Assembly: GCA_037176705.1 (NCBI GenBank)
Contig: CM073891.1
Location: 51,586,571-51,650,570 of the forward strand
Reading direction: 5' to 3'
From: Molossus alvarezi
Taxonomy: Eukaryota; Chordata; Mammalia; Chiroptera; Molossidae
Length of the DNA: 64,000 bases
A program made the position numbers and the translations under genes. Below, in pieces: positions 1-64,000 of the stretch. Under the pieces are notes generated by a model. That model made no database searches. It saw only the letters and a list, made by a program, of their open reading frames with translations, and was not told where the DNA came from. Within the stretch, counting starts at the first letter, position 1. The number at the start of each line of letters is the position of its first letter.

Positions 1-944
1 GAGTTTCATTTTATTTACTTCAAAGTAGTAAAACATTCATGTTGTCATATAAACAATTAAAGTTTAGTTGCCAAATACATTTACTTGGTTTGTCTCAGAC
101 AAGAAATTACCATAGAAACAACACTGTCTATTAGAAATTCCTATTTAATCTAAAAATATATGGCATGTGTTCAACAAATTTGAGTGTATAGTATTCTCAA
201 CTTGTTTAAACCAACATTTTTTTTTTCAAATTCTTTTGCAAAGTTTTGCCTCGTGTTTTCATTAAAAAAGACAATTTGAAGGTCAGTTGGAATAATTATG
301 ACCAAATAAAACAAAAGCCAAGAACAGTGGGAACTTGGTGACCCTACAAACTAACATCTATTGTGAGCCTTCACTAGGAGGAAGAATGGGGGGGGGTGGA
401 AAGACTAAGACAGAAAGGAGGAAAGAAAAATTAAGAAAATGCTAAATTTTATCAAAAGTACTGAGTAGCAAAGAACCCTGTGACTTGGGCCTGTAAGAGA
501 TTAGCCCACCTTATTAGGAATCTAGCCCATCTCTGTCACTAGATAGCTCCCAGTAATTATGGTTACAGCATTTGGACAAGGGCTCCAACACTTTAAGGTG
601 TTCATTTTCAGCACCTGCATTTTATTTAATGTCATTGTCTGCAGTGTCTTTGCTGAGAATTCAGAGAATAATTTGTAGGAAGAGGAGGAGGGACTAAAAG
701 GGAGAAATAAGCAGAAAAGGAAAAAAACTTATTTTTCATTTTTTAATTTACTCACAAATTAAGAGAAGGTAAAAGAGATTTCATAGAGTCAATCAGTAAA
801 AATTCCTCTTCAACTTAAGGTTGAAGAAACAGGTCCAGGTGACACACATAAACCAGTGGCAGAGCCAGAAATATAATCAGTCCAATGTTCTTCCCACTGC
901 ACTATATTCACTCTCTTGTTTGTGTCCTATTTTATTTAGTCAGG
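1..944. other. AT-rich intergenic sequence, no gene seen
   Basis: The sequence is AT-rich with a short G-run near 389-396. I see no exon with paired splice signals and no long reading frame. It lies just left of a minus-strand SINE and upstream of the CpG-rich block. Confidence 0.5.
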
Positions 945-1047
945 TATTTTTTAAATCCTCACCTGAGAATATTTTCTCATTTACCTTTACATAGAGTGAG
1001 AGATAGGGGCGGGGGAGAGATGAGAGAGAGAGGGAGAGAGAGAGAGG

Positions 1048-1097
<50 letters not shown>

Positions 1098-1254
1098 CAT
1101 CTACATGAAAGACATCCACTGGCTGCTTCCCTTAGAACCCTGACCATGGTCCTGACAAGCCACAACTGCAGTAGGTGCCATTGACCAGAATCAAACCCAG
1201 ACTCTTTGGTATGCTAGCCAACCCTCTAAGCACTGAGACAAACTGGCCATGGCT
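945..1254 (-). mobile_element. Ves-type SINE with expanded (GA)n
   Basis: Read on the minus strand, it starts with a tRNA-like head ending at 1254, then the Ves body, a pyrimidine tract expanded to a pure dinucleotide run at about 1,046-1,095, and the tail ATCCTCAGGTGAGGATT, here degenerate near 954. The flanks carry similar T-rich words, probably a target-site duplication. Confidence 0.9.
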
Positions 1255-1414
1255 TGCGTCTTATTTTAGTCTTAAAAACAAGGAATATTTGCAGGCAAAG
1301 AGATCAGTGCTGCTATCGACACAAGACCTGATCTCTCAGATTTTTCTTGGTAACTTAGATTCAATGTCATCCCTAAAATAAAAATACAGTACTTTACATT
1401 GCAATTTAGTGGTC

Positions 1415-1590
1415 TGCGCTCTGAGTTCACCAATGTCCATTATCTCATTGGATCCTTACAAACTTTCTGACATAAGTCAAGGAAGGATATTACAGACCTC
1501 ATTTTAAGAGTGAGCAATTAAAACACAGAGACATTCAAGGACTGGTCTAAGATCCTTTAGAGTCAGAATGAGTCAAGACTCTAACTACTT
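1415..1590 (-). repeat. MIR-like ancient SINE remnant
   Basis: The text resembles the reverse complement of a MIR core: a 'cattatctcattggatcc' word, then an altered 'gaggaaactgaggcacagagag' block and a 'ggtctaagatcc' word. It is strongly diverged. The rest of 1,255-1,800 shows nothing gene-like. Confidence 0.5.
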
Positions 1591-1809
1591 TCCAATATAT
1601 TCTGTCCGAGAGTAAATTCCCTCAAATACTCCCAATCTGGCTTTTTATCCTCTTGCCAATGAGTTCTCTTTCCCTGGGCACCTCTTTCTCATTCAGTGAA
1701 GTTTAGACCTACCCCACACTGAGGGTGCGTGTACTTCTCACCTTTAAAACCGCAGTTTCTTACCGCTTCCTTTGATACTGATCCTTATTTAAGGTACTAA
1801 GTTTCCCTG

Positions 1810-2340
1810 AGGGCTATGGCCTCCGGGATCTCACTGTAAAGCTCCACTCTGTCCAACAAAGTAGCGTCCTCGGTATCCAAGGAAACCACGCAGCCTTGCC
1901 TACCTCGCCCGTCCCCGCTTTCCATTGGTCAGCAGAATTCGCTTATAGATCTTTCTTTCAACCCCTCCAAAGGCTAATGGGTTTGAGTCCAAGAACGCGC
2001 GCCTTTCCAGCACAACGGTTTTACCGGTGGCCTACCCTACCCATTGCCTCCTGGGATATGTACTTTCTGAGCAGCCCAGAACCCTTGCTGCTGGGCTCCC
2101 TTTAGAACTAACTATCCCGTCTGCCTTTGCGAAAGGGGAGGTGGTCACAGTGGATACCCTCAGCTTTGAAATCCCCACGTGCAGCCGAGGCTTGTGCAGT
2201 TGAAGCTCAGCTGCCTCCCACGTGGTCACCTCCAAGTGTGGGCGCTGGAGGCCGCGGGACACTGGGCGTGTGGGGCTTGGCAGGCACGGGTGTACTGCTC
2301 AGGTGGGCGCGAGTGCCAGCCCCGGTGCAAACCCGAGGTC
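1810..2340 (+). promoter_or_regulatory. CpG-rich promoter-like block
   Basis: This is the only CpG-dense stretch in the AT-rich left part: many CpG dinucleotides occur from 1,825 to 2,335. It contains an inverted CCAAT box (ATTGG at 1,924-1,928), two CACGTG E-boxes (around 2,177 and 2,220), and on the minus strand near 2,045-2,066 a TACATATCCCAGGAGGC word resembling the ZNF143/SBS element of housekeeping promoters. A usable donor (CAG/GTGGGC) lies near 2,300. It could drive the + strand exons that follow. A bidirectional role is possible, but I found no minus-strand exon to its left. Confidence 0.6.
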
Positions 2341-2550
2341 TCTCTTTTTATATACCAAAAGTTAGAGATAGGATTTGAAATACTAAGTCATGATCATATA
2401 TGCGGATCCACACTATTTCTGCAAAATGCATTTAATTTACGGGAGGTTTGGGAACTAAATTTAAATCTTCGTGAATATAAGGAAGACTAATCTAACTGAC
2501 ATATCCAATTTACTATAATGACTTGTTAACTTGATGTATTTTTCTGAAAA

Positions 2551-2551
<1 letters not shown>

Positions 2552-2594
<43 letters not shown>
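2552..2594. repeat. (CT)n microsatellite
   Basis: A nearly pure CT dinucleotide run interrupted once by TTT. It lies between the promoter-like block and the first small coding exon. It may be a relic of a SINE pyrimidine tract, but no SINE flanks are visible. Confidence 0.9.
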
Positions 2595-2947
2595 GTTTTC
2601 TAAGTGGGAAAAAAAGCTTATATGATCTTTCTCAGAAGTGCCTTTAAGATTTGAAGTTTCTGACCTCCTTTACTTCCCTTCTGTGTTACTTTTCCTCTTT
2701 AGATGATATTGGCCAACAGAAATAACTGCTCTATTTCTGAAAACCAGCAGAAAAAGGCATTACATTTGGTCTTGTTGCCATGTTGGAGACCCCTTACCTT
2801 GAGAGAGACACTACCACAACTAGGCTCTCTCCAGTGTTCAGTAATATTATGAAGACAACTGTGCAGCTGGATTTCAAAGGAGTATTAAAATGCTCTGGAG
2901 CCCATTAACCATAGGACTATCTTGTATTTTCTTTTTTTCATTTTTAG

Positions 2948-2995
2948 ATTTGAATATAAAGTCATCAAGGCCTGGCTGTATGAAAGTCCAAATTA
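2948..2995 (+). CDS. Candidate small secreted-peptide gene, exon with start codon
   Basis: A strong acceptor (ctttttttcatttttag) precedes the segment and a consensus donor (GTAAGTG) follows it. The only ATG in a useful frame is at 2,980-2,982. It encodes MKVQI and leaves one base over, which completes a codon with the next candidate exon. The first 32 bases would be 5' untranslated. I do not recognise the protein. The case rests on the splice sites and on phase agreement with the three later exons. This segment could also belong to a non-coding RNA, or to the 5' part of the decayed carrier locus further right. Confidence 0.45.
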
Positions 2996-3664
2996 GTAAG
3001 TGTGGTAGATGCAAAATTAAAACTAAGCCGGGGACTAGCATCTTACAGTCTGTTGATTAGGGTATAAGCATTTTTCTAATTTCGTTTCAGCATTATTTAA
3101 AAAAAAAAAAAAAAACAACTGTAAACTATGAACTGCAATATCAGACTACAACTAGTATTCTTAATATTATTTATTGTAATTTCTTGAGTATCATTTATTT
3201 ATCACTGAGAAATTACATGCAAAAATTATGCCTCGAAATCAGTTCTGTTCTGAAAGTATTGAAGTTGTAGCAACTTTGAATACTTTTCCCCTCATATTCC
3301 TTTTAGATTTTATTGTTAAGTGTACAGTTAAACTAAGAGTACATTTAAAAAAACATTAGATTAATCTTATTTTCAATGTACCAGTCAGCTCACTACTTAA
3401 GAATTAAGAGAGTGTTTGTACTAAACAGCAAATGATATATCTTGTTTTATAATGACAATTTTTTATACTTCATATTCTTAAAATTATATTTGTCTCAGTT
3501 CTAAACGATTTCTGATACATCTCTGACAGGTTCTGGCTTATCCTTACTACTAGTACTTCTTATACTTGCATATTCCAAATACAGTATTTTTGTGAACTTT
3601 GATGGCAGGTGACTTGAAGAGAAGTCAGTCATCTTTGCTTCATAATTGCAAAACATTTTCTTTA
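2996..3664. other. AT-rich sequence, putative intron, no gene
   Basis: This lies between the first and second candidate small exons. It contains an A-run near 3,100 and otherwise unremarkable AT-rich sequence. No further exon is supported. Confidence 0.4.
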
Positions 3665-3956
3665 ATCCTCACCTGAGGATATATATTTTCTTCTATTTAT
3701 CATCAGATAGAGTGGGAGGAAGGGAGAGAGAGCAAGTGAGAGAGAGAGAGGGAAAGAGAGGGGAGAGAGACAGAGAGACAGAGAGAGGGAGAGAAAAATC
3801 AGTGTAAGGGACACACTTCCTTTCGTTGCCTCCCACATGACCTGGCCAAGGCTGGGGATGAACCCTAACTTAGTATGTGCCCTTGACTGGAATCAAACCC
3901 GAGACTCATTGGTCCGAGCTTCGATGCTCTAACTGCTGAACCAAACCTGCCAAGGC
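3665..3956 (-). mobile_element. Ves-type SINE
   Basis: It has the tail motif (tcctcacctgagga on the + strand), a purine-rich GAGA tract on the + strand, and a tRNA-like head ending in ccaaacctgccaaggc. The copy is diverged and the expected target-site duplications are not clean. Confidence 0.9.
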
Positions 3957-4335
3957 AAAATATTTTTATTTTTAGATTTATAAATACTAGAATGATAAAT
4001 TTATGCATTAACATTTTTATGTTACTTGTTTTGTTCCAATCACTTTTATTTGCACACCTGCCTTTAACAACTGTCCACATGTGAATCATTTCAAGTAAAT
4101 ATAGTTGCAAACATATAAAAGATTTAAGATAAAAATAATATGGTTCAGGTTCTTATAAAAGATTGCACAATGAAGTCTTCATGTTGAATGACTAATGAAA
4201 GGGAATCCCATAGTTCTTTTATCCCTTAGAAAGATGTTGTTGTCATTAATGCTTGAGTTTCAGAAAACTCACGTAAAATATTGTCCTCTGAAAACTCAGA
4301 GTCTTAGATTTTCAATTTCATAATTAAACTCAGAA

Positions 4336-4478
4336 GCTGCCTTGGTTGGGTGTTTCAGTTGGTTACCGTGTCATCCTGTACACCAGAAGGTTTGGGGTTT
4401 GATTCCTGGTCAGGGCACATACCTAGATTGTAGTTTTGATTCCTAGTTCTGGCAGGTACTGGAGTCCACTAATCAATA

Positions 4479-4536
<58 letters not shown>

Positions 4537-4602
4537 CCCCCCCTTCCAAACTCTGCCCTCTCTGGGATCAATGAAAACATGTACTTGGGTAAGAATTAAA
4601 AA
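4336..4602 (+). mobile_element. Ves-type SINE with expanded (CT)n
   Basis: A head resembling the SINE tRNA part (ggttgggtgtttcagttggtta), a gattcctggtcagggcacat core, a pure CT tract at about 4,484-4,533, a C-run and an A-rich end (acttgggtaagaattaaaaaa). It is on the + strand. Confidence 0.85.
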
Positions 4603-4697
4603 ACATCCATTCAGAAGCTACTATGCTGCTGTGATCTTTTGTTCAACTTTATGCCATTGTGGGCATAAAAAGAAAAATTACTTCTCAAAAATTATTT

Positions 4698-4890
4698 GAC
4701 ACTGTTGACATTTTGAGCCAGATAATTTGTTGTTGTCAGGAGCTGAGCTATGCACTGTGGGATGTTGGTGGCATCCCTGCCCTCTAACTACTGTATGTCA
4801 GCAGCACACTCCTCAGGTATGACAATGAAAATATCTCCTCTCATTGCCAATGTCTCTGTGGGACAAATCACCTTTAGCTGAGCACTAACT
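4698..4890 (-). mobile_element. MER20-like DNA transposon remnant
   Basis: It matches the remembered antisense MER20 pattern: words for 'gacattttgggccagataatt', 'tgcattgtaggatgtttagcagcatccctggcctctacc', 'gacaatgaaaatatctcc' and a terminal 'ggttgagaaccact' counterpart (agctgagcactaact). A SINE (4,895-5,143) has inserted into the terminal repeat end and duplicated it. MER20 is an ancient non-autonomous hAT element. Confidence 0.75.
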
Positions 4891-4894
4891 TTCT

Positions 4895-5143
4895 TTTTTT
4901 TTTTTTTTCTCACCTGAGGACATTTTTCAATTTTTTGTTCAGGTTGAGTGGGAGGGAGAGAGAGGAACAGAGAGAGAGAGAAACATCGATGTGAAAGGAA
5001 CACATCGAGTGGCTGCCACCCGCACAACCGACCAGGGCCGGGGACAAACTGCAGCCGAGGTACGCGCCCTTAGAGGGAACCGAACCTGGGTCTCTCAGGA
5101 CTGCAGGCCAACGCTCTAACCGCTGAGCCAAACCGGCCAGGGC
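4895..5143 (-). mobile_element. Ves-type SINE with perfect 18-bp target-site duplication
   Basis: A full-length copy: poly-T/A tail, the tail motif, the GA tract, and a tRNA-like head ending in aaaccggccagggc. It is flanked by a perfect duplication, GCTGAGCACTAACTTTCT, at 4,877-4,894 and 5,144-5,161. The low divergence and intact duplication mark it as one of the younger copies here. Confidence 0.95.
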
Positions 5144-5161
5144 GCTGAGCACTAACTTTCT

Positions 5162-6649
5162 AGGCAAGTTTATTACCCTTCTGTTGACTTAGTATTTTTT
5201 CTTTTTTTTAATTTAAATTTTGGCACAGTTGGGAATAATTGACTAATAATGATGAGCTAACTCCTGAGATAATGAAATAGCAAAATGTTATGACATATGC
5301 AAATTTAGAAACAAAGATCCTGCAATGTATTTTAGATTTACAAAGAGTCCAATGGACTGACGCAGTAATTTTAAGATAAGACTTTTATTCCATTTTTAAG
5401 AAATAAGTAAATGTTCTATTTGTTGTTTTGGAGACTTCTAAAGAAGAATAAAAGTCATGAAATATTAATGTTTGCAAATAGAAGAGGTAAAAAAAAATTA
5501 AATTCAAGCGCTAAAATTGGGTCCAGTGGATCCTAGGTATATACCATGGATGAAGAGAATTGTTCCTGAGATCTTAGGATTTACTGACTTAAATTCACAA
5601 ATTGGAACACTTAGTAAGATATCTGTTTTAAGTTTTAAATATGGTAACTATCATTATTTCAATTTAATTATAATCTATTGCATAAATTTCTCTTCCATTA
5701 ATTTTAAGGACTTGAAATATATTTGATCTATGTAATAAAATGCTATAAGCAATGATAATAGGTAGTGCTAATCAGTTATTTTTACGTTCAAGAAAACTTA
5801 GCTAAGCCTTCATTGAATTATCTCCTTTTTATCAAGGAAGAAATTATGAGGAACCAAGAGATTGAGAAACTCACTTAGGTTTCCATAGCTAATAAACTGA
5901 GCTGAGATTTGAACTTGGGTCTTTCTGATTTCCAAGCTCATGATCTTTCCACTTTTGTTCATTGTTCAAGCAAACTGTATTTCCATACTCCATTTATTCA
6001 GCATTCTTAGGGAATAACTAAGTAAATAATTTAGGAAATAGACTCTTACCTTATTGAATACCACACATTTGCATTGTTTAAATGTAGTATAATAGTTTAA
6101 ATTATACTAAATAGTTAATATAAACATTCATGTTAATTATTTTGATTTTAATATTTTTTAAAATGTTATAACCTGTTTAACTTTTTGGGGGGAATTAGAT
6201 GAGCTTTAATTTATACTAATAGCTCAACATTTTTTAGCTTTCACTCCTTTAAAAATCTGAGATTGTCTCAAAAAAAGTGTACATGTATATGAAATTTTGT
6301 TTTAAATTTCATAAGATTTATACACTCACTAGAAATTCAGTGTGGGCTTATTTAAGAAATCTTGATTTAATATAATGGTTGTTTTGGAGATACTGTTTTC
6401 TGATGTTCATCAACTGTCTGCCTGATAAAAACTGCTTTATATACCATTTGATTTCAGACTCATGTCTCTGTGGACATAAAGTACTCTCCTATGCTGTAAT
6501 ACACCTACACTTTTAAGAATAATTTATTTTGCCATTTTCACTAATTTTTTTGAAATTCATTTCTGGGCTAAGGGTTTTCTATTTTTCCCTCTGAATAAAG
6601 CTACCATAAGGTAAATGGTGGTTTTGAATTTTTATTCCCTGTGTTTTAG
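5162..6649. other. AT-rich sequence, putative intron, MIR remnant inside
   Basis: About 1.5 kb of AT-rich sequence. Positions about 5,800-5,955 look like a diverged antisense MIR (aagaaattatgaggaaccaagag, then gaacttgggtctttctgattt). A short (AT)n run lies to the right at about 6,757-6,779. No supported exon. Confidence 0.45.
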
Positions 6650-6681
6650 ATGCTTCTCTGCTATTGCTGGTCATGTCATTG
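6650..6681 (+). CDS. Candidate small secreted-peptide gene, micro-exon
   Basis: A 32-base segment with a good acceptor (tttattccctgtgttttag) and donor (GTGAGT). Two bases complete the codon left open by the 2,948-2,995 exon. The remaining ten codons read ASLLLLVMSL, so the joined N-terminus (MKVQINASLLLLVMSL) is hydrophobic like a signal peptide. It ends in phase 0. No homologue is recognised. Confidence 0.45.
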
Positions 6682-7220
6682 GTGAGTTTGCTTTAGCTAC
6701 TTTTCTTTCTCTGCTATTTACCTTTTCTTTTTCTCTCTATAAGTGTGTCAGAATGAAGATATATATATATATATATATAAATGGTTAAGGTAAAGTAAGG
6801 TACTCTAAAAATAAACCAAACATCTAATGGTTCATATACTGCTGTAGTTTATTTCTCACTTGTGTCCAGATGTGTTGGTGGCTCTTTTCTACTCCTTCGT
6901 TCCAGTGTCCTTCTATCCTGTGGCCCTGCCATGTCTTAGAACTTTTTTGCAGCCTGCAATCAGCTGGTGGGAGGGACAGAGCACAGAGAAGCCGCACCAG
7001 TTCTTGTCAAAGCTGAAGTCTGGAAACTGCACATGGTATTTTCACTTATATTCGCTTGGCAAGAATTAGCAACATCAGTGCATTTCTGTGCAATTCCTGG
7101 TTCCTCCTTTCTACTTTGTATATATTTAAAAAAAAATGTATAAAAGGTTGGACAACTTAATAGTATAAGTCAAATATATTCTCTCCTTTTCTCTATATGT
7201 ATTTTATATTTGTCTTTCAG

Positions 7221-7313
7221 AGTCAAAAATTACATGTTCAAACTAAAGGACGCAAAGTGATTTGTCTGCAAAGAGTTTATGGAAACACGGATATTCATGC
7301 CTCAGATAGAAGT
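7221..7313 (+). CDS. Candidate small secreted-peptide gene, third coding exon
   Basis: A 93-base open segment with a long pyrimidine-rich acceptor (tattttatatttgtctttcag) and a donor GTAAGA. It begins and ends in phase 0 and encodes 31 residues, including a basic stretch (TKGRK) and one cysteine. Read with the preceding exons it would follow the hydrophobic N-terminus directly. I do not recognise the sequence. Confidence 0.45.
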
Positions 7314-7704
7314 GTAAGATTGAAACTTTTTTGTTGTTGTTGGTATTTTCTGTTTTACGACCAGTTGGCTCATATAGGGGTAGGTTCTACAAAATGTGTA
7401 GCATAATATTCCCTTTCACTGCATTTTAGTTTATTAGTAAATTCATCTTTCAAATTGAGGTGCTTAAATATTATACAACTTAGGTTGTAGTTTGTGATTT
7501 CATATTTTTGAACAGTTATTTAGTTTCTTACATAAAATCAGAAACATCTTTAAATGCATAATATTTAATTCTTGTTCTGAAGACATTTTTATGATCATTG
7601 ATTAAAATGGTCATCAAGTAATACCCCCATAATTGCGATAAAATTTTTCTTTTGTGTTAGTTGTATTTGCGTATTTTTCCAAGACCTGTTTACTTTGCCC
7701 TTAG

Positions 7705-7821
7705 GCATCTGAAGGATTACGTTCAAACCTCAGCTTTCTTCAGTATTTTCCACAAGTTGGCACCATGAGATACCATTGCTCTTCTCAGGGATCTTCTATT
7801 AGCCAGAGGGATGTTGGCTGA
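7705..7821 (+). CDS. Candidate small secreted-peptide gene, terminal exon
   Basis: The acceptor tactttgcccttag is followed by 38 phase-0 codons and a TGA at 7,819-7,821. Joined to the three exons before it, the frame is 85 codons plus stop (16+32+93+117 bases). No AATAAA is obvious before L1 copy A begins near 8,035, so the natural 3' end may have been displaced. No predicted domain; one further cysteine. Coding status is inferred from splice signals only. Confidence 0.4.
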   Translation, partial: ASEGLRSNLSFLQYFPQVGTMRYHCSSQGSSISQRDVG

Positions 7822-8696
7822 AATAAGATAGTTTGTATTTTTTAATCAATTTCCATTGCTTTCTGTGATTTAGCATAGTATTATGAGTAAAGGTATAATT
7901 TTGAAGTGTAAATTGTTACCTTTTTTAAACCATAATTATTGTTTTAAATCTTTGGGAAAGATCTAAGTCATCTTTTATTTTGAAGTTATACAGTTTGCAA
8001 GGATCTTTGGTTATACATTTGTTAAATTGCATATTCAGCTGTATCCCCAGCTTTGTTGTGTATGTATGTCCATCGTTCATGCACTCATGCATCTAAGTTC
8101 TGTGGTTTATCTCTCCCCCACCACCTACTCTTCTGGGGATTGTCAGTGTGTTCCCCACTTCCACATCTCTGGGATTACACCATTCCTCAGACTGTTATGT
8201 TCATTATATTCCACAAATAAGTAAGATCATAGGATACTTGTCTTTCTCTGTTTGGCTTGTTTCACTTAGGATAATACTTTCCAAGTCCCTCCATGTCATC
8301 TCAAAGGATAAGTGATCTTTCTTTTTTACAGCTGCATAGTACTCCATTGTGTATATGTACCACTGCTTTTTGATCTACTCGTCTACTGATGGACACTTGG
8401 GATGTTTCCAGATCTTAGCTATTGTAAATAGTGCTGCTATGAACATGGGGGTACATATATTTTTTCTGATTGGTGTTTCAGGCTTTTTAGGGTATATTCC
8501 TAGAAGTGGGATCACTGGGTCAAATGAAAGTTCAATTTTTAATGTTTTGAGGTGACACCATATTGTTTTCCATAGTGGCTGCAGTAGTCTGCATTCCCAC
8601 CAGCAGTGTACTAGAGTCCCCTATGGTTCACACCCTCACCAACACTTGTTGTTTGATGATTTCTTGATGTATCAGTGAAAATTACACTGTGTATGA

Positions 8697-9137
8697 TGTA
8701 GAGTTTCCTTTATAAGTTGAAGAAGGGAATGAACACAGAACACAGGACACACAGAACACAAGACACACACAGAAAGGAAATGGCTGCAGCTCTGAGTGCT
8801 TGCAGCAGTTTATCTTTAAAGGCAAAAGTTTGGCAACCTGCTCTTCTTACATAGCAGCTTTATTGGACTTTGTTTCTTATTCTTTCCTTGAACCCTTTAT
8901 CTGAATAACATAGTCCCTTGTCTGTTCACGTACTGTTCTTAGTAAGAATGTTCCCAGGAAGGTCTGTACCTGCAACTGCCTTTTTAGGTTCCCCCTGTTT
9001 GCAGCTTAGGAGCGCCTGAGCTCCTTTGCAAAGCTTCAGGCTTGATCCTGGGAATGCATTAAGGTTCAGCCATTTGCAGCTGCCCATAGTTGTCTTTAGT
9101 ACGTGGGTCTACTTTCATGATCCTCAGAACACCTTCA
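8697..9137 (-). mobile_element. Solo LTR of an endogenous retrovirus, 6-bp duplication
   Basis: A 441-bp insertion in L1 copy A, starting TGTAGAG and ending CCTTCA, so it has the TG...CA ends of an LTR. It is flanked by GTATGA at 8,691-8,696 and 9,138-9,143, a 6-bp target-site duplication usual for class II (betaretrovirus-like) elements. On the minus strand an AATAAA (8,859-8,864) is followed by a plausible R-U5 segment, which sets the orientation. There is no internal retroviral sequence, so it is a solo LTR left by recombination. Identification is structural; I cannot name the family. Confidence 0.7.
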
Positions 9138-9809
9138 GTATGATATCTGAAATTTTGTTGCCTATAGTTTCTTGTAGTTTTTATGGATTCACGAGTCACA
9201 TTGAAGTCTTTTAATCATTTTTAGTTTATTCTTGTGTATGGTGTAAGTTGATGGTCTAGATTCATTTTATGGCATGTAGCTGTCCAATTTTCTCAACACA
9301 ATTTATTAAAGAGGCTGTCTTTACTCCACTGTATGCTCTTGCCACCTTCGTCGAATTTTAATTGATTATATTGCCTTGGGTCCATTTCTGGGTTCTCTGT
9401 TCTGTTCCACTGGTCTATATGCCTGTTTTTGTGCCAGTACCAGGCTGTTTTGATTACAGTAGCTTTTCACTATAACCTGATATCCAGTATTGTGATCCCT
9501 CCAACTTTGTTCTTCTTTTTCAAGATTGTTGTGGCTATTCAAGGTCTTTTTTGTTCCATATGAACTTTTGAAGTATTTGTTCTAGTTCTGTGAAATATGT
9601 CATTGGTATCTTGATGGGGATGGCATGGAATCTATAGATTGCTTTGGGTAGTATGCACATTTTAATGATGTTGATTCTTCCAATCCATGAACAAGGTATG
9701 TGCTCCTACTTTTTTATATCTCCCTCTATTTCTTTTTTCAATGACCTGTAGTTTTCTGCCATAGATCATTTATTTCTTTGGTTCAGTTTATTCCTTGGTA
9801 TCTTAAATT

Positions 9810-10094
9810 TTATGCCGCAATAGTAAATGGGATTGTATTTTGAGTTTCTCTTTCTGTGAGTTCATCATTGGTGTATAAGAATGCCACTGATTTCTTGATG
9901 TTAATTTTGTATCCTGCTACTTTGCCAAATTCATTTATTAAGACTAGTACATTTTTGATGGAGTCTTTGGGTTGTGCCACGTATAGTATCATGTCATCTG
10001 CGAATAATAACAGTTTCACTTCCTCCTTTCCAATTTGGATCCCTTTTATTTTTTCTTCCTGTCTAATTGCTGTGGCTAAGAATTCCAGTACCAT
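9810..10094 (-). pseudogene. L1 ORF2 fragment, reverse transcriptase FADD region
   Basis: A 94-codon open piece of ORF2 holding the catalytic FADDMILY box and the downstream [18 protein letters not shown] segment. It continues the fragment at 10,214-10,798 after a frameshift or stop. It is part of L1 copy A and non-functional. Confidence 0.9.
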
Positions 10095-10213
10095 GTTAAA
10101 TAAGAGTGGCGAAAGTGGGCACCCTTGTCTTGTTCCTGTTCTTAAGGAAAATGCTTTTAGTTTCTACCCATTGAGTATGATGTTGGCTGTAGGTCTTTCA
10201 TATATAGCCTTAA

Positions 10214-10763
10214 TTATGTCAAGGTATGATTCCTTATTCCCAGATTGCTCAGCCTTTTTATGAGAAATGTGTGCTGGATTTTTTTGAATGCTTTTTCAGC
10301 ATCTATTGATATGATCATATGATTTTTATCTTTCATTTTGTTTATGTGGTGTATCACATTTATTGATTTGTCAATATTGTACCAGTCTTGCATCCCTGGA
10401 ATGAATCCCGCTTGGTCATGGTGAATAATTTTTTTGATGTATTGCTGGATTCGATTTGCTAGCAGTTTTTTCATGATTTTGGCATCTATGTTCATCAGGG
10501 ATATTGGTCTGTAGTTGTCTTTCTTTGTAGTGTCTTTTTCTGGTTTTGAAATTAGAATTATGCTGGTCTCATAAAACGAGGCTGGAAGTCTTTCTTCTTC
10601 TTGAATTTTTGGAAATAGTTTGAGGAGAAAGGGTATTAGTTCTTCTTTGAATGTTCTGTAAAATTCCCCTTGGAAGCTGTCCAGGCATGAGCTTTTCTTT
10701 GCTGGGAGAGTCTTGATTACATCTTTAATTTCTTTTGTTGTTATTGGTTTCTTTGAGTTTTCT
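10214..10763 (-). pseudogene. L1 ORF2 fragment, reverse transcriptase fingers/palm
   Basis: An open piece of ORF2 with [10 protein letters not shown] and [10 protein letters not shown] motifs of the L1 reverse transcriptase. The palm motif A reads [13 protein letters not shown], where L1 normally has D-K after the F; the changed residue adds to the evidence of decay. A SINE inserted at 10,764-11,020 cuts ORF2 upstream of this piece. Confidence 0.9.
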
Positions 10764-11020
10764 TTTTTTTTTTTTTTTTTTATCCTCACCGAGGACATTT
10801 TTCCGGTTCAGATAGAGTGGGAGGGAGCGAGAGGAAGGGAGAGAGAGAGAGAGAAACATCGACGTGAAAGGGACACATCGAGTGGCTGCCACCCACCTGC
10901 ACGACCAACCAGGGCCGGGGACAAACTGCAACCGAAGTACGTGCCCTTAGCGGGAACCGAACCCGGGTCTCTCCGGACCGCAGGCTGACGCTCTAACCGC
11001 TGAGCCAAACCGGCCAGGGC
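10764..11020 (-). mobile_element. Young Ves-type SINE inside L1 copy A
   Basis: A full-length copy with a long T-run, the tail motif and an intact tRNA-like head (aaaccggccagggc). It is flanked by a perfect TCTTTGAGTTTTCT duplication at 10,750-10,763 and 11,021-11,034. It interrupts L1 ORF2, so it post-dates that L1. Confidence 0.95.
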
Positions 11021-11612
11021 TCTTTGAGTTTTCTATCTCTTCCCGGTCCAGTTTTGGGGGACTACGTGTTTCTAGAAATTGGTCCTATTTGCTGAGATTG
11101 TCGAATCTGTTGCTGTATAATTGTTCATAATATTTGTTAACAACCCTTCGTATTTCTGTGGTGTCAGTTTTTATTTCTCCTCTTTCATTTCTGATTGTGT
11201 GTACTTGGGTTCTTTCTCTTTGTTTCTTGGTGAGTCTAGCTAAAGGTCCATCAATCTTGTTTATCTTTTCAAAGAACCAGCTCTTTGTTTCATTGATCCT
11301 TTGAGTTGTTTTTTTTTTTAGTCTCCATGTCATTTATCTCTGCTCTGATCTTTACTATTACCTTCCTTCTACTTGCTCTGGGGTTTTCTTTTTGTTTGCT
11401 TTCTAATTCTTTAAGTTGTGAGGTTACATAGTTTATTAGAAATTATTCTTGCTTCATGAAGTAGGCCTGTAGTGCTATTTACTTCTCTCTCAGAACTGCT
11501 TTCACTGCATCCCATAGATTTTGTTTTTGTATGTTCATTTTCATTGGTTTTCAGGAAGTTTTTAATTTTTTCCTTGATCTCCATGGTGACCCGTTCATTG
11601 TTCAATAACATG

Positions 11613-11849
11613 CTATTTAGCTTCATGTTTCCAATGTCTTTGCATGTTCTTGTTGCAACTGATTTCTAGTTGCATGCCATTGTGATGTGAGAAGATCCTT
11701 GATATAATTGCAAACATTTTGAACTGGTAGAGAGTTAGTTTGTGCCCTAACATGTGGTCTGTCTTTGAAACTGTCCCATGTGCACTTGAGAAGAATGTGA
11801 ATTTTTCAGTTTTGGGGTGTAACTCTCTGTAGAAATTTATTACATCCAT
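11613..11849 (-). pseudogene. L1 ORF2 fragment, endonuclease C-terminal part
   Basis: The frame reads FYRELHPKTEKFTFFSSAHG followed by KTDHMLGHK, the end of the apurinic-like endonuclease domain of L1 ORF2. The N-terminal half of the endonuclease is missing: the sequence passes directly into the end of ORF1 near 11,875. Confidence 0.85.
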
Positions 11850-12135
11850 AAATAAATAGGAGCCTAATGGGGGTTCATTTGTAGATGACCTGTTGCTTAT
11901 CTCTCGCTGCTTTTAGGATTCTCTCTTTATTTTTAATTTTGGGCACTTTGATTACTATGTGTCTTGGGGTGGGCCTGTTTTGGTTCTTCTTACTTGGGGC
12001 TCTCTATGCTTCTTGAAGGCCTTCTGCCTTCATAAAATTAGGGAAGATTTTAGTCACTATTTCTTCAGATATATTCTCTAACCCTTGCTCATTTTCTTAT
12101 TCTTTCGGGGCTCTTATGATGTGAATATTATTACA

Positions 12136-12429
12136 TTACAAGTTGTCCCACAGTTCTCTTAAGCTGTCTTTCTGTTTCTTAATTGTTATTACCTTTTGGT
12201 TTTCTGATTGGTTGATTTTTTCCACCCTGTCTTCTAATTCACTGATCCGGTCCTCCGCTGCCTCTACTCTGCTGTTTAGACCTTCTAATGTGTTCTTTAT
12301 TTCTGATATGTCATTCCTCATTTCTTCTTGGTGGTTTTTGATTTTTAATTGATTGATTTGCAACATTTCTGTGTCTTTTCTTATGGTGCTCATGTCCGTA
12401 CACATGCTGTTGACCTTCCTCAAGATCAT
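12136..12429 (-). pseudogene. L1 ORF1 N-terminal coiled-coil fragment
   Basis: A 97-codon open piece with the heptad-rich ORF1 coiled coil (IKNTLEGLNSRVEAAEDRI) and the LRELWDNL word that precedes the RNA-binding domain. The remainder of ORF1 (about 11,880-12,135; RPTPRHIVIKVPKIKNKERIL-like in pieces) is broken by stops. Confidence 0.9.
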
Positions 12430-13739
12430 GGCTCTGAATTCTAGTTCTGTTAAATTGCTTAACTACACCTCATTTATCTCATCTTCGGTAGAGGTCTCTT
12501 GTTCTCTCATTTGGACTTGTTTCTGTGTTTCACCATTTTGGCTCTCACAGTGGACTTTGGAGTCTGCCAAGTTTTCCCTGTGGGTGTTGTTTTTCTGCTG
12601 TTTGTGGCTCCCTCTCCTGGGTTTAGTTGAGGGAGGGAGGACCCACGTTAAACACCACTGTCAAGTCTTAACTTTTCTGGTTAGAGTTGCTAGCCCAGGA
12701 ATGGTACAGTTATCCTCTAGCTTTTTGCCTGGAGGCTATCATTAGTGGTTACTTGTTGAGCCTTGGCTTCTCAGTTGAATGAAAAACTCCCTCAGATGTT
12801 CAGCATAAGGAGATTTCCCGAGGGTGGGGCAGATGCTGGTTGTTAATGGGCCTCAATTTGCATTTCAGTGGCCACATGGAGGGTTTCAATCTTTGATGGA
12901 GGGGCCACCACCTCTCCCCAGAACCCTGGGAAGGAGTAAGATGACTACTGTCATGCATGGCCAAAACTGAGCAGAAGCTCTGAGCACCCTCCAAATCACG
13001 AGTGTCCCCACACAGTTCCAGTCCAGGTCACCCTCTCTCTGCTGAAACCCAAGGTGAGTGACTGCAGCTATTTTAGCATCTGTCCCTGCTCTGTGCTGTA
13101 AAGCTGCTTGGGAGTGTAACCCAAGGGCGCTGCTCTCAGCTGACAGCTTCTGTCTGTGGGCTCCCAGGCCCCCTCTTGCACCTCTGCAATCCTACCAGGA
13201 TTGAGTCAGTGTCCCTGGTTATATGATCCTCACAAGCTGCTTTTCTGTTGCTTTTTCTCGTTGATTTGTGTTTATTTTCATTGTCATTCCAGTTTGGTCC
13301 TGGGAGACCATCTGTGTAGCTTCCATTCACTCTGCCGCCACTTTGTGGATCCCCACAAAATATTTTGTTAAGAGCTAGAAATATCTATCAAAATAATAAA
13401 AGTTAAAGATCAAAGAAGCAATGTGAAGTGGTTGCTTTTGCTCTAAACATATTTGTCAAACATGATTAAATAAAGCTGAAAAACTGAGTGGTAATTGTGG
13501 AAGCTCAAAGGACCACGGGTACCTACACACAATGGAATAACAACTGACTCCAAACACAGGAGGCTACTACATCCCCATACATAATGTAAGCAAGGAGCAT
13601 TTGGGCTGTACTCCTCACACTAATGATGCTATATATACATATAACTTACTAAGTGATCATCCTAATATATCTAGAACCCATTTGACACCATACACACTTA
13701 TTAGAATATTACCCTAAGTACTTAATTTTTCAAAAATTG

Positions 13740-13882
13740 ATTTGAGAGAGAGAAACATCGATTTGTTTCACTTATTTGTGCATCAATTGGTTGATTGTCT
13801 CCTGTGCCCTCACCAGGGATCAAACCTCCAACCTTGGTGTATGAGGATGACACTCCAATCAACTGAGCTATCCAGCCAGAAC
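13740..13882 (-). mobile_element. Short tRNA-derived SINE (second family)
   Basis: A shorter tRNA-like SINE than the Ves copies, with the word pattern cacttatttgtgcatcaattgg, ccctcaccagggatcaaacc and caactgagctatccagcc. A TAAGTACTT duplication flanks it (near 13,715 and 13,886). Similar copies lie at 16,383 and 43,105. Confidence 0.75.
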
Positions 13883-14320
13883 TGGTTAAGTACTTCTTAA
13901 AATAATTGTAACAGCAATTACATTTTTTTAAAAAAAGCTATCTCAAATGACCATTTTTGGGGTTAGAAGAGTTCACCTTTTTCCACCCCTCCCCATCATG
14001 AAAAGTCATGTAGTATTCTTCATGCAGATTCATATCACCGCATCTTGGCCACCAAGAGAATTCTTATATCCACATACTTACAAAATGAATTTGTGATGAG
14101 TAAGAGTGAGGTGCTGACATATGGGAATCAAAAGAAAGCCAGAGTGAAGAAGCATAATGATGGAGACCCGCAAAAACCATATTGGAGCAATTGTATCAGA
14201 AAACCAAGGCTATGAAACCCACCATGACTGAGTTCAGAATTTAGCTATGATATACCCAGGTCTGACATCTGTCAATCTCAGTTTGTGGTTACAAGCCCAT
14301 TGAGGTAAAAGAACCTTGAC

Positions 14321-14553
14321 TTTTTTTTTTTTTTTAGCAATTTAATTGTTTTTCTTTATTAACTTTAGAGAAAGGAAGGGAGAGGGAGAGAGAGACAGAA
14401 ACATCAATAAGAGAGAACATCGATTGGCTGCCTCCTGCATGCCCCCCACTGAGGATTTGGCCCACAACCTGGGCATGGGCCCTGACCCTAATTGAACCAG
14501 CCACCTGTTGGTGCATGGGTCAATGCTCCACCACTGGGCAACACCGGCTGGGA
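14321..14553 (-). mobile_element. Ves-related SINE
   Basis: T-run (14,321-14,335), a tttattaactttagagaaag end, a GAGA tract, an acatcgattggctgcctcctgcatgcccc core, and a tRNA-like head ending in ggcaacaccggctggg. It is a variant of the SINE family without the atcctcaggtgagg tail. Confidence 0.85.
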
Positions 14554-15292
14554 TTCTTAAGCAATTTAGATAGTTACAATGCCAGCAAAATTTTCTTATT
14601 ATCCCTTTTATTTTGAGATGATTAAATGTCACTACTATATTTAATTTATATCTTAAATTATAAAGTATGTCAGTGGACAGTGTCTAAGCTTACTGTCGGA
14701 ACATGGAATAGTCCAAACCACATGTTTTAGAAAGTGTCACAGAGGCTAATATAACATTGTTGTTGGTTTTTTCTTACTACATGCTAGATTGTGTAGGTGG
14801 AGAAACAATAATTGGTTTATCGTACCTGAGATCTTTGAAACTGATTTCAAAAGCTTAAGTGAACAAAAAGACCATGTGTTGTTTCCTGTGCATGGTTATG
14901 ATATCAAATATTATGAGACATTCCTAAGGAAATTTAATTTTCTTTTAAAATATGTATTTAAAATACACTTTAGAATATGTATTATACCTTCATGTATAGT
15001 AAAGGAATAATGGAAGACACAGGGACATCAGGGACTGTGAGCACTGGTTTTCGAGTCACAGAGGCCTGACTGGAATTCTGTCTCTGCCAGTAGTAGTTGT
15101 GTGACCTCAGGATAGTAGGGGGACTCTTCTGAGACTTTTGACTTACTCCTGAATTTTGGGACATATATCTGTTTTCTTTAGTAAAAGGTTTTCTTTAAAT
15201 ATATCTTGTTTTATTATAAGTTTTAGTTTAGTTATGATTTTCACTATTATCCTTATTGAATAATGTGCTAATTAAGAGAATGTAATTTTAAG

Positions 15293-15514
15293 AAAAATCT
15301 AAAAGCATGTTTAAATGAACCAATTTTGCTTTTTTGCCCCTAGTGGGAACTGAACCCTTGACTCTCTGGTCTGCAGGCCAGTGACCCAACCATTGAGCTG
15401 AACTGGCCAGGGCCAATTTTGCTTTTTGATAGTTCACAGCTGTTTTGACTTTGCCATTTGAAGTGGTAAAAACACAAAAGCAGACACAACTTTGGATGTA
15501 TGAAAGTCATAAAA
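15293..15514 (+). pseudogene. SLC25A40-like pseudogene: SLC25A40-like pseudogene, exon with Px(D/E)xxK carrier motif
   Basis: The 3' half (15,438-15,514) reads AVLTLPFEVVKTQKQTQLW..., the third-repeat mitochondrial carrier signature (P-x-[DE]-x-x-[KR]) in the form I recall from SLC25A40, and ends at a consensus GTAAGT donor. The 5' part is degraded: after a word resembling LYEP the frame hits TGA TAG (15,427-15,432), and a partial SINE (15,336-15,413) is inserted with a target-site duplication. SLC25A40 is a mitochondrial inner-membrane carrier associated with glutathione import. This copy cannot encode it. Introns are present, so it is not a retrocopy. Confidence 0.8.
15336..15413 (-). mobile_element. 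Partial Ves-type SINE (tRNA head only)
   Basis: It holds only the tRNA-related head (cccctagtgggaactgaacccttgac to gaactggccagggc). It is flanked by CAATTTTGCTTTTT copies at 15,321-15,334 and 15,414-15,427, so it is a bona fide insertion that ended early, not a later deletion. It interrupts a carrier pseudo-exon. Confidence 0.85.
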
Positions 15515-17295
15515 GTAAGTTAATTAATTTAAACCAATTTTGTGGTACCATAAACAAGGTTGTTTTTCTTTCCAGATACTAAGCTAAAAATATCTAAAAT
15601 AGGGATAAAATTTGTTTCCCTCTGCCTTACTCTTTAACTGAAACTAATATACTCTTAGCCTGGAATATCCAGGAAAAAATACTCTAAATCCAAACAAGAA
15701 ATTTAAGAAATCTTAAAGTCTGTATATTTTGCCTGCCATCAGTTAGGTCTCATCCCTGCTCTATGTAGAAGATTAAATTATGTAAGGTGGTTTTTTCCCC
15801 AAATAAATTTGGACAAATCAGGGTGAAGGATAATAAATTACTGAGAAACCTTTATCTCTTAGTGCATTTTGTTTCATTAGTATACTTTTACAATATTTCT
15901 GTTTATTGTTAGCTTCCCTTTTTTAACTGTGTTTTTGTCTACCTATTATATCACCTCTTTTTACCTCCTTATAACCTATCATTTCTTCTGAAACCAAAGT
16001 GTACTCTTGGTTGGGTCCACCAGATCCATTCTGTCAATATCATGTGTAGAAAGTATAACAAACCCATTGGAAATTATCCATTACAAAATTGTGTCATATA
16101 AGCCTTGTGATAAGCCTAGTATATTGTAAATAAATTGTTTTAATGCACCAGAATAATACCTTGCATACAAAATAAACTAGGTATTGTAATGTTAAAAGAA
16201 ACCTTGTGACAGACCTTTGAAAATAAGTCTGATGATTATTAGTGACAACTTTGTCCATAACTTACCAAAGTCTAGTCTCCTCCTGTCGTCCCCGTTTTAG
16301 GTGCAAGCTTCCAGCTACCTAAGCCCTATCATCATTCATTCATTCATTCATTCACTCATTCGTTCATTCATTCATTCATTTGTTTTAGAGAGAGACAGAC
16401 ATAGACAAACTGGCATCTATGTTGCTCCACTTATTTATGCATTCATTTGGCTGCTGCTTCTATGTGCCCTGACCCGGGATCAAACCTGCAACCTTGGCAT
16501 ATTGGGACAACACTCTAACCAACTGAGCTACCTGGCCAGGGCTTCATTCATAAGCTTTATGTTTGAACCTCAGTGATATCTATTTCTTTAGATAGAAAAA
16601 AATAGAAGAAAAATAGAATTTATTTTTAGATAGAAAAAAAATAGAAATTATTTTTTTCTATTTTGTTTCTATTTTTCAGGAGTTGAACGGTTTCAAATAA
16701 GGGGGATGTTACTTGTTAGTTAAAGGATAAATCTGCCCTTTGGAGGAGACTGGATTCATATAATTTATTTCAAGACTAGAACATCTACTCAGAAAGGTTA
16801 ATAAAGCAGGACCTTACTAGGGAGAATGAGCTCTTTTCCTCAAAACCTCTTTTTAGAAAAATAATTTTTTAAAAATGTTTTTAATAAAAATGTTATAAAA
16901 ATTGGTTATCATGACTTCTCTTTTGCTTTGGAAACTCCGTGGATATTTCTATACATCTTTAAAGATTCTCATTATGAACCTTTCTAAGATGTGGAAAATA
17001 GTATAAAGGATACCTACTACCGAGCTTACGAAACATTATCAGTTCAAGAGAAGTCTTCTATACATTCCCCCTTGATTGCATCTAGTTCTATACACCTTTA
17101 AACTTATAGCCTTTTTCTAATGTTTTTTTAATGAACCCAACTCTTGCAAATTAGATTTAAAGTAACTTTTTGGATAAACTTGTGCTCTTATTATATTGAA
17201 ATGATATACACCCAAACACCATACACTATCATATGTGTATTATCTGTATTAGAAATTCAATGGTCATTTATAATATCACTGTTTTTAACATTTAG
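15515..17295. other. Pseudogene intron with short SINE and simple repeats
   Basis: The intron between two carrier pseudo-exons. It holds a (CATT)n run at about 16,334-16,382, a short SINE, and A/T-rich tandem-like words at about 16,590-16,670. No extra exon is seen. Confidence 0.45.
16383..16542 (-). mobile_element. Short tRNA-derived SINE (second family)
   Basis: The same short family as 13,740-13,882: cacttatttatgcattcatttgg, ccctgacccgggatcaaacc, then caactgagctacctggccagggc. It abuts a (CATT)n run on its left and a TTCATTCAT word on its right. Confidence 0.8.
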
Positions 17296-17631
17296 TTTTA
17301 TGCCTTCGCATATGTCAACCTGGGCTGTAATGAAGAACATTGTTGCCCTGGCCAGTGTGGCTCCATGGTTTGAGTGTCAGCCCAAGGACCAAAGAGTCGT
17401 GGATCCGATTCCGATCAAGGGCATGTACCTCGGTTGTGGTTCAGTCCCGGCCCTGGTCAAGGTCGTATGGGAGGCAGCCAGTCAGTGTGTTTCACTCACA
17501 TTGATGTTTCTCTCTCTCTATTTCTCCCTCCCACTCTGTCTGAAAATAAATGTAAAAATATCCTCAGGTGAGGATTCAAGACAAAAGGACATTGTTACCA
17601 AGAATGGGTTTTCTGGATTATTTATGGTTAA
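17296..17631 (+). pseudogene. SLC25A40-like pseudogene: SLC25A40-like pseudogene, penultimate exon split by a SINE
   Basis: After the acceptor tttttaacatttag the frame reads HMSTWAVMKNIVA, then a Ves SINE (17,345-17,586) interrupts, and coding resumes as TKNGFSGLF at 17,597-17,626. This matches the penultimate segment of SLC25A40 as I recall it (MSTWIIMKNIVAKNGFSGLF). The duplicated target (GAACATTGTT and GGACATTGTT) shows the SINE landed in an existing exon. The downstream donor is not a clean GT-consensus. Confidence 0.85.
17345..17586 (+). mobile_element. Ves-type SINE inserted in a carrier exon
   Basis: A full-length + strand copy from gccctggccagtgtggct to tcctcaggtgaggattcaagacaaaa. 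The duplication GAACATTGTT/GGACATTGTT at 17,335-17,344 and 17,587-17,596 brackets it. It adds about 240 bases in the middle of the carrier exon. Confidence 0.95.
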
Positions 17632-18008
17632 AAATATTTGCTTTAACAAAATGGTAGAATAAAAGTATTACTTATGCTTTCAAATCTGTCCTTCCTAAAT
17701 TACCTTTTCAGCAGGACTTTATTGAAAATAATTCACATTTATGATTTCTTACTAAACATTTTTTTTGTATAAGTTTAAAAATGTTAAATGACAGATTTAC
17801 TATCAATAAGATAAATCTTTTATATAAAGTTACATGGAGTTTAATCGAGGCAGTTGGGAGTAAGTTTGTCTGGTTCTTAGGTACCAATTTATGGCAGTAT
17901 TTGATATGTCACTTCATTTAATTTGATCACTATCAGAATGTAACCAAATCAATAAATTTCCAAAAATAAGGAAAAAAATTGTTCTGGTGTTTTCTGTTCT
18001 CTTCGCAG

Positions 18009-18121
18009 GCCTGATTCCCCATTTAATTAAAATTGCTCCTGCTTGTACCATTATGATCAGTACATACAAATTTGGAGAGGATTTTTTTCAGAAACAGAGC
18101 ACTTGAAGAAAGCAATACTAG
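18009..18121 (+). pseudogene. SLC25A40-like pseudogene: SLC25A40-like pseudogene, last exon
   Basis: The acceptor ttttctgttctcttcgcag is followed by [19 protein letters not shown] and a FGEDFFQKQ tail, the C-terminal transmembrane segment of SLC25A40 in my recollection. A TGA at 18,104-18,106 stands where the normal gene has an arginine codon (a CGA to TGA change would do it). Four codons later the ordinary-looking stop TAG (18,119-18,121) is still present. Confidence 0.85.
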
Positions 18122-18829
18122 TGTTGCTGTTTCAACTTGAAATAACCATGGCTAAGTAATAAGATGGAGACTCTTAGGCAAGAACCTTTATTTTATTTTA
18201 TCGTACAATGACTTGTATCTTTCTTGCTGATAATTTAAATGAATAGAAATTTCTACCTTGACTCTAAATAATGACATTTATTTTAAAATAAATTGTGTTA
18301 AAGGTGAAAGATTTATATGATCTGAAGAGAAACTGCAAAAGACATTTCAGAAATCACAACCATTGAGCATTTTTACAAAGAAAAATGATTCCTTTGCACT
18401 GGAAGCAATAATGTCTTGAGAGTTTGCTATTAAAGAACTAGTATTATAGACTGTTTTTGCAAGAGAGGGGTTTACTGATTGTATTAAATGATCACTAAGG
18501 TCAAACTTGGGTGTACAGTAGAAATCAACATTGTATTAGACCAGTAAAGATAATGTTTAGCACCAGAAGATCCTCTGGTTTCAGCCATGTATTTCATGTG
18601 TGACTGGAGTTTTCTAGGTCATTCTATTGGCTTGATATTATTAATACAACATCAGTTACAAAATTTCCCTCGGTGGTATGTATCTCACGTTAGTATGCTA
18701 GGACAAGAGACTAAACAGGCAGATTTCTTGAAGAAAGAGCTTTTGTCACTGTGGAACAATTTCTAAATAATTTAGCTTATGACTATAGGAATGAATAAAA
18801 AGACTGTGGCAAAACAAGAAATGATCATC
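18122..18829. other. AT-rich intergenic sequence, no gene seen
   Basis: The sequence between the carrier pseudogene and L1 copy B. No splice-flanked reading frame or recognisable repeat was identified. Confidence 0.4.
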
Positions 18830-19440
18830 TTTGGTTTTTATTATTGATAGTATTACAGATATCTCCCTATTTCCCCCATTGAGCCTCTCCTTCCCGCTCC
18901 CAACCCCCTTCTGTCCTCCCCAGCCTTTTGTCCCTGTCGAATGGTTGTACATATATGCATATAAGTTTTTTGGTTTATCTCTTCTCTTCCCTCCCAACCG
19001 CACATCCCTCTGAGGTTTGTCAGTGTGTTCTCTACTTCCATGCTTCTGGATCTCTTTGGGTCCATAGCTTACTTTGTTCATTATGTTTCACAATTAAGTG
19101 AGATCATGGGATCTTTGTATTCCTCTGATCGGCTTATTTCGCTTAGCATAATTCTCTCCAGGTCCTTCCATGTCATCTCAAAGGGTAAGAGCTTGCATTC
19201 TTACAGCTGCATGGTATCACATTGTGTATATGTACCACAGCCTTTTTTATCCACTCACCTATTGATGGACACTTGTGCTGTTTCCACATTTAGCAATTGT
19301 AAATAGTGCTGCTATGAACATAGGTGTGCATATATTCTTTCTGATTGGTGTTTCAGGCTTCTTAGAGTATATTCCTAGAAGTGATATCACTGGGTCAAAT
19401 GACAGATCTATTTTAAATTTTTTGAAGAAACACCATGTTG

Positions 19441-19821
19441 TTATCCATAGTGGCTGCACCAGTCTGCATTCCCACTAGCAGTGTACTTGGGTCCCCTTTT
19501 CTCCACACCCTCCCCAGAACTTGCTGTTTGATATTTGCTGATGGCAGCCATTCTGACAGGTATGAGGTGATACCTCACAGTCATTTTAATTTTTATCTTT
19601 CTGATGATTAGTGATATTGAGCATTTTTTCATATGTCTCTTGGCGATTTGTATGTCCGGCTTGAAGAGGTGTTTATTTAGGTCCTCTGCCCATTTTTTAA
19701 GTGGATTCTTTGTCTTCCTTTTGTTGATTTGTATGAGTACTTTATATATTTTGGAAATTAACCCCTTATCTGATGTATTGTTGGCAACTATGCTCCCCCA
19801 TATAGTGGGTTCCCTTTCCAT
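19441..19821 (-). pseudogene. L1 ORF2 C-terminal fragment
   Basis: A 126-codon open piece with [20 protein letters not shown] and [22 protein letters not shown], typical of the ORF2 C-terminal segment, and the cysteine-containing end (GNADWCSHYG). It belongs to L1 copy B. Confidence 0.9.
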
Positions 19822-19842
19822 TTTGATGCATTTTTCTTTCTT

Positions 19843-20092
19843 GTTTTAATTTTTTATACTCACCCAAGGACATTTATGCAGTTTATCTTCAGACAGAGTG
19901 GAAGGGAGAGAGGGAGGAAGATGGAGAGAGAAACATCGATGCCAGAGAGATACATCGAGTGATTGCCACCCACAAGTGTCCAACTGGGGCCAGGGACTAA
20001 CCTCAACAGAGTATGTGCCCTTAGTGGGAACTGAACCAGGATTCTGATTTGTGGCCCCCGATGCTCCAACTGCTGAGCCAAACTGGCCATGG
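19843..20092 (-). mobile_element. Ves-type SINE inside L1 copy B
   Basis: Tail motif (actcacccaaggacattta), GA tract, acatcgatgccagagagatacatcgagtg core and a head ending in aactggccatgg. TGATGC words with similar following T-rich sequence flank it (about 19,824 and 20,093), consistent with a duplication of an L1 site. Confidence 0.9.
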
Positions 20093-20506
20093 TGATGCTT
20101 GTTTCTTTGGCTGCACAGAAGCTTTTTAGTTTGATGGAATCCATGTATTAATATTTCCTTTGTTTCTCTTGCCTTAGGTGTTGTATCAGTAAAAATTCTG
20201 TTACATGTGATTTCTCAATTTTTGTGGCCTACATTTTCTTCTAGGATTTTTATGGGTTCGTGAGTAACATTTAAACCTTCCCTCTATTTTTTAGTTTATT
20301 CTTGTGTATGGTGTAAGTTGGAGGTTAGTTTCATTGTTTTGCATGTAGCTGTCAAGTTTCCCAACAGCATTTATTAAAGAGGCTCTCTTTACTCCACTGT
20401 ATGGTCTTTCCACCTTTGTCAAATATTATTGAGCATAATATCTTGAGTCATTTTCTGCATTTTCTGTTCTGTTCCATTGATCTATATGCCGGTTCTTGTG
20501 CCAGTA

Positions 20507-20907
20507 TAACTCCATTCTGACCCTCAGTTACTGCATGAACACACCCTGGCAGACTCTCTTGTAAACACAGGGGCCTTGAGAAACACAAAGAAAACTTTAA
20601 GATAAGGGGTTAATGATGGCCTTGGAAACTCAGAGGAACCATGAGAAAAAAGACATTGATGGTTGCCCTGACCTCTAGCAAACTCCTCTCTCCCCCTTCT
20701 CTGTATCAGCCCCCCTTAATGTTGCCAAAAGCAGCACCAAAAGAATGTAGTTGTTTTTTTTCCCCCTGTAGTTTATGCCTTTAAAAGCGGGCAACAAAGA
20801 AGGCTCAGGACTGGGATTTTGGAGATCCCCCAGCCTGCCAGTGTAATAAAGTGCTCCTCTACACTTCAGCTGTGCCTCTCTGGTTATCTTGCTGACACCT
20901 CACAACA
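20507..20907 (+). mobile_element. Solo LTR of an endogenous retrovirus, class I-like
   Basis: A roughly 400-bp insertion in L1 copy B. It ends ...CTCACAACA and is bracketed by CCAGTA at 20,501-20,506 and 20,908-20,913 (4-6 bp duplication; exact ends uncertain). It has a TTTAAAAG box (about 20,780), an AATAAA at 20,845-20,850 and a C/T-rich end, all in + orientation, as in gammaretrovirus-like LTRs. No internal retroviral sequence is present. Confidence 0.75.
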
Positions 20908-23319
20908 CCAGTACCAGGCTGTTTTGATTATAATGGATTTGAAGTATAACCTGATATCCGGTATTGTGATCCCTCCTATTTTGTTCTTCTTTTTCAAGAT
21001 TACAGAGCCTATTCAGGGTCTTTTTTTGGTTCCATAGAAAGTTTTAGAATATTTGTTCTAGTTCTATGAAATATGTTGTTTGTATTTTAATGGGGATTGC
21101 ATTGAATCTACAGATTGCTTTGGATAGTATAAACATTTGAATGATGTTAATTCTTCCAATCAATGAAGAAGGTATATGCTTTCACTTTTTCATATTTTTC
21201 TCTATTTCTTATTTCAATGTCCTGTAGTTTTCTGTGAAGAGGTCCTTTACTTCTTTGGTTAAGTTTCTTTCTAGGCATCTTCATTGTTTTGCTGTAGTGG
21301 TAAATGGAATTGTTATTTTAGCTTCTCTTTCTGTGAGTTCTTCATTGTTATATAAAAAGGCGATCAATTTTTGGATGTTAACTTTGTATCTTGCTACTTT
21401 ACCAAATTCATTTATTAAATCTAGTAGATTTTTTATGGTCTTTAGTGTTTTCCATGTACAAAATTGTGTCGGCAGCAAATAGTGACAGTTTCACTTCCTC
21501 CTTTCTGATTCGGATCCCTTTTATTTTTTCTTTCTGTCTAATTGCTGTAGCTAAGACTTCCAGTACTATGTAAAATAAGAGTGGTGAAAGTGGGCATCAC
21601 TGTCTTGTTCCTGTTTTTAAGTGAAATGCTTTTAGTTTTTGCCCATTGAGTATGATGTTGGCTCTAGGTTTTTTATTTACAGTCTTTATTATGTTGAGAT
21701 ATGATCCCTCTATTCCCACATTGCTGAGCGTTTTATCAGAAATAGGTGCTGAATTTTGTCGAATGCTTTTTCAGCATCTATTGATAAAATCATTTGATGT
21801 TTATCTTTCATTTTGTTTATGCAGTGTATCACATTTATTGATTAGCAAATATTGTACCAGCTTTGCATCCATGGAATAAATTCCACTTGGTCATGGTGAA
21901 CACTTTTTCTAATTTTTTGCTGGATCTGATTTGCTAATATTTTTGAAAGGTTTTGGCATTTATATATATCAGAGATATTGACCTATAGTTTTCTTTCTTT
22001 GTAGTGTCTTTGTCTAGTTTTGTAATTAGAGTTACTTGATGAGCCTTGGGTTGTAGCCCTGAGTTGAATGAAAACCTCTCTCGTTGTTCAGCTTAAGAGG
22101 ATTTCCAGAGGGTGGGAAGAGGCTGGTTGTAAATGAGCCTCAATTTGCCTTTCTCTGGCCCAGCTGAGTGTGGTTAAATCTGCGGAGGGGCTGCTGCTTC
22201 TCCCCAGAGCTCTGGGAAGGGGCCCCCTGATCAAGATAGGCAGGTCCTGTGTGGCCGTAACTCAGAAAAAACTCTGAGTGCCTTCCCAATGCTGAGAGTC
22301 TACACTCAGTTCCAGTCCAGTCTGCCTTTCCTCTGCTGGAGCCCAAGGTGAGTGACTGTGGCTAATTTAGTGCTCTGTCCTGGCCCCCTGCGCTGAGCAG
22401 CTCACAGCTAAAACAGCTGCTAACTGTGGGCTTCCAGCCCCCTCTCATGCCTCCTCAGACCTACCAGGCTCGATTCAGTGTCTTTTTTTTTTTCCTCTCC
22501 CTGGTTATATGAGTCTTCTCCAGCTGCTTTCCTGTTGCTTGATACCAATAATTTGACTTTATTTTAGATGTAATTCCAGTTTGGTTCTGGTAGATGATCT
22601 GGGTAGCTTCCATTCACTCTAATGCCATTTTGGAATCCCTGGTGGTGCGACTATCTTAAAGGGTACGTTCTTGGGGATTTTCCAGATTAATTAGGCTCAT
22701 AAAAAATTGTGGTCAAAGCCCTGAGTTTACATTTAACTCCTAGGTCAGAAGTCATTTCACCTTTGAGCTTCAACTGGGCTTCCCCTTTGCCTGAAGATGA
22801 ATCAGAGGGAAGATGTGCAGGAGGCTGGGTGGGCTGGACATGCCTTGAGAAAGAGTGGAGGCAACTGAGTTGTTTGTCCTGAAGGAGAGAAGACTGGGGG
22901 GCCTGAGGTCTTGCATAAAAGTGGCTTTCTGGGGAGGGGACAGACAACCCCTTCAGTTACCTGAGAGCCAGTCAGGCCCAATCAGAAATGACAAGAGCAG
23001 ATTCTGGTCCAGTGTAAGAGCTTGTTCATCTCAGGGCTGTTGGCCCTGTGAGGACGGAGCTGGCACAGAGCCCCAGTCAGGGAGAAGGGAGGGCTTTCCT
23101 GTGCTGGGTCAGGCTGCACCCTAAGGCCTCTCCCAGCCAGTAAAAAACAGCCTCATGCAATTTATGGCTTCGCTTTCCCAGTCTTGTCCCCCACAGGCAG
23201 AGATTACTGCTTGTTAAAACTAAATAAACAAAAACTTCTGGAAGTCAGGAACCAGGTTGCTTGTATCTCCTTCCCCAACAGTCAGCAGAAGGAAACACAG
23301 TGCTGGGTAAATCCTTGTT

Positions 23320-23482
23320 GGATGGAATGAATGGGTGGGTGGATGGATGGGTAAATGAGTGCATGGATGTATGGGTGGAAGTAGGGATGTATGGATATAT
23401 GGATGTATGGATACGTGGGTCAGTTGGTGGGTGGATGGGTGATGGGTGGATAGATAGATGGATGAGTAAGTGGATGAATGAA
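23320..23482. repeat. GGATG-type minisatellite
   Basis: Irregular tandem repeats of ATGGATGG/GGGTGGATGG words with interspersed GTATGGATAT units. It gives rise to spurious open frames rich in M/W/G on the + strand and S/I/H/P on the minus strand. Confidence 0.9.
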
Positions 23483-23496
23483 AGCAGTGCTCTATT

Positions 23497-23692
23497 AGGG
23501 CAGCAGTTCTCAAACTTTAGAAGCATGAGACTCACCTCACAGAGTTTGGGGTCCATCCCAGAGTTCCTGAGTCAGGATGTCTGGGGTGGGCTGCAGGATC
23601 TGTGTCTCTAACAAGATTCCTGGCAACGTTGCTGCTACTGCTACTGCAGGGACCACACTTTGAGACCCTGCAATAGAAGAGGGTTGGTCTGG
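23497..23692 (+). mobile_element. MER5A-like DNA transposon remnant
   Basis: Starts gcagttctcaaactttagaagcatgag and contains tctggggtgggctgcaggatctgtgtctctaacaag, closely resembling the MER5A hAT-Charlie consensus I recall. The end reads ccacactttgagaccctgc, an inverted counterpart of the start. Confidence 0.8.
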
Positions 23693-26600
23693 TGAAGGCA
23701 ATCCAGGAGGCAAGAAGATTTCTGAGCATCGAGCCTGGAGGCAGCGGCAGAGAATGGGCAGGATTCAGAGCCACAAGCTGCCCCTTTTCTGACCTTTTCT
23801 AACATTGTTGTGTATCCTTTGCAATCCCTTTTTCCTTCTTCCAATCTCTCCCTCTCTTTCTCAGTCCCGCTCAAATTTTCTACACCTGTCTCTCTCCAAC
23901 ACCTTTACAAATGAGGAAGTTTGGGCTCCCCAAAGGGATGTGGCAAACCCAGCACCACCCAACTAAGAGGCAGAGCTGAGATCTGAGTCCGGGTGTCTGA
24001 CTCTGCACCCTGGGTTCTTCGCAGCATGGCTCAGAAGTTTCCCGGGTCCTGGTAAGGGCACCATCGATTCCTGGTGGCGCCAGGGTGCCCCTGGAGGGGA
24101 GGGTGAAGCAGGGCTTGCAGCAAAGTGACATTTACTGGGCACATGGCCTGACCTAGAGGGACCCAGAGGACTTTCTCTGCTTTCTTTGTACTTCCTGGGT
24201 CTGATCTGGGTAAAAAAACACTCTGGGGACCGAATCACACATGATTCCTGATTCACAGAGACATAAAAGTGTGAACCTAGACAAACACAGTCTTATAGCT
24301 CAAACACGTAATCCAGAAGTGGAAAAATCTCTTTTCAAGTATCCTCCCAGTCCATAAATGTATTAATAACGTACCACCCTTATAACGAACATAAAAAGGA
24401 ACATTTTTACAGCAAAAAGTACAAACATTGATTTGGTGAGCTCCCTCCCTTTTGGGTCTGGCCCAGGCTTGCTCTGCAAGACAGTGAGGGAGGGTTTGGA
24501 TTTGGCCCCTGGATAGGGAACTCAGGATCCACAGTGGAGACAACACATGAAAGGAGCCAGTATAGACGTGGGCACAGATAATGGTCTCGTAGCTCATTCG
24601 GAGAGCTCAAGAAGGGCTGCCTGGAGGAGGTGGCACTCATCTGATTCTTAGAGGAGGAGCAGGATATATGTAGATAGGTAAGGAAGGGAGGGAATGGCCT
24701 CCAGGCAGCAAGAAGGTACAGAAACATGAGGTGGTGCAGTGTTCAGGAGAATAACTAGATACTAGCATTCAGTGGGTCACTCTGTGGGGGTCCCTGGGTC
24801 ATTAGGAGATGCTGGGCAGAGCTATGGCCTGAGATGGTGGTGAAGCTTGCTTGGTCAGGGGCAGAGGGACGTCCCTCTCTCTGCTCTGTGAGTTTCTTGT
24901 AAGCAGGGCCTCTCATACTTATAGACAGTTCTTAGGGATCTGGTCATAACTGTAGCAGGAATGGGCACCATGCTGAGGAGCCACACCCTGCCCACTTTGC
25001 CTTGTGGCCATGCCCTGGGGTTTTACTTGAGGGCAGAACACAAGGCTGGAGGCCATTCCCCGGACCTTCTCAGGGTCCAAGAGCCAACTCATGACACCTT
25101 ACAGGAGGGACTAATGATGGATGGATGAATTGATGGAAAGACTGCTGGCTGGGTGGATGGGTGGGTGATTGGTTCAGATGGACTGGAACATGGCCTCTGT
25201 CCTCATCCTGGGCTCCCATTTTCTTCCAGCACTATCATCTCATTCCACGTTTTTTATCACCTTTTTTTATGAGGCATGGCCTACAGAAACCACAGAAACC
25301 TGAAGTGTACAGAGGATTAATGAATATATAGCCATAGCCATCATTAAGATCACATACAGAACAGTTCCAACTTCCCAGGAGGCCACTTTCTTCTTCCCTA
25401 CTGTGCCTGACAACATCACCTAATCAAGGACACCAGCCCACCATGCTTCCAGTGTGAGTCATGAGTGACCTGCCACACACTCAACCTCTAGGCCCACAGT
25501 TATCCTGGGACTCCTTGCCCATCGACATGAGCAAGGCCTCAAGCCCTGTCCACTCTGCCTTACTTCTGTCCCTGTCCTTCTGCTCCCGCACTTCAGTCTC
25601 AGCCTGGATTCATGTAGCAGCCACCAGGGGTTCTGCCTCTGGCCACTCCCTGGTCAGTTCTCTTCCCCACACCTCCCTGTCCTCCTGGAGAGGCTCCTGG
25701 GAGACACTGATTTCTGAGAAGTGAGCAGGCAGTCACTGCTGGTCCAGCTGATCCCTGTGGTTCTTAGAGGCTGAGGGCCAGCCAGTTCCTGGTGACCAAT
25801 CACGTGCACCCCAAGGACCACAAGGCTCTCTCTGGGACCCCAGGAATAAGAATGGTGGGGGCAGGCAGTGGGCTGGGAGAACATGGCCCAATTGTTCCAG
25901 AAATGTCCCTTATAAAATGTGGATACAACCCAATGGAGAAGAGAAATGGGAGAATATAGCCCAAAAAAAGGGCAGGGAATGAAATTTGGGTTTGGCAGCC
26001 CTTGAGAGGGTTTGTTGGACAAAGGGCTCTCTGGAAATGCCCTCAGGCCTCGCTTCCATCCCCACCCCTCCACACACCAGGCAGAATCAAAATGCAGGCT
26101 CTCAGGCCAGATGAGAGTAGAGACAGTTGCTGGTGACATTTGCCAACACTTTCTTCATTGTTTTGAAATGTTTTCAGGGTGTACTCCTGATACCCCCATG
26201 TTTGACTCATTTCTGCTGTTTTGTCACCTGTGGTCCTAGCTGCCCTTCCTCTGAAAATTTTCCTTGAGTCACTCCAGTAAAAGTGGTTGCATGCCCTGCT
26301 CTGTGCTGTGATCCCCATGGATTGTGCCGCCTGAACACACACCTAGACTGGGAACCCCCTGGGGTACGAACCTGGTCACATTCCCCACTGTATTGTTGGT
26401 TCAGGCCCACAAAGCAGGTGCTCAAAAGTTTCCCAGGCCCTGGACAGGGCAACAGTTCCTGGCAATGCCAGCGCGCTGTGTAGGGGGATGACTGAATGAA
26501 TCCACAGTGCCTGAGAAGGCGCAGCTGCATCCTTGAAGGAAGGACTATGTGGAGTTGCTGCGCAGTAGTTACGGAGCCACAGTAATGTCACCCACACTGC

Positions 26601-27460
26601 TAGCCCTGTGGAGATGGAGGAACACCCTGGACCACGGAACCGAGTGTGCCCTGGGCATTGGCACTGCCACAGATGGAATAATCAGGGGCAGGAGAGCTCC
26701 AGAAGGGCTCAGTTGGTTGAAAAAGGCTTCATGGAGAAGGTGGACGCTCACAGGGCTTTGAAGGTTGGAGGGTGTGGGTGTGGATGGGGCAGGGAAAGGA
26801 AAGGCATTTCTGGAAGGGGCCCAGAAGGATCAAGTCCAGAAGGTCAACCCAGTTACTCATTCATTATTCATTCAGTTATTCATCCAACACCTGTGCTCCA
26901 GTCCCTGTGGGAGGTACCTGCACACTAATTGAGTGATGAATGGATAGCTGTTCTTGTGGAGCTTCCACTAGGGAGTGCAAGCCATTGTGCCATTACAGTA
27001 AAACTTGCAGAGTGTTGCAGCAGAAGTACAGCTTGTTAAGTGGGAGCATCAAGATGGGCTTCCTGGAGGAAGTGGCCCTTCAGCTGATACAGAATAAAAT
27101 GAAGGTTGGTTCTGTATCACTTCGGGCTCCGTGTAGTACTTGCACTCAGCCTGTGCTGACGGATAAGAGTTTAGCCATATAGTCTGTTACTCCCTGTCCA
27201 ATCCCCCTCAATCCACTGTATTGCACTGAGGAGAAAGTCTCAGTTGGGGGCTAGTATGACTTGAGAGCCCCTTTGATTCTCGCTAGTCTCCCCTTGTAAC
27301 CCAGAGGCTGTTCTGCAAGCAACCTTTGTGAGTTAAAATTTAATAAACACTGCTTGATTTTCTGTGTTTTTTTGTTTAATGACTTTTCTTTTGTGGCAGG
27401 GGAACTGATTTGCCACTTCTGGGAATGAAGCTCCATTGCCTTTCAAATATAAGTGAACTT

Positions 27461-27642
27461 GCCCTGGCTGGTGGCTCAGTTGGTTGGAGCATCATCTCGT
27501 ACACTACAGGTTAGGGGTTCAATCCCTGGTCGGAGCACATACAGGAGACAACTGATGGACATTTCTCTCTCACATCGAATTTTCTTACTCTCTTTCTCTT
27601 AAAATCATAAAAATACATGTCCTTGGGTAAAGATTAAAAAAC
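27461..27642 (+). mobile_element. Ves-type SINE, internally shortened
   Basis: Head gccctggctggtggctcagttggtt, core gttcaatccctggtcggagcacat, a short pyrimidine tract, and the tail tgtccttgggtaaagattaaaaaa. Confidence 0.85.
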
Positions 27643-29902
27643 AAATCTATGTGTGAATGTGTGTGTGAATTTAAATGTAATAGAACCATGAGTGGGTGTG
27701 TAGGGTGTTCTTCCTCTTGCCCTGGAATCGAACACCAGACCCAGTTGTGGACACAGAGGTACTAAGTGCCCTTAGTGATGGGCCTGTTCACTCACGTAGG
27801 ACTTCCATGTCCTAATCTCCACCCCCAACACACACGCTGAATATTGGGAGGGCAGAGTCAGCAAAAATCAATGAGCTTTCCAAGACAATCAATTGGCTGT
27901 GTATATACATGAATATATACATATATATGTATGTGTGCATATATGTATGCATACATATAAATATATTCTCTCCTCCCCTGGTTGGCTTATAAATATTTGG
28001 CAGGATGCTTCCCAAAGTTTGTCCTACCTTTTCTACTTTACTCACTTTATTGTTCTCTGTAGGGTGAATCCCTCTTGTCCCACAGGTGATCCCAAATACC
28101 CTACCAGGCAGACCACAGACCTGAGCTGTGGGCATGAATTCCCAGCTGTCACTTGAATATGTCTAACCCCCCAGACCACACAGCTCCCAGGCCAATGCAG
28201 AGAAAGTGGGGCCCTGGGGCTCAGCAGGGCCATGATCTGGGATGACTCCTCGGCAACAGGACTTTGTGGTACTGCCCAGGGGAACATCACCTGAGGTTGG
28301 CTGGGTATATATTTGAGGTGTCAGAGCTTGAACCAGCAGAGAGAGGAATGCATAGGACACTGGGCAGAGAGGTTGATGCCAAACATGGTCTGGATGTGAG
28401 GGGACAGATGTGATGAGATGAGGACCACAGAGGCTTTGGTGGGGGGAGGATTGAGAACTGTGTGCTGAGCATTTTGAGTTGGAGGTGTCTTTGGGACAGC
28501 CAGGCTGGAAACAGATCAGGAGGTTCTGAGGAGCGGTTGGAGCTAGAGGTGTTTGCAGCCTTCTGGAAAGATTGTAATTAAAACTGTGGATATGTATGTG
28601 CTTGATTGGGGCTGGAGGAGGGGTGGTAGAGGGCTGGATGCACCCTGAGATGAGCCACATAGAGAACCTAGACTGTAAAGGGATTGGTGTAGCTGGTTTA
28701 AAGGCTAGGGAGGGTAATATTAAAAAAAAAAAAAAAAAGTCATCAGGAGTAAGCGCCCGAGAGGTGCCATGACGTCTGACAGGTTGTGTGAGGCCGGCAG
28801 ACCAGTTGACAAGCCAAGGCCAAGACCCAGGGTCAGGGGTGTGTGTGACCTGGGAGGAGAACAGTGAGCTGAGTGGAAAGGCAGATTCCAGGCACATTGT
28901 CAGGTTCAGGTGATCTATAAAATGTGGGATGTGGACAGAGGGGGGTCAAGCCTGCATCACAGGCTTTTAGCTTCTGAGATTGACAGCTGCTGTCCTTGGA
29001 CTAAGGAGGGAGCCAGAGGAGCCAGGGAGAGTGGAGGAAGCCTGCAGTCCAGCCAGAGGCTCTAACAGGCAGCTGTTGTCAAGCCTGAAGCTCAGGAGTG
29101 GTCAGTGCTGGGGGAGCAGGGTGGGGTCAGCCCTGAGGGGTTACAGTGATGAAGATGTCTCGAAGGAGGAAACTAGGAGCTGGCACAGTGGAATGTTTGT
29201 GGAAGGAATGAGTGAATGGCCGAGGAACTGGCAAGTCTGAGCACCGAGGGGCTGTCCCAGAGGGGAGAGAACCCTGAGACAGAGGCTGGGAGCTCCACGG
29301 AGGGACTGGCCGGGTGTCAGATCCTGCAAAAGCCAAAGGCTCACTGGACAAACCCTGCAAGTGCCCTTGCTCAGGGCAGCACAGAGCACTGTGCACGGCA
29401 GGTCCTGCTGAGTGGTGGCCGGACACATGGCAGAGCCTCTGGGGAAAGAATGGGGAGGCAGCAAGAGCAGACACTTTTACAAAAGAGGTTTAGTGAGGAA
29501 GGAAGGGACAGGAAGCAGCAGCTGCACAGAAAACCAGGAGAAGACTTGGTCAGGGGGGATATTTACAGGCCTTCTTCCCTCCTCCCTCATCTTGGCTTCC
29601 TAGTTGGGCAGCCTTGGAAAAATCCAAAGGATCACTTTAAGCTGAGCTCCTGTGGTGATATAAATCCCATATCAAAATGGGAGTGAAATTATACAAACTT
29701 AAAATAAATGCAAGTCTGTACAGAGGCTGTTGCATGGTAAACAGGCAAACCTCCCTTTCACATTCTCTGACCCTGTGGCAAAGGGGGCTGTGGAGGCCAG
29801 GAGACTGGGGGCTGACTCAGGGAGCCCGGAGAGCTTGACACCCTGTCATCGCTGCTGGTGTGAGTGGTAAGGAAAACGAGGACTCAGTTCTACTCCAACT
29901 CA

Positions 29903-29908
29903 TTTATT
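29903..29908 (-). terminator. Candidate polyadenylation signal (AATAAA)
   Basis: TTTATT on the + strand gives AATAAA on the minus strand, about 850 bases beyond the stop codon of the Daple-like gene. The following minus-strand sequence (gagttggagtagaactgagtcctcg) is moderately G/T-rich. It is only a candidate; other variant hexamers could serve. Confidence 0.35.
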
Positions 29909-30761
29909 ACAGTTCCAGCCTCGTGTTCCAGGATCAATGTCTATGTAATTCACAGCCCACAGCACTCCTGAAATAGACCGTGTTAACATTCCCACCTCTT
30001 TCTCAGTATATCCACCCAAAGGATAAGAGTCTTTCAAAAACCAGCATCACCAGGGGTGGTACATCCCAGGAAGAGCGCCTTCCCTGCACAGCAGGAAACA
30101 GGGTCGGGAACTGGCCACATCCCAGCAGGCGCAGCTCCCGATGGACAAGAATGACTCCCAGTGGAGCAGGGACAGGTGGGTCCCCTCAAAGCACAGATAT
30201 TCCACATGAGTGTGGGCACACACATAAGGGTGTCCCCAATAGGTATACACTTTACCAACGGATAACTCAATTTTCACTACGTTACAGGTTTAACCGGTGG
30301 GAAACAATGGGACCACAGAACTGGCTCTGCTCACTCTTGGTTAACAGTGAACGTGACTCCAGGGGTCCACTCAGGGCCTCCAGATCTTTGTAGTTTGTCT
30401 GGTCTGGGCTTCTCCTAGGATCCTATGGCTTCTGGGAGAGGGAGTTTCCAGACCTAAGAGGGCTCAGCCCTGTGAGCATGCGCACATGTGTGTACCCAAA
30501 CATGCACCCTCACGCATGCTTTTATGGAGCCAACACGGTACACACAAGTGTTCCACAGGGCACACTATCATAGTGGCTGCTGTGGGGAGTCTTTTTTGTC
30601 ATTGAGCGATGAGCACCCCCAGGCAAGGGGACTTGTTTGAACGATGCCAGGTGTTGGAGGCTGCAGACACACGTCACACACCTGGGAGTGTAACCCTTGA
30701 GAGCCTGGCACACTGTTTCCTCTGACAGAGCAAATGGCAGAAATGCACAGGAAGCCTCTCT

Positions 30762-31105
30762 TCATCTAAAACTTTTTCCCGCCACCACAGGCAGACAGGA
30801 CAGGGCCACAGTCCTCAGAAGGCACGCTGGTAGCTGTAAGCTTCCAGAGTTGCTGGTCCAGGAGAGGGTCACACACAGCCATACTGGTACCAAACTGTCC
30901 ACTGGTATCACCGGGCTCTGGGGACGCAGGTGTGCTCTTTGAATTTTTCTCATGACTGATGTCCTGAGGGGCCTGGCTGGTGAGAGGAGGCAATTCAGAG
31001 ACCTGCCCAGGCTCCTTGCAGGGAGCCCCTCACTGAGGCCCTGTCTGGGTGTGATGACTGGTCTCTTGCAGTCAGATTCCATGTTGGCATAGACTTGGCT
31101 TAGAA
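30762..31105 (-). CDS. CCDC88C-like: Daple-like, last exon (exon 16), rewritten C-terminus
   Basis: The acceptor has a long pyrimidine tract (cccctcctcctttccccag). Two bases complete the codon begun in the previous exon, and the frame stays open to a stop at 30,762-30,764. Residues [23 protein letters not shown] match the start of Daple's terminal segment (ITPVRAGLS... SEGLPAKSPGRS). After that the frame has shifted relative to Daple, so the last 60 or so residues are new. Vestiges of the Daple tail remain in other frames: TPASPEPG in one and WYQYGCV followed by TGA (30,869-30,892) in the third. Confidence 0.7.
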
Positions 31106-34100
31106 CTGGGGAAAGGAGGAGGGGTACAGTATGGGTCTCTGGCTTTAGGTATTAGTTTTTGTTGGAGTTTCAGGAGTCAAGTGGGAACAGAAAGAAGAGA
31201 TTGATTAGGAAACAGGACTAGCGATCTTCTGTTCTGAAGAAGGGAGATGATGGGCCGGCAGGAGATGACCAGCACCACAGGCATTTATAGAAAGTCGGGT
31301 GGGCCGCTGTGGACTTGGCTTTCTTGTTGCTGTTGCTTCTGTAAAATGGATTCCTTATGCAGCGAGCGGCTAAATTGTTATCGCCCGGATAACACAAGAG
31401 AGGAAGGAAAAACAAAACAAAACAGCAAATAAGTAAAAAGAGTAATAACAAATGGTGCTACTTTAGCTGAGTGTACTCAGGAACCAGAATCCCGTGCAGC
31501 CCAGGAGAGACAAGACCCAGGGCACCACTCAAATCAGGGCTGGGGAATCACTGATGCTCTGACTCAATTTAAGGAAGTTGGTGGCATCCTTGTGCCCAAA
31601 GCTTTACTTAGCATTAGAGGAGAATCCTACATTGCTCAAGGAGCCAATGTGCTTGATTATTTTTTGATTTCAATGTGTTACATTATTAAATAAGAATGTT
31701 TATTAATTTAGGACCCAGCTATTTCTTACACATTCGTTTTAATAATAGGCTCCTTGACAAGTTGGCTCACACACAACTCCTGCTCTTGTTCCAAGAACTT
31801 GGAAACATTTAAGGATCTGTTTCTGGCCTTTTGCAGTGAAATAGTCTCCCTGAACTATTCACTCATCATTCTCGTACATCTAAAATAAGGTCTTCTGGCA
31901 GGATGAGTTTGGAAATCATGAAAATACTTCCTTTCAAACCAAAACACCCTCAACATCAAGAATCATTCCCATTTAGATCCCTATGCATCCTCTACTCCAA
32001 GAGTACACTTTATGACCTTTAAATTATAGAGTCTTATCAGAGCAAACAATTGGTCTACCTTTCTGAACATGTCAGGTACATTAACACAACTGACTTATCT
32101 GATCTCTGACTAGGATTCAAGGCCATAGCAGAACTTGCCTATTTCTTCCTCCACAGCACCACCCGGTGGCCACAGCTCACACCACAGGATAAGGGACCCA
32201 GTGTTCAGGGCTGGTGCCCAGGTTTGTTCAGCATCTTCTGGGACCACAGCAGCTTTAGCTGCAGACAGTGCTCACAGTGGTTAAGAGCCCAGGCTCCGTA
32301 ATCTGTCAGGATCCCAGCTCTATCACTTCTTCCCTGGGCAAGTGCTTAACCTTGTCAAGCCTCACTTTCTCAGCTCTGAAAAGGGGACAGAAATCGTGCT
32401 CACCTCACATGGTAGTTAGAACAAAATGAGTTAGATACAGCGTGTAAAGTAGTGTAGGGGGGTGCGAGCCCAGAAAGAGCACCGGTCCCATGGCTGCTGT
32501 CACTCACAGGAACCCTGCCCTGCTCATTCATGGGTCAGCACCACAGTGTGGACCTGTCAAGCACCCTGCTCTGAAAGTTGTGCTAACTCATTGAGGCTGA
32601 TTATCGTTTATTAAGTGAACTTAGACAATTACATGAGTTGTGGTGATAAAGGTCAAAAAACGTAAGCAGCTAGTATGAAAACTTGAGGCAACAGAACCCC
32701 TCTGGGTAAAACAAATACTAATAAGCTTCATCATCATTGACCTGCATGTGAGCACTTTACCCACATCATTGCCTGAGACTGGGAATGCAGGCAGTAGTCC
32801 CCAGCACTGAGTGTGCGTGTGTACACTTCCCTGATGCATTGCAAGTGACGCGCCAGGACCTGAAGTGTGACTGTCACCCAGAAACCCTTGAATACATGTC
32901 ACACTCTGAAGGCGGCTGCCAGCGGCCCTTGGTGCTGCAGCATCAGCCCTGAAAGCCCACGAGTCTCACGCAAGGGCCTGGTCCTCAGAGAGTCCTAGGG
33001 TCCTTCCTAGACTTTTAGTTTCTCAGGGTTCACATTGGGCAGGTTTATAGGTAAATACTCTATAACATGTTATTTTAAAAAACAGTCGTACCTCTCCACT
33101 TCACGCTTTGACTTTTGTGGCTTCACTCTATGGTGGTTTTTTCAAATATAGCATAGTGTAGTGTAGTGTAGTGTAGTGTGTACTATAGTATAGTACAGTA
33201 TTTGAAAAAACTGCGATAGACTGAAGCCGCAAACATCGAAGCACAAAGTGGTGAGGGACGACTGTAGATTTGACAATTAAACCATGTTTAAGGCAGAGGC
33301 GTTGTTTCATCGAATGTAAGATGCACTTTGTTTGCCCCCAAACCTTCACATCTCTGAAACCAGAATGCAGCTTTGCATGTGTCTCATGGTCATTGTGGTA
33401 GGTGGCAATTATGACAAGCAATTTATTTTCTTTTTATGTGCACATGGTGGTGTAGCTTATAGACAGCCTCCTAGATTCGATGAAATACACACAGTGTATG
33501 CAACTAAAAATCCATTTCAGAACCTCTGACAAACTCCAAACAACAGCCTAAATGACGAGGAATTCCATACACCTGGTGGGAGACTCAAGGCCAGATCAGG
33601 TTGGAAAAGAAACCAGAGCTGCTTTTCAATGTGATGAAAAGATCAGAGCCACACTAGGCCTTGCTGAAGACCCCGCATATGTCCTTACGTGTGACATGCA
33701 CCAGGATCTCCCTACATAAATAGCTTACTCTACCTGACAGGTACCAGGAAACCTAAAAACATACCCTGCTGAGCTTGTCTCAGCCGAGCCTGTGTGGACA
33801 CCAACTCTGGATACTCGAGTCCCTACCACCCTGTACATGATTCGGGAGGCTTCTCATGCTAAAGTAACTAAATTATGCGATGAAACTGCCACAATACTGA
33901 TGTGGGTTTATATTTCCTCCTTGGCTGTAAACATATCTAAGGAGGCAGATGCATGTGTATGAAGCACATCTCCTCTCAGGCTCCTACACACACATGTGCA
34001 CATCCACCCACATACCACCTCCTGGATTCCAGCCTGTCCCTGAGGGAGACCTGATATCCCTCCCCTGACTGCCAGCCTGCAGCCTGTCAGCCCCTCCTAC

Positions 34101-37100
34101 CTTTTCCCGAGGGCACCTTGGGGGTATCCTGCTCTTCTGCCCACTTTGAGCAGGATGGGGTGGCCTCGAGGTGTTCCAGCTGTGACTCAGGAGGCTGTGA
34201 AGTCGAGGGCATGGTGTGGTCTGAGGACTCCAGGGGCCAGGAAGTGCCATCTAAGGCTGATTTGAGGTGCCCTCTGCCACCCTCTTTCTTCTGTTGGATG
34301 AAATTAATGAAGGCTTTGGCTCCAATCCAGTGGTGTTTCCTAGATAGAAGTAGAGTTTTAGGACATAGCCACCCCACCCTGACCTTCCAGCAGGTCACTG
34401 GGTGCCCTAACACAGATGGGGTTCCCATCACCAGATGGAAAGTTGGCTGTTAATTAGGGGTCAGAATGAGGGTGCTCTTCCTGTCACCACAGTCATCGTA
34501 TGTGGGCTCAGTGGTGGATCAGAGTTTGCAGTTAATTCACACAGACCCAGGGATGGAAGAAGCGTTCATCCTGGCAGAAACCCACACTGGCCTCTCGGGA
34601 AAACAGAACTTCAAGTGCAGTTCTCAGTTCCTGACTTTGTGAAATACAGGGAGTGGTGCTGGGCCAATCTGGTCCATGTTTGTGTGGAACTTTCCATCAA
34701 ACACCATTTCAGGAGGAGTCAGGGACCTCCTCGTTCTCTGTTGGAGTTACCAATAAGTGAGATAGGCTTATTAGGACCGTTCCCAGCACTGGGGAGTCTG
34801 GGTGAGGGGAAGAGGGCAGGCAGAGGGAGCCGTTTGAATGACAACAGTGGATTTAAGGGGTAAGTCACATGCTGCAGTGAACCGGAAATGGGGGCATCCT
34901 AACCTAACAAGAACCACACCTGGGTTCCAGTCCTGGCTCAGCCACCAAACAGCACTGTGCTCACACAGATCTCCCCATTCTTCATCGGGGTCTCAACTGC
35001 TCTGCTGAGAAGTTCTGTTCTCAACTCCTCTGCTGGGGAGGGGGTTCAGACTGGCTGTGGTTCTGTGATTTCAACAGAGAGGCCTCACAGGATTCATGGT
35101 GATTTGACTTCAAGGCTGGGCTGGGACAGATCAATCTCAAGGGCCAGCTCCTGGGCTCAGGCCTGGGACCAGGGAAAGCCCAGATGGACAGATGGTGGCC
35201 AGTCTCCAGCACCAAGCTGGCCCACAACCAAGGCTTCTGCTCCCTGGAGAAGGGAAAGTGTTTCTGAAACCACCCAGGGGTCCAGTGAACCTGAAGTAAT
35301 TAAGGTAAGACCAAAGGCTCTGTGCTTGAAGACCATGGGTGGCGGTCCAGGTGTCTGACCCAAGTTTCCATTCCCAAACAGAAACATGGTTTTCTATATT
35401 CTGAAATGTTGAGACAAAACCTGATGCTCTTGCTTGAGTGGCTCCAAAACCACAGACTCTGTGCCCCTTAACTGGACTCCTGGCCGCTGGACATTTGCAT
35501 CCCTCTTGGGATGACACTGAGCATGTAGGGTGAGACTGAAAGACTCTCTCAATTGTCTCTGTGCCGGGAGGGACCTGCACACAGATGACCCGCACACAGG
35601 GGAGGACCAGGCCCAGTACTCTGGTCACTGCTGTAGAGACTACTGCTTTCCCCTGCTCGGGAAGAAGCACACTCTCTCTTCTGCTGAAGTTACTGAAGCT
35701 TAAATCAACTCACTTCTTTAAAGCAGGATCACATGACTCATTGTGTTCCCTTGCTTTTTCTTCCAGTTTCTTCCTATTCCTCTGTAAGGCATTTAATTGG
35801 TCTCTGTAGACAGAGGAGAAAGCAAATCTAGTCAGGTTTTAAATAAAACACACATATTTACTCATCAGCCCAGCCTGGGACCTGGCCCAGAAGGGTTGGT
35901 ACTTTTCGGGGACTCAGACATCACAGTGCTCATGACCATTATGATGGCCGAGTTGGGAAAATGTGAATGGAAGCATCCGACGTGTGTCCAGGAACCCTAA
36001 CATCTTGAGGAGACCTGTGTAGGCACCTAGGATCGGGCTGTACCTGATCTCAGGAGAGCAAACTGAACCATCTACAGCTTAAGCTCAGAAACCCCAAGGA
36101 CTTTCTGGCCAGGTCAATTCAGGACATTGGTCACTCAGGGTCATACACAGGGTAGGCTAGATCCTGTGGGCACAGGTAGTGGTGGGGAGAGGTTTACCCT
36201 CAGTGAGTTAGATGGGCATCAAGATAAAAAAGTCAGTTTAGTCAAGTCAGACCTCTGACCTCGACCCCTTCCAGGGTCGGGTTTCTAGTAACACTGCCAT
36301 GGAAGCAAAGTCAAGGACTTCTGGGGCCAGACAGAGAAGACAGGGAGCAACGTGGGCCTAGAAAGACCAGTGGGACTGGTGGAGACTGTGGCTGCTGAGC
36401 CAGGGAGCCAGGTGGGACTGAATGCAGGACCTGCAAACAGCGCTGCTGCAGACGGGTGGAGAGTTGATTGCTCTTTTCAAAGAATCTGGAAACCCAAGTT
36501 GCAAAGCAAAATCTCCCGATTAATAAATGTTGGAAATCAGTTCCCATTGTCAAAAACACAGAAACGACCCAGGAGACACCTCTTGAACCTTGGGCTGCCA
36601 GAGGGCACCCCTGCTCCCAGGGAGTTCCTGAAACACACACATGCGCTTGTGTGGTCGTGTCCCAGAGTGGTGCATGCGGGGCTCTCTACACAATGCTTCC
36701 CACTGGGCCCGGCTGCTGTCCTGTTCCTGTCTCAACAGCTGGGTCCCCTGGTTTCCTTGCTGACATGATAGGGAGAAGGCTGGCTAGTGTGGGGAGGGAC
36801 CAAAAGCAGGAGCATGGCCTGGTCTGGGTCCTGGGAGGTACAGGGAGCACCAGGAGGGAAGGCTGGAGGAAGCTGGGCTCTGCCCTGGAAGGCTGCCATG
36901 TCCCTGCCCAGGCAATGAGTCAGATCACTGGGAGGTGAGTGTTTAAGGGATGCTGGCCTATGAGGCCAAGGAAGGCCTCTGGATCCGAGGGCTTTCCTGA
37001 GAATTCATGATGAAGTGAGCACCTCATGAAAAGTGACAGCTCGTGAACCACAGGGCCCCTGCCCACCGACCCTGCTGTGTTCCCAGAGCCCTGGTTTGAG

Positions 37101-40100
37101 ATCTGGTCTGTGTTACTCTGTTCCCACAGCTGTGTTACTCTGTTCCCACAGCTGTGTTGCTTGGCCTTCTGCTAGAGCACTTTCCTATGTGGGTTTGGCA
37201 CCCCTGAAGCTGCACACACTCACAGAGGGCAGGCACCCCACCCTTCCCCCTGGGGCAGGGCTGGACTGGGGAAGGTGCTCAACTCAGAGCAGGTTCAGGA
37301 ATCTTGCCCACACCCTGGTCTCCTGCACACACTCTCGAATGCAAAACTGTCATCAAATCACAAATTATCCCCCTGGGTACCAGGCTCCTCCTCTTCTAGT
37401 TTGTACCTGCCCAACCACTGCTGGTGATTTTTATCAGCTGGATTATAGAGGGCCAACATCAGACAACAGTCATTTCTACACCAAAACTACAGTGTGGTTT
37501 CTATGTAAACCGCCCTTTGGTGAGTGTCCAGCCCCCTTGTCCATGAGCAGAGGAAGATGGGAGAACAGTGAAGGAGCATCATTACCCTGGGAGTTGGCAC
37601 AGTCTCCCTCCGCCCCCCACTGGCCAGCCATTCCTGATCACAGGAAGGACAGTCCCGTCAGCACAGCACGGAGGGGTGAAGACCACCCTGGGCCCACAAT
37701 GCATCTCAGATTACTTGTCTTCCAAACCACAGTTTTCACCACCAAGGCTCTTCCTCCTGACCTCATTTCTGGCAGCTTCCTAGGCCCCATAGTCCAGCAT
37801 CCCTTAAACACTCCCTTGCCAGTGAGTCTGACTCTTTAGCTGGGCACGGGCATGGCAGCCTTCCAGGGCTCAGCCCTGCTTCCCACCCTTTCCTCCTGGA
37901 GCTCCCTGCCCCTTCCCTGATCACAGACTGGGCCATGCCCCCCCTTTGACACCTTCCCCCACTGGCCAGCCGTCACCCCATCTGTTTCAGCAGCTGACCT
38001 CTAACTCCCATTACCACGCTTCCTTCTGCACCTCCATGAAGCTCCTCGACATCTGTCTTGTGTGCACAGAGCTCTGCTCACATCCCATGACCCCTACTAG
38101 TACCAGTCGATGGGGGAGCAGCTCTGTGCACCTTGCAGTCCTTCACCAAAGCCAAGAGAAGTAAACACCAGCAGAGGGAGGACAACCATGGTCTACCAAC
38201 AGTGCACTGTCCAGCCCATTCAAAGGAAAACAAGCAGAGACAGAAAAGGCTCAGCCTTCCATCTGAATTCTTGCTCTTTACCACTGTTGTATTTTCTAAA
38301 GTGACCTTAACTCCAAAAGCAGATTAAGAAGCATCTGGCAGGAAACAGTGTCTTTGAAAAGCAAACAAAACCTACCACCCCTACTTGCAGAAATCTAGAA
38401 CAATGCCAGGGAAAACAAGAGAAGGAGGAGCTGGTAAGACAGTCGGTCCCCTTGCCCTCGGGACACCCAGAATGTCACGGTCTAGGCTGGGAGCTGAGAA
38501 CCAGGACCCCTTTGTCCACAGGTATCCCCAGCCACACCCCTTACATGGATTGCTTCTGTTCCTCATGGTACTGCTCGTTGCTCTCCATATTTTGCTCTAG
38601 AAGCTCTTGATTCTGCTGGTTCAACATATTGAGCTGGCCCATGAGGTGATGAATTTCTTTCTCCAAATTCTCTTTGAGATGGGAGAGCAACTAAAACAGA
38701 GATCGACAATGTCTTAACCACCATGCATCCCAGTGAATCCACTGCTGGGAATCTACTCCCAGAAGAAGAAAAAGGCCACATATGGCTGCTGAGCCCTGAA
38801 ATGCAGCCTGTCCTGCCTGACACGTGCCCTAGTGCCCAATGTGGAACAGTTCCTGAGGACTCATGTAACAACTAAGAAAAATTAATGTAACCTGGCCAGT
38901 GTGGCTCAGCAGTTGAGGGTCAACCCATGCACTAGAGGTCACAGGTTGGATTCCTGGTCAGGGCACATGCTAGCTTGTATGTCAAATTCCCAGTGGAGGA
39001 CATGCAGGAGGCAACCAGTCGATGATCTCTCTCATTGATGTCTCTCTGTCTCTCTCTAAAATCAATAAAAAAATAATGTAAACTATCTTATGAATATGCT
39101 TTGGGGGTTATATGTGATGTTTTAGATATAATGTCTAAATAAAATGCATGATTAAAATTAACCTCACCCCTTTCCTTTTACTTTTTTAATGTGGCTACTA
39201 GAAAGTTTGTATTACATGAAGTGTCCTGCATTGCATTCCCATTGGACATCTCTGCTCCAGAAGAGGGTTGGCACACTGCCTCTGTAAAGAGCCAGATAGT
39301 AGGTAGTCTAGGTTCCAGGCAAGATGGTGGTCTCTGTTGCAACTGTCCAACTCTGTTATTACAGCAGGAAGCAGCCACAGATAAAATGTACATGCATGGG
39401 TGAGGCTGTGTTAAAAAACACACACAAAAACTCTACTCGTGGACACTAACACATTAATTTCTATTATATTCATTTGCCACCAAATATTATTTTTCTCTTG
39501 ATTTTCCCAACCATTACAACCTCTAAATGCTATTCTTGGTTCACAGATGTATAAAAACAGGGGGGGGTAGGGGGTTGTATCTGAATTTTGGGCTGAAGTT
39601 GGCCAACTCCTTCTCTAGAATATCACCGTGGTTGGTGTAGTAGGAAAGTCTCAAGCTTTGACTTCAGACAAACTGGATTCTAAGCCACTAATTAAGAGGG
39701 ATGAGGATGGGAACCGCAGCTTACATGATCATTGTGAGAATTAAATGGTTGACACAGGTAAGCACAGAGCAAAGTGCCCAGCCGAGAGGATGGAAATAAA
39801 ACAGGACTCGGCTGTGTCCATGCACCGCCCCCATCTTGCAAGAAGCACAGGTCCGATGAAAGGTGTTTTCTAACACATTCCTACCAGCCACTTTGAATGC
39901 CTCTGGCTTTCTCTGGGCCTCAGTGTGACCTTCCCACAGTCTTAGAGCACAGACACCAATGAGGACCCATCCCACCTGGGTGAGCCTAAGGCTGTCATCC
40001 CAGGGAACATGGCCTGGTGTCCCCAGGCCCAGAAGCCCCAGTCCTCACCTCACAGTGATTGTCCAAGCTCTGGTGCTGCTCCTTCAGCTGGTCGAACTGG

Positions 40101-43100
40101 GCCTGCTGGTGGCTCAGCTCCAGCTGCGAGTAGTGCAGTGAGTTTTCCAGCACCTTGATGTGGGTGTGCAGCTCCTCGCGGTCCCCCTTCAGTTGCTGGT
40201 GCAGGAAATTGACCCTGGGGGTGCAGTGCCATAGGGTCAGGGCTGAGGACCAACCCCAGGCTCTTTCCCAGCTGTGCAACCTCAATCAAATCCTCAACCT
40301 CTGGGCCTTTGTTTTTCTGACGTGTAAATGAGGGGTTGAACAAAACCAGCAGTTTCCAAACTGTGTCCATTGGGGTTCTATAAGGCTCCCCCAGGCACCC
40401 CACTTTGGGCTGGGTGGGACAGAACAGGCGGGCTCAAACACTGCTTCAACAAAGCCTCAGTGTTAAAATCTTTTCTATTTAAGTCTTTGGCATATCTGCC
40501 TGCTTGGATAAAATAGTTCTTCTATTAAAACACTTATAAAAAACATTGAATCAAAATAGTTTTGTTCTAAAACTCTATGTCTATGCCCAGCTCCTCTCCC
40601 CGATTCCAAGCCCCTTTCTAATTTTAAATCCTGCAATAAATAAAATATTTATTGTGGTATTATGTAAATATGCTGAAATTATTATCATCAGTATCATTAC
40701 CAACTGGGTGTCCTGGGGCAAGATTTATATCAAAAAGCTGAAATTGCAAGAGGCTCGTGGTCTCAATTTGAACACAGATGTGTTCTGTTTGACCCACACA
40801 TGTTTTTAAAAAAAAAATTAGTTTGTCAACACTGAAAAAAATTTAAAGTTTCACCTTAACATTCAGATGTTGAGCTTCTCGCAGAAAAAAAGCATAAACA
40901 AAAGGTGACCTGGCAGCCCTGGGCGTGCTTCCTGGCTGACCGCCTTCAGGGTGAGCTCTCCAGGTCAGTCTGGTCTGTGGCTGAGGTTCCTTCCCCACGT
41001 GCTTCTCCTCCTGGCCACTGGGGGCACCGCAGTGAGTAGTCCCCACTACATGTTAAGGCTGTGAGACCAGGGCCAGTTTGGCTCAGTGGTTAAAGCACTG
41101 GTGCCTGGGCCTGAAGAGTCTCAGGTTTGATTGCTTGTCAAGGGCAGGAACCTGGGTCATAAGTTCAATCAATCCCCGGCCCTGGTTGCAGTCCTGTGGG
41201 AGGTAACCAATCAATGTGTCTCTCTCACATTGATCTCTCTCTCTCTCCTTCCCTTCTACTCTGTCTAAAACTCAATAGAAAAATATATTAACAGCAACAA
41301 AAACAAGCTGTGGAAGGAATCGGCTTCCTGATCATGCTTTTGGGTTAAGACCAGACCTGAAGTCAATTCTGACTGAGCCACCAATTAGGAGACTGACTTG
41401 AACAAGTTATTTAATCTCTGCACCTGTTTCCTCATCTGTTATTTATTTATTTTTTAAAAGGATAATAAGGGCTTGGTCAATTCTCATTACTCATGGTGTG
41501 ATGTTCTATCAAGTCACCATGAACAACAATTTCAGGTACACTGAAACTCTTCCCAAAGGTTCCTGTGAGTCTCTGGCCACATTTCTGTCAACTGATGAAG
41601 ACATCAAGATGCCATATGCAACATCCTCAAAGCCAACAGCACCACAGCTTGTGCCTCAATAAACCTCATTGACCGCACACGTATCCCCATGAGGCCCAGC
41701 ACACCCCTGCCCTGGGAACAGTGGACCGCAGTTCAGCCCGCCATTTCAAACAGCAAAACCACCACCAAAAGCACACATTTAGAAAGCAAACCATGGCACT
41801 AATTGTCCACGAGAAGACGCTGGTTTGCAGTAAGAGTGCTGAAATCGGGCAGGAGTCAAAGGCTGTGCTCATCCTCAGCTGCAAACGTGCGCATCAGTGC
41901 CTCCAGCATTTCACACTTTGTGCCAAGTCCACGAAGGGCCACAGGTACTGACAGGGGTTACAAGCATTCTCAGAGAGTAGGTGAGCTCACAAATAGGAAA
42001 TGCATGGATAATGAGGATGGCCTGTATCACCTTCACGGGGCCACTGGTGTTAGAGGCAGAAGGTGCCGGTGCCCGATACAATCCCCATCAAAGGTGTGGG
42101 AGGTGAGGTTACCCAAGTGCAGACAATGTGCTGTCCCAGGTGTCACTAGTGTTTCCATCCCAGCAGCTAGCTGGAGTCCCTTTTACCTGATTACCAGCAG
42201 CTGTTACCATGACAGGCTTTGTAAAAATACACTGTTACCAGGGGACTCACTTGAGCTTAGCTCTGCGGGTGATGAATGACTTGGTCTGAATGAAATCTCA
42301 GCACATGCTGCTGCCTGGGGGTGGTGGCGGTTACCTGTCTAGCTCATCCCGCAGCCTGTGGTTTTCACTCTTGGCGATGGCATTTGTTCTCTGCTTCTGC
42401 TGCTGAGCCCCACACCCAGTGTTCAAGACCGTCTCCATCTCCCCCTGCTCCACCTTAGGCTTCAGCACGTCCTTGTTTCTGTTGGAGGGAAACACACCCG
42501 CTAGGAACACACAGCCCATAGACTGCGGAGCCTCCCATGAGTGGTTTCTGTCTGCAGAGCTGAGGGGACTGGCAGGGAGCAGGGCTGCACAGCAGACAAG
42601 AGGGAGAATGGCAGCTGGGATAAAGGTTGGGCCAGCTCTGGGGGGAGGGGTTCTCCACCTGTCCTGAATCTGAGTCCTCCTCCCACTTGACATGTCTCCA
42701 GGGGCCCATACAATCTCTGTGAAAGCAGCTTCCTCTGTTAGCTTGCTGGGGACAACATGACTGCTTTCTGAACCCCACGCCCTTCTAACAGAAACCACAA
42801 AATATACTGCTGACTCCACCACACATGATGGCTGCTCCCCCACACCGAGGACAGGGTAACCCTCTCCCTCAGCTTGGGAGCAAGAGGCTCCTGTTCTGAG
42901 TCAGGCCATGTGGGGAGTCAGAGGCTTGCCTGGTGGGGCCCAAGCAGCTGCCAGGGACCAGCTGCACACACTCATGTACACACATGCACACACGCATGCA
43001 CATACATGCACACACAGGCTGCTCCTCAAAACAACCCACAGAGCCCTTACCCTACCCTGCAACTTCCCCCTCAACTTGTGATTTTATTTTCTTTTAAAAA

Positions 43101-46100
43101 TTTTTGTTTATTTTTATTTATTGATTTTAGAGAGAGAGAGAGATGAAGGGAGGGGGAGAGAGAAAGAAACATTGAGTTGTTGTTCCACTTATTTATCCAT
43201 TTATTGGTTGATGTGCCCTAACCAGGATCAACCCTCAACCATGGTGTATGGGGACAGCGCTCTCACCAACGGAGCCACCCAGCCAGGGCTGGGCTTTTGT
43301 ATTCTTCCTGTCTCAATCTTTACAGGGCAGCGGAGCACAGAGGGAGTCTCGGACCAGCCCCAGGTTGTCTTCCTGCCTGCCGGAACCTTCTGTGTTCAGG
43401 GCTGACTTGGGAGCTTTCCCAAGGTCAAGGTACCTGAGTCATCACCTTTTAATCTTCCCCATTTCAAGCAAATCCCTTTCCAGGGCCCTTTCTGAGTTTT
43501 CCACACTCAAAGAATCTGACAGAGACCAGCCAGCAGTCCAGGGTTTCCAGCCTGTGTCTGCAGCCCTCCACCCACCCCACCCACCCCACCCACCCCCTAT
43601 CAGGTGTCCTTGTACCATCTGTCTGGAGCCAACAATTGTGGGGACTCACACTCAAAAACCTACTCAGTTGGCTGTTTGAGGACAAATGTTTTTGTGGCCT
43701 TTAGCCCTGGGGCAGCAACTTGGAAGCTGGGGGTGGGGCTCTGCCTGGCACCAGGGCAGCGATCTTTCTCATCCAGGCTAATAATTCTGGAAATACTCGT
43801 TCAGATTTCACAAACTAGGGCCATGGACCATGAGGGTCCCTGACTCCTGCTTCCTCTTGTGTCTTGGAAAAACACATGGATCCAACCAGGTGCGATGCCC
43901 AGATGCAGGGCAGACACTGTGTGAGTTTCCCTCCCACAGAGTCCCTGGCAGGAGGCTACACTCAGTAAAGGGTTAGGGAACAAGTGAGTGTCTCAGTGTC
44001 ACATTAAATGGATAGAGAGCCCCCATCCCTGTGTCCCAGCTCTTACACCTCCAAACCTGCAGCCCTGTTGCAGACACACCAAGGGGCCTCGGGCTATCTG
44101 TCCAACCAGTAGACACCACAGAGAAACATTGTAGGTCTGCCTATTCTATGGAGCATGGAGCTGCAGGCAAAACAATGAACTCGTCCTCAGAGTCAGTGAT
44201 ATTCCACCTGCACAAGCCCTCCCACCCGGACAGGCATGATGAATATCATGACACTTATAATACATAGAATAGGACATTACAGATAAGACCTGTAAGTGCC
44301 TGGGGAGAGTGGGCACCAGGTTAGTTTTATGGTGTGTGAACACTTTGGGCTCCACATCATTAGTGAGTTGGGTGCCTTCCCCCCACATCTAGATCCAGTG
44401 CCAGGTGGACGGTATATGACTCTCCAAGGTCACCTGAATACAGGATGGGTGCGGGAGGAGGAAGAGATGGAAATGCCAACAGGAAGAAGATGCTCACTTT
44501 GGCTGGAAGGAACAGAGAGTCTAATAGATGCAGATGTCTCAGCACCCCTCAAAGATTGGGATCTGGGTGAATAAGGGGGTTGGAAGGCCCCGGACAGTCC
44601 CTGGGAAGCACTGGGTGAATGAATCAATGAAGGTCATCACCCCGATCCCACAGCATCATCAGATGCTCTCACCAGGCTTTGTTGGCTCAACGACCTCCCT
44701 AGATCCCTGTGATGGAAACTCCCTGCAAATCAGCTGCTCCTGCTAAAGACCCAATGTTTGCTCAGCATGTTGCTGAGGCAGGGTGAAGGAAATACTGTCA
44801 GCAGGGACATCTCTCAAGCACAGGAAGTGGACGACAGCTTCCTCCTGTGCTGCTTCAAGTGTTGGGGAGCCTCTCTTTAGATTAATCTCTTTGTCCCTGC
44901 CCTGCATTGGAGTCTCGTGCACATCACACCTCCCCCAGGCCCTGGATCCTGCTGCTCCTGCCCAGGAACCTGGAGACATCAGGAATCTGCCAGGGCAGGA
45001 GCTCAGGACATGTTGGCTGACAACATGCACACAAAGGTCTAGTTTGTCAAGAGCGCAAAGTTAAGATTTATGCATTTCAAATACCACAAGATCTCACTTA
45101 TTTGTGGAATATAAAGAACAAAATAAGCTGATGAACAAAATAGATCCAGAGACATGGAAGTAGGGAACAGACTGACAAACCTCCGATAAAGAGGGGGTGG
45201 GAGGGCACGGGGAGATATACAAAAGAACATACATGCATGTATGCATAGCCCATGCACACAGACTATAGTACTGTGAAGGTGGTGGGGGGCTACTGAAGTG
45301 GAGAGGAGGTGTCAGTGGGGTCAAAAGGAGAAACATCTGTAACAAAACTAAATAAATGAATGAAAAACAAAAAATAAAAGATTTCAATGTACATCAATCT
45401 TACCTTAAAAAAAGGAATCTGCATGGACAGTAGGAGGTAGAGGTGCAATGGGAATGGCAGAGTGTGGATAAGTGCTGACGCCTGGGATGAAACACAGGCT
45501 TTCACTATACTATTGTGTATATTTCTATGTACCCAAAAGGTTTCAAAATTTCAAAAAAGAGAAAAGGAGTCTAGACTTTGACAGGGAAAGAAAGGCCTGG
45601 GAAGCTAGGGAAGGAACACCACTGTCAGTCCAAGGCTGTGGTGAACCTCCCCATCCTGTGCTTGGACGGAGAGAAAAGGAAGAGGAGTAGGAATGCCCAA
45701 GGGAACAGGAACCCCAGTGGTGACAGGTGGTTTCCCTGTGCTGGGATTCACATGCCGGCCATGCTCCCTTGTGGACCCTCCTACCCCTCAGTCTCGGCTG
45801 CATAAACTCCACATCACTGAGGGTGACTCGATTTACTTCTCCTCACTGTGGAACAGTGGGTCCAAAGGAAACACAAAGGGCCAGAACAAAGGGGGTACAG
45901 GAGCTCGGGGTGGTCGCCCAGTCACCCTGCCAGCCTCCTGCACACGGGAACATGGCACACGTGGGACGTGGGTGTGAGCATCAAGCCTGCAGGCCCTGTG
46001 GGGAGGGGGGCTCACAAGTTGCTGTGGCTGCTATTGTCCTGCAGTGGCAGCTCCTGGCGGCGGCCCCTCGTCTCCAACTGCTGGCTCAGTTTGTCCAGCT

Positions 46101-49100
46101 TAGTGTTCAGCTGCTGGCTCTTCACCTTCTCCAGCACCAGGTCCTGCAGGGACAGGGTGGGAATAAACGTGGGGCCGGTGTCCAGCAGAAATGGCAGGGA
46201 GGGCTGGGCACAGGCCCTTCTCAAGGATGAACAATTGTCTGCCCAAGTTATGGCTAAATCAGGTGTCGTGAGGGCTGGGCAGGTGGTTCCATGAGGACAG
46301 GTGAACCTCAAGGACATCTTGCAAAGAGAAGGGCTGACCATGCTCTCCCAGCCCTGTGCCAATGACCAGGCCATGCAACCGTGTGCCAGGATGGATCCAG
46401 TGAGCTCCAAACACATGATACATGGGTTGGAAGTACTGTTCTGCTGACCTTTAAGTAGCAGGTTAAAAATTTTCCTTTTCAAGGAAGTAACATAACTAAA
46501 TGTATGTTGCAAAGAATTTGGAACAAAAAGATAAAAAGGAGAAGGATTCCATTTTAAATCCTGATTTTGTTTAGTTTTCCAAGTGGGTGCTGCTCTCACT
46601 GAGTTAGTGGACTCAGCCTGTCCACCTCCACTCCCACATCGCTTTGTGGGTCTGCATCCGGCGGCTTCCATGCTCTGCCTGGTGTCCAGCTGTTTGCACT
46701 GGGACAAAGAATGGTGTTCGCCAGACATGCCACCTGCAGATCCCAGCCACCCTGGGGTTGGGTGAAGCCATGCGGACCAGGTCTAGCCTGTGGGCTGGGA
46801 GTGGAGATGGGATGTGTCACTTCCCAGCTGCTGCTCATGAGAGCTGCCATGTGACCTTCCAGAGGCCTTTCCCTACCATGGCAACTGCCCAAACCTTGTG
46901 TTGAGATGGTGGAGCCCTAATATCAAAGCAGCTGTGTCACAGTCCAGATGACAGGCTCCCAAGTGAGTCACTTGGACTCTGGTGGGTGAGAAGTCAGCCG
47001 TGATGTGGTCATCTACTGCGACCCTGGGGTTGTCTGTCACTGCAGCACACACTGCCCCAGGCCTACAGAGGCAGGGACTGCGGGTCCACAGCACACGCCT
47101 CTGCCAGCACTGCCTGTCCTCTGGTGAACACGGAGCCCTGTGTTCCCCTCATCTCTGTCCTCTTCTGCCTTGGTGCACAGCTGGAACACACTTCCTGCCT
47201 CCCTCGTGGCTAAGATCAGACGTGGCACTGAGTTCCGCCCTGTGAAATGTGGCTTTTCTCACTTACTCTCTTTTCACCTACTGGCCACATGCCAAAGAGC
47301 CCAAAGAGGGCTCCACTGGGACATGGCCGAGCAACTGGGTGGAAGAAACCAGCTGCCCGAGTCCCTGTGCAAAGGCCACCTGGGAGCAGCCACACTGAGC
47401 TCAGCACACCTGAGGCTTAACTTCTGTGCAGGGCTGTTCAGATGAATCATTCACTAGAGCAGCTGTTCCCTCGGACGTGCTGCAGAAATGCCAAGATGGC
47501 CCAGGCACAAATCCCAGGGAAACCCAAAACACGTCTTTTATCTAGAAACTGCAAGACGTTCATACCCTTTGGTCCCATAATTACACTTCTAGGGATGATC
47601 CTAAGAATAAAGATACACATGTGCAAGGATGTCCAACATTATTTAAAATGCTAAAAATATTGAAAAACAACCTAAATGCCAAAAAAATGAATTACAGTAA
47701 GTCTATAGAATTAATATCAGTCATCCATTAAAAATCATGGGTCATGGCTTAAAGCCTATGTAATGTAATGAGAAAAGGTGCAATAACTACAAAACACATA
47801 GGGTCAAGATGCAGAGAGTAGGGTGTCGTGTGTGTGTGTGTGTGTGTGTGTGTGTACATGCTGGCATGACAGTGGTTGTCTCTGGGCAGTAAGTGAACAG
47901 CTGGCTATCACTTAGTTCTTCGTACCTTCCAGCAATACCCTGTTTAGAACCAGGGAAAACATTAAAGGAGGACACACAGTCCCACTTCCATTCCAGAGCA
48001 CCCCCTACAGCATGCCCCTGCCTCTCTGGACAAAGACATCAACCCTACCATTTTCCTAGGTAAGTGGGGGGTTGCCTGCACCCAGCTCACCACTCTCAGG
48101 GTCCTCAGCCTCTTCATGTGAGTGGTGACTTCCTTGGTGAAGTGTCTGTTGTTCTTCTCCAGCTCCTTAAGCTCGGTGGCCACATCCTTGCAGTGCGCCA
48201 TCTCCTGGTTCAGAGCTATAGACAGCTTGGTGGTTCTATCATCCAAGTCTGCACCCTCCAGCTCCACCTGCTGCTGTGGCTGCTTCACCGCCTCTTCCAG
48301 CAGCTTCTTGTCTTTCTCCAGCTGGGCCACCTCCTGCTCCAGGGCTTTGTTGTCCTCAGACCACTCTAGCTGCTTGTTGGCCAGCTGCTGGGCCTCCAGG
48401 TCCTGTTGCTGGGCCAGGTTTTCTGCCTGCGGCTCCAGGAGCTCTTGCTGCAGGGCCTGCGCCTTTTGGCTGCTGCTGTCCAGACTCTGCCGCAGCTGCA
48501 TATTCTCAGCACTCACATTCTGGGGGCTGAGCTCTAGGCTCTCCCACTTCCTGCTCAAGGCCTCCAGGTCCTCCTCCTCCTGCTCAAGCTCCTGGTTCTG
48601 CATCTCAATCTGAGCCATATTGGCCCTCGTGAATCTCATAGTCTCCACCATCCTGCGCAGCTTTAGGTTCTCTTCATTCAGCTGCTTGTTCTCCCGCTCC
48701 AGCCCCTCGAGCTGCACTGACATGTTCTGCAGGGTGGCCAGAGACTTGGACAGCTCCTGGTTCTCCAGCCTGAGGCCCTGGTTCTCACACTCTAGAGCAT
48801 CCATATTCTCGGTGGTCATCATTCTCAGGAGGGTGAACTCCTGGGCCAGCTTCTTGTTCTCCTTCTCCAGCCAGTGCAACTTCTTCTTCAGCTCCTCTAC
48901 TTGCTTCACCCTCTCCTGCATCTGCTCCATGTCCCGCTGCAGAATCTGCTTCTCAAACTGCAGCTTGCTGAGTTTTCGGCTGGTGTCTGTAACTGTCAGC
49001 TGGAGGACTTTGTTCTCTTCCTTGATGTTTTTTGTGTAGGCCTCACTGATGCCCAGCGATGCCTCCTGCAGCAACAGCATTGATTGATTAAGAAGATCCT

Positions 49101-52100
49101 TGTCTTTTTCAAGAACCTGGATCTGCAGGAAAACATAATGGAAACGACATAGGCGGCTGCACAAATGCATTTCAGTGATTTGGGTAAGAACTGGGAGACT
49201 AAAGTGCAGGTCTGGAAACAGTGTGCCACTGTGTGCCCAGCAGAAGTCCTGATGATTCCCAGATGTCTGATTTAGACACAAGGAGACCCCAACTGACACA
49301 GTTCAAGTCCAAATACATTCATAGCAGCGGGATGATCTAGAAACATAAACCACATCTCTTTCTTGAGACAATGAAAGTGCCCTGGATGGTTAGGCTCAGT
49401 GTTAGAGCAAGGGCCCAGGAACTGAAGAGTTGCAGATTCTACTCCAGGTCAAGGGCATGCACCTGGGTTGCAGGTTTGATTCCGCAGCCCTAGTCAGGGC
49501 TGTGAGGGAGGCAACCAGTCATTGTGTTTCTCTCACATCAATGTTTTTCTCTCTTTCTCTCTCCTTCCCTCCCTCTCTCCCACTCTGTCCAATAAATCAA
49601 TAGAATAGCATTCTTGGGTGAAGATAAAGGAAATGATAATAAAACAAATCAATGAAAGGACTCCCTTGCTGCTTTCTGTCCTGGTCTTCAGGAAGCTCTC
49701 TGCCTGTGCAGACACCGCAGGTGATCTTCCCTCCACCTTCGGGACTCACCATCCTCACCCCGGCCTGCAGCCTCCCTGGCCCCTTGTCATCCTCCCGGGC
49801 TCAGCGTGAGAGCCAGCCCCTCAGAGAAGCTGCATCATGATTCTAAATTCCCTGCACCTCACAGGACTTTAGGTCTAAGTTTATTCCCCCAAGAGTACAC
49901 GTCTGAAGTCCCCTGTCATTTTGCCTTCTGCACTGTGAGCCACATCAGGGTGGGGCCCTGCCTGTCTTTCCACTACACACAGCACCATCCCAACCCCTTG
50001 TTTTGCTCTACTAGAGATGGTCAAAACCACAAGTACTTGGCACCCAGCCTCCCTTGCAGCTCGGGATAGTCATGTGTCGAGCTTGGCCAAAGAGATGGGG
50101 AGGCCTTCCCTTTGCCCCTTCACTCTCCACTTTCTTTCGGCCCATTTTTTGGAAGGTACAACAGCCACCACCAAGATTGGCTGAGCAGGAAGAGACGAGC
50201 CTGGATCCTGGGTGGCATCACTGAGCCACTGCCCCAGCACTGGACTGCCTACCCTGGGACTTACTGTAGTTGAGGAAAATCAACCCTGGGGATTCCCAGG
50301 TCCTCAGCATGATGCAGGACATCTGGAGCATGACCATCTTTTATCCTGTGGGGCTGCCTGTGTGCTGCAGGACACTTAGCAGCATCCCTGGTCTCTACCC
50401 ATCACAACCAGGATCACCTCCTCTCTCCTCCCCCAAGTCATGACAATCAAACACAAATCACTGGTGCCCCTGGGAGGTAAAATCTGTCCCTGAACCTCAA
50501 CTGCAGTTCAGAATTGATGGCCTGAGCTACAGCTGAGCGAGAAAACTGGTAACCTACTTATCCCTACTAATCAGTGGCCAGGACACGGCCATGACCCTGG
50601 ACTATTCCTCTTGTGGGCAGGGCTTCCAGGGCAGGAACTGGCTCTGGAGGGCCTACCTGCCTCATGCTGTCCGCTCTCAGCATCTGCATGTCAGACAGCA
50701 TCTGCTCTTTTTCTTCAAATAGCTCCTCACTGAAGCTCTGGAGATCATTGATGGTCTGCTTCTCACCCTCGAGCTCATGCTGCAACTTTTCAATCTACAG
50801 AGCCGGAGACCCAGCGCATATAAAAGTCAGTTTCACCAGCAAACTATGTTTTAAAGCAAACCCAAAACTGTCAGCCCCATAGAAAACTTCAACAGGACTA
50901 TTCTCCAGGAAAACCTTCTTCCCGCCCACTTCCTGGGCAGGTGCAACAGCCACTGCTGAGACTGGCTGAGCAGGAAGCAGGGAGCCTGGCTCCTGGGTGG
51001 CCTCTGTGAGCTGCTGTCCCTGTCCAGGTCTTGTTCTGCAGTGACCTCCCCACACCCGTGACCACTGACAGCCCACAGAGTGCAATGCCAGCTCAGGGCA
51101 GAGAAAGGGCATGTGGCTCCCCACTCCTCACCCTCCTGCTTCCATCTTTGGCCGTGTCTACTATCCGGAGGGTCAGGCCACATGCCCCGGGACCAACAGC
51201 CAGCACTGTTGGATGCCCTGCAGGGACATCACCAGGTTGGTGACATTCCTACTCATCAGCTGCTCAGAGCGGTCTCTGCTATGTCTCTCCTTCCTCTCAT
51301 CCCCCAAGTAAGTGCATCCCCAAGGCCTGTCCTCTTTACCCACATGGCTCCCCCTCCATACCCCACAGCCCCTGTGAGCATGCCGGAGTCTCTGACCTAC
51401 TGGGTCTGCGCTGGGGTACAAGAGTCTGCATGCTTGACCTGTGATCCTGATGCCGCTGGTTCAGGACACTGGCTCTGAACTCAACAATGGGTCTCCAAGG
51501 CAAAGTTCAGACGGTTCTGAAGCTTCTAAAGGCCTCAAAACTCAGGCACTGATTAGCACCTCTGGGCATGGTATCTGAGATGTCCTGCAACCCAGGGAGC
51601 AGCCAGACCCAGACCCGCCTCTGTACACCTGTCTGGGTCATGGCCTGGCACAGGTGGTTTACCCAACTCCTCGAGGGTTTGCTGCTCTAACACCAGTTCT
51701 ACCCACTTCTCTGGGGTGAGACCACCCTGCATTTACCCCAAGCTGTGGGTGCTGTACAAGTCTCCTCTGGAGGAAGCAGCTGGGCAAGCTTCCTCCCAAT
51801 AGGGGGGGGGCACATTCCTGTCCTCACATCACCCTGTCAGCACACCAGGCCCTGCTCCAACATGAGGACACAAGGATGGGGGAGCCTCACCTGGCCTATG
51901 CCAAGAGCAAAATGCGCTACAACCTACCATGTGTCTGAGTCTTTGTCAAAAGCGAGAACATTTTTCATATCCTTCCTTATCGGTGCCCCACTTCCTAGCA
52001 CGCGGTCTGAGCTCATGAGGAAACCAGGCATCTCCCCGATGGCAGTGCCTATGCCTGAGAGAGAGTGGCCCTGAAGAGGAGGCACTGAGCAGTTGTCCTC

Positions 52101-55100
52101 AACCACCATTCAGAGAAGGGCCCGGGGCTCAGAGAGTCCAGTGACTTCCCGTAGCCCACAGTGGGGATGCGCAGAGCTCAGACACACAGTGGTAGGCCGA
52201 CCCCAGCCCTGCTCACTCTGTGGGGGCCTGTGGTGTGTGCCCCAACCCCCATCTTGCACCCCATCCTTACTGTTAATACTTACCACCACGGCTCCTTTCC
52301 TCCCAGAGAAAGAAGTGTTATTCCAACCTTTGCACTTCTGATTGAAGCTTGAAGACAGGACTGCCCCCTGTCCCCCCTACCACTGCTGGTTGCCCCATGT
52401 TTCTCCTTGTCCACTTCTTGCTGTGGGACTGGCGTCCCTACTCTTGTCCATCCCTAAAAGACCTCGGTTTTCCTAGGGAGAGCTCGCTGGGCTGAGATGT
52501 GAGTTGTCTCAGAGAATTTCCTGTTCTCCCCCAAGTACCAGGCTCAGGCCGAGGGCTCATGTGATGAGGATCCAGGACCCCAGAGCACACATGTGCCCGG
52601 GACCTGCCTCAGTCCATGCATCCCAGAGTGGCCATGTTGTCTGGACGGGTCAGTGTTGGGCCATGTTCCTATAGTGCTCAGCCATGGCCGAGACACACCA
52701 TCCGTCCGAAGTTAGGGAGGACCAGTGACCTGCCAGGCTCAGGGACGATCGCAGCACCAGCCCTGGTGGGGCGGCACAGATGTATTCAGGAAGGAGCAGC
52801 GCTCTGGTGAGCAGAAAGGCTGTAGTCCCAGGACGCCTGGACCACACAGGAGAGCTCTGGTTTGGGGACTTCAGCACTGCCCTTCTCCCAGGGCCTCTGA
52901 GCCCAGTCCTGCCTCCCAGGGCTGGGGCAGGACGGTCACGGTGTCCTCCCAGGGAACCGGTGCACAGAGGAGGCAGGAGTGGGACCCGAGACACAGGAAG
53001 ATGAGTCATGCTGGAGAGGCGGGCACACCGCCAGTCCTGTCTGTCTGGAGGAGGGACAGGAGAGGATCCAAGGGCAGGAGAAGGGTCATCGGTCATGTCT
53101 GAGGCCTCCTGGGAGCTGGGCCCGATGGGCACCTTGCGGGCCTTCTGCGGCAGACCCTGGGGACCCACCGAGTTGGAGAATCTCATCTCTCTCAAGGTCA
53201 ATTCTCTTTCATCTTGGCTGAGGTTCCACTGCCAGTTATAGAGACATGACCTGTGCCCGGCCCACATGACTTGACAAAACCCAAACTGTCTGGTGGCTTT
53301 CCCTGTGCTGCGCTGCCTGAGAGAAGGCACAAGATGGCTTCCTCTCGTCCCACGAGGAGAGGACAAACTCTGTGGCAGCTGCTCCTATGTGAGGAACACG
53401 GTGCTTTACAGGGACAGAGGAGCAAGTGACAAAACCTTGGACCTTTCAGAAGAGACCTGGAGACACCACCACCCAGGGGAGGGACAGTCCCAATTCTCAC
53501 CCAGAGATGAAGGACCAGCAGAGCACGACCAGCAGAACCCCCGTCTCCTGTCTGCGCCCATGTCCCTCCCACTGCCGGTGCAGCCTCAGTATTTGACACT
53601 GGCAGGACTCACGGGCAGTAGGACAGACACCCAGACACCCAAAGAGCACCAGAGTGCCCCTGCCCTCCCTCACCAATACCCGGCCCCTGCTCAAGGGGTG
53701 TTCAGAGCCTGCCGTGCAGCTGCACCCTCCTCGGTGTGGCTATGTGTGCCCATGCCCTCTGCCCCATCCTGGCCCCTCCATGGCCCTTCCTGCCATGTGA
53801 ATGGAGGCCCTCCTACCTGCAGGACATGCCTGCTTGGGAAGCCTGCCTGTGCTCAGAGCTCTGTGTCCCACTGTGGTCCTGGGAAGACCCAGGGTGGTCC
53901 TGAAGGGACAGGAGGCTGATCCATCTCTTCTTCCTCATCCCATCCACTGAACGGAGAAAGTAAGCCTGGTCTCGTTGTACCCCCAGCAGAGCCCCTCCGT
54001 GGTCCTGCACACACACCTGCATGTCCTGCTTCACGGCTTCTCTCCACGGCCCACCCACTGCTTCTCATCAGGGCTGCTCTCTGCATTCAGCACCCACTCG
54101 GTGCTGGACCCCTGACCTACACCACTCATGCCATCTTCTCACACCTATTCGGTGGGTACATCATTAACCCCATTTCACAGAGGAAGCAACGCAACACACA
54201 GGCTAATCCTGTCCAGTCACACAGCTGCGGAAACATGTCATGCTGCCTTGTGACTCCTCAGTGATCACTCTTGTCCCTCTGTCACAGTTGTGCTGTCACT
54301 GGATCTGCATCCTCCCAGCTGCGCATCCTCGCCGACACCTGGGTGCTCCACGTGGCCGCCTCCATGCCGGTGAGTTCCCGACACCACCCCTGGTTACCTT
54401 GTTGCTGAGCTGCTGGTTCTCCTCCTCCAGCTCCCTGCACCTGAGGCTGCTCTCCTCCAGCACCAGGGACACATCCTGGATGGTGCTCTGTAAGCTCTGT
54501 CTCTCCTTCTCCAGCTTCAGGATGTGGCTGGAGGCACATTCTTTGAGTTCAAGCACAGAGGACTTCCTGGAGGCTAAAGGGCAGAGGCAGGTCAGAGCCT
54601 GGATTCCAGGGGCCTTGGCTGCCACTCTCTGCCCCCAGCCCTGAGGCATACATAGGCGTGAAGGGCCTGGGATGGGCTTGCATAGCTCAGCTGGGTGCCC
54701 TCCCTTTTCACAGGGTGCTATTGCTGTCAGCACCTGAAGTTTCCTCAGGCAGTTAGGCCCCGCTACTGGCTCAGATGAGGTCTGTTAGGGGAGCAACTCA
54801 GAGCCTAAGAAGAAAGCAGGTGACACGGAGAAGCCCATGCAAAAGTTCAACACCATGGAACTGCTAGAACCACTTTTTACCAAGTTCTAAGCTGACCGTC
54901 AAATTGAGGATTTTAGAGACTAACAGAGATGGCAAACAGATGACATTTCTTTGCCATCCTGAGAGCAGAGGGAGTCTGGGCTGGCTCAGCTGGGAGGGAG
55001 CAGACACAAAAATTGACTAGGATGTCTGCCAGGAAAGCGGTTGGGTTGCGCATGCCCAGGACTTGCCACCCCTGAATAAGGTCCTTTGGACAGAGGTTTC

Positions 55101-58100
55101 ATGTTGTAATTTCACACTGTATTGGAGAAAGAATGAGATGGTATATCTAAACTGTTTAAAAACTCTAAAGCAGATGAAAACATAAGTCAGATAAAAAAGG
55201 CAGATTTTGTACTTTGATTTTACACAGCTTAAATGCAATTGGAAAAGGGAGCACGGACTGAAGGAGAGCAGGCGTCCTGGGCCCCACCTGCCACCACCAG
55301 GTGTGTGACTTTAGGTAAACCCTGGGGCTTTTTCAGGAGAAAAAATGAAGGAACATATGAGCCCTCGAAAGAGGGGTCAGGGCGGCTTCTGCCCTTGTTC
55401 CTCCAGTGCCAATCCTCAGCCCTGGGAGCCTTGTCACACTGTATTGCTGACACGGCTGCACCCCACCTGCTTCTTATTCATCACCACACATAGAGGGATG
55501 GCATTCATAGCAGGTTTTTCAAGCTTATAACAAAATATGTGTGTTCAGTAACTCAGCATGATCATAGAGATGAAAAAGAATCCGCATCCCACTCTGAGTT
55601 CTCATCCAAAAAGACCCAAGCAACAGGAATTGCACCATCGAGAGGCCCCGACCCCATCCCAGTGCTAACCACACACAAACACTCATGTTCCCAACATACA
55701 ATGTGTGAGCGGCTTCGTCCTGACAAGGCTACAAAGACAAACTGAAACTCCACCCATTCACATCTGATCGTTCAAATGGCACCTTTGCAGCATTCACTTC
55801 AAAAACAACATTTAAAAAAATTGTGGTGAAATATATCCACATAGATTTTACCATTGTAACCCTTTTTCAGTGTACAGTTCTGTGCGTTAGCTATATTCCC
55901 ACTGTTCTGCATCACAACCGTCCCTCTCCAGACTTTTTCATAATCTCACACCGAAGTTCTGTGCTCACGGAAGATCACTCTGAAGGTTCTCCAAGTTCAA
56001 CAATGGAGTTGATTACAAGCCTCATTTCCATAAAAGCCAGTGACTCAGAGACAGTTATGATGACACAACAGTTTATTGGGGAAACAGTCAATGGTTCTTT
56101 ACTGGGTGCTACACTCATGAGCACCCCGAGAGCCAGAGTAATGGGACATCTTTTAGTGAGGCAAAGGCTCTAAGAACAGCATCCCTTACTGCTGCCCCAC
56201 GGGCCAGGCACTGTCTCCTCTCACAAGATATGCAGGGCAATCCTGTGAAGCAGCCTCACCACCCCCGTTTTGCAGAGAAAAAACTGAAGTTTAAAGGAGG
56301 TCACCAAGCTAACAAGTGACCATGTCAGGACTTTGAGCCAGGTCTTTCTGACTCAAGAAGCCACCACAACACTCATGAAAAATTATATTCATGCTTTGTT
56401 CATTACCTGCCAGCTAAGCAGGAGGAGCTGGGAACATCCAGAATAAACCACGCTCACTGACCTGAAAGGGCTCACAAACTATACTGAGCAGCCTGAACCA
56501 GTGAGGCTTCCAACCCCATCAGACACCTTGCCTCTTACAGAAACACATTTGGTCTGAGCTGGTCCTCACCAGCCTGCACTACTTTTGTGCTCCGCCAGAG
56601 GGCAGTGGTTCTCCCCATGAACCTGAACTCCCAGAGCCAGGATCCCATCCTCTGCCCAGATTAATAATTTAATGAACTGATTTTAGGTTTGAAACTGATG
56701 GAACCTCTTGAAGAGAAGGAATATCCAGCTGCTTTCAACAGCCTTTCCGTGATTCTTTGGAAAATTTATCAGAAATGATAAAGCAGCCCCCTCCCCAAAC
56801 CAGCCTAAAGCCTTCTGTGCTGGGTGAAGTGCTAGGTAAACATTGACTCACTCTCCCAGGGACATGTGTGCCTGTGTTTGAACACAGGAATGGGCTTATT
56901 GTTTGCCGCGTGCTGAGGCTTCCTGTTGCACTGAGGACTGCCTCCCTACCCACCTTCCACACCTCATCTGGGGTACAGGGCAGGGACCAGAACACAAGGA
57001 GCAGAGGAAGAGGCCTGGGTTTCCTGAGAAGCAGCTACTTAGCAGCCCCAACCCAGGGAGACAGAGAGCAGAGTGCATCCATCCTGCCCAATTATGCAAA
57101 TGAACCAAGGAAATAATGCCCAGGAAATATTCTCCATTTATAATGGACATCAGTGACCACTGGGGACATCTCCTGCCCCCCAGAGTTTCAGTCATCTATG
57201 GAGAGATCTAACATGCCCCCGGGCTGTCAGCATGCTGTAATCTGGGCTCCCCTGGGACTGTCCATGTGGAATCTGAGAAATCTGGCAACACCTACTTTGT
57301 ATTTTATGTCCTGACATCAAGGCTGCTAGACCCTAATGTTCTCCTTGGGGAGATCGCAATGAAAGGGTTGCAAATGGCCGTTGAATAAACTCCTATGTAC
57401 ATGGAGTGAGGATGGGCTGACACCCAAGATTCACAGCCAAGGTTTCAGCCCCTGAATGAGGAAGAAGCTACAGCCAGGCTAAATCCCAGGCACCACGGTG
57501 GCTGCCTACCATCTGAAAGGTCATCCAAGAGGTCTGTGTTCTCAGACAGCTGCTCCAGCTCCCAGACCACGTGGGCGGACTCACTCATGCACTGTTTCTG
57601 TTGGGTCTGGAGGACCATGTTCTCTTCCAAAAGTTCCTCCATGCGTTTCTGGCCTGCGTCCTGTTCCTAGTGCAGGATGAGGGGAAATCTGAGGATGCAG
57701 CCTGGGACCATTTCTGGACAGGTTCTGACCCTGGGCATCTACTTCATTCCCCAGGATGAAGGGGCTCCATGTGCCTGCCCACTTCCAAACATACAGAAAT
57801 GCATAGAAATGACTCCAGCCCGGGACCTTAAGAGTTACACTCACTAAAAGATATGTTGACCCAGTTACCTAGGTGAGGAAGAGACCTGAGGTCTCTCACT
57901 GAGTGCTGTCTGATCAGAGTGACACACAGCACAATCCTTTAAAGCCATATGGTGACCGGCAGCTTTGTGGCCCCATAGCAGGCCTCACACACCTTGGAAC
58001 AACCATGGAGACTCACACATCACAGCTCAACCCACACCACAGACACCAGCCCTAACCCACAGACGTCCATCCTCACAGAAAAGTAACACAGCAGTCAAGC

Positions 58101-61100
58101 CCCATGTGTCTTGTGGGTGTTAAGTGGTGCCCACCGAAACTGCTCAGCTTAGCAAGCAACTCTCGGCACTCAACAGGCCACACCAGGAGCTGCACATGGG
58201 AGAAGGGCACAGCATCACCCTGGAGCTGCCCCCATCTGTCTCACACGTGCTGACAGCAGCTGTAATACCAGTTCCAGGTGGCGAAGCTTAGATTTAAGCT
58301 GCAGGTTCTCTGTCTCCAGCTCCTCAACTTGATTGCGCCAGGCCCGAGCCACAGTGAGCTGTTCCTCCAACATGGACTTGGCTTCCATTAAAATGCTGTT
58401 TTGCTTTCTCAGCTCCTGGTCAGCAAAAATATACATGAGAACCATCAGATAAGGCACTCGGTTCATGACCACAGCGCTCTTCCAGGCACGTGGACCCAAA
58501 CCACCACCTCGGGATAAACCTGCTGCCCTGGGAAGTTCTGTCTCCACCTTTTAGCACCTGCACCTTTTTCACTAGGCCAGGTCCAATGGACCTTATGGAA
58601 AAATATCCCCGAATCAAGAAATGATTTACATTTGGGAAAGAATACACTTACTCAGTGTCTAGTGTTTTTGTTTTTTTAATCTTCTTTGTTAATTCTCACC
58701 TGAGGATATTTTCCCATTGATTTTTGATGAGAGGTAAGGGAGGGACAAAGAGAAGGAGAGAGAAACATCCATGTGAGAGAGACACATCGATTGACCCCGA
58801 CTGGGCCAGGGAGCCAACCTGCAAACCAGGTATGTGCCCTTAACTGCAATCAAACCTGCGACCCTTCAGTTCGAGGACTCATGCTCTCACTGCTGAGCCT
58901 AACTGGCCAGGGCCTCAGTGTCTATTTATGCTGACCATGGCTGGAGAGTGTTTGACCTGTATAACCTCGTCTGGGTGGACCAGTGTACCTGCTGACAGGT
59001 AAGGGACCTCACTGAGCCCTTTTTCTTAACAAGAAAGGGGTGGGGCTAAAAGTCTGCTCTGGGTTTGAGGGCTGAGTCTAGGCCTCTCAATTCAACATTT
59101 ATTCTCCTGATCTGGGTCCTGGGGAAAAAATGGCTATTCGGACGAGTTTTTGTTCAGTCTACAGTTCCTGGTGGAACATTTTACACAAGTGCTCTCGCAG
59201 AAACAACAGCTCTCGGCAGTTTCTCAGAAATGAGGTGCTTGTAAGACACACAGACAGATAAGTGCTGTGGGCCACTGTGGGTCAGGCACCTGCTGGTGGG
59301 GAGTGCAATGCAGGTCCCTAGCAGCCTCTCCCTGAGGAGTCAGATGGACTCAGTCCTGTCCCAGGTGCCCAGCCCATACCCGGCTGAGGTTCAGCTTGTC
59401 CTCCCATTCCTGCTCCGAACCCTCCCAGCACCACTCAGTATTTCAGGGGGACTGAGTCTCCCTGAATGCCTTCCCGTTTGTGAACATCCATACATGGGAA
59501 TGTGTCCATTTCTCTCAGCGGGCAATTTTCCAACCCTCGCCTCACTGACAAGGGGGAGTGGGCCAATGGCTTCTGCTTACACATCACGTGTTCCTTTTCC
59601 CGACATGAACCACTGTCTGAGATTCATGGAAGAGGGGAAACCATGCACCTAACTGTCAGTGGACACAGTTCTGATCAAAGCCTGGCAGCGGGAAGGGTTT
59701 GGACGTTAACACCCTGGATTCTCCTGGCCGTTCTCTCGCTGCCTGTCCCTGGGCCTGCAGGAGGCAGTCTCTGTCCCTGCCTCACTCACTCTTCACAACA
59801 GCCCTGAGAGGGAGGCAGGCACAGAGCCTTCCTACACATGAAGATCCTGACCTGGGTACATTAAGGAAGGAGCCCCAAGGCCAAGCAACACTCTTCTTTT
59901 TTTATATGCTTCTCATCGGTGACATTGGGCAGATTCACAGGGAGGGCACCTGGGCCATCTTTGGACCCCTGGACCTAGAGGAGGGTCCCCCACATGCTGT
60001 GTGTCCACAAATGTGAGCCAACATGAACGTGAGAATCGTGTTCCACTCTCTGCCCATCAAACCAACACTGTGGCCATTCCGGAGATGAACCTCATGATTT
60101 CTCATTTTTCTCCCCAGACTGCAAGTCCTTTTATTGCTGAGAGATGGGCTTATACTTGATTTGTGTGGTAACCACTAAGTGCCTTGTGTGTGCTAGGCCC
60201 CAGGCATGCCTTCAAATAAGGCCCTGTCCCTCCCTCAGGACCTCAGGGTGCGCATAGAGAATCTGGCTGGGCCCTGCTGACAGGAAGTCTGCGGACAGTC
60301 TGCAGGGTTGTTATAACTACTCCAATTCAAGGATGCGTGTGCAACCAACTCTGCCCCACTGTCCCCGGACCCCTGAGAACACTGAGACTCATCCTCTATA
60401 GTGGCCTGGACTCCACTGACCACACTGTTTCTCTTGTAATTCACTAAGGCAAATGTAAGGCATCACTGTTTCACAATAAAGTTATTAATCTATATGAAAA
60501 CTATTGCTATTACTATCCAGAGGCATGCAACTTGAGAACATGGGAAAGGAGTTCCCATGTGAAACTCTCCAAAAGCTCAGAAGCTCCCCGAAGCAGGAAG
60601 AAATCTTGTTTTGTGTTAGGTCCCCTGCTCCTGGTGCACGGCTTGGCACCACACAGGCATTAATTGGTGGTGGCTGCATGACTCAGCCAGGCTGCATGGA
60701 CAGGCCAGAGACCACAGAGACAGAGACTGAGCACTTAAATCTACCCCCACCCATAGGGACAGAGTGTTGGGGTAAGATGTGTAGTCTGCGTAAGGTCCCC
60801 AGAGTGCAGAAGGGGCTGCAGAGGCATGAGTGGACATCCTGATTTCTACCCGCTCACTAAACTGCCTCTAACCGTGGGATCAGCAACAAGGGCAAAATTC
60901 CCAAGTCCTGGGAAAGAGGGTCTGGAACCTTTGTCGATGTGAGGCAGTTGGGTGAGAGGCCATAGTGTCAGTAACCTGCCCAGGTCTTGCTCTCTGTCCT
61001 CCCCTTGCCCTGACACCCTCCCCTGAGTGGACCCAGAACCTCGGGATCAGAGTGCGCTACCCCACTGAGAGCTCAGTGTGGGACCTGCACAAATACCAGG

Positions 61101-61385
61101 CCTCTCCCTCTTTTGTTGTAGAAACCTCAAGAAGTAGTACAATTATCTCTGTTTTTTTAGATGAGGAAACAATCCTGGCAAGGTTAAGCCACAGAAATTG
61201 CAAAGTTCTTTAAAAAAGATTTGTGAATATGTCCTTGCCAATTTGGCTGAGTGGTTGGAGCGTTGGCCTATGGATCAAAGGGTTGAAGGTTGGATTCAGT
61301 CAAGTGCTCCTAGCAATGTTGCAGGTACAATCTCCAGGCCCTGGTCCAGGTGCATGCAGAAGGCAACCAATCAATGTGTCTCTCA

Positions 61386-61443
<58 letters not shown>

Positions 61444-63979
61444 CTCACTCTCTCTCCATCCTCCTCCCCTTCTTCTTTCTATGAAGAACAATGGAAAAAA
61501 ATTCCTTTGGCTGGAGATTAATAAAAAAAAGTTTTTTGAATAGAAGGTCATCACCTAGGCATAAATTAGCAAAAGAAAAAATCCTAAAGGCAATCAGGGT
61601 CCTTCAACAATATTTCTTCCACTAAGAGAGGGAGACCTTGGAGGGGTACAGACGGCTGGGGTGCAGGGGAAGGTCAGCTGGAGAAGTCTCCTGGCTCCTC
61701 TTCCTCTCTCAGGACAGGAGTGCCCACAGCCTCCTGCCCGGGAGGGCTCACCTCCATGCCGGCCTTGTAGAAGTCCAGGTTGCGAAGCTCGTCCTTGCAG
61801 TGCACCAGCTCCATCTCCAGCTGGTCTGCGTGTTTCACCTTCTTCTTTAGAAAGTCCAGCTGTTTGCTAAAGGTTTTAACATGCTGGGCCAAAACCACCA
61901 CTTGGATGTTCTGGGAGGTAAACAAAGGCAGGGACTGAGCTCAGACACCCACTGGGGTGGGGACAAAAGGGCCACACCCCTGCAGTCCCAGAACAAGCCA
62001 GTTCCTGGTGGCCAACTGTCTGTGTGCAGGCCACTGGGAGGGAGGGCCTATGCTGCAACCAAAACATGTCATCCCCATAGCAGCTCTCAGGACACCTGGC
62101 TCTCAGGCAGTGTTGCTCTGAGTGGGAAGAAACAAGCCTCTGTTGATAGGTCCTATGTTTACCACCCTGGACCTGGGGCCACAGTGACTGGGGCATCCTA
62201 GTCCCCCACCCTCCATGCATGGCAGGCCTCCCACTCACCTCCTGCTTCAGTACCTGCATACCCAGTGCCCGCTGGTTTACCTTGTGCTGGCTGTCCCTGA
62301 GCTGTGCGGTCTTCTCCTCCCTAGGAGATTCAGAGGATGCATGATGAGGGCTTCTTCAGAAGCACCTGAAACCCCACCACCTTCGGGGACCACAGGGGGA
62401 GAGGGAAGGGGACCTGGCTTCAGGGGATGAGGAGGGGAGTCTGCGTGTGGGGTTTGCATAAATGCTCCTGACTCCAATGTCATTTTGAGTTTTCAATGCC
62501 TGCTCTCAGACTACACCTGGCAGACACAGTTTCCTCTGAGGGTGTGGGGCAGGTAAGCAGACCCCAAGAGCACATGCCACTCCACTGCCAGGTAGGTATG
62601 AGGCCCACTGTTGGGGGGTAATAGGGGAGCAGCTCCTGAGATGGCTGGCAAAGGGACATCACCAGCGTCAGAAAAGGTGGAACAGGCTGACCAGTTGGCA
62701 GACAAGCATCCTCCCTCTAGCCAAGCACACAGACATCGGCGTGTGGCCATTGGAGACCCCACTGGGCCTGAGGGTGAACAGCAGGCTGCATTGGGAAGAC
62801 TGCAATGTCTGCAGGGGCAGGAGCCCTAGAGACCCAGCAGAACCCCTCCTGTGCAGCCCAGGGAGGAAGTGGACTAGTCCATCGTCAAACAGGGACCGGG
62901 CTGGGAGCAGCATTCAGAGACTCCAGGGCCCAAGTCAGAGCTCTCCTGTTCATAGTACCGCATGGCAGTGACCCTCAGGTGCTAGAAATGTGTTGGTGAC
63001 ACATGGCCGCAGAGCAGAAAATAGGGGGTCACTGGAGCACTCACAGCTCCTGCGTGACAAGACACAGCTTGGCCTTGGTGATCTCCAGCTCCGCATCCAG
63101 GTGCTCCTTCTCCTCACTGGAGTGGCTGCTGGGTGGCCTGGATGTGGGCTCAGTGCTGGAGGACTTCAGGGGGCTGGGCAGCTGCCTGGCCGGGAGGGAG
63201 TCCCGCTGCACAACCTCCTGCAGCGGGCAGAGAAAGGGTTCTCACCAGCCTGCTCCTGTGCCCGGCACAAGGCCCACACTCAAACTTGGAAAAATGACCA
63301 AAAGACAGAAGAGTCCTGGCCAGTTTTAGTCAGTGGTTAGAGCATCAGCCCACAAACCAATGAGTTGTGGGTTCAGTCTAGGTCAAGGGCATGTACCTTG
63401 GCTGCAGTTCATCCGGGCCCTGGTCAGGGTTGTGTGGGAGGCATCCAGTCCATGTGTCTGTCACATCAATGTTTTTGTCTCATTCCCTCTCTCCCTCCCT
63501 CCCACTCTATCTGAAGATATGGTATATCAATAATGAAATAAATCTCTTTTACTTTATTTACCAACCTATGGAATGTACTTAACTGACTATTTGCAAATAT
63601 TTATTATGTTATAAAAGTATCAGAACCTGCATGCAGTAGTTTAAAGTTCCATGATTAGCTCTTAGAAGAGAAATTAGAAACTATTTTATTTTAAAGTGCT
63701 TCAAACTGTATATATTGTCTACAGGTTATATGTAATATATTATTTTGATAATGATATTAACTTCATCTGAGTTTTTAGGTAGATGATTCAGGTCTTACTG
63801 TAGTAATATATGAAGAGGAATAAATATACCTCGTGCAGACAATTGAAAGCTGGAGTTGTAGATAAACCAGCAAACTGCTCATCTTGGATGTTAATTGCAG
63901 GTGCTATGGCATCAACGGGATCTTCTTGATCCTTTTTCTTTTTCTCTGCCTTTTCTGTGCCTCTGGTACTGTCTTCCAT
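30762..63979 (-). CDS. CCDC88C-like: Daple-like coiled-coil protein gene (CCDC88C paralogue), whole gene
   Basis: Sixteen exons, listed separately, join into an unbroken frame of 1,156 codons plus stop (150+2,977+344 bases). All junctions have GT and AG dinucleotides and matching phases. Residues 51-962 follow Daple (CCDC88C) segment by segment, at roughly 60% identity where I compared by eye from memory; they also resemble girdin (CCDC88A) less closely. Daple is a cytoplasmic scaffold with an N-terminal HOOK domain, a long coiled coil, and a C-terminal part that binds G-alpha-i and Dishevelled. This copy has no HOOK domain, lacks about 240 residues of distal coiled coil and most of the C-terminal region, and has a new C-terminus. 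Real Daple is strongly conserved among mammals, so I read this as a separate, shortened paralogue. Function is inferred to be coiled-coil oligomerisation or scaffolding only. Confidence 0.85.
32265..32462 (+). repeat. MIR element
   Basis: A good MIR match from memory: cacagtggttaagagcccaggctc, gatcccagctctatcacttcttccctgggcaagtgcttaacc, then ctcacctcacatggtagttagaacaaaatgagttagata. Confidence 0.85.
33082..33265. mobile_element. Palindromic MITE, Tigger/mariner-like
   Basis: Imperfect inverted repeats of about 65 bases (ACAGTCGTACCTCTCCACTT... and its mirror ...AAGTGGTGAGGGACGACTGT) flank a central (TGTAG)n stretch (about 33,155-33,178). The right end is followed by TA, the mariner target; the left TA is lost. 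The ends begin CAGTCG, like pogo/Tigger-type elements. There is no transposase. Confidence 0.8.
34101..34339 (-). CDS. CCDC88C-like: Daple-like exon 15, post-coiled-coil basic segment
   Basis: Acceptor ctacttctatctag, donor GTAGGA. With the two bases carried from exon 14, it encodes residues 963-1042: [20 protein letters not shown], matching Daple [20 protein letters not shown], then a Ser/Pro/Glu-rich stretch with LESSD and SQP words shared with Daple. The exon ends in phase 1, as in Daple just before its PGDLKPKR segment, but splices in frame to the terminal exon. Confidence 0.85.
34340..35713 (-). other. Daple-like intron 14
   Basis: GC-rich intron without recognisable exons. A MIR-like word run (cctgggttccagtcctggctcagccacc) occurs near 34,918-34,945. 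Open frames on the minus strand (35,137-35,670) lack splice context. Confidence 0.5.
35714..35803 (-). CDS. CCDC88C-like: Daple-like exon 14, end of coiled coil
   Basis: Acceptor ctcctctgtctacag, donor GTGAGT. It encodes [17 protein letters not shown] followed by [11 protein letters not shown] (residues 933-962), matching Daple [20 protein letters not shown]...YDPPPKK. The aromatic YKFYD motif conserved in Daple and girdin has become NESCD. Ends in phase 2, as in the family. Confidence 0.85.
35804..38544 (-). other. Daple-like intron 13
   Basis: It contains a short tandem duplication (37,110-37,160). A 268-codon non-ATG open frame on the + strand (37,033-37,839) and other frames here lack splice support and look like chance. 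No other exon seen. Confidence 0.5.
37110..37160. repeat. 22-bp tandem duplication
   Basis: The unit TGTGTTACTCTGTTCCCACAGC occurs twice and a third time in part. Each unit ends in a CCCACAGC word resembling a splice acceptor on the + strand, but the gene here is on the minus strand. Confidence 0.85.
38545..38690 (-). CDS. CCDC88C-like: Daple-like exon 13
   Basis: Acceptor gatctctgttttag, donor GTAAGG. Residues 885-932: [20 protein letters not shown] then [19 protein letters not shown], matching Daple [20 protein letters not shown]... [18 protein letters not shown]. Coiled-coil heptads persist. It ends with AT (phase 2), completed by the A of exon 14 to give isoleucine as in Daple. Confidence 0.92.
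38891..39076 (+). mobile_element. Ves-type SINE
   Basis: Head cctggccagtgtggctcagcagtt, core gattcctggtcagggcacatgc, then gaggcaaccagtcgatgatctctctc. ATTAATGTAA (38,881-38,890) and AATAATGTAA (about 39,072) form the target-site duplication. It lies in intron 12. Confidence 0.9.
39620..39780 (+). repeat. MIR-like remnant
   Basis: Word order resembles MIR: ctttgacttcagacaaactggattc, a gatgaggatgggaac block, then cattgtgagaattaaatgg and acagagcaaagtgcc. Strongly diverged, in intron 12. Confidence 0.6.
40049..40214 (-). CDS. CCDC88C-like: Daple-like exon 12
   Basis: Acceptor cactgcacccccag, donor GTGAGG. Residues 829-884: [20 protein letters not shown], then [20 protein letters not shown] and [14 protein letters not shown]. 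Daple reads [20 protein letters not shown]... [22 protein letters not shown]. Seven residues between QHQ and DNHCE are missing, an in-frame deletion. Confidence 0.92.
40260..40380 (+). repeat. MIR 3'-half remnant
   Basis: gctgtgcaacctcaatcaaatcctcaacctctgggcctttgttttt resembles the 'gtgaccttgggcaagttacttaacctctctgtgcctcagtttcc' part of MIR. It borders exon 12. Confidence 0.55.
41067..41288 (+). mobile_element. Ves-type SINE
   Basis: Head agggccagtttggctcagtggtta, core gattgcttgtcaagggcaggaacctgggtc, ccaatcaatgtgtctctctcacattga and a pyrimidine tract. In intron 11. A MIR-like run follows at about 41,345-41,445. Confidence 0.9.
42335..42478 (-). CDS. CCDC88C-like: Daple-like exon 11
   Basis: Acceptor gtttccctccaacag, donor GTAACC. 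Residues 781-828: [20 protein letters not shown] followed by [20 protein letters not shown] and ELD, matching Daple [20 protein letters not shown]...[23 protein letters not shown]. It starts with one base that completes the codon left by exon 10, so the frame holds even though the intervening Daple exons are absent. Confidence 0.88.
42963..43018. repeat. (CA)-rich microsatellite
   Basis: Alternating CACA/CATGCA words (acacactcatgtacacacatgcacacacgcatgc...). Imperfect. Confidence 0.8.
43105..43290 (-). mobile_element. Short tRNA-derived SINE (second family)
   Basis: tttatttattgattttagagagag, ccacttatttatccatttattggttg, ccctaaccaggatcaaccctcaacc, then accaacggagccacccagccagggc. The same family as 13,740 and 16,383. 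Confidence 0.85.
43567..43598. repeat. (CCCAC)n short tandem repeat
   Basis: cacccaccccacccaccccacccacccc: about three copies of a 9-base unit. Confidence 0.9.
45056..45386 (+). mobile_element. L1 3'-end fragment
   Basis: Resembles the 3' end of the L1 family of copies A and B, in opposite orientation: taccacaagatctcacttatttgtggaatataaagaac, ctgacaaacctccgataaagagg, cagactatagtactgtgaaggtgg, ending in an A-rich tail near 45,380. It is a 5'-truncated copy in intron 10. Confidence 0.85.
46016..46143 (-). CDS. CCDC88C-like: Daple-like exon 10
   Basis: Acceptor ccaccctgtccctgcag, donor GTGAGC. Residues 739-780: [36 protein letters not shown], then NSSHSN, matching Daple [42 protein letters not shown]. 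Reading through the donor gives an immediate TGA, so splicing is required. The exon ends in phase 2, whereas I would expect phase 1 in Daple; the new phase fits exon 11. Confidence 0.9.
47555..47810 (+). mobile_element. Old L1M-type 3' fragment
   Basis: gttcataccctttggtcccataattacacttctagggatgatcc, caaggatgtccaacattatttaaaatgc, aaacaacctaaatgcc, ccattaaaaatcatggg: the familiar L1M word order, diverged. Confidence 0.75.
47827..47855. repeat. (TG)n microsatellite
   Basis: A nearly pure TG run (about 14 units) in intron 9. Confidence 0.95.
48091..49122 (-). CDS. CCDC88C-like: Daple-like exon 9, large central coiled-coil exon
   Basis: A single 1,032-base open exon (344 codons, residues 395-738). 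Acceptor catta tgttttcctgcag type with a good pyrimidine tract; donor GTG/GTGAGC. It begins [20 protein letters not shown] and continues through [60 protein letters not shown] to MKRLRTLR, matching Daple segments in order ([48 protein letters not shown]). There is no stop, frameshift or proline-rich break over its whole length except one SPQ and one QPQ, as expected for a continuous coiled coil. This is the strongest single piece of evidence for selection on the protein. Confidence 0.95.
49378..49628 (+). mobile_element. Ves-type SINE
   Basis: Head gtgccctggatggttaggctcag, core aggtcaagggcatgcacctgggttgcaggtttgattcc, caaccagtcattgtgtttctctcacatcaatg, a pyrimidine tract and the tail cattcttgggtgaagataaa. 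Confidence 0.92.
50262..50522 (-). mobile_element. MER20-like DNA transposon remnant
   Basis: gaccatcttttatcctgtggggctgcc, tgtgctgcaggacacttagcagcatccctggtctctacccatc, gtcatgacaatcaaacacaaatc, gtgcccctgggaggtaaaatctgtccctgaacctcaactgcag: antisense MER20 word order. In intron 8. Confidence 0.75.
50657..50794 (-). CDS. CCDC88C-like: Daple-like exon 8
   Basis: Acceptor gtctccggctctgtag, donor GTAGGC. Residues 349-394: [46 protein letters not shown]. Daple has [20 protein letters not shown]... ADKARQ; about 28 of 46 positions agree by eye. Phase 0 at both ends. Confidence 0.93.
50795..54397 (-). other. Daple-like intron 7, no exon seen
   Basis: A 3.6-kb GC-rich intron. Large open frames occur by chance on both strands (52,650-53,366 minus; 53,293-53,919 plus), with no splice context or familiar protein. 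A MIR-like antisense run lies near 54,120-54,235 (ccatttcacagaggaagcaac ... cacacagctgcgg). Confidence 0.5.
54398..54573 (-). CDS. CCDC88C-like: Daple-like exon 7
   Basis: Acceptor ctctgccctttag, donor GTAACC. Residues 290-348: [58 protein letters not shown]. Daple reads [44 protein letters not shown]. Three residues are missing after TIQ, in frame. It starts with two bases completing the alanine codon from exon 6. Confidence 0.93.
54574..57509 (-). other. Daple-like intron 6
   Basis: Holds an L1M-like antisense 3' fragment at about 55,815-55,975 (gtgaaatatatccacatagattttacc ... tttcagtgtacagttctgtgcgtt) and an antisense MIR-like run at about 56,215-56,360. No additional exon. Confidence 0.5.
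57510..57666 (-). CDS. CCDC88C-like: Daple-like exon 6
   Basis: Acceptor catcctgcactag, donor GTAGGC. Residues 238-289: [52 protein letters not shown]. Daple: [48 protein letters not shown]. An extra LLDDLSD-type stretch precedes the splice. Ends with one base (phase 1). Confidence 0.93.
58269..58415 (-). CDS. CCDC88C-like: Daple-like exon 5
   Basis: Acceptor atatttttgctgaccag. Residues 189-237: [49 protein letters not shown]. Daple: [49 protein letters not shown]. The donor reads CTG/GTATTA, a weaker match than the others. If it failed, the frame would run on for about 15 codons. Confidence 0.9.
58668..58913 (-). mobile_element. Ves-type SINE with 11-bp duplication
   Basis: Tail attctcacctgaggatattttcccattg, core acatccatgtgagagagacacatcgattg, and head ending in aactggccagggc. 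CTCAGTGTCTA at 58,651-58,661 and 58,914-58,924 is the duplication. Confidence 0.93.
61231..61530 (+). mobile_element. Ves-type SINE with expanded (CT)n
   Basis: Head gtccttgccaatttggctgagtgg, core aggttggattcagtcaagtgctcc, ccaggccctggtccaggtgcatgc, caaccaatcaatgtgtctctcacatc, a pure CT run, and the tail ggctggagattaataaaaaaaa. Confidence 0.9.
61752..61910 (-). CDS. CCDC88C-like: Daple-like exon 4
   Basis: Acceptor tgtttacctcccag, donor GTGAGC. Residues 136-188: [53 protein letters not shown]. Daple: [53 protein letters not shown]. Phase 0 at both ends. The DFYKA word is the clearest anchor. Confidence 0.92.
62239..62320 (-). CDS. CCDC88C-like: Daple-like exon 3
   Basis: Acceptor ctctgaatctcctag, donor GTGAGT. 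Residues 108-135: one base completes Leu, then [20 protein letters not shown] and MQVLKQE; Daple [27 protein letters not shown]. Coiled coil. Confidence 0.9.
63045..63217 (-). CDS. CCDC88C-like: Daple-like exon 2, start of Daple-homologous region
   Basis: Acceptor tctctgcccgctgcag, donor GTGAGT. Residues 51-107: [57 protein letters not shown]. Daple: [20 protein letters not shown]... [29 protein letters not shown]. The Ser/Pro linker and the start of the coiled coil are retained; everything before this in Daple (HOOK domain) has no counterpart in the window. Starts in phase 0. Confidence 0.9.
63313..63543 (+). mobile_element. Ves-type SINE
   Basis: Head gtcctggccagttttagtcagtgg, core tctaggtcaagggcatgtaccttggc, ccgggccctggtcagggttgtgtgggagg, then a pyrimidine tract and ctgaagatatgg. 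It lies between coding exons 1 and 2, at the edge of the GC-rich block. Confidence 0.9.
63830..63979 (-). CDS. CCDC88C-like: Daple-like first coding exon (exon 1), unrecognised N-terminus
   Basis: An ATG at 63,977-63,979 opens 50 codons ([20 protein letters not shown], then [20 protein letters not shown] and [10 protein letters not shown]) ending GAG/GTATAT in phase 0, which fits exon 2. A possible acceptor (tttattgtag) ends at 63,991, leaving 11 bases of 5' UTR with an in-frame TGA two codons before the ATG, so the frame must start here. The protein segment is acidic/lysine-rich and not like Daple or any protein I can place. It sits in AT-rich sequence beyond the GC-rich block. It may instead be the first exon of an unrelated minus-strand gene. 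Confidence 0.55.
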
Positions 63980-64000
63980 TTTTCACAATTCTACAATAAA

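Follow-up and report, generated by a model that had tools for sequence, protein, structure and literature searches.

A probable amplified family of rod-only coding genes derived from CCDC88C (Daple) in the bat Molossus alvarezi

Introduction

Daple, the product of CCDC88C, combines a long coiled-coil rod with interaction regions at both ends. According to excerpts of the published descriptions, its N-terminal coiled-coil region leads to the pericentriolar recycling compartment (PMC6702192), PI3P and dynein-dynactin have been connected with its HOOK and coiled-coil regions, and its last 150 or so residues are required for FZD7 binding (PMC6702192, PMC4484057). In the open-access papers searched, no bat or Chiroptera CCDC88C paralogue, no CCDC88C-like gene and no expansion of a Daple family was found.

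The window analysed here is a stretch of 64,000 nucleotides, C14:51586571-51650570 of a 2.5 Gb genome. As argued below, the gene in it probably belongs to an amplified family of chimeric coding genes derived from CCDC88C, in which the rod has been parted from both ends of the protein.

Results

Rebuilding the locus on the minus strand gave 16 exons running from 63979 to 30762, all bounded by GT/AG, with matching phases and a single open frame of 3,468 nt, as an earlier note on this DNA had described. The 1,156-codon frame of that note is indeed open in the window copy, stop included, but the conserved frame comprises only the 1,042 codons of E1-E15 (Table 1). The human Daple query was a working sequence of 2,028 residues with F at 1675 and the C-terminus YGCV. 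The published protein, as given in excerpts of PMC4484057, agrees in its length of 2028, in F1675 and in a PDZ-binding motif at 2025-2028. E2-E15 encodes a long coiled-coil rod of the CCDC88 type. Aligned with residues 213-1481 of this Daple sequence it has 588 identities in 987 residues (59.6%), against about 60% judged by eye before; the gaps are whole codons only and there are zero stops, so the claim of a rod free of stops and frameshifts stands. The end proposed for E9, 48094, reads open, but the donor is most likely the GTGAGC at 48091, one codon later and open too, which makes the tabulated end my choice between two open alternatives.

No domain was found in a Pfam search of the E1-E15 protein (E up to 0.1), no relative in a PDB search with the E2-E15 protein or in a search of E9 against collections of genome contigs and viral contigs, and nothing in an Rfam scan of the window at gathering thresholds. 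A LINE-type reverse transcriptase fragment lies at 10217-10807 of the window, minus strand (Pfam RVT_1, E 2.7e-18).

Table 1. Features of the rod-only gene and of its junctions (window positions)
Feature	Position	Strand	Basis
5' limit of CCDC88C homology (breakpoint, about)	63518	.	C1 10228255 aligns there; alignment ends inside repeat
E1, new first coding exon (ATG, 50 codons)	63830..63979	-	non-CCDC88C; conserved ATG, GT donor, no stop, length divisible by 3 across copies
E2, Daple 213-270	63045..63217	-	splice model and Daple alignment
E3, Daple 271-297	62239..62320	-	splice model and Daple alignment
E4, Daple 298-350	61752..61910	-	splice model and Daple alignment
E5, Daple 351-399	58269..58415	-	splice model and Daple alignment
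E6, Daple 400-447	57510..57666	-	splice model and Daple alignment
E7, Daple 448-509	54398..54573	-	splice model and Daple alignment
E8, Daple 510-555	50657..50794	-	splice model and Daple alignment
E9, large rod exon, Daple 556-912	48091..49122	-	splice model and Daple alignment; donor shifted 3 bases from 48094
E10, Daple 913-955	46016..46143	-	splice model and Daple alignment
Deletion junction, 5.66 kb of CCDC88C, Daple 955-1211 exons	45946	.	C1 10203692/10198029 abut at window 45947/45945
E11, Daple 1213-1260	42335..42478	-	splice model and Daple alignment
E12, Daple 1261-1322	40049..40214	-	splice model and Daple alignment
E13, Daple 1323-1371	38545..38690	-	splice model and Daple alignment
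E14, Daple 1372-1401	35714..35803	-	splice model and Daple alignment
E15, Daple 1402-1480, final exon with conserved frame	34101..34339	-	alignment and other copies
Start of earlier E16: former CCDC88C intron, cryptic acceptor	31050..31105	-	alignment to C1
Deletion junction, 8.3 kb of CCDC88C, Daple about 1482-1968 and GBA	31047..31049	.	C1 10184638/10176313 abut, 3-base overlap
Daple last-exon stump (1969-2028), two -1 frameshifts, TVWYQYGCV and stop out of frame	30869..31049	-	frameshift-aware alignment

Reading the window as a paralogue presupposes a separate CCDC88C in the same assembly, and one is present, with HOOK, GBA and PDZ-binding ends, at C1:10176133-10300102 on the minus strand. 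The locus was compared in pieces, a subset of its exons being fetched, and these pieces match the human Daple query from residue 19 to 2028. There are five HOOK-side matches, to Daple 19-116 and 131-216 at 67-88% identity (the 88-116 match lists stops), and the locus also carries exons for Daple 1003-1212, the GBA stretch LEEFLQESN and the end TVWYEYGCV. In E9 its identity to human Daple is no higher than about 69%; the objection that it is thereby too diverged to be CCDC88C was rejected, given the HOOK, GBA and PDZ-binding end. A match at C26:5285000-5299979 (minus strand), where E1 is open, was rejected as the true CCDC88C, because the joining of Daple 794 to 1181 marks it as a decayed Daple-like relic. 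A locus on C28, 45% identical to Daple in E9, is presumably Girdin/CCDC88A; a CCDC88A-like exon at C28:39026400-39027800 is partly X on translation, and the record contains a stretch of N.

The alignment of the window to the C1 locus runs through introns at roughly 70-80% identity and, judged at the level of sequence, the rod-only family is derived from the CCDC88C locus itself. Upstream of 63518, where E1 lies, no CCDC88C homology was found besides repeat matches. Both deletions appear as clean junctions in this intron-level alignment, the first removing C1 10203691-10198030 and the second 10184637-10176314; the Daple 1003-1212 matches fall inside the C1 stretch missing at window 45946. At 44961-44764 a faint similarity to Daple 955-1211 scored above all 200 shuffles but below 3 of 34 real-DNA stretches and, since the deletion of that very part was found, it was set aside as chance.

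The rod of CCDC88C exists in one more close copy (E5-E7, E9, E12, E15), on the plus strand at C1:12328612-12352957, about 2 Mb from CCDC88C. It has a broken E1 5' of the rod, with the ATG and one base lost, and its E9 compared with that of CCDC88C gives a dN/dS of 0.72 (0.41-1.46). E1 and rod lie close together at C1:12.33-12.35 as well as at C26:5.29-5.30 Mb, from which the likely route leads from CCDC88C to C1:12.3 and thence to C26 and C14.

The window had been pictured as holding a single gene, a picture that gave way to at least 18 copies with E1, E9 and E15 on C14. The search with the rod protein found E9 in at least 18 C14 copies (8 window-like and 10 shorter), a lower bound obtained by scoring the best 46 of 5,143 first-look candidates, in clusters at 39.2-42.1 and 51.5-54.7 Mb. 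Each of the 18 has E1, E9 and E15 in order on one strand, and the clusters show both orientations. Stops are absent from E1 and from E9 in all 18, and none is listed for E15; a stray E9 fragment at C14:52808287 does contain one.

A DNA search with E1 returned 23 matches, located 5' of all 18 copies, at C14:42.12, C26:5.30 and C1:12.33 Mb and, for two partial ones, on C14. All 20 full-length matches (150 bases) have the ATG, no stop and a GT donor, and their four length classes (150, 156, 159 and 168) are divisible by 3. The suspicion that E1 is a chance exon, raised by 98 of 654 control stretches that held one as good, was reversed by this conservation, which upholds the earlier view of E1 as coding.

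Matches to E2-E7 and E11-E13 occur in 18 of 18 C14 copies and to E14 in 17, in a tally of these ten exons for which 150 of 175 candidates were scored in one of the searches. A stop is listed for part of these matches. With E2, E6 and E13 it is shared by the match of the window itself, where it falls inside a splice site. The E3 match lists a TGA in 11 of 18 copies (copy B included) and the E11 match a TAA in 4 (copy C included); as E3 of copy B and E11 of copy C read open, the listed codon lies just outside the exon in those two copies. A second TAG is listed for E6 of copy B, yet this exon reads open. Three of the 18 copies were followed over E1-E15, namely A (the window), B (C14:51.554-51.584 Mb, adjoining it) and C (52.38-52.41 Mb), and all three are open without any frame-breaking lesion in the conserved coding part. 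In copy B (C14:51554265-51583536) a deletion has merged E9 and E10 without loss of frame; an extra E8-like piece with a one-base deletion is found at about 51568436-51568584.

Outside C14 and C1, at least 17 contigs carry more diverged Daple-like E11-E13 matches of about 48-67% identity (for example C9:2382433-2386330, C41:1334475-1338388 and C45:263834-267729), many of them a few Mb from the contig's first base. Their E11 and E12 matches are mostly without a listed stop, and those to E13 list one to three.

MAGE genes mark the mammalian X. The 54 MAGE matches fall mostly on C63, with three on C62, some on C188, C191 and C243, and one each on C7, C12 and C26; there are none on C14, which speaks indirectly against its being the X chromosome, and C14 is therefore probably an autosome. 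The MAGE-type clusters on C63, C188, C191 and C243 are large, and some show equal scores at repeated spacing.

Constraint was gauged by dN/dS in its simple NG86 form, with bootstrap limits and without a gene-conversion model, all within one genome. Over E1-E15 the values are 0.35 (0.22-0.55) for A-C, 0.47 (0.37-0.61) for A-B and 0.51 (0.39-0.68) for C-B. In E9 the window gives 0.47-0.57 against the six 39-42 Mb copies, and nine short copies pooled give 0.44; the six 39-42 Mb copies pooled give 0.74, hence constraint is weak among those six. Eighteen copies with E1, E9 and E15, together with dN/dS below 1 for A, B and C over E1-E15, are what a multicopy coding family would show, less clearly so in the 39-42 Mb cluster.

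The most serious competitor to a coding family is a young segmental duplication carrying a dying gene, whose copies would owe their open frames merely to recent origin or to homogenisation by gene conversion. The rate of change lends itself to this explanation. With the human Daple query as outgroup, 153 changes are window-only and 42 CCDC88C-only (about 3.6-fold, p 5e-16), and the window compared with CCDC88C over 775 codons of 10 exons gives a dS of 0.315 and a dN/dS of 0.60 (0.47-0.75), which by my own arithmetic means about 0.9, near neutral, on the stem branch of the family if dS is split evenly. Plain neutrality nevertheless does not fit, because about 20 stops would be expected in 1,042 codons (again my own arithmetic) and none is present. 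Neutral simulation of the rod to 59.6% identity produced 15 or more stops in every one of 120 runs against none in the actual rod, which bears out the earlier contention that so open a rod is unexpected of a neutral pseudogene. The small distance between copies A and C, only a few percent, could also be read as mere youth, but the tree of E9 within C14 (length 0.388) is long enough for 8.7 stops over 546 bases without selection, and 0 are seen in the 18 copies (P 1.6e-4). A dying duplication would likewise account for the lost and frameshifted tail and for broken or partial copies at C14:52.81 and 53.17 Mb, on C26 and at C1:12.33; it does not account for dN/dS below 1 among A, B and C, with upper 95% limits of 0.55-0.68, or for an E1 length divisible by 3 in 20 of 20 cases. 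I consider it improbable.

Relaxed constraint or positive selection acting on a still-coding gene fits these rates. The dN/dS of the family is far above the values for a strongly constrained scaffold, and of 14 exons compared between A and C, 9 exceed their flanking introns in similarity and 5 do not, which counts against strong constraint. Arginines of the rod changed to Q or H in 27 cases and to C, W or stop in 4 (p 3e-5), in the direction of selection, but this test is given little weight because lineages are mixed in it. Retention of L, I, V and M fails to separate selection from neutrality, the observed 0.84 lying beside largest simulated values of 0.845 and 0.866.

Less probable again is a duplication unit, selfish or structural, that carries the coding frame along as a passenger: clusters in both orientations on C14 and the Daple-like E11-E13 matches on at least 17 contigs besides C14 and C1 would suit such a unit, for which openness at E1 and E9 in 18 of 18 copies is unexpected.

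The 113-residue tail formerly ascribed to E16 has to be abandoned, since it consists of 56 bases of former intron joined at about 31048 to a twice-frameshifted stump of the last Daple exon. When frameshifts are allowed for, Daple 1969-2028 aligns to window 31049-30872 at a score of 159, against a maximum of 62 in 200 shuffles. The stump retains the PDZ-binding end of Daple (13 protein letters, not shown) at 30898-30869 in the wrong frame; the motif itself is spelt at 30898-30872, two frameshifts off, and the window copy has no C-terminal PDZ-binding motif. The GBA motif is missing as well, its block being deleted, and no relic of Daple 1482-1968 was found in the window (16 of 100 shuffles scored as high as the best candidate). 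The statement that this protein ends without signalling motifs was accordingly correct, GBA being deleted and the PDZ-binding end out of frame. With the stump frameshifted and nothing of Daple 1482-1968 found, the relevant frame is E1-E15. A single 1,156-codon paralogue with a tail of its own, open and spliceable as that frame is in the window copy, is very unlikely and largely refuted by this origin of exon 16, by stops at the 6th codon past E15 in copy C and the 14th in copy B when read as in the earlier model, and by the existence of at least 18 copies. The tail also suggested a decaying pseudogene, which was rejected for everything except the tail on the open rod, the selection tests and the other open copies.

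Whether the gene is HOOK-less is undecidable from the window alone, because E1 sits 21 bases from its edge; no HOOK was found in the 783 bp 5' of E2, and the genome search, with HOOK matches only on C1 and C28 and none on C14, confirmed that proposal. An ordinary full-length gene with its HOOK exons just past that nearby edge is refuted at this sensitivity, as tblastn of 150 kb upstream (E up to 1) gave low-complexity and L1-like matches only and no HOOK, genome HOOK matches are confined to C1 and C28, and CCDC88C homology stops at 63518.

Discussion

Genome searches and dN/dS together sustain the core of the earlier note, that of a Daple paralogue with a selected rod frame, distinct from a CCDC88C that keeps both ends. 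A stretch of CCDC88C was duplicated with its introns; it begins in the intron that follows the Daple 160-216 exon and extends past the last exon. One deletion removed the exons for Daple 955-1211 and another those for about 1482-1968, GBA included, and two frameshifts in the window copy moved the PDZ-binding end into the wrong frame. The ATG comes from a first exon of 50 codons that is new and does not stem from CCDC88C. C14 has at least 18 copies of this chimera, grouped in two clusters, and the exons examined are open despite fast sequence change. The family shows how a set of chimeric genes took shape: a block was duplicated, lost two segments, acquired another first exon and was then amplified.

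The predicted product consists of the rod alone and has 1,042 residues or a few more; in copy B, the only one of the short copies to be read through, it would have about 847. By analogy with Daple, this protein could assemble into coiled coils and might also go to the pericentriolar compartment; it would keep self-association, perhaps location, and lose output. Among possible roles the likeliest, if still tentative, is that of an amplified rod that joins Daple-type scaffolds or competes with them; the copy pattern prompts the guess that this might take place in the germ line. A new structural use comes next, and a family without function is the least likely of the three. An attractive though speculative hypothesis is that the bat has made the rod of a Wnt/G-protein scaffold into at least 18 fast-evolving, probably autosomal, rod-only predicted proteins with a new N-terminus, serving dosage-sensitive conflict or germ-line structure and possibly acting as dominant-negative partners of Daple. 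The rod and the signalling ends of Daple are usually studied as one protein; here they are split, and the rod alone is kept in many copies whose open frame bears signs of selection. The family therefore offers a natural test of what the rod does on its own and of whether it poisons the polarity and Wnt functions of Daple.

Amplified testis gene families on mammalian sex chromosomes have many open copies in both orientations and change fast. The C14 family resembles them in all these respects and differs in its probably autosomal location, with 0 MAGE matches against the crowd on C63; germ-line expression, if it occurs, would make it their counterpart on an autosome.

The closest comparison is with Daple/CCDC88C itself (human protein and C1 locus), with which the family shares the order of the rod exons and, at C1, alignable introns. 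Daple/CCDC88C has the HOOK, residues 955-1211, GBA and the PDZ-binding end; the family is without all four and has E1 instead. As far as the excerpted sources go, Daple meets dynein/dynactin, G-alpha-i, Dvl and FZD7 through parts that the rod-only family has lost (PMC4484057, PMC6702192). Girdin/CCDC88A and Gipie/CCDC88B share with the family a long coiled-coil rod, and Gipie is also without the C-terminal region; both are described as HOOK-bearing, separate paralogues, whereas the family stems from the CCDC88C locus (PMC4484057). Daple-V2, a short human isoform, is likewise a half-Daple without the N-terminal HOOK but, according to PMC6702192, it keeps the signalling tail and drops the rod, the reverse of the bat family, in which separate genes keep the rod without the tail.
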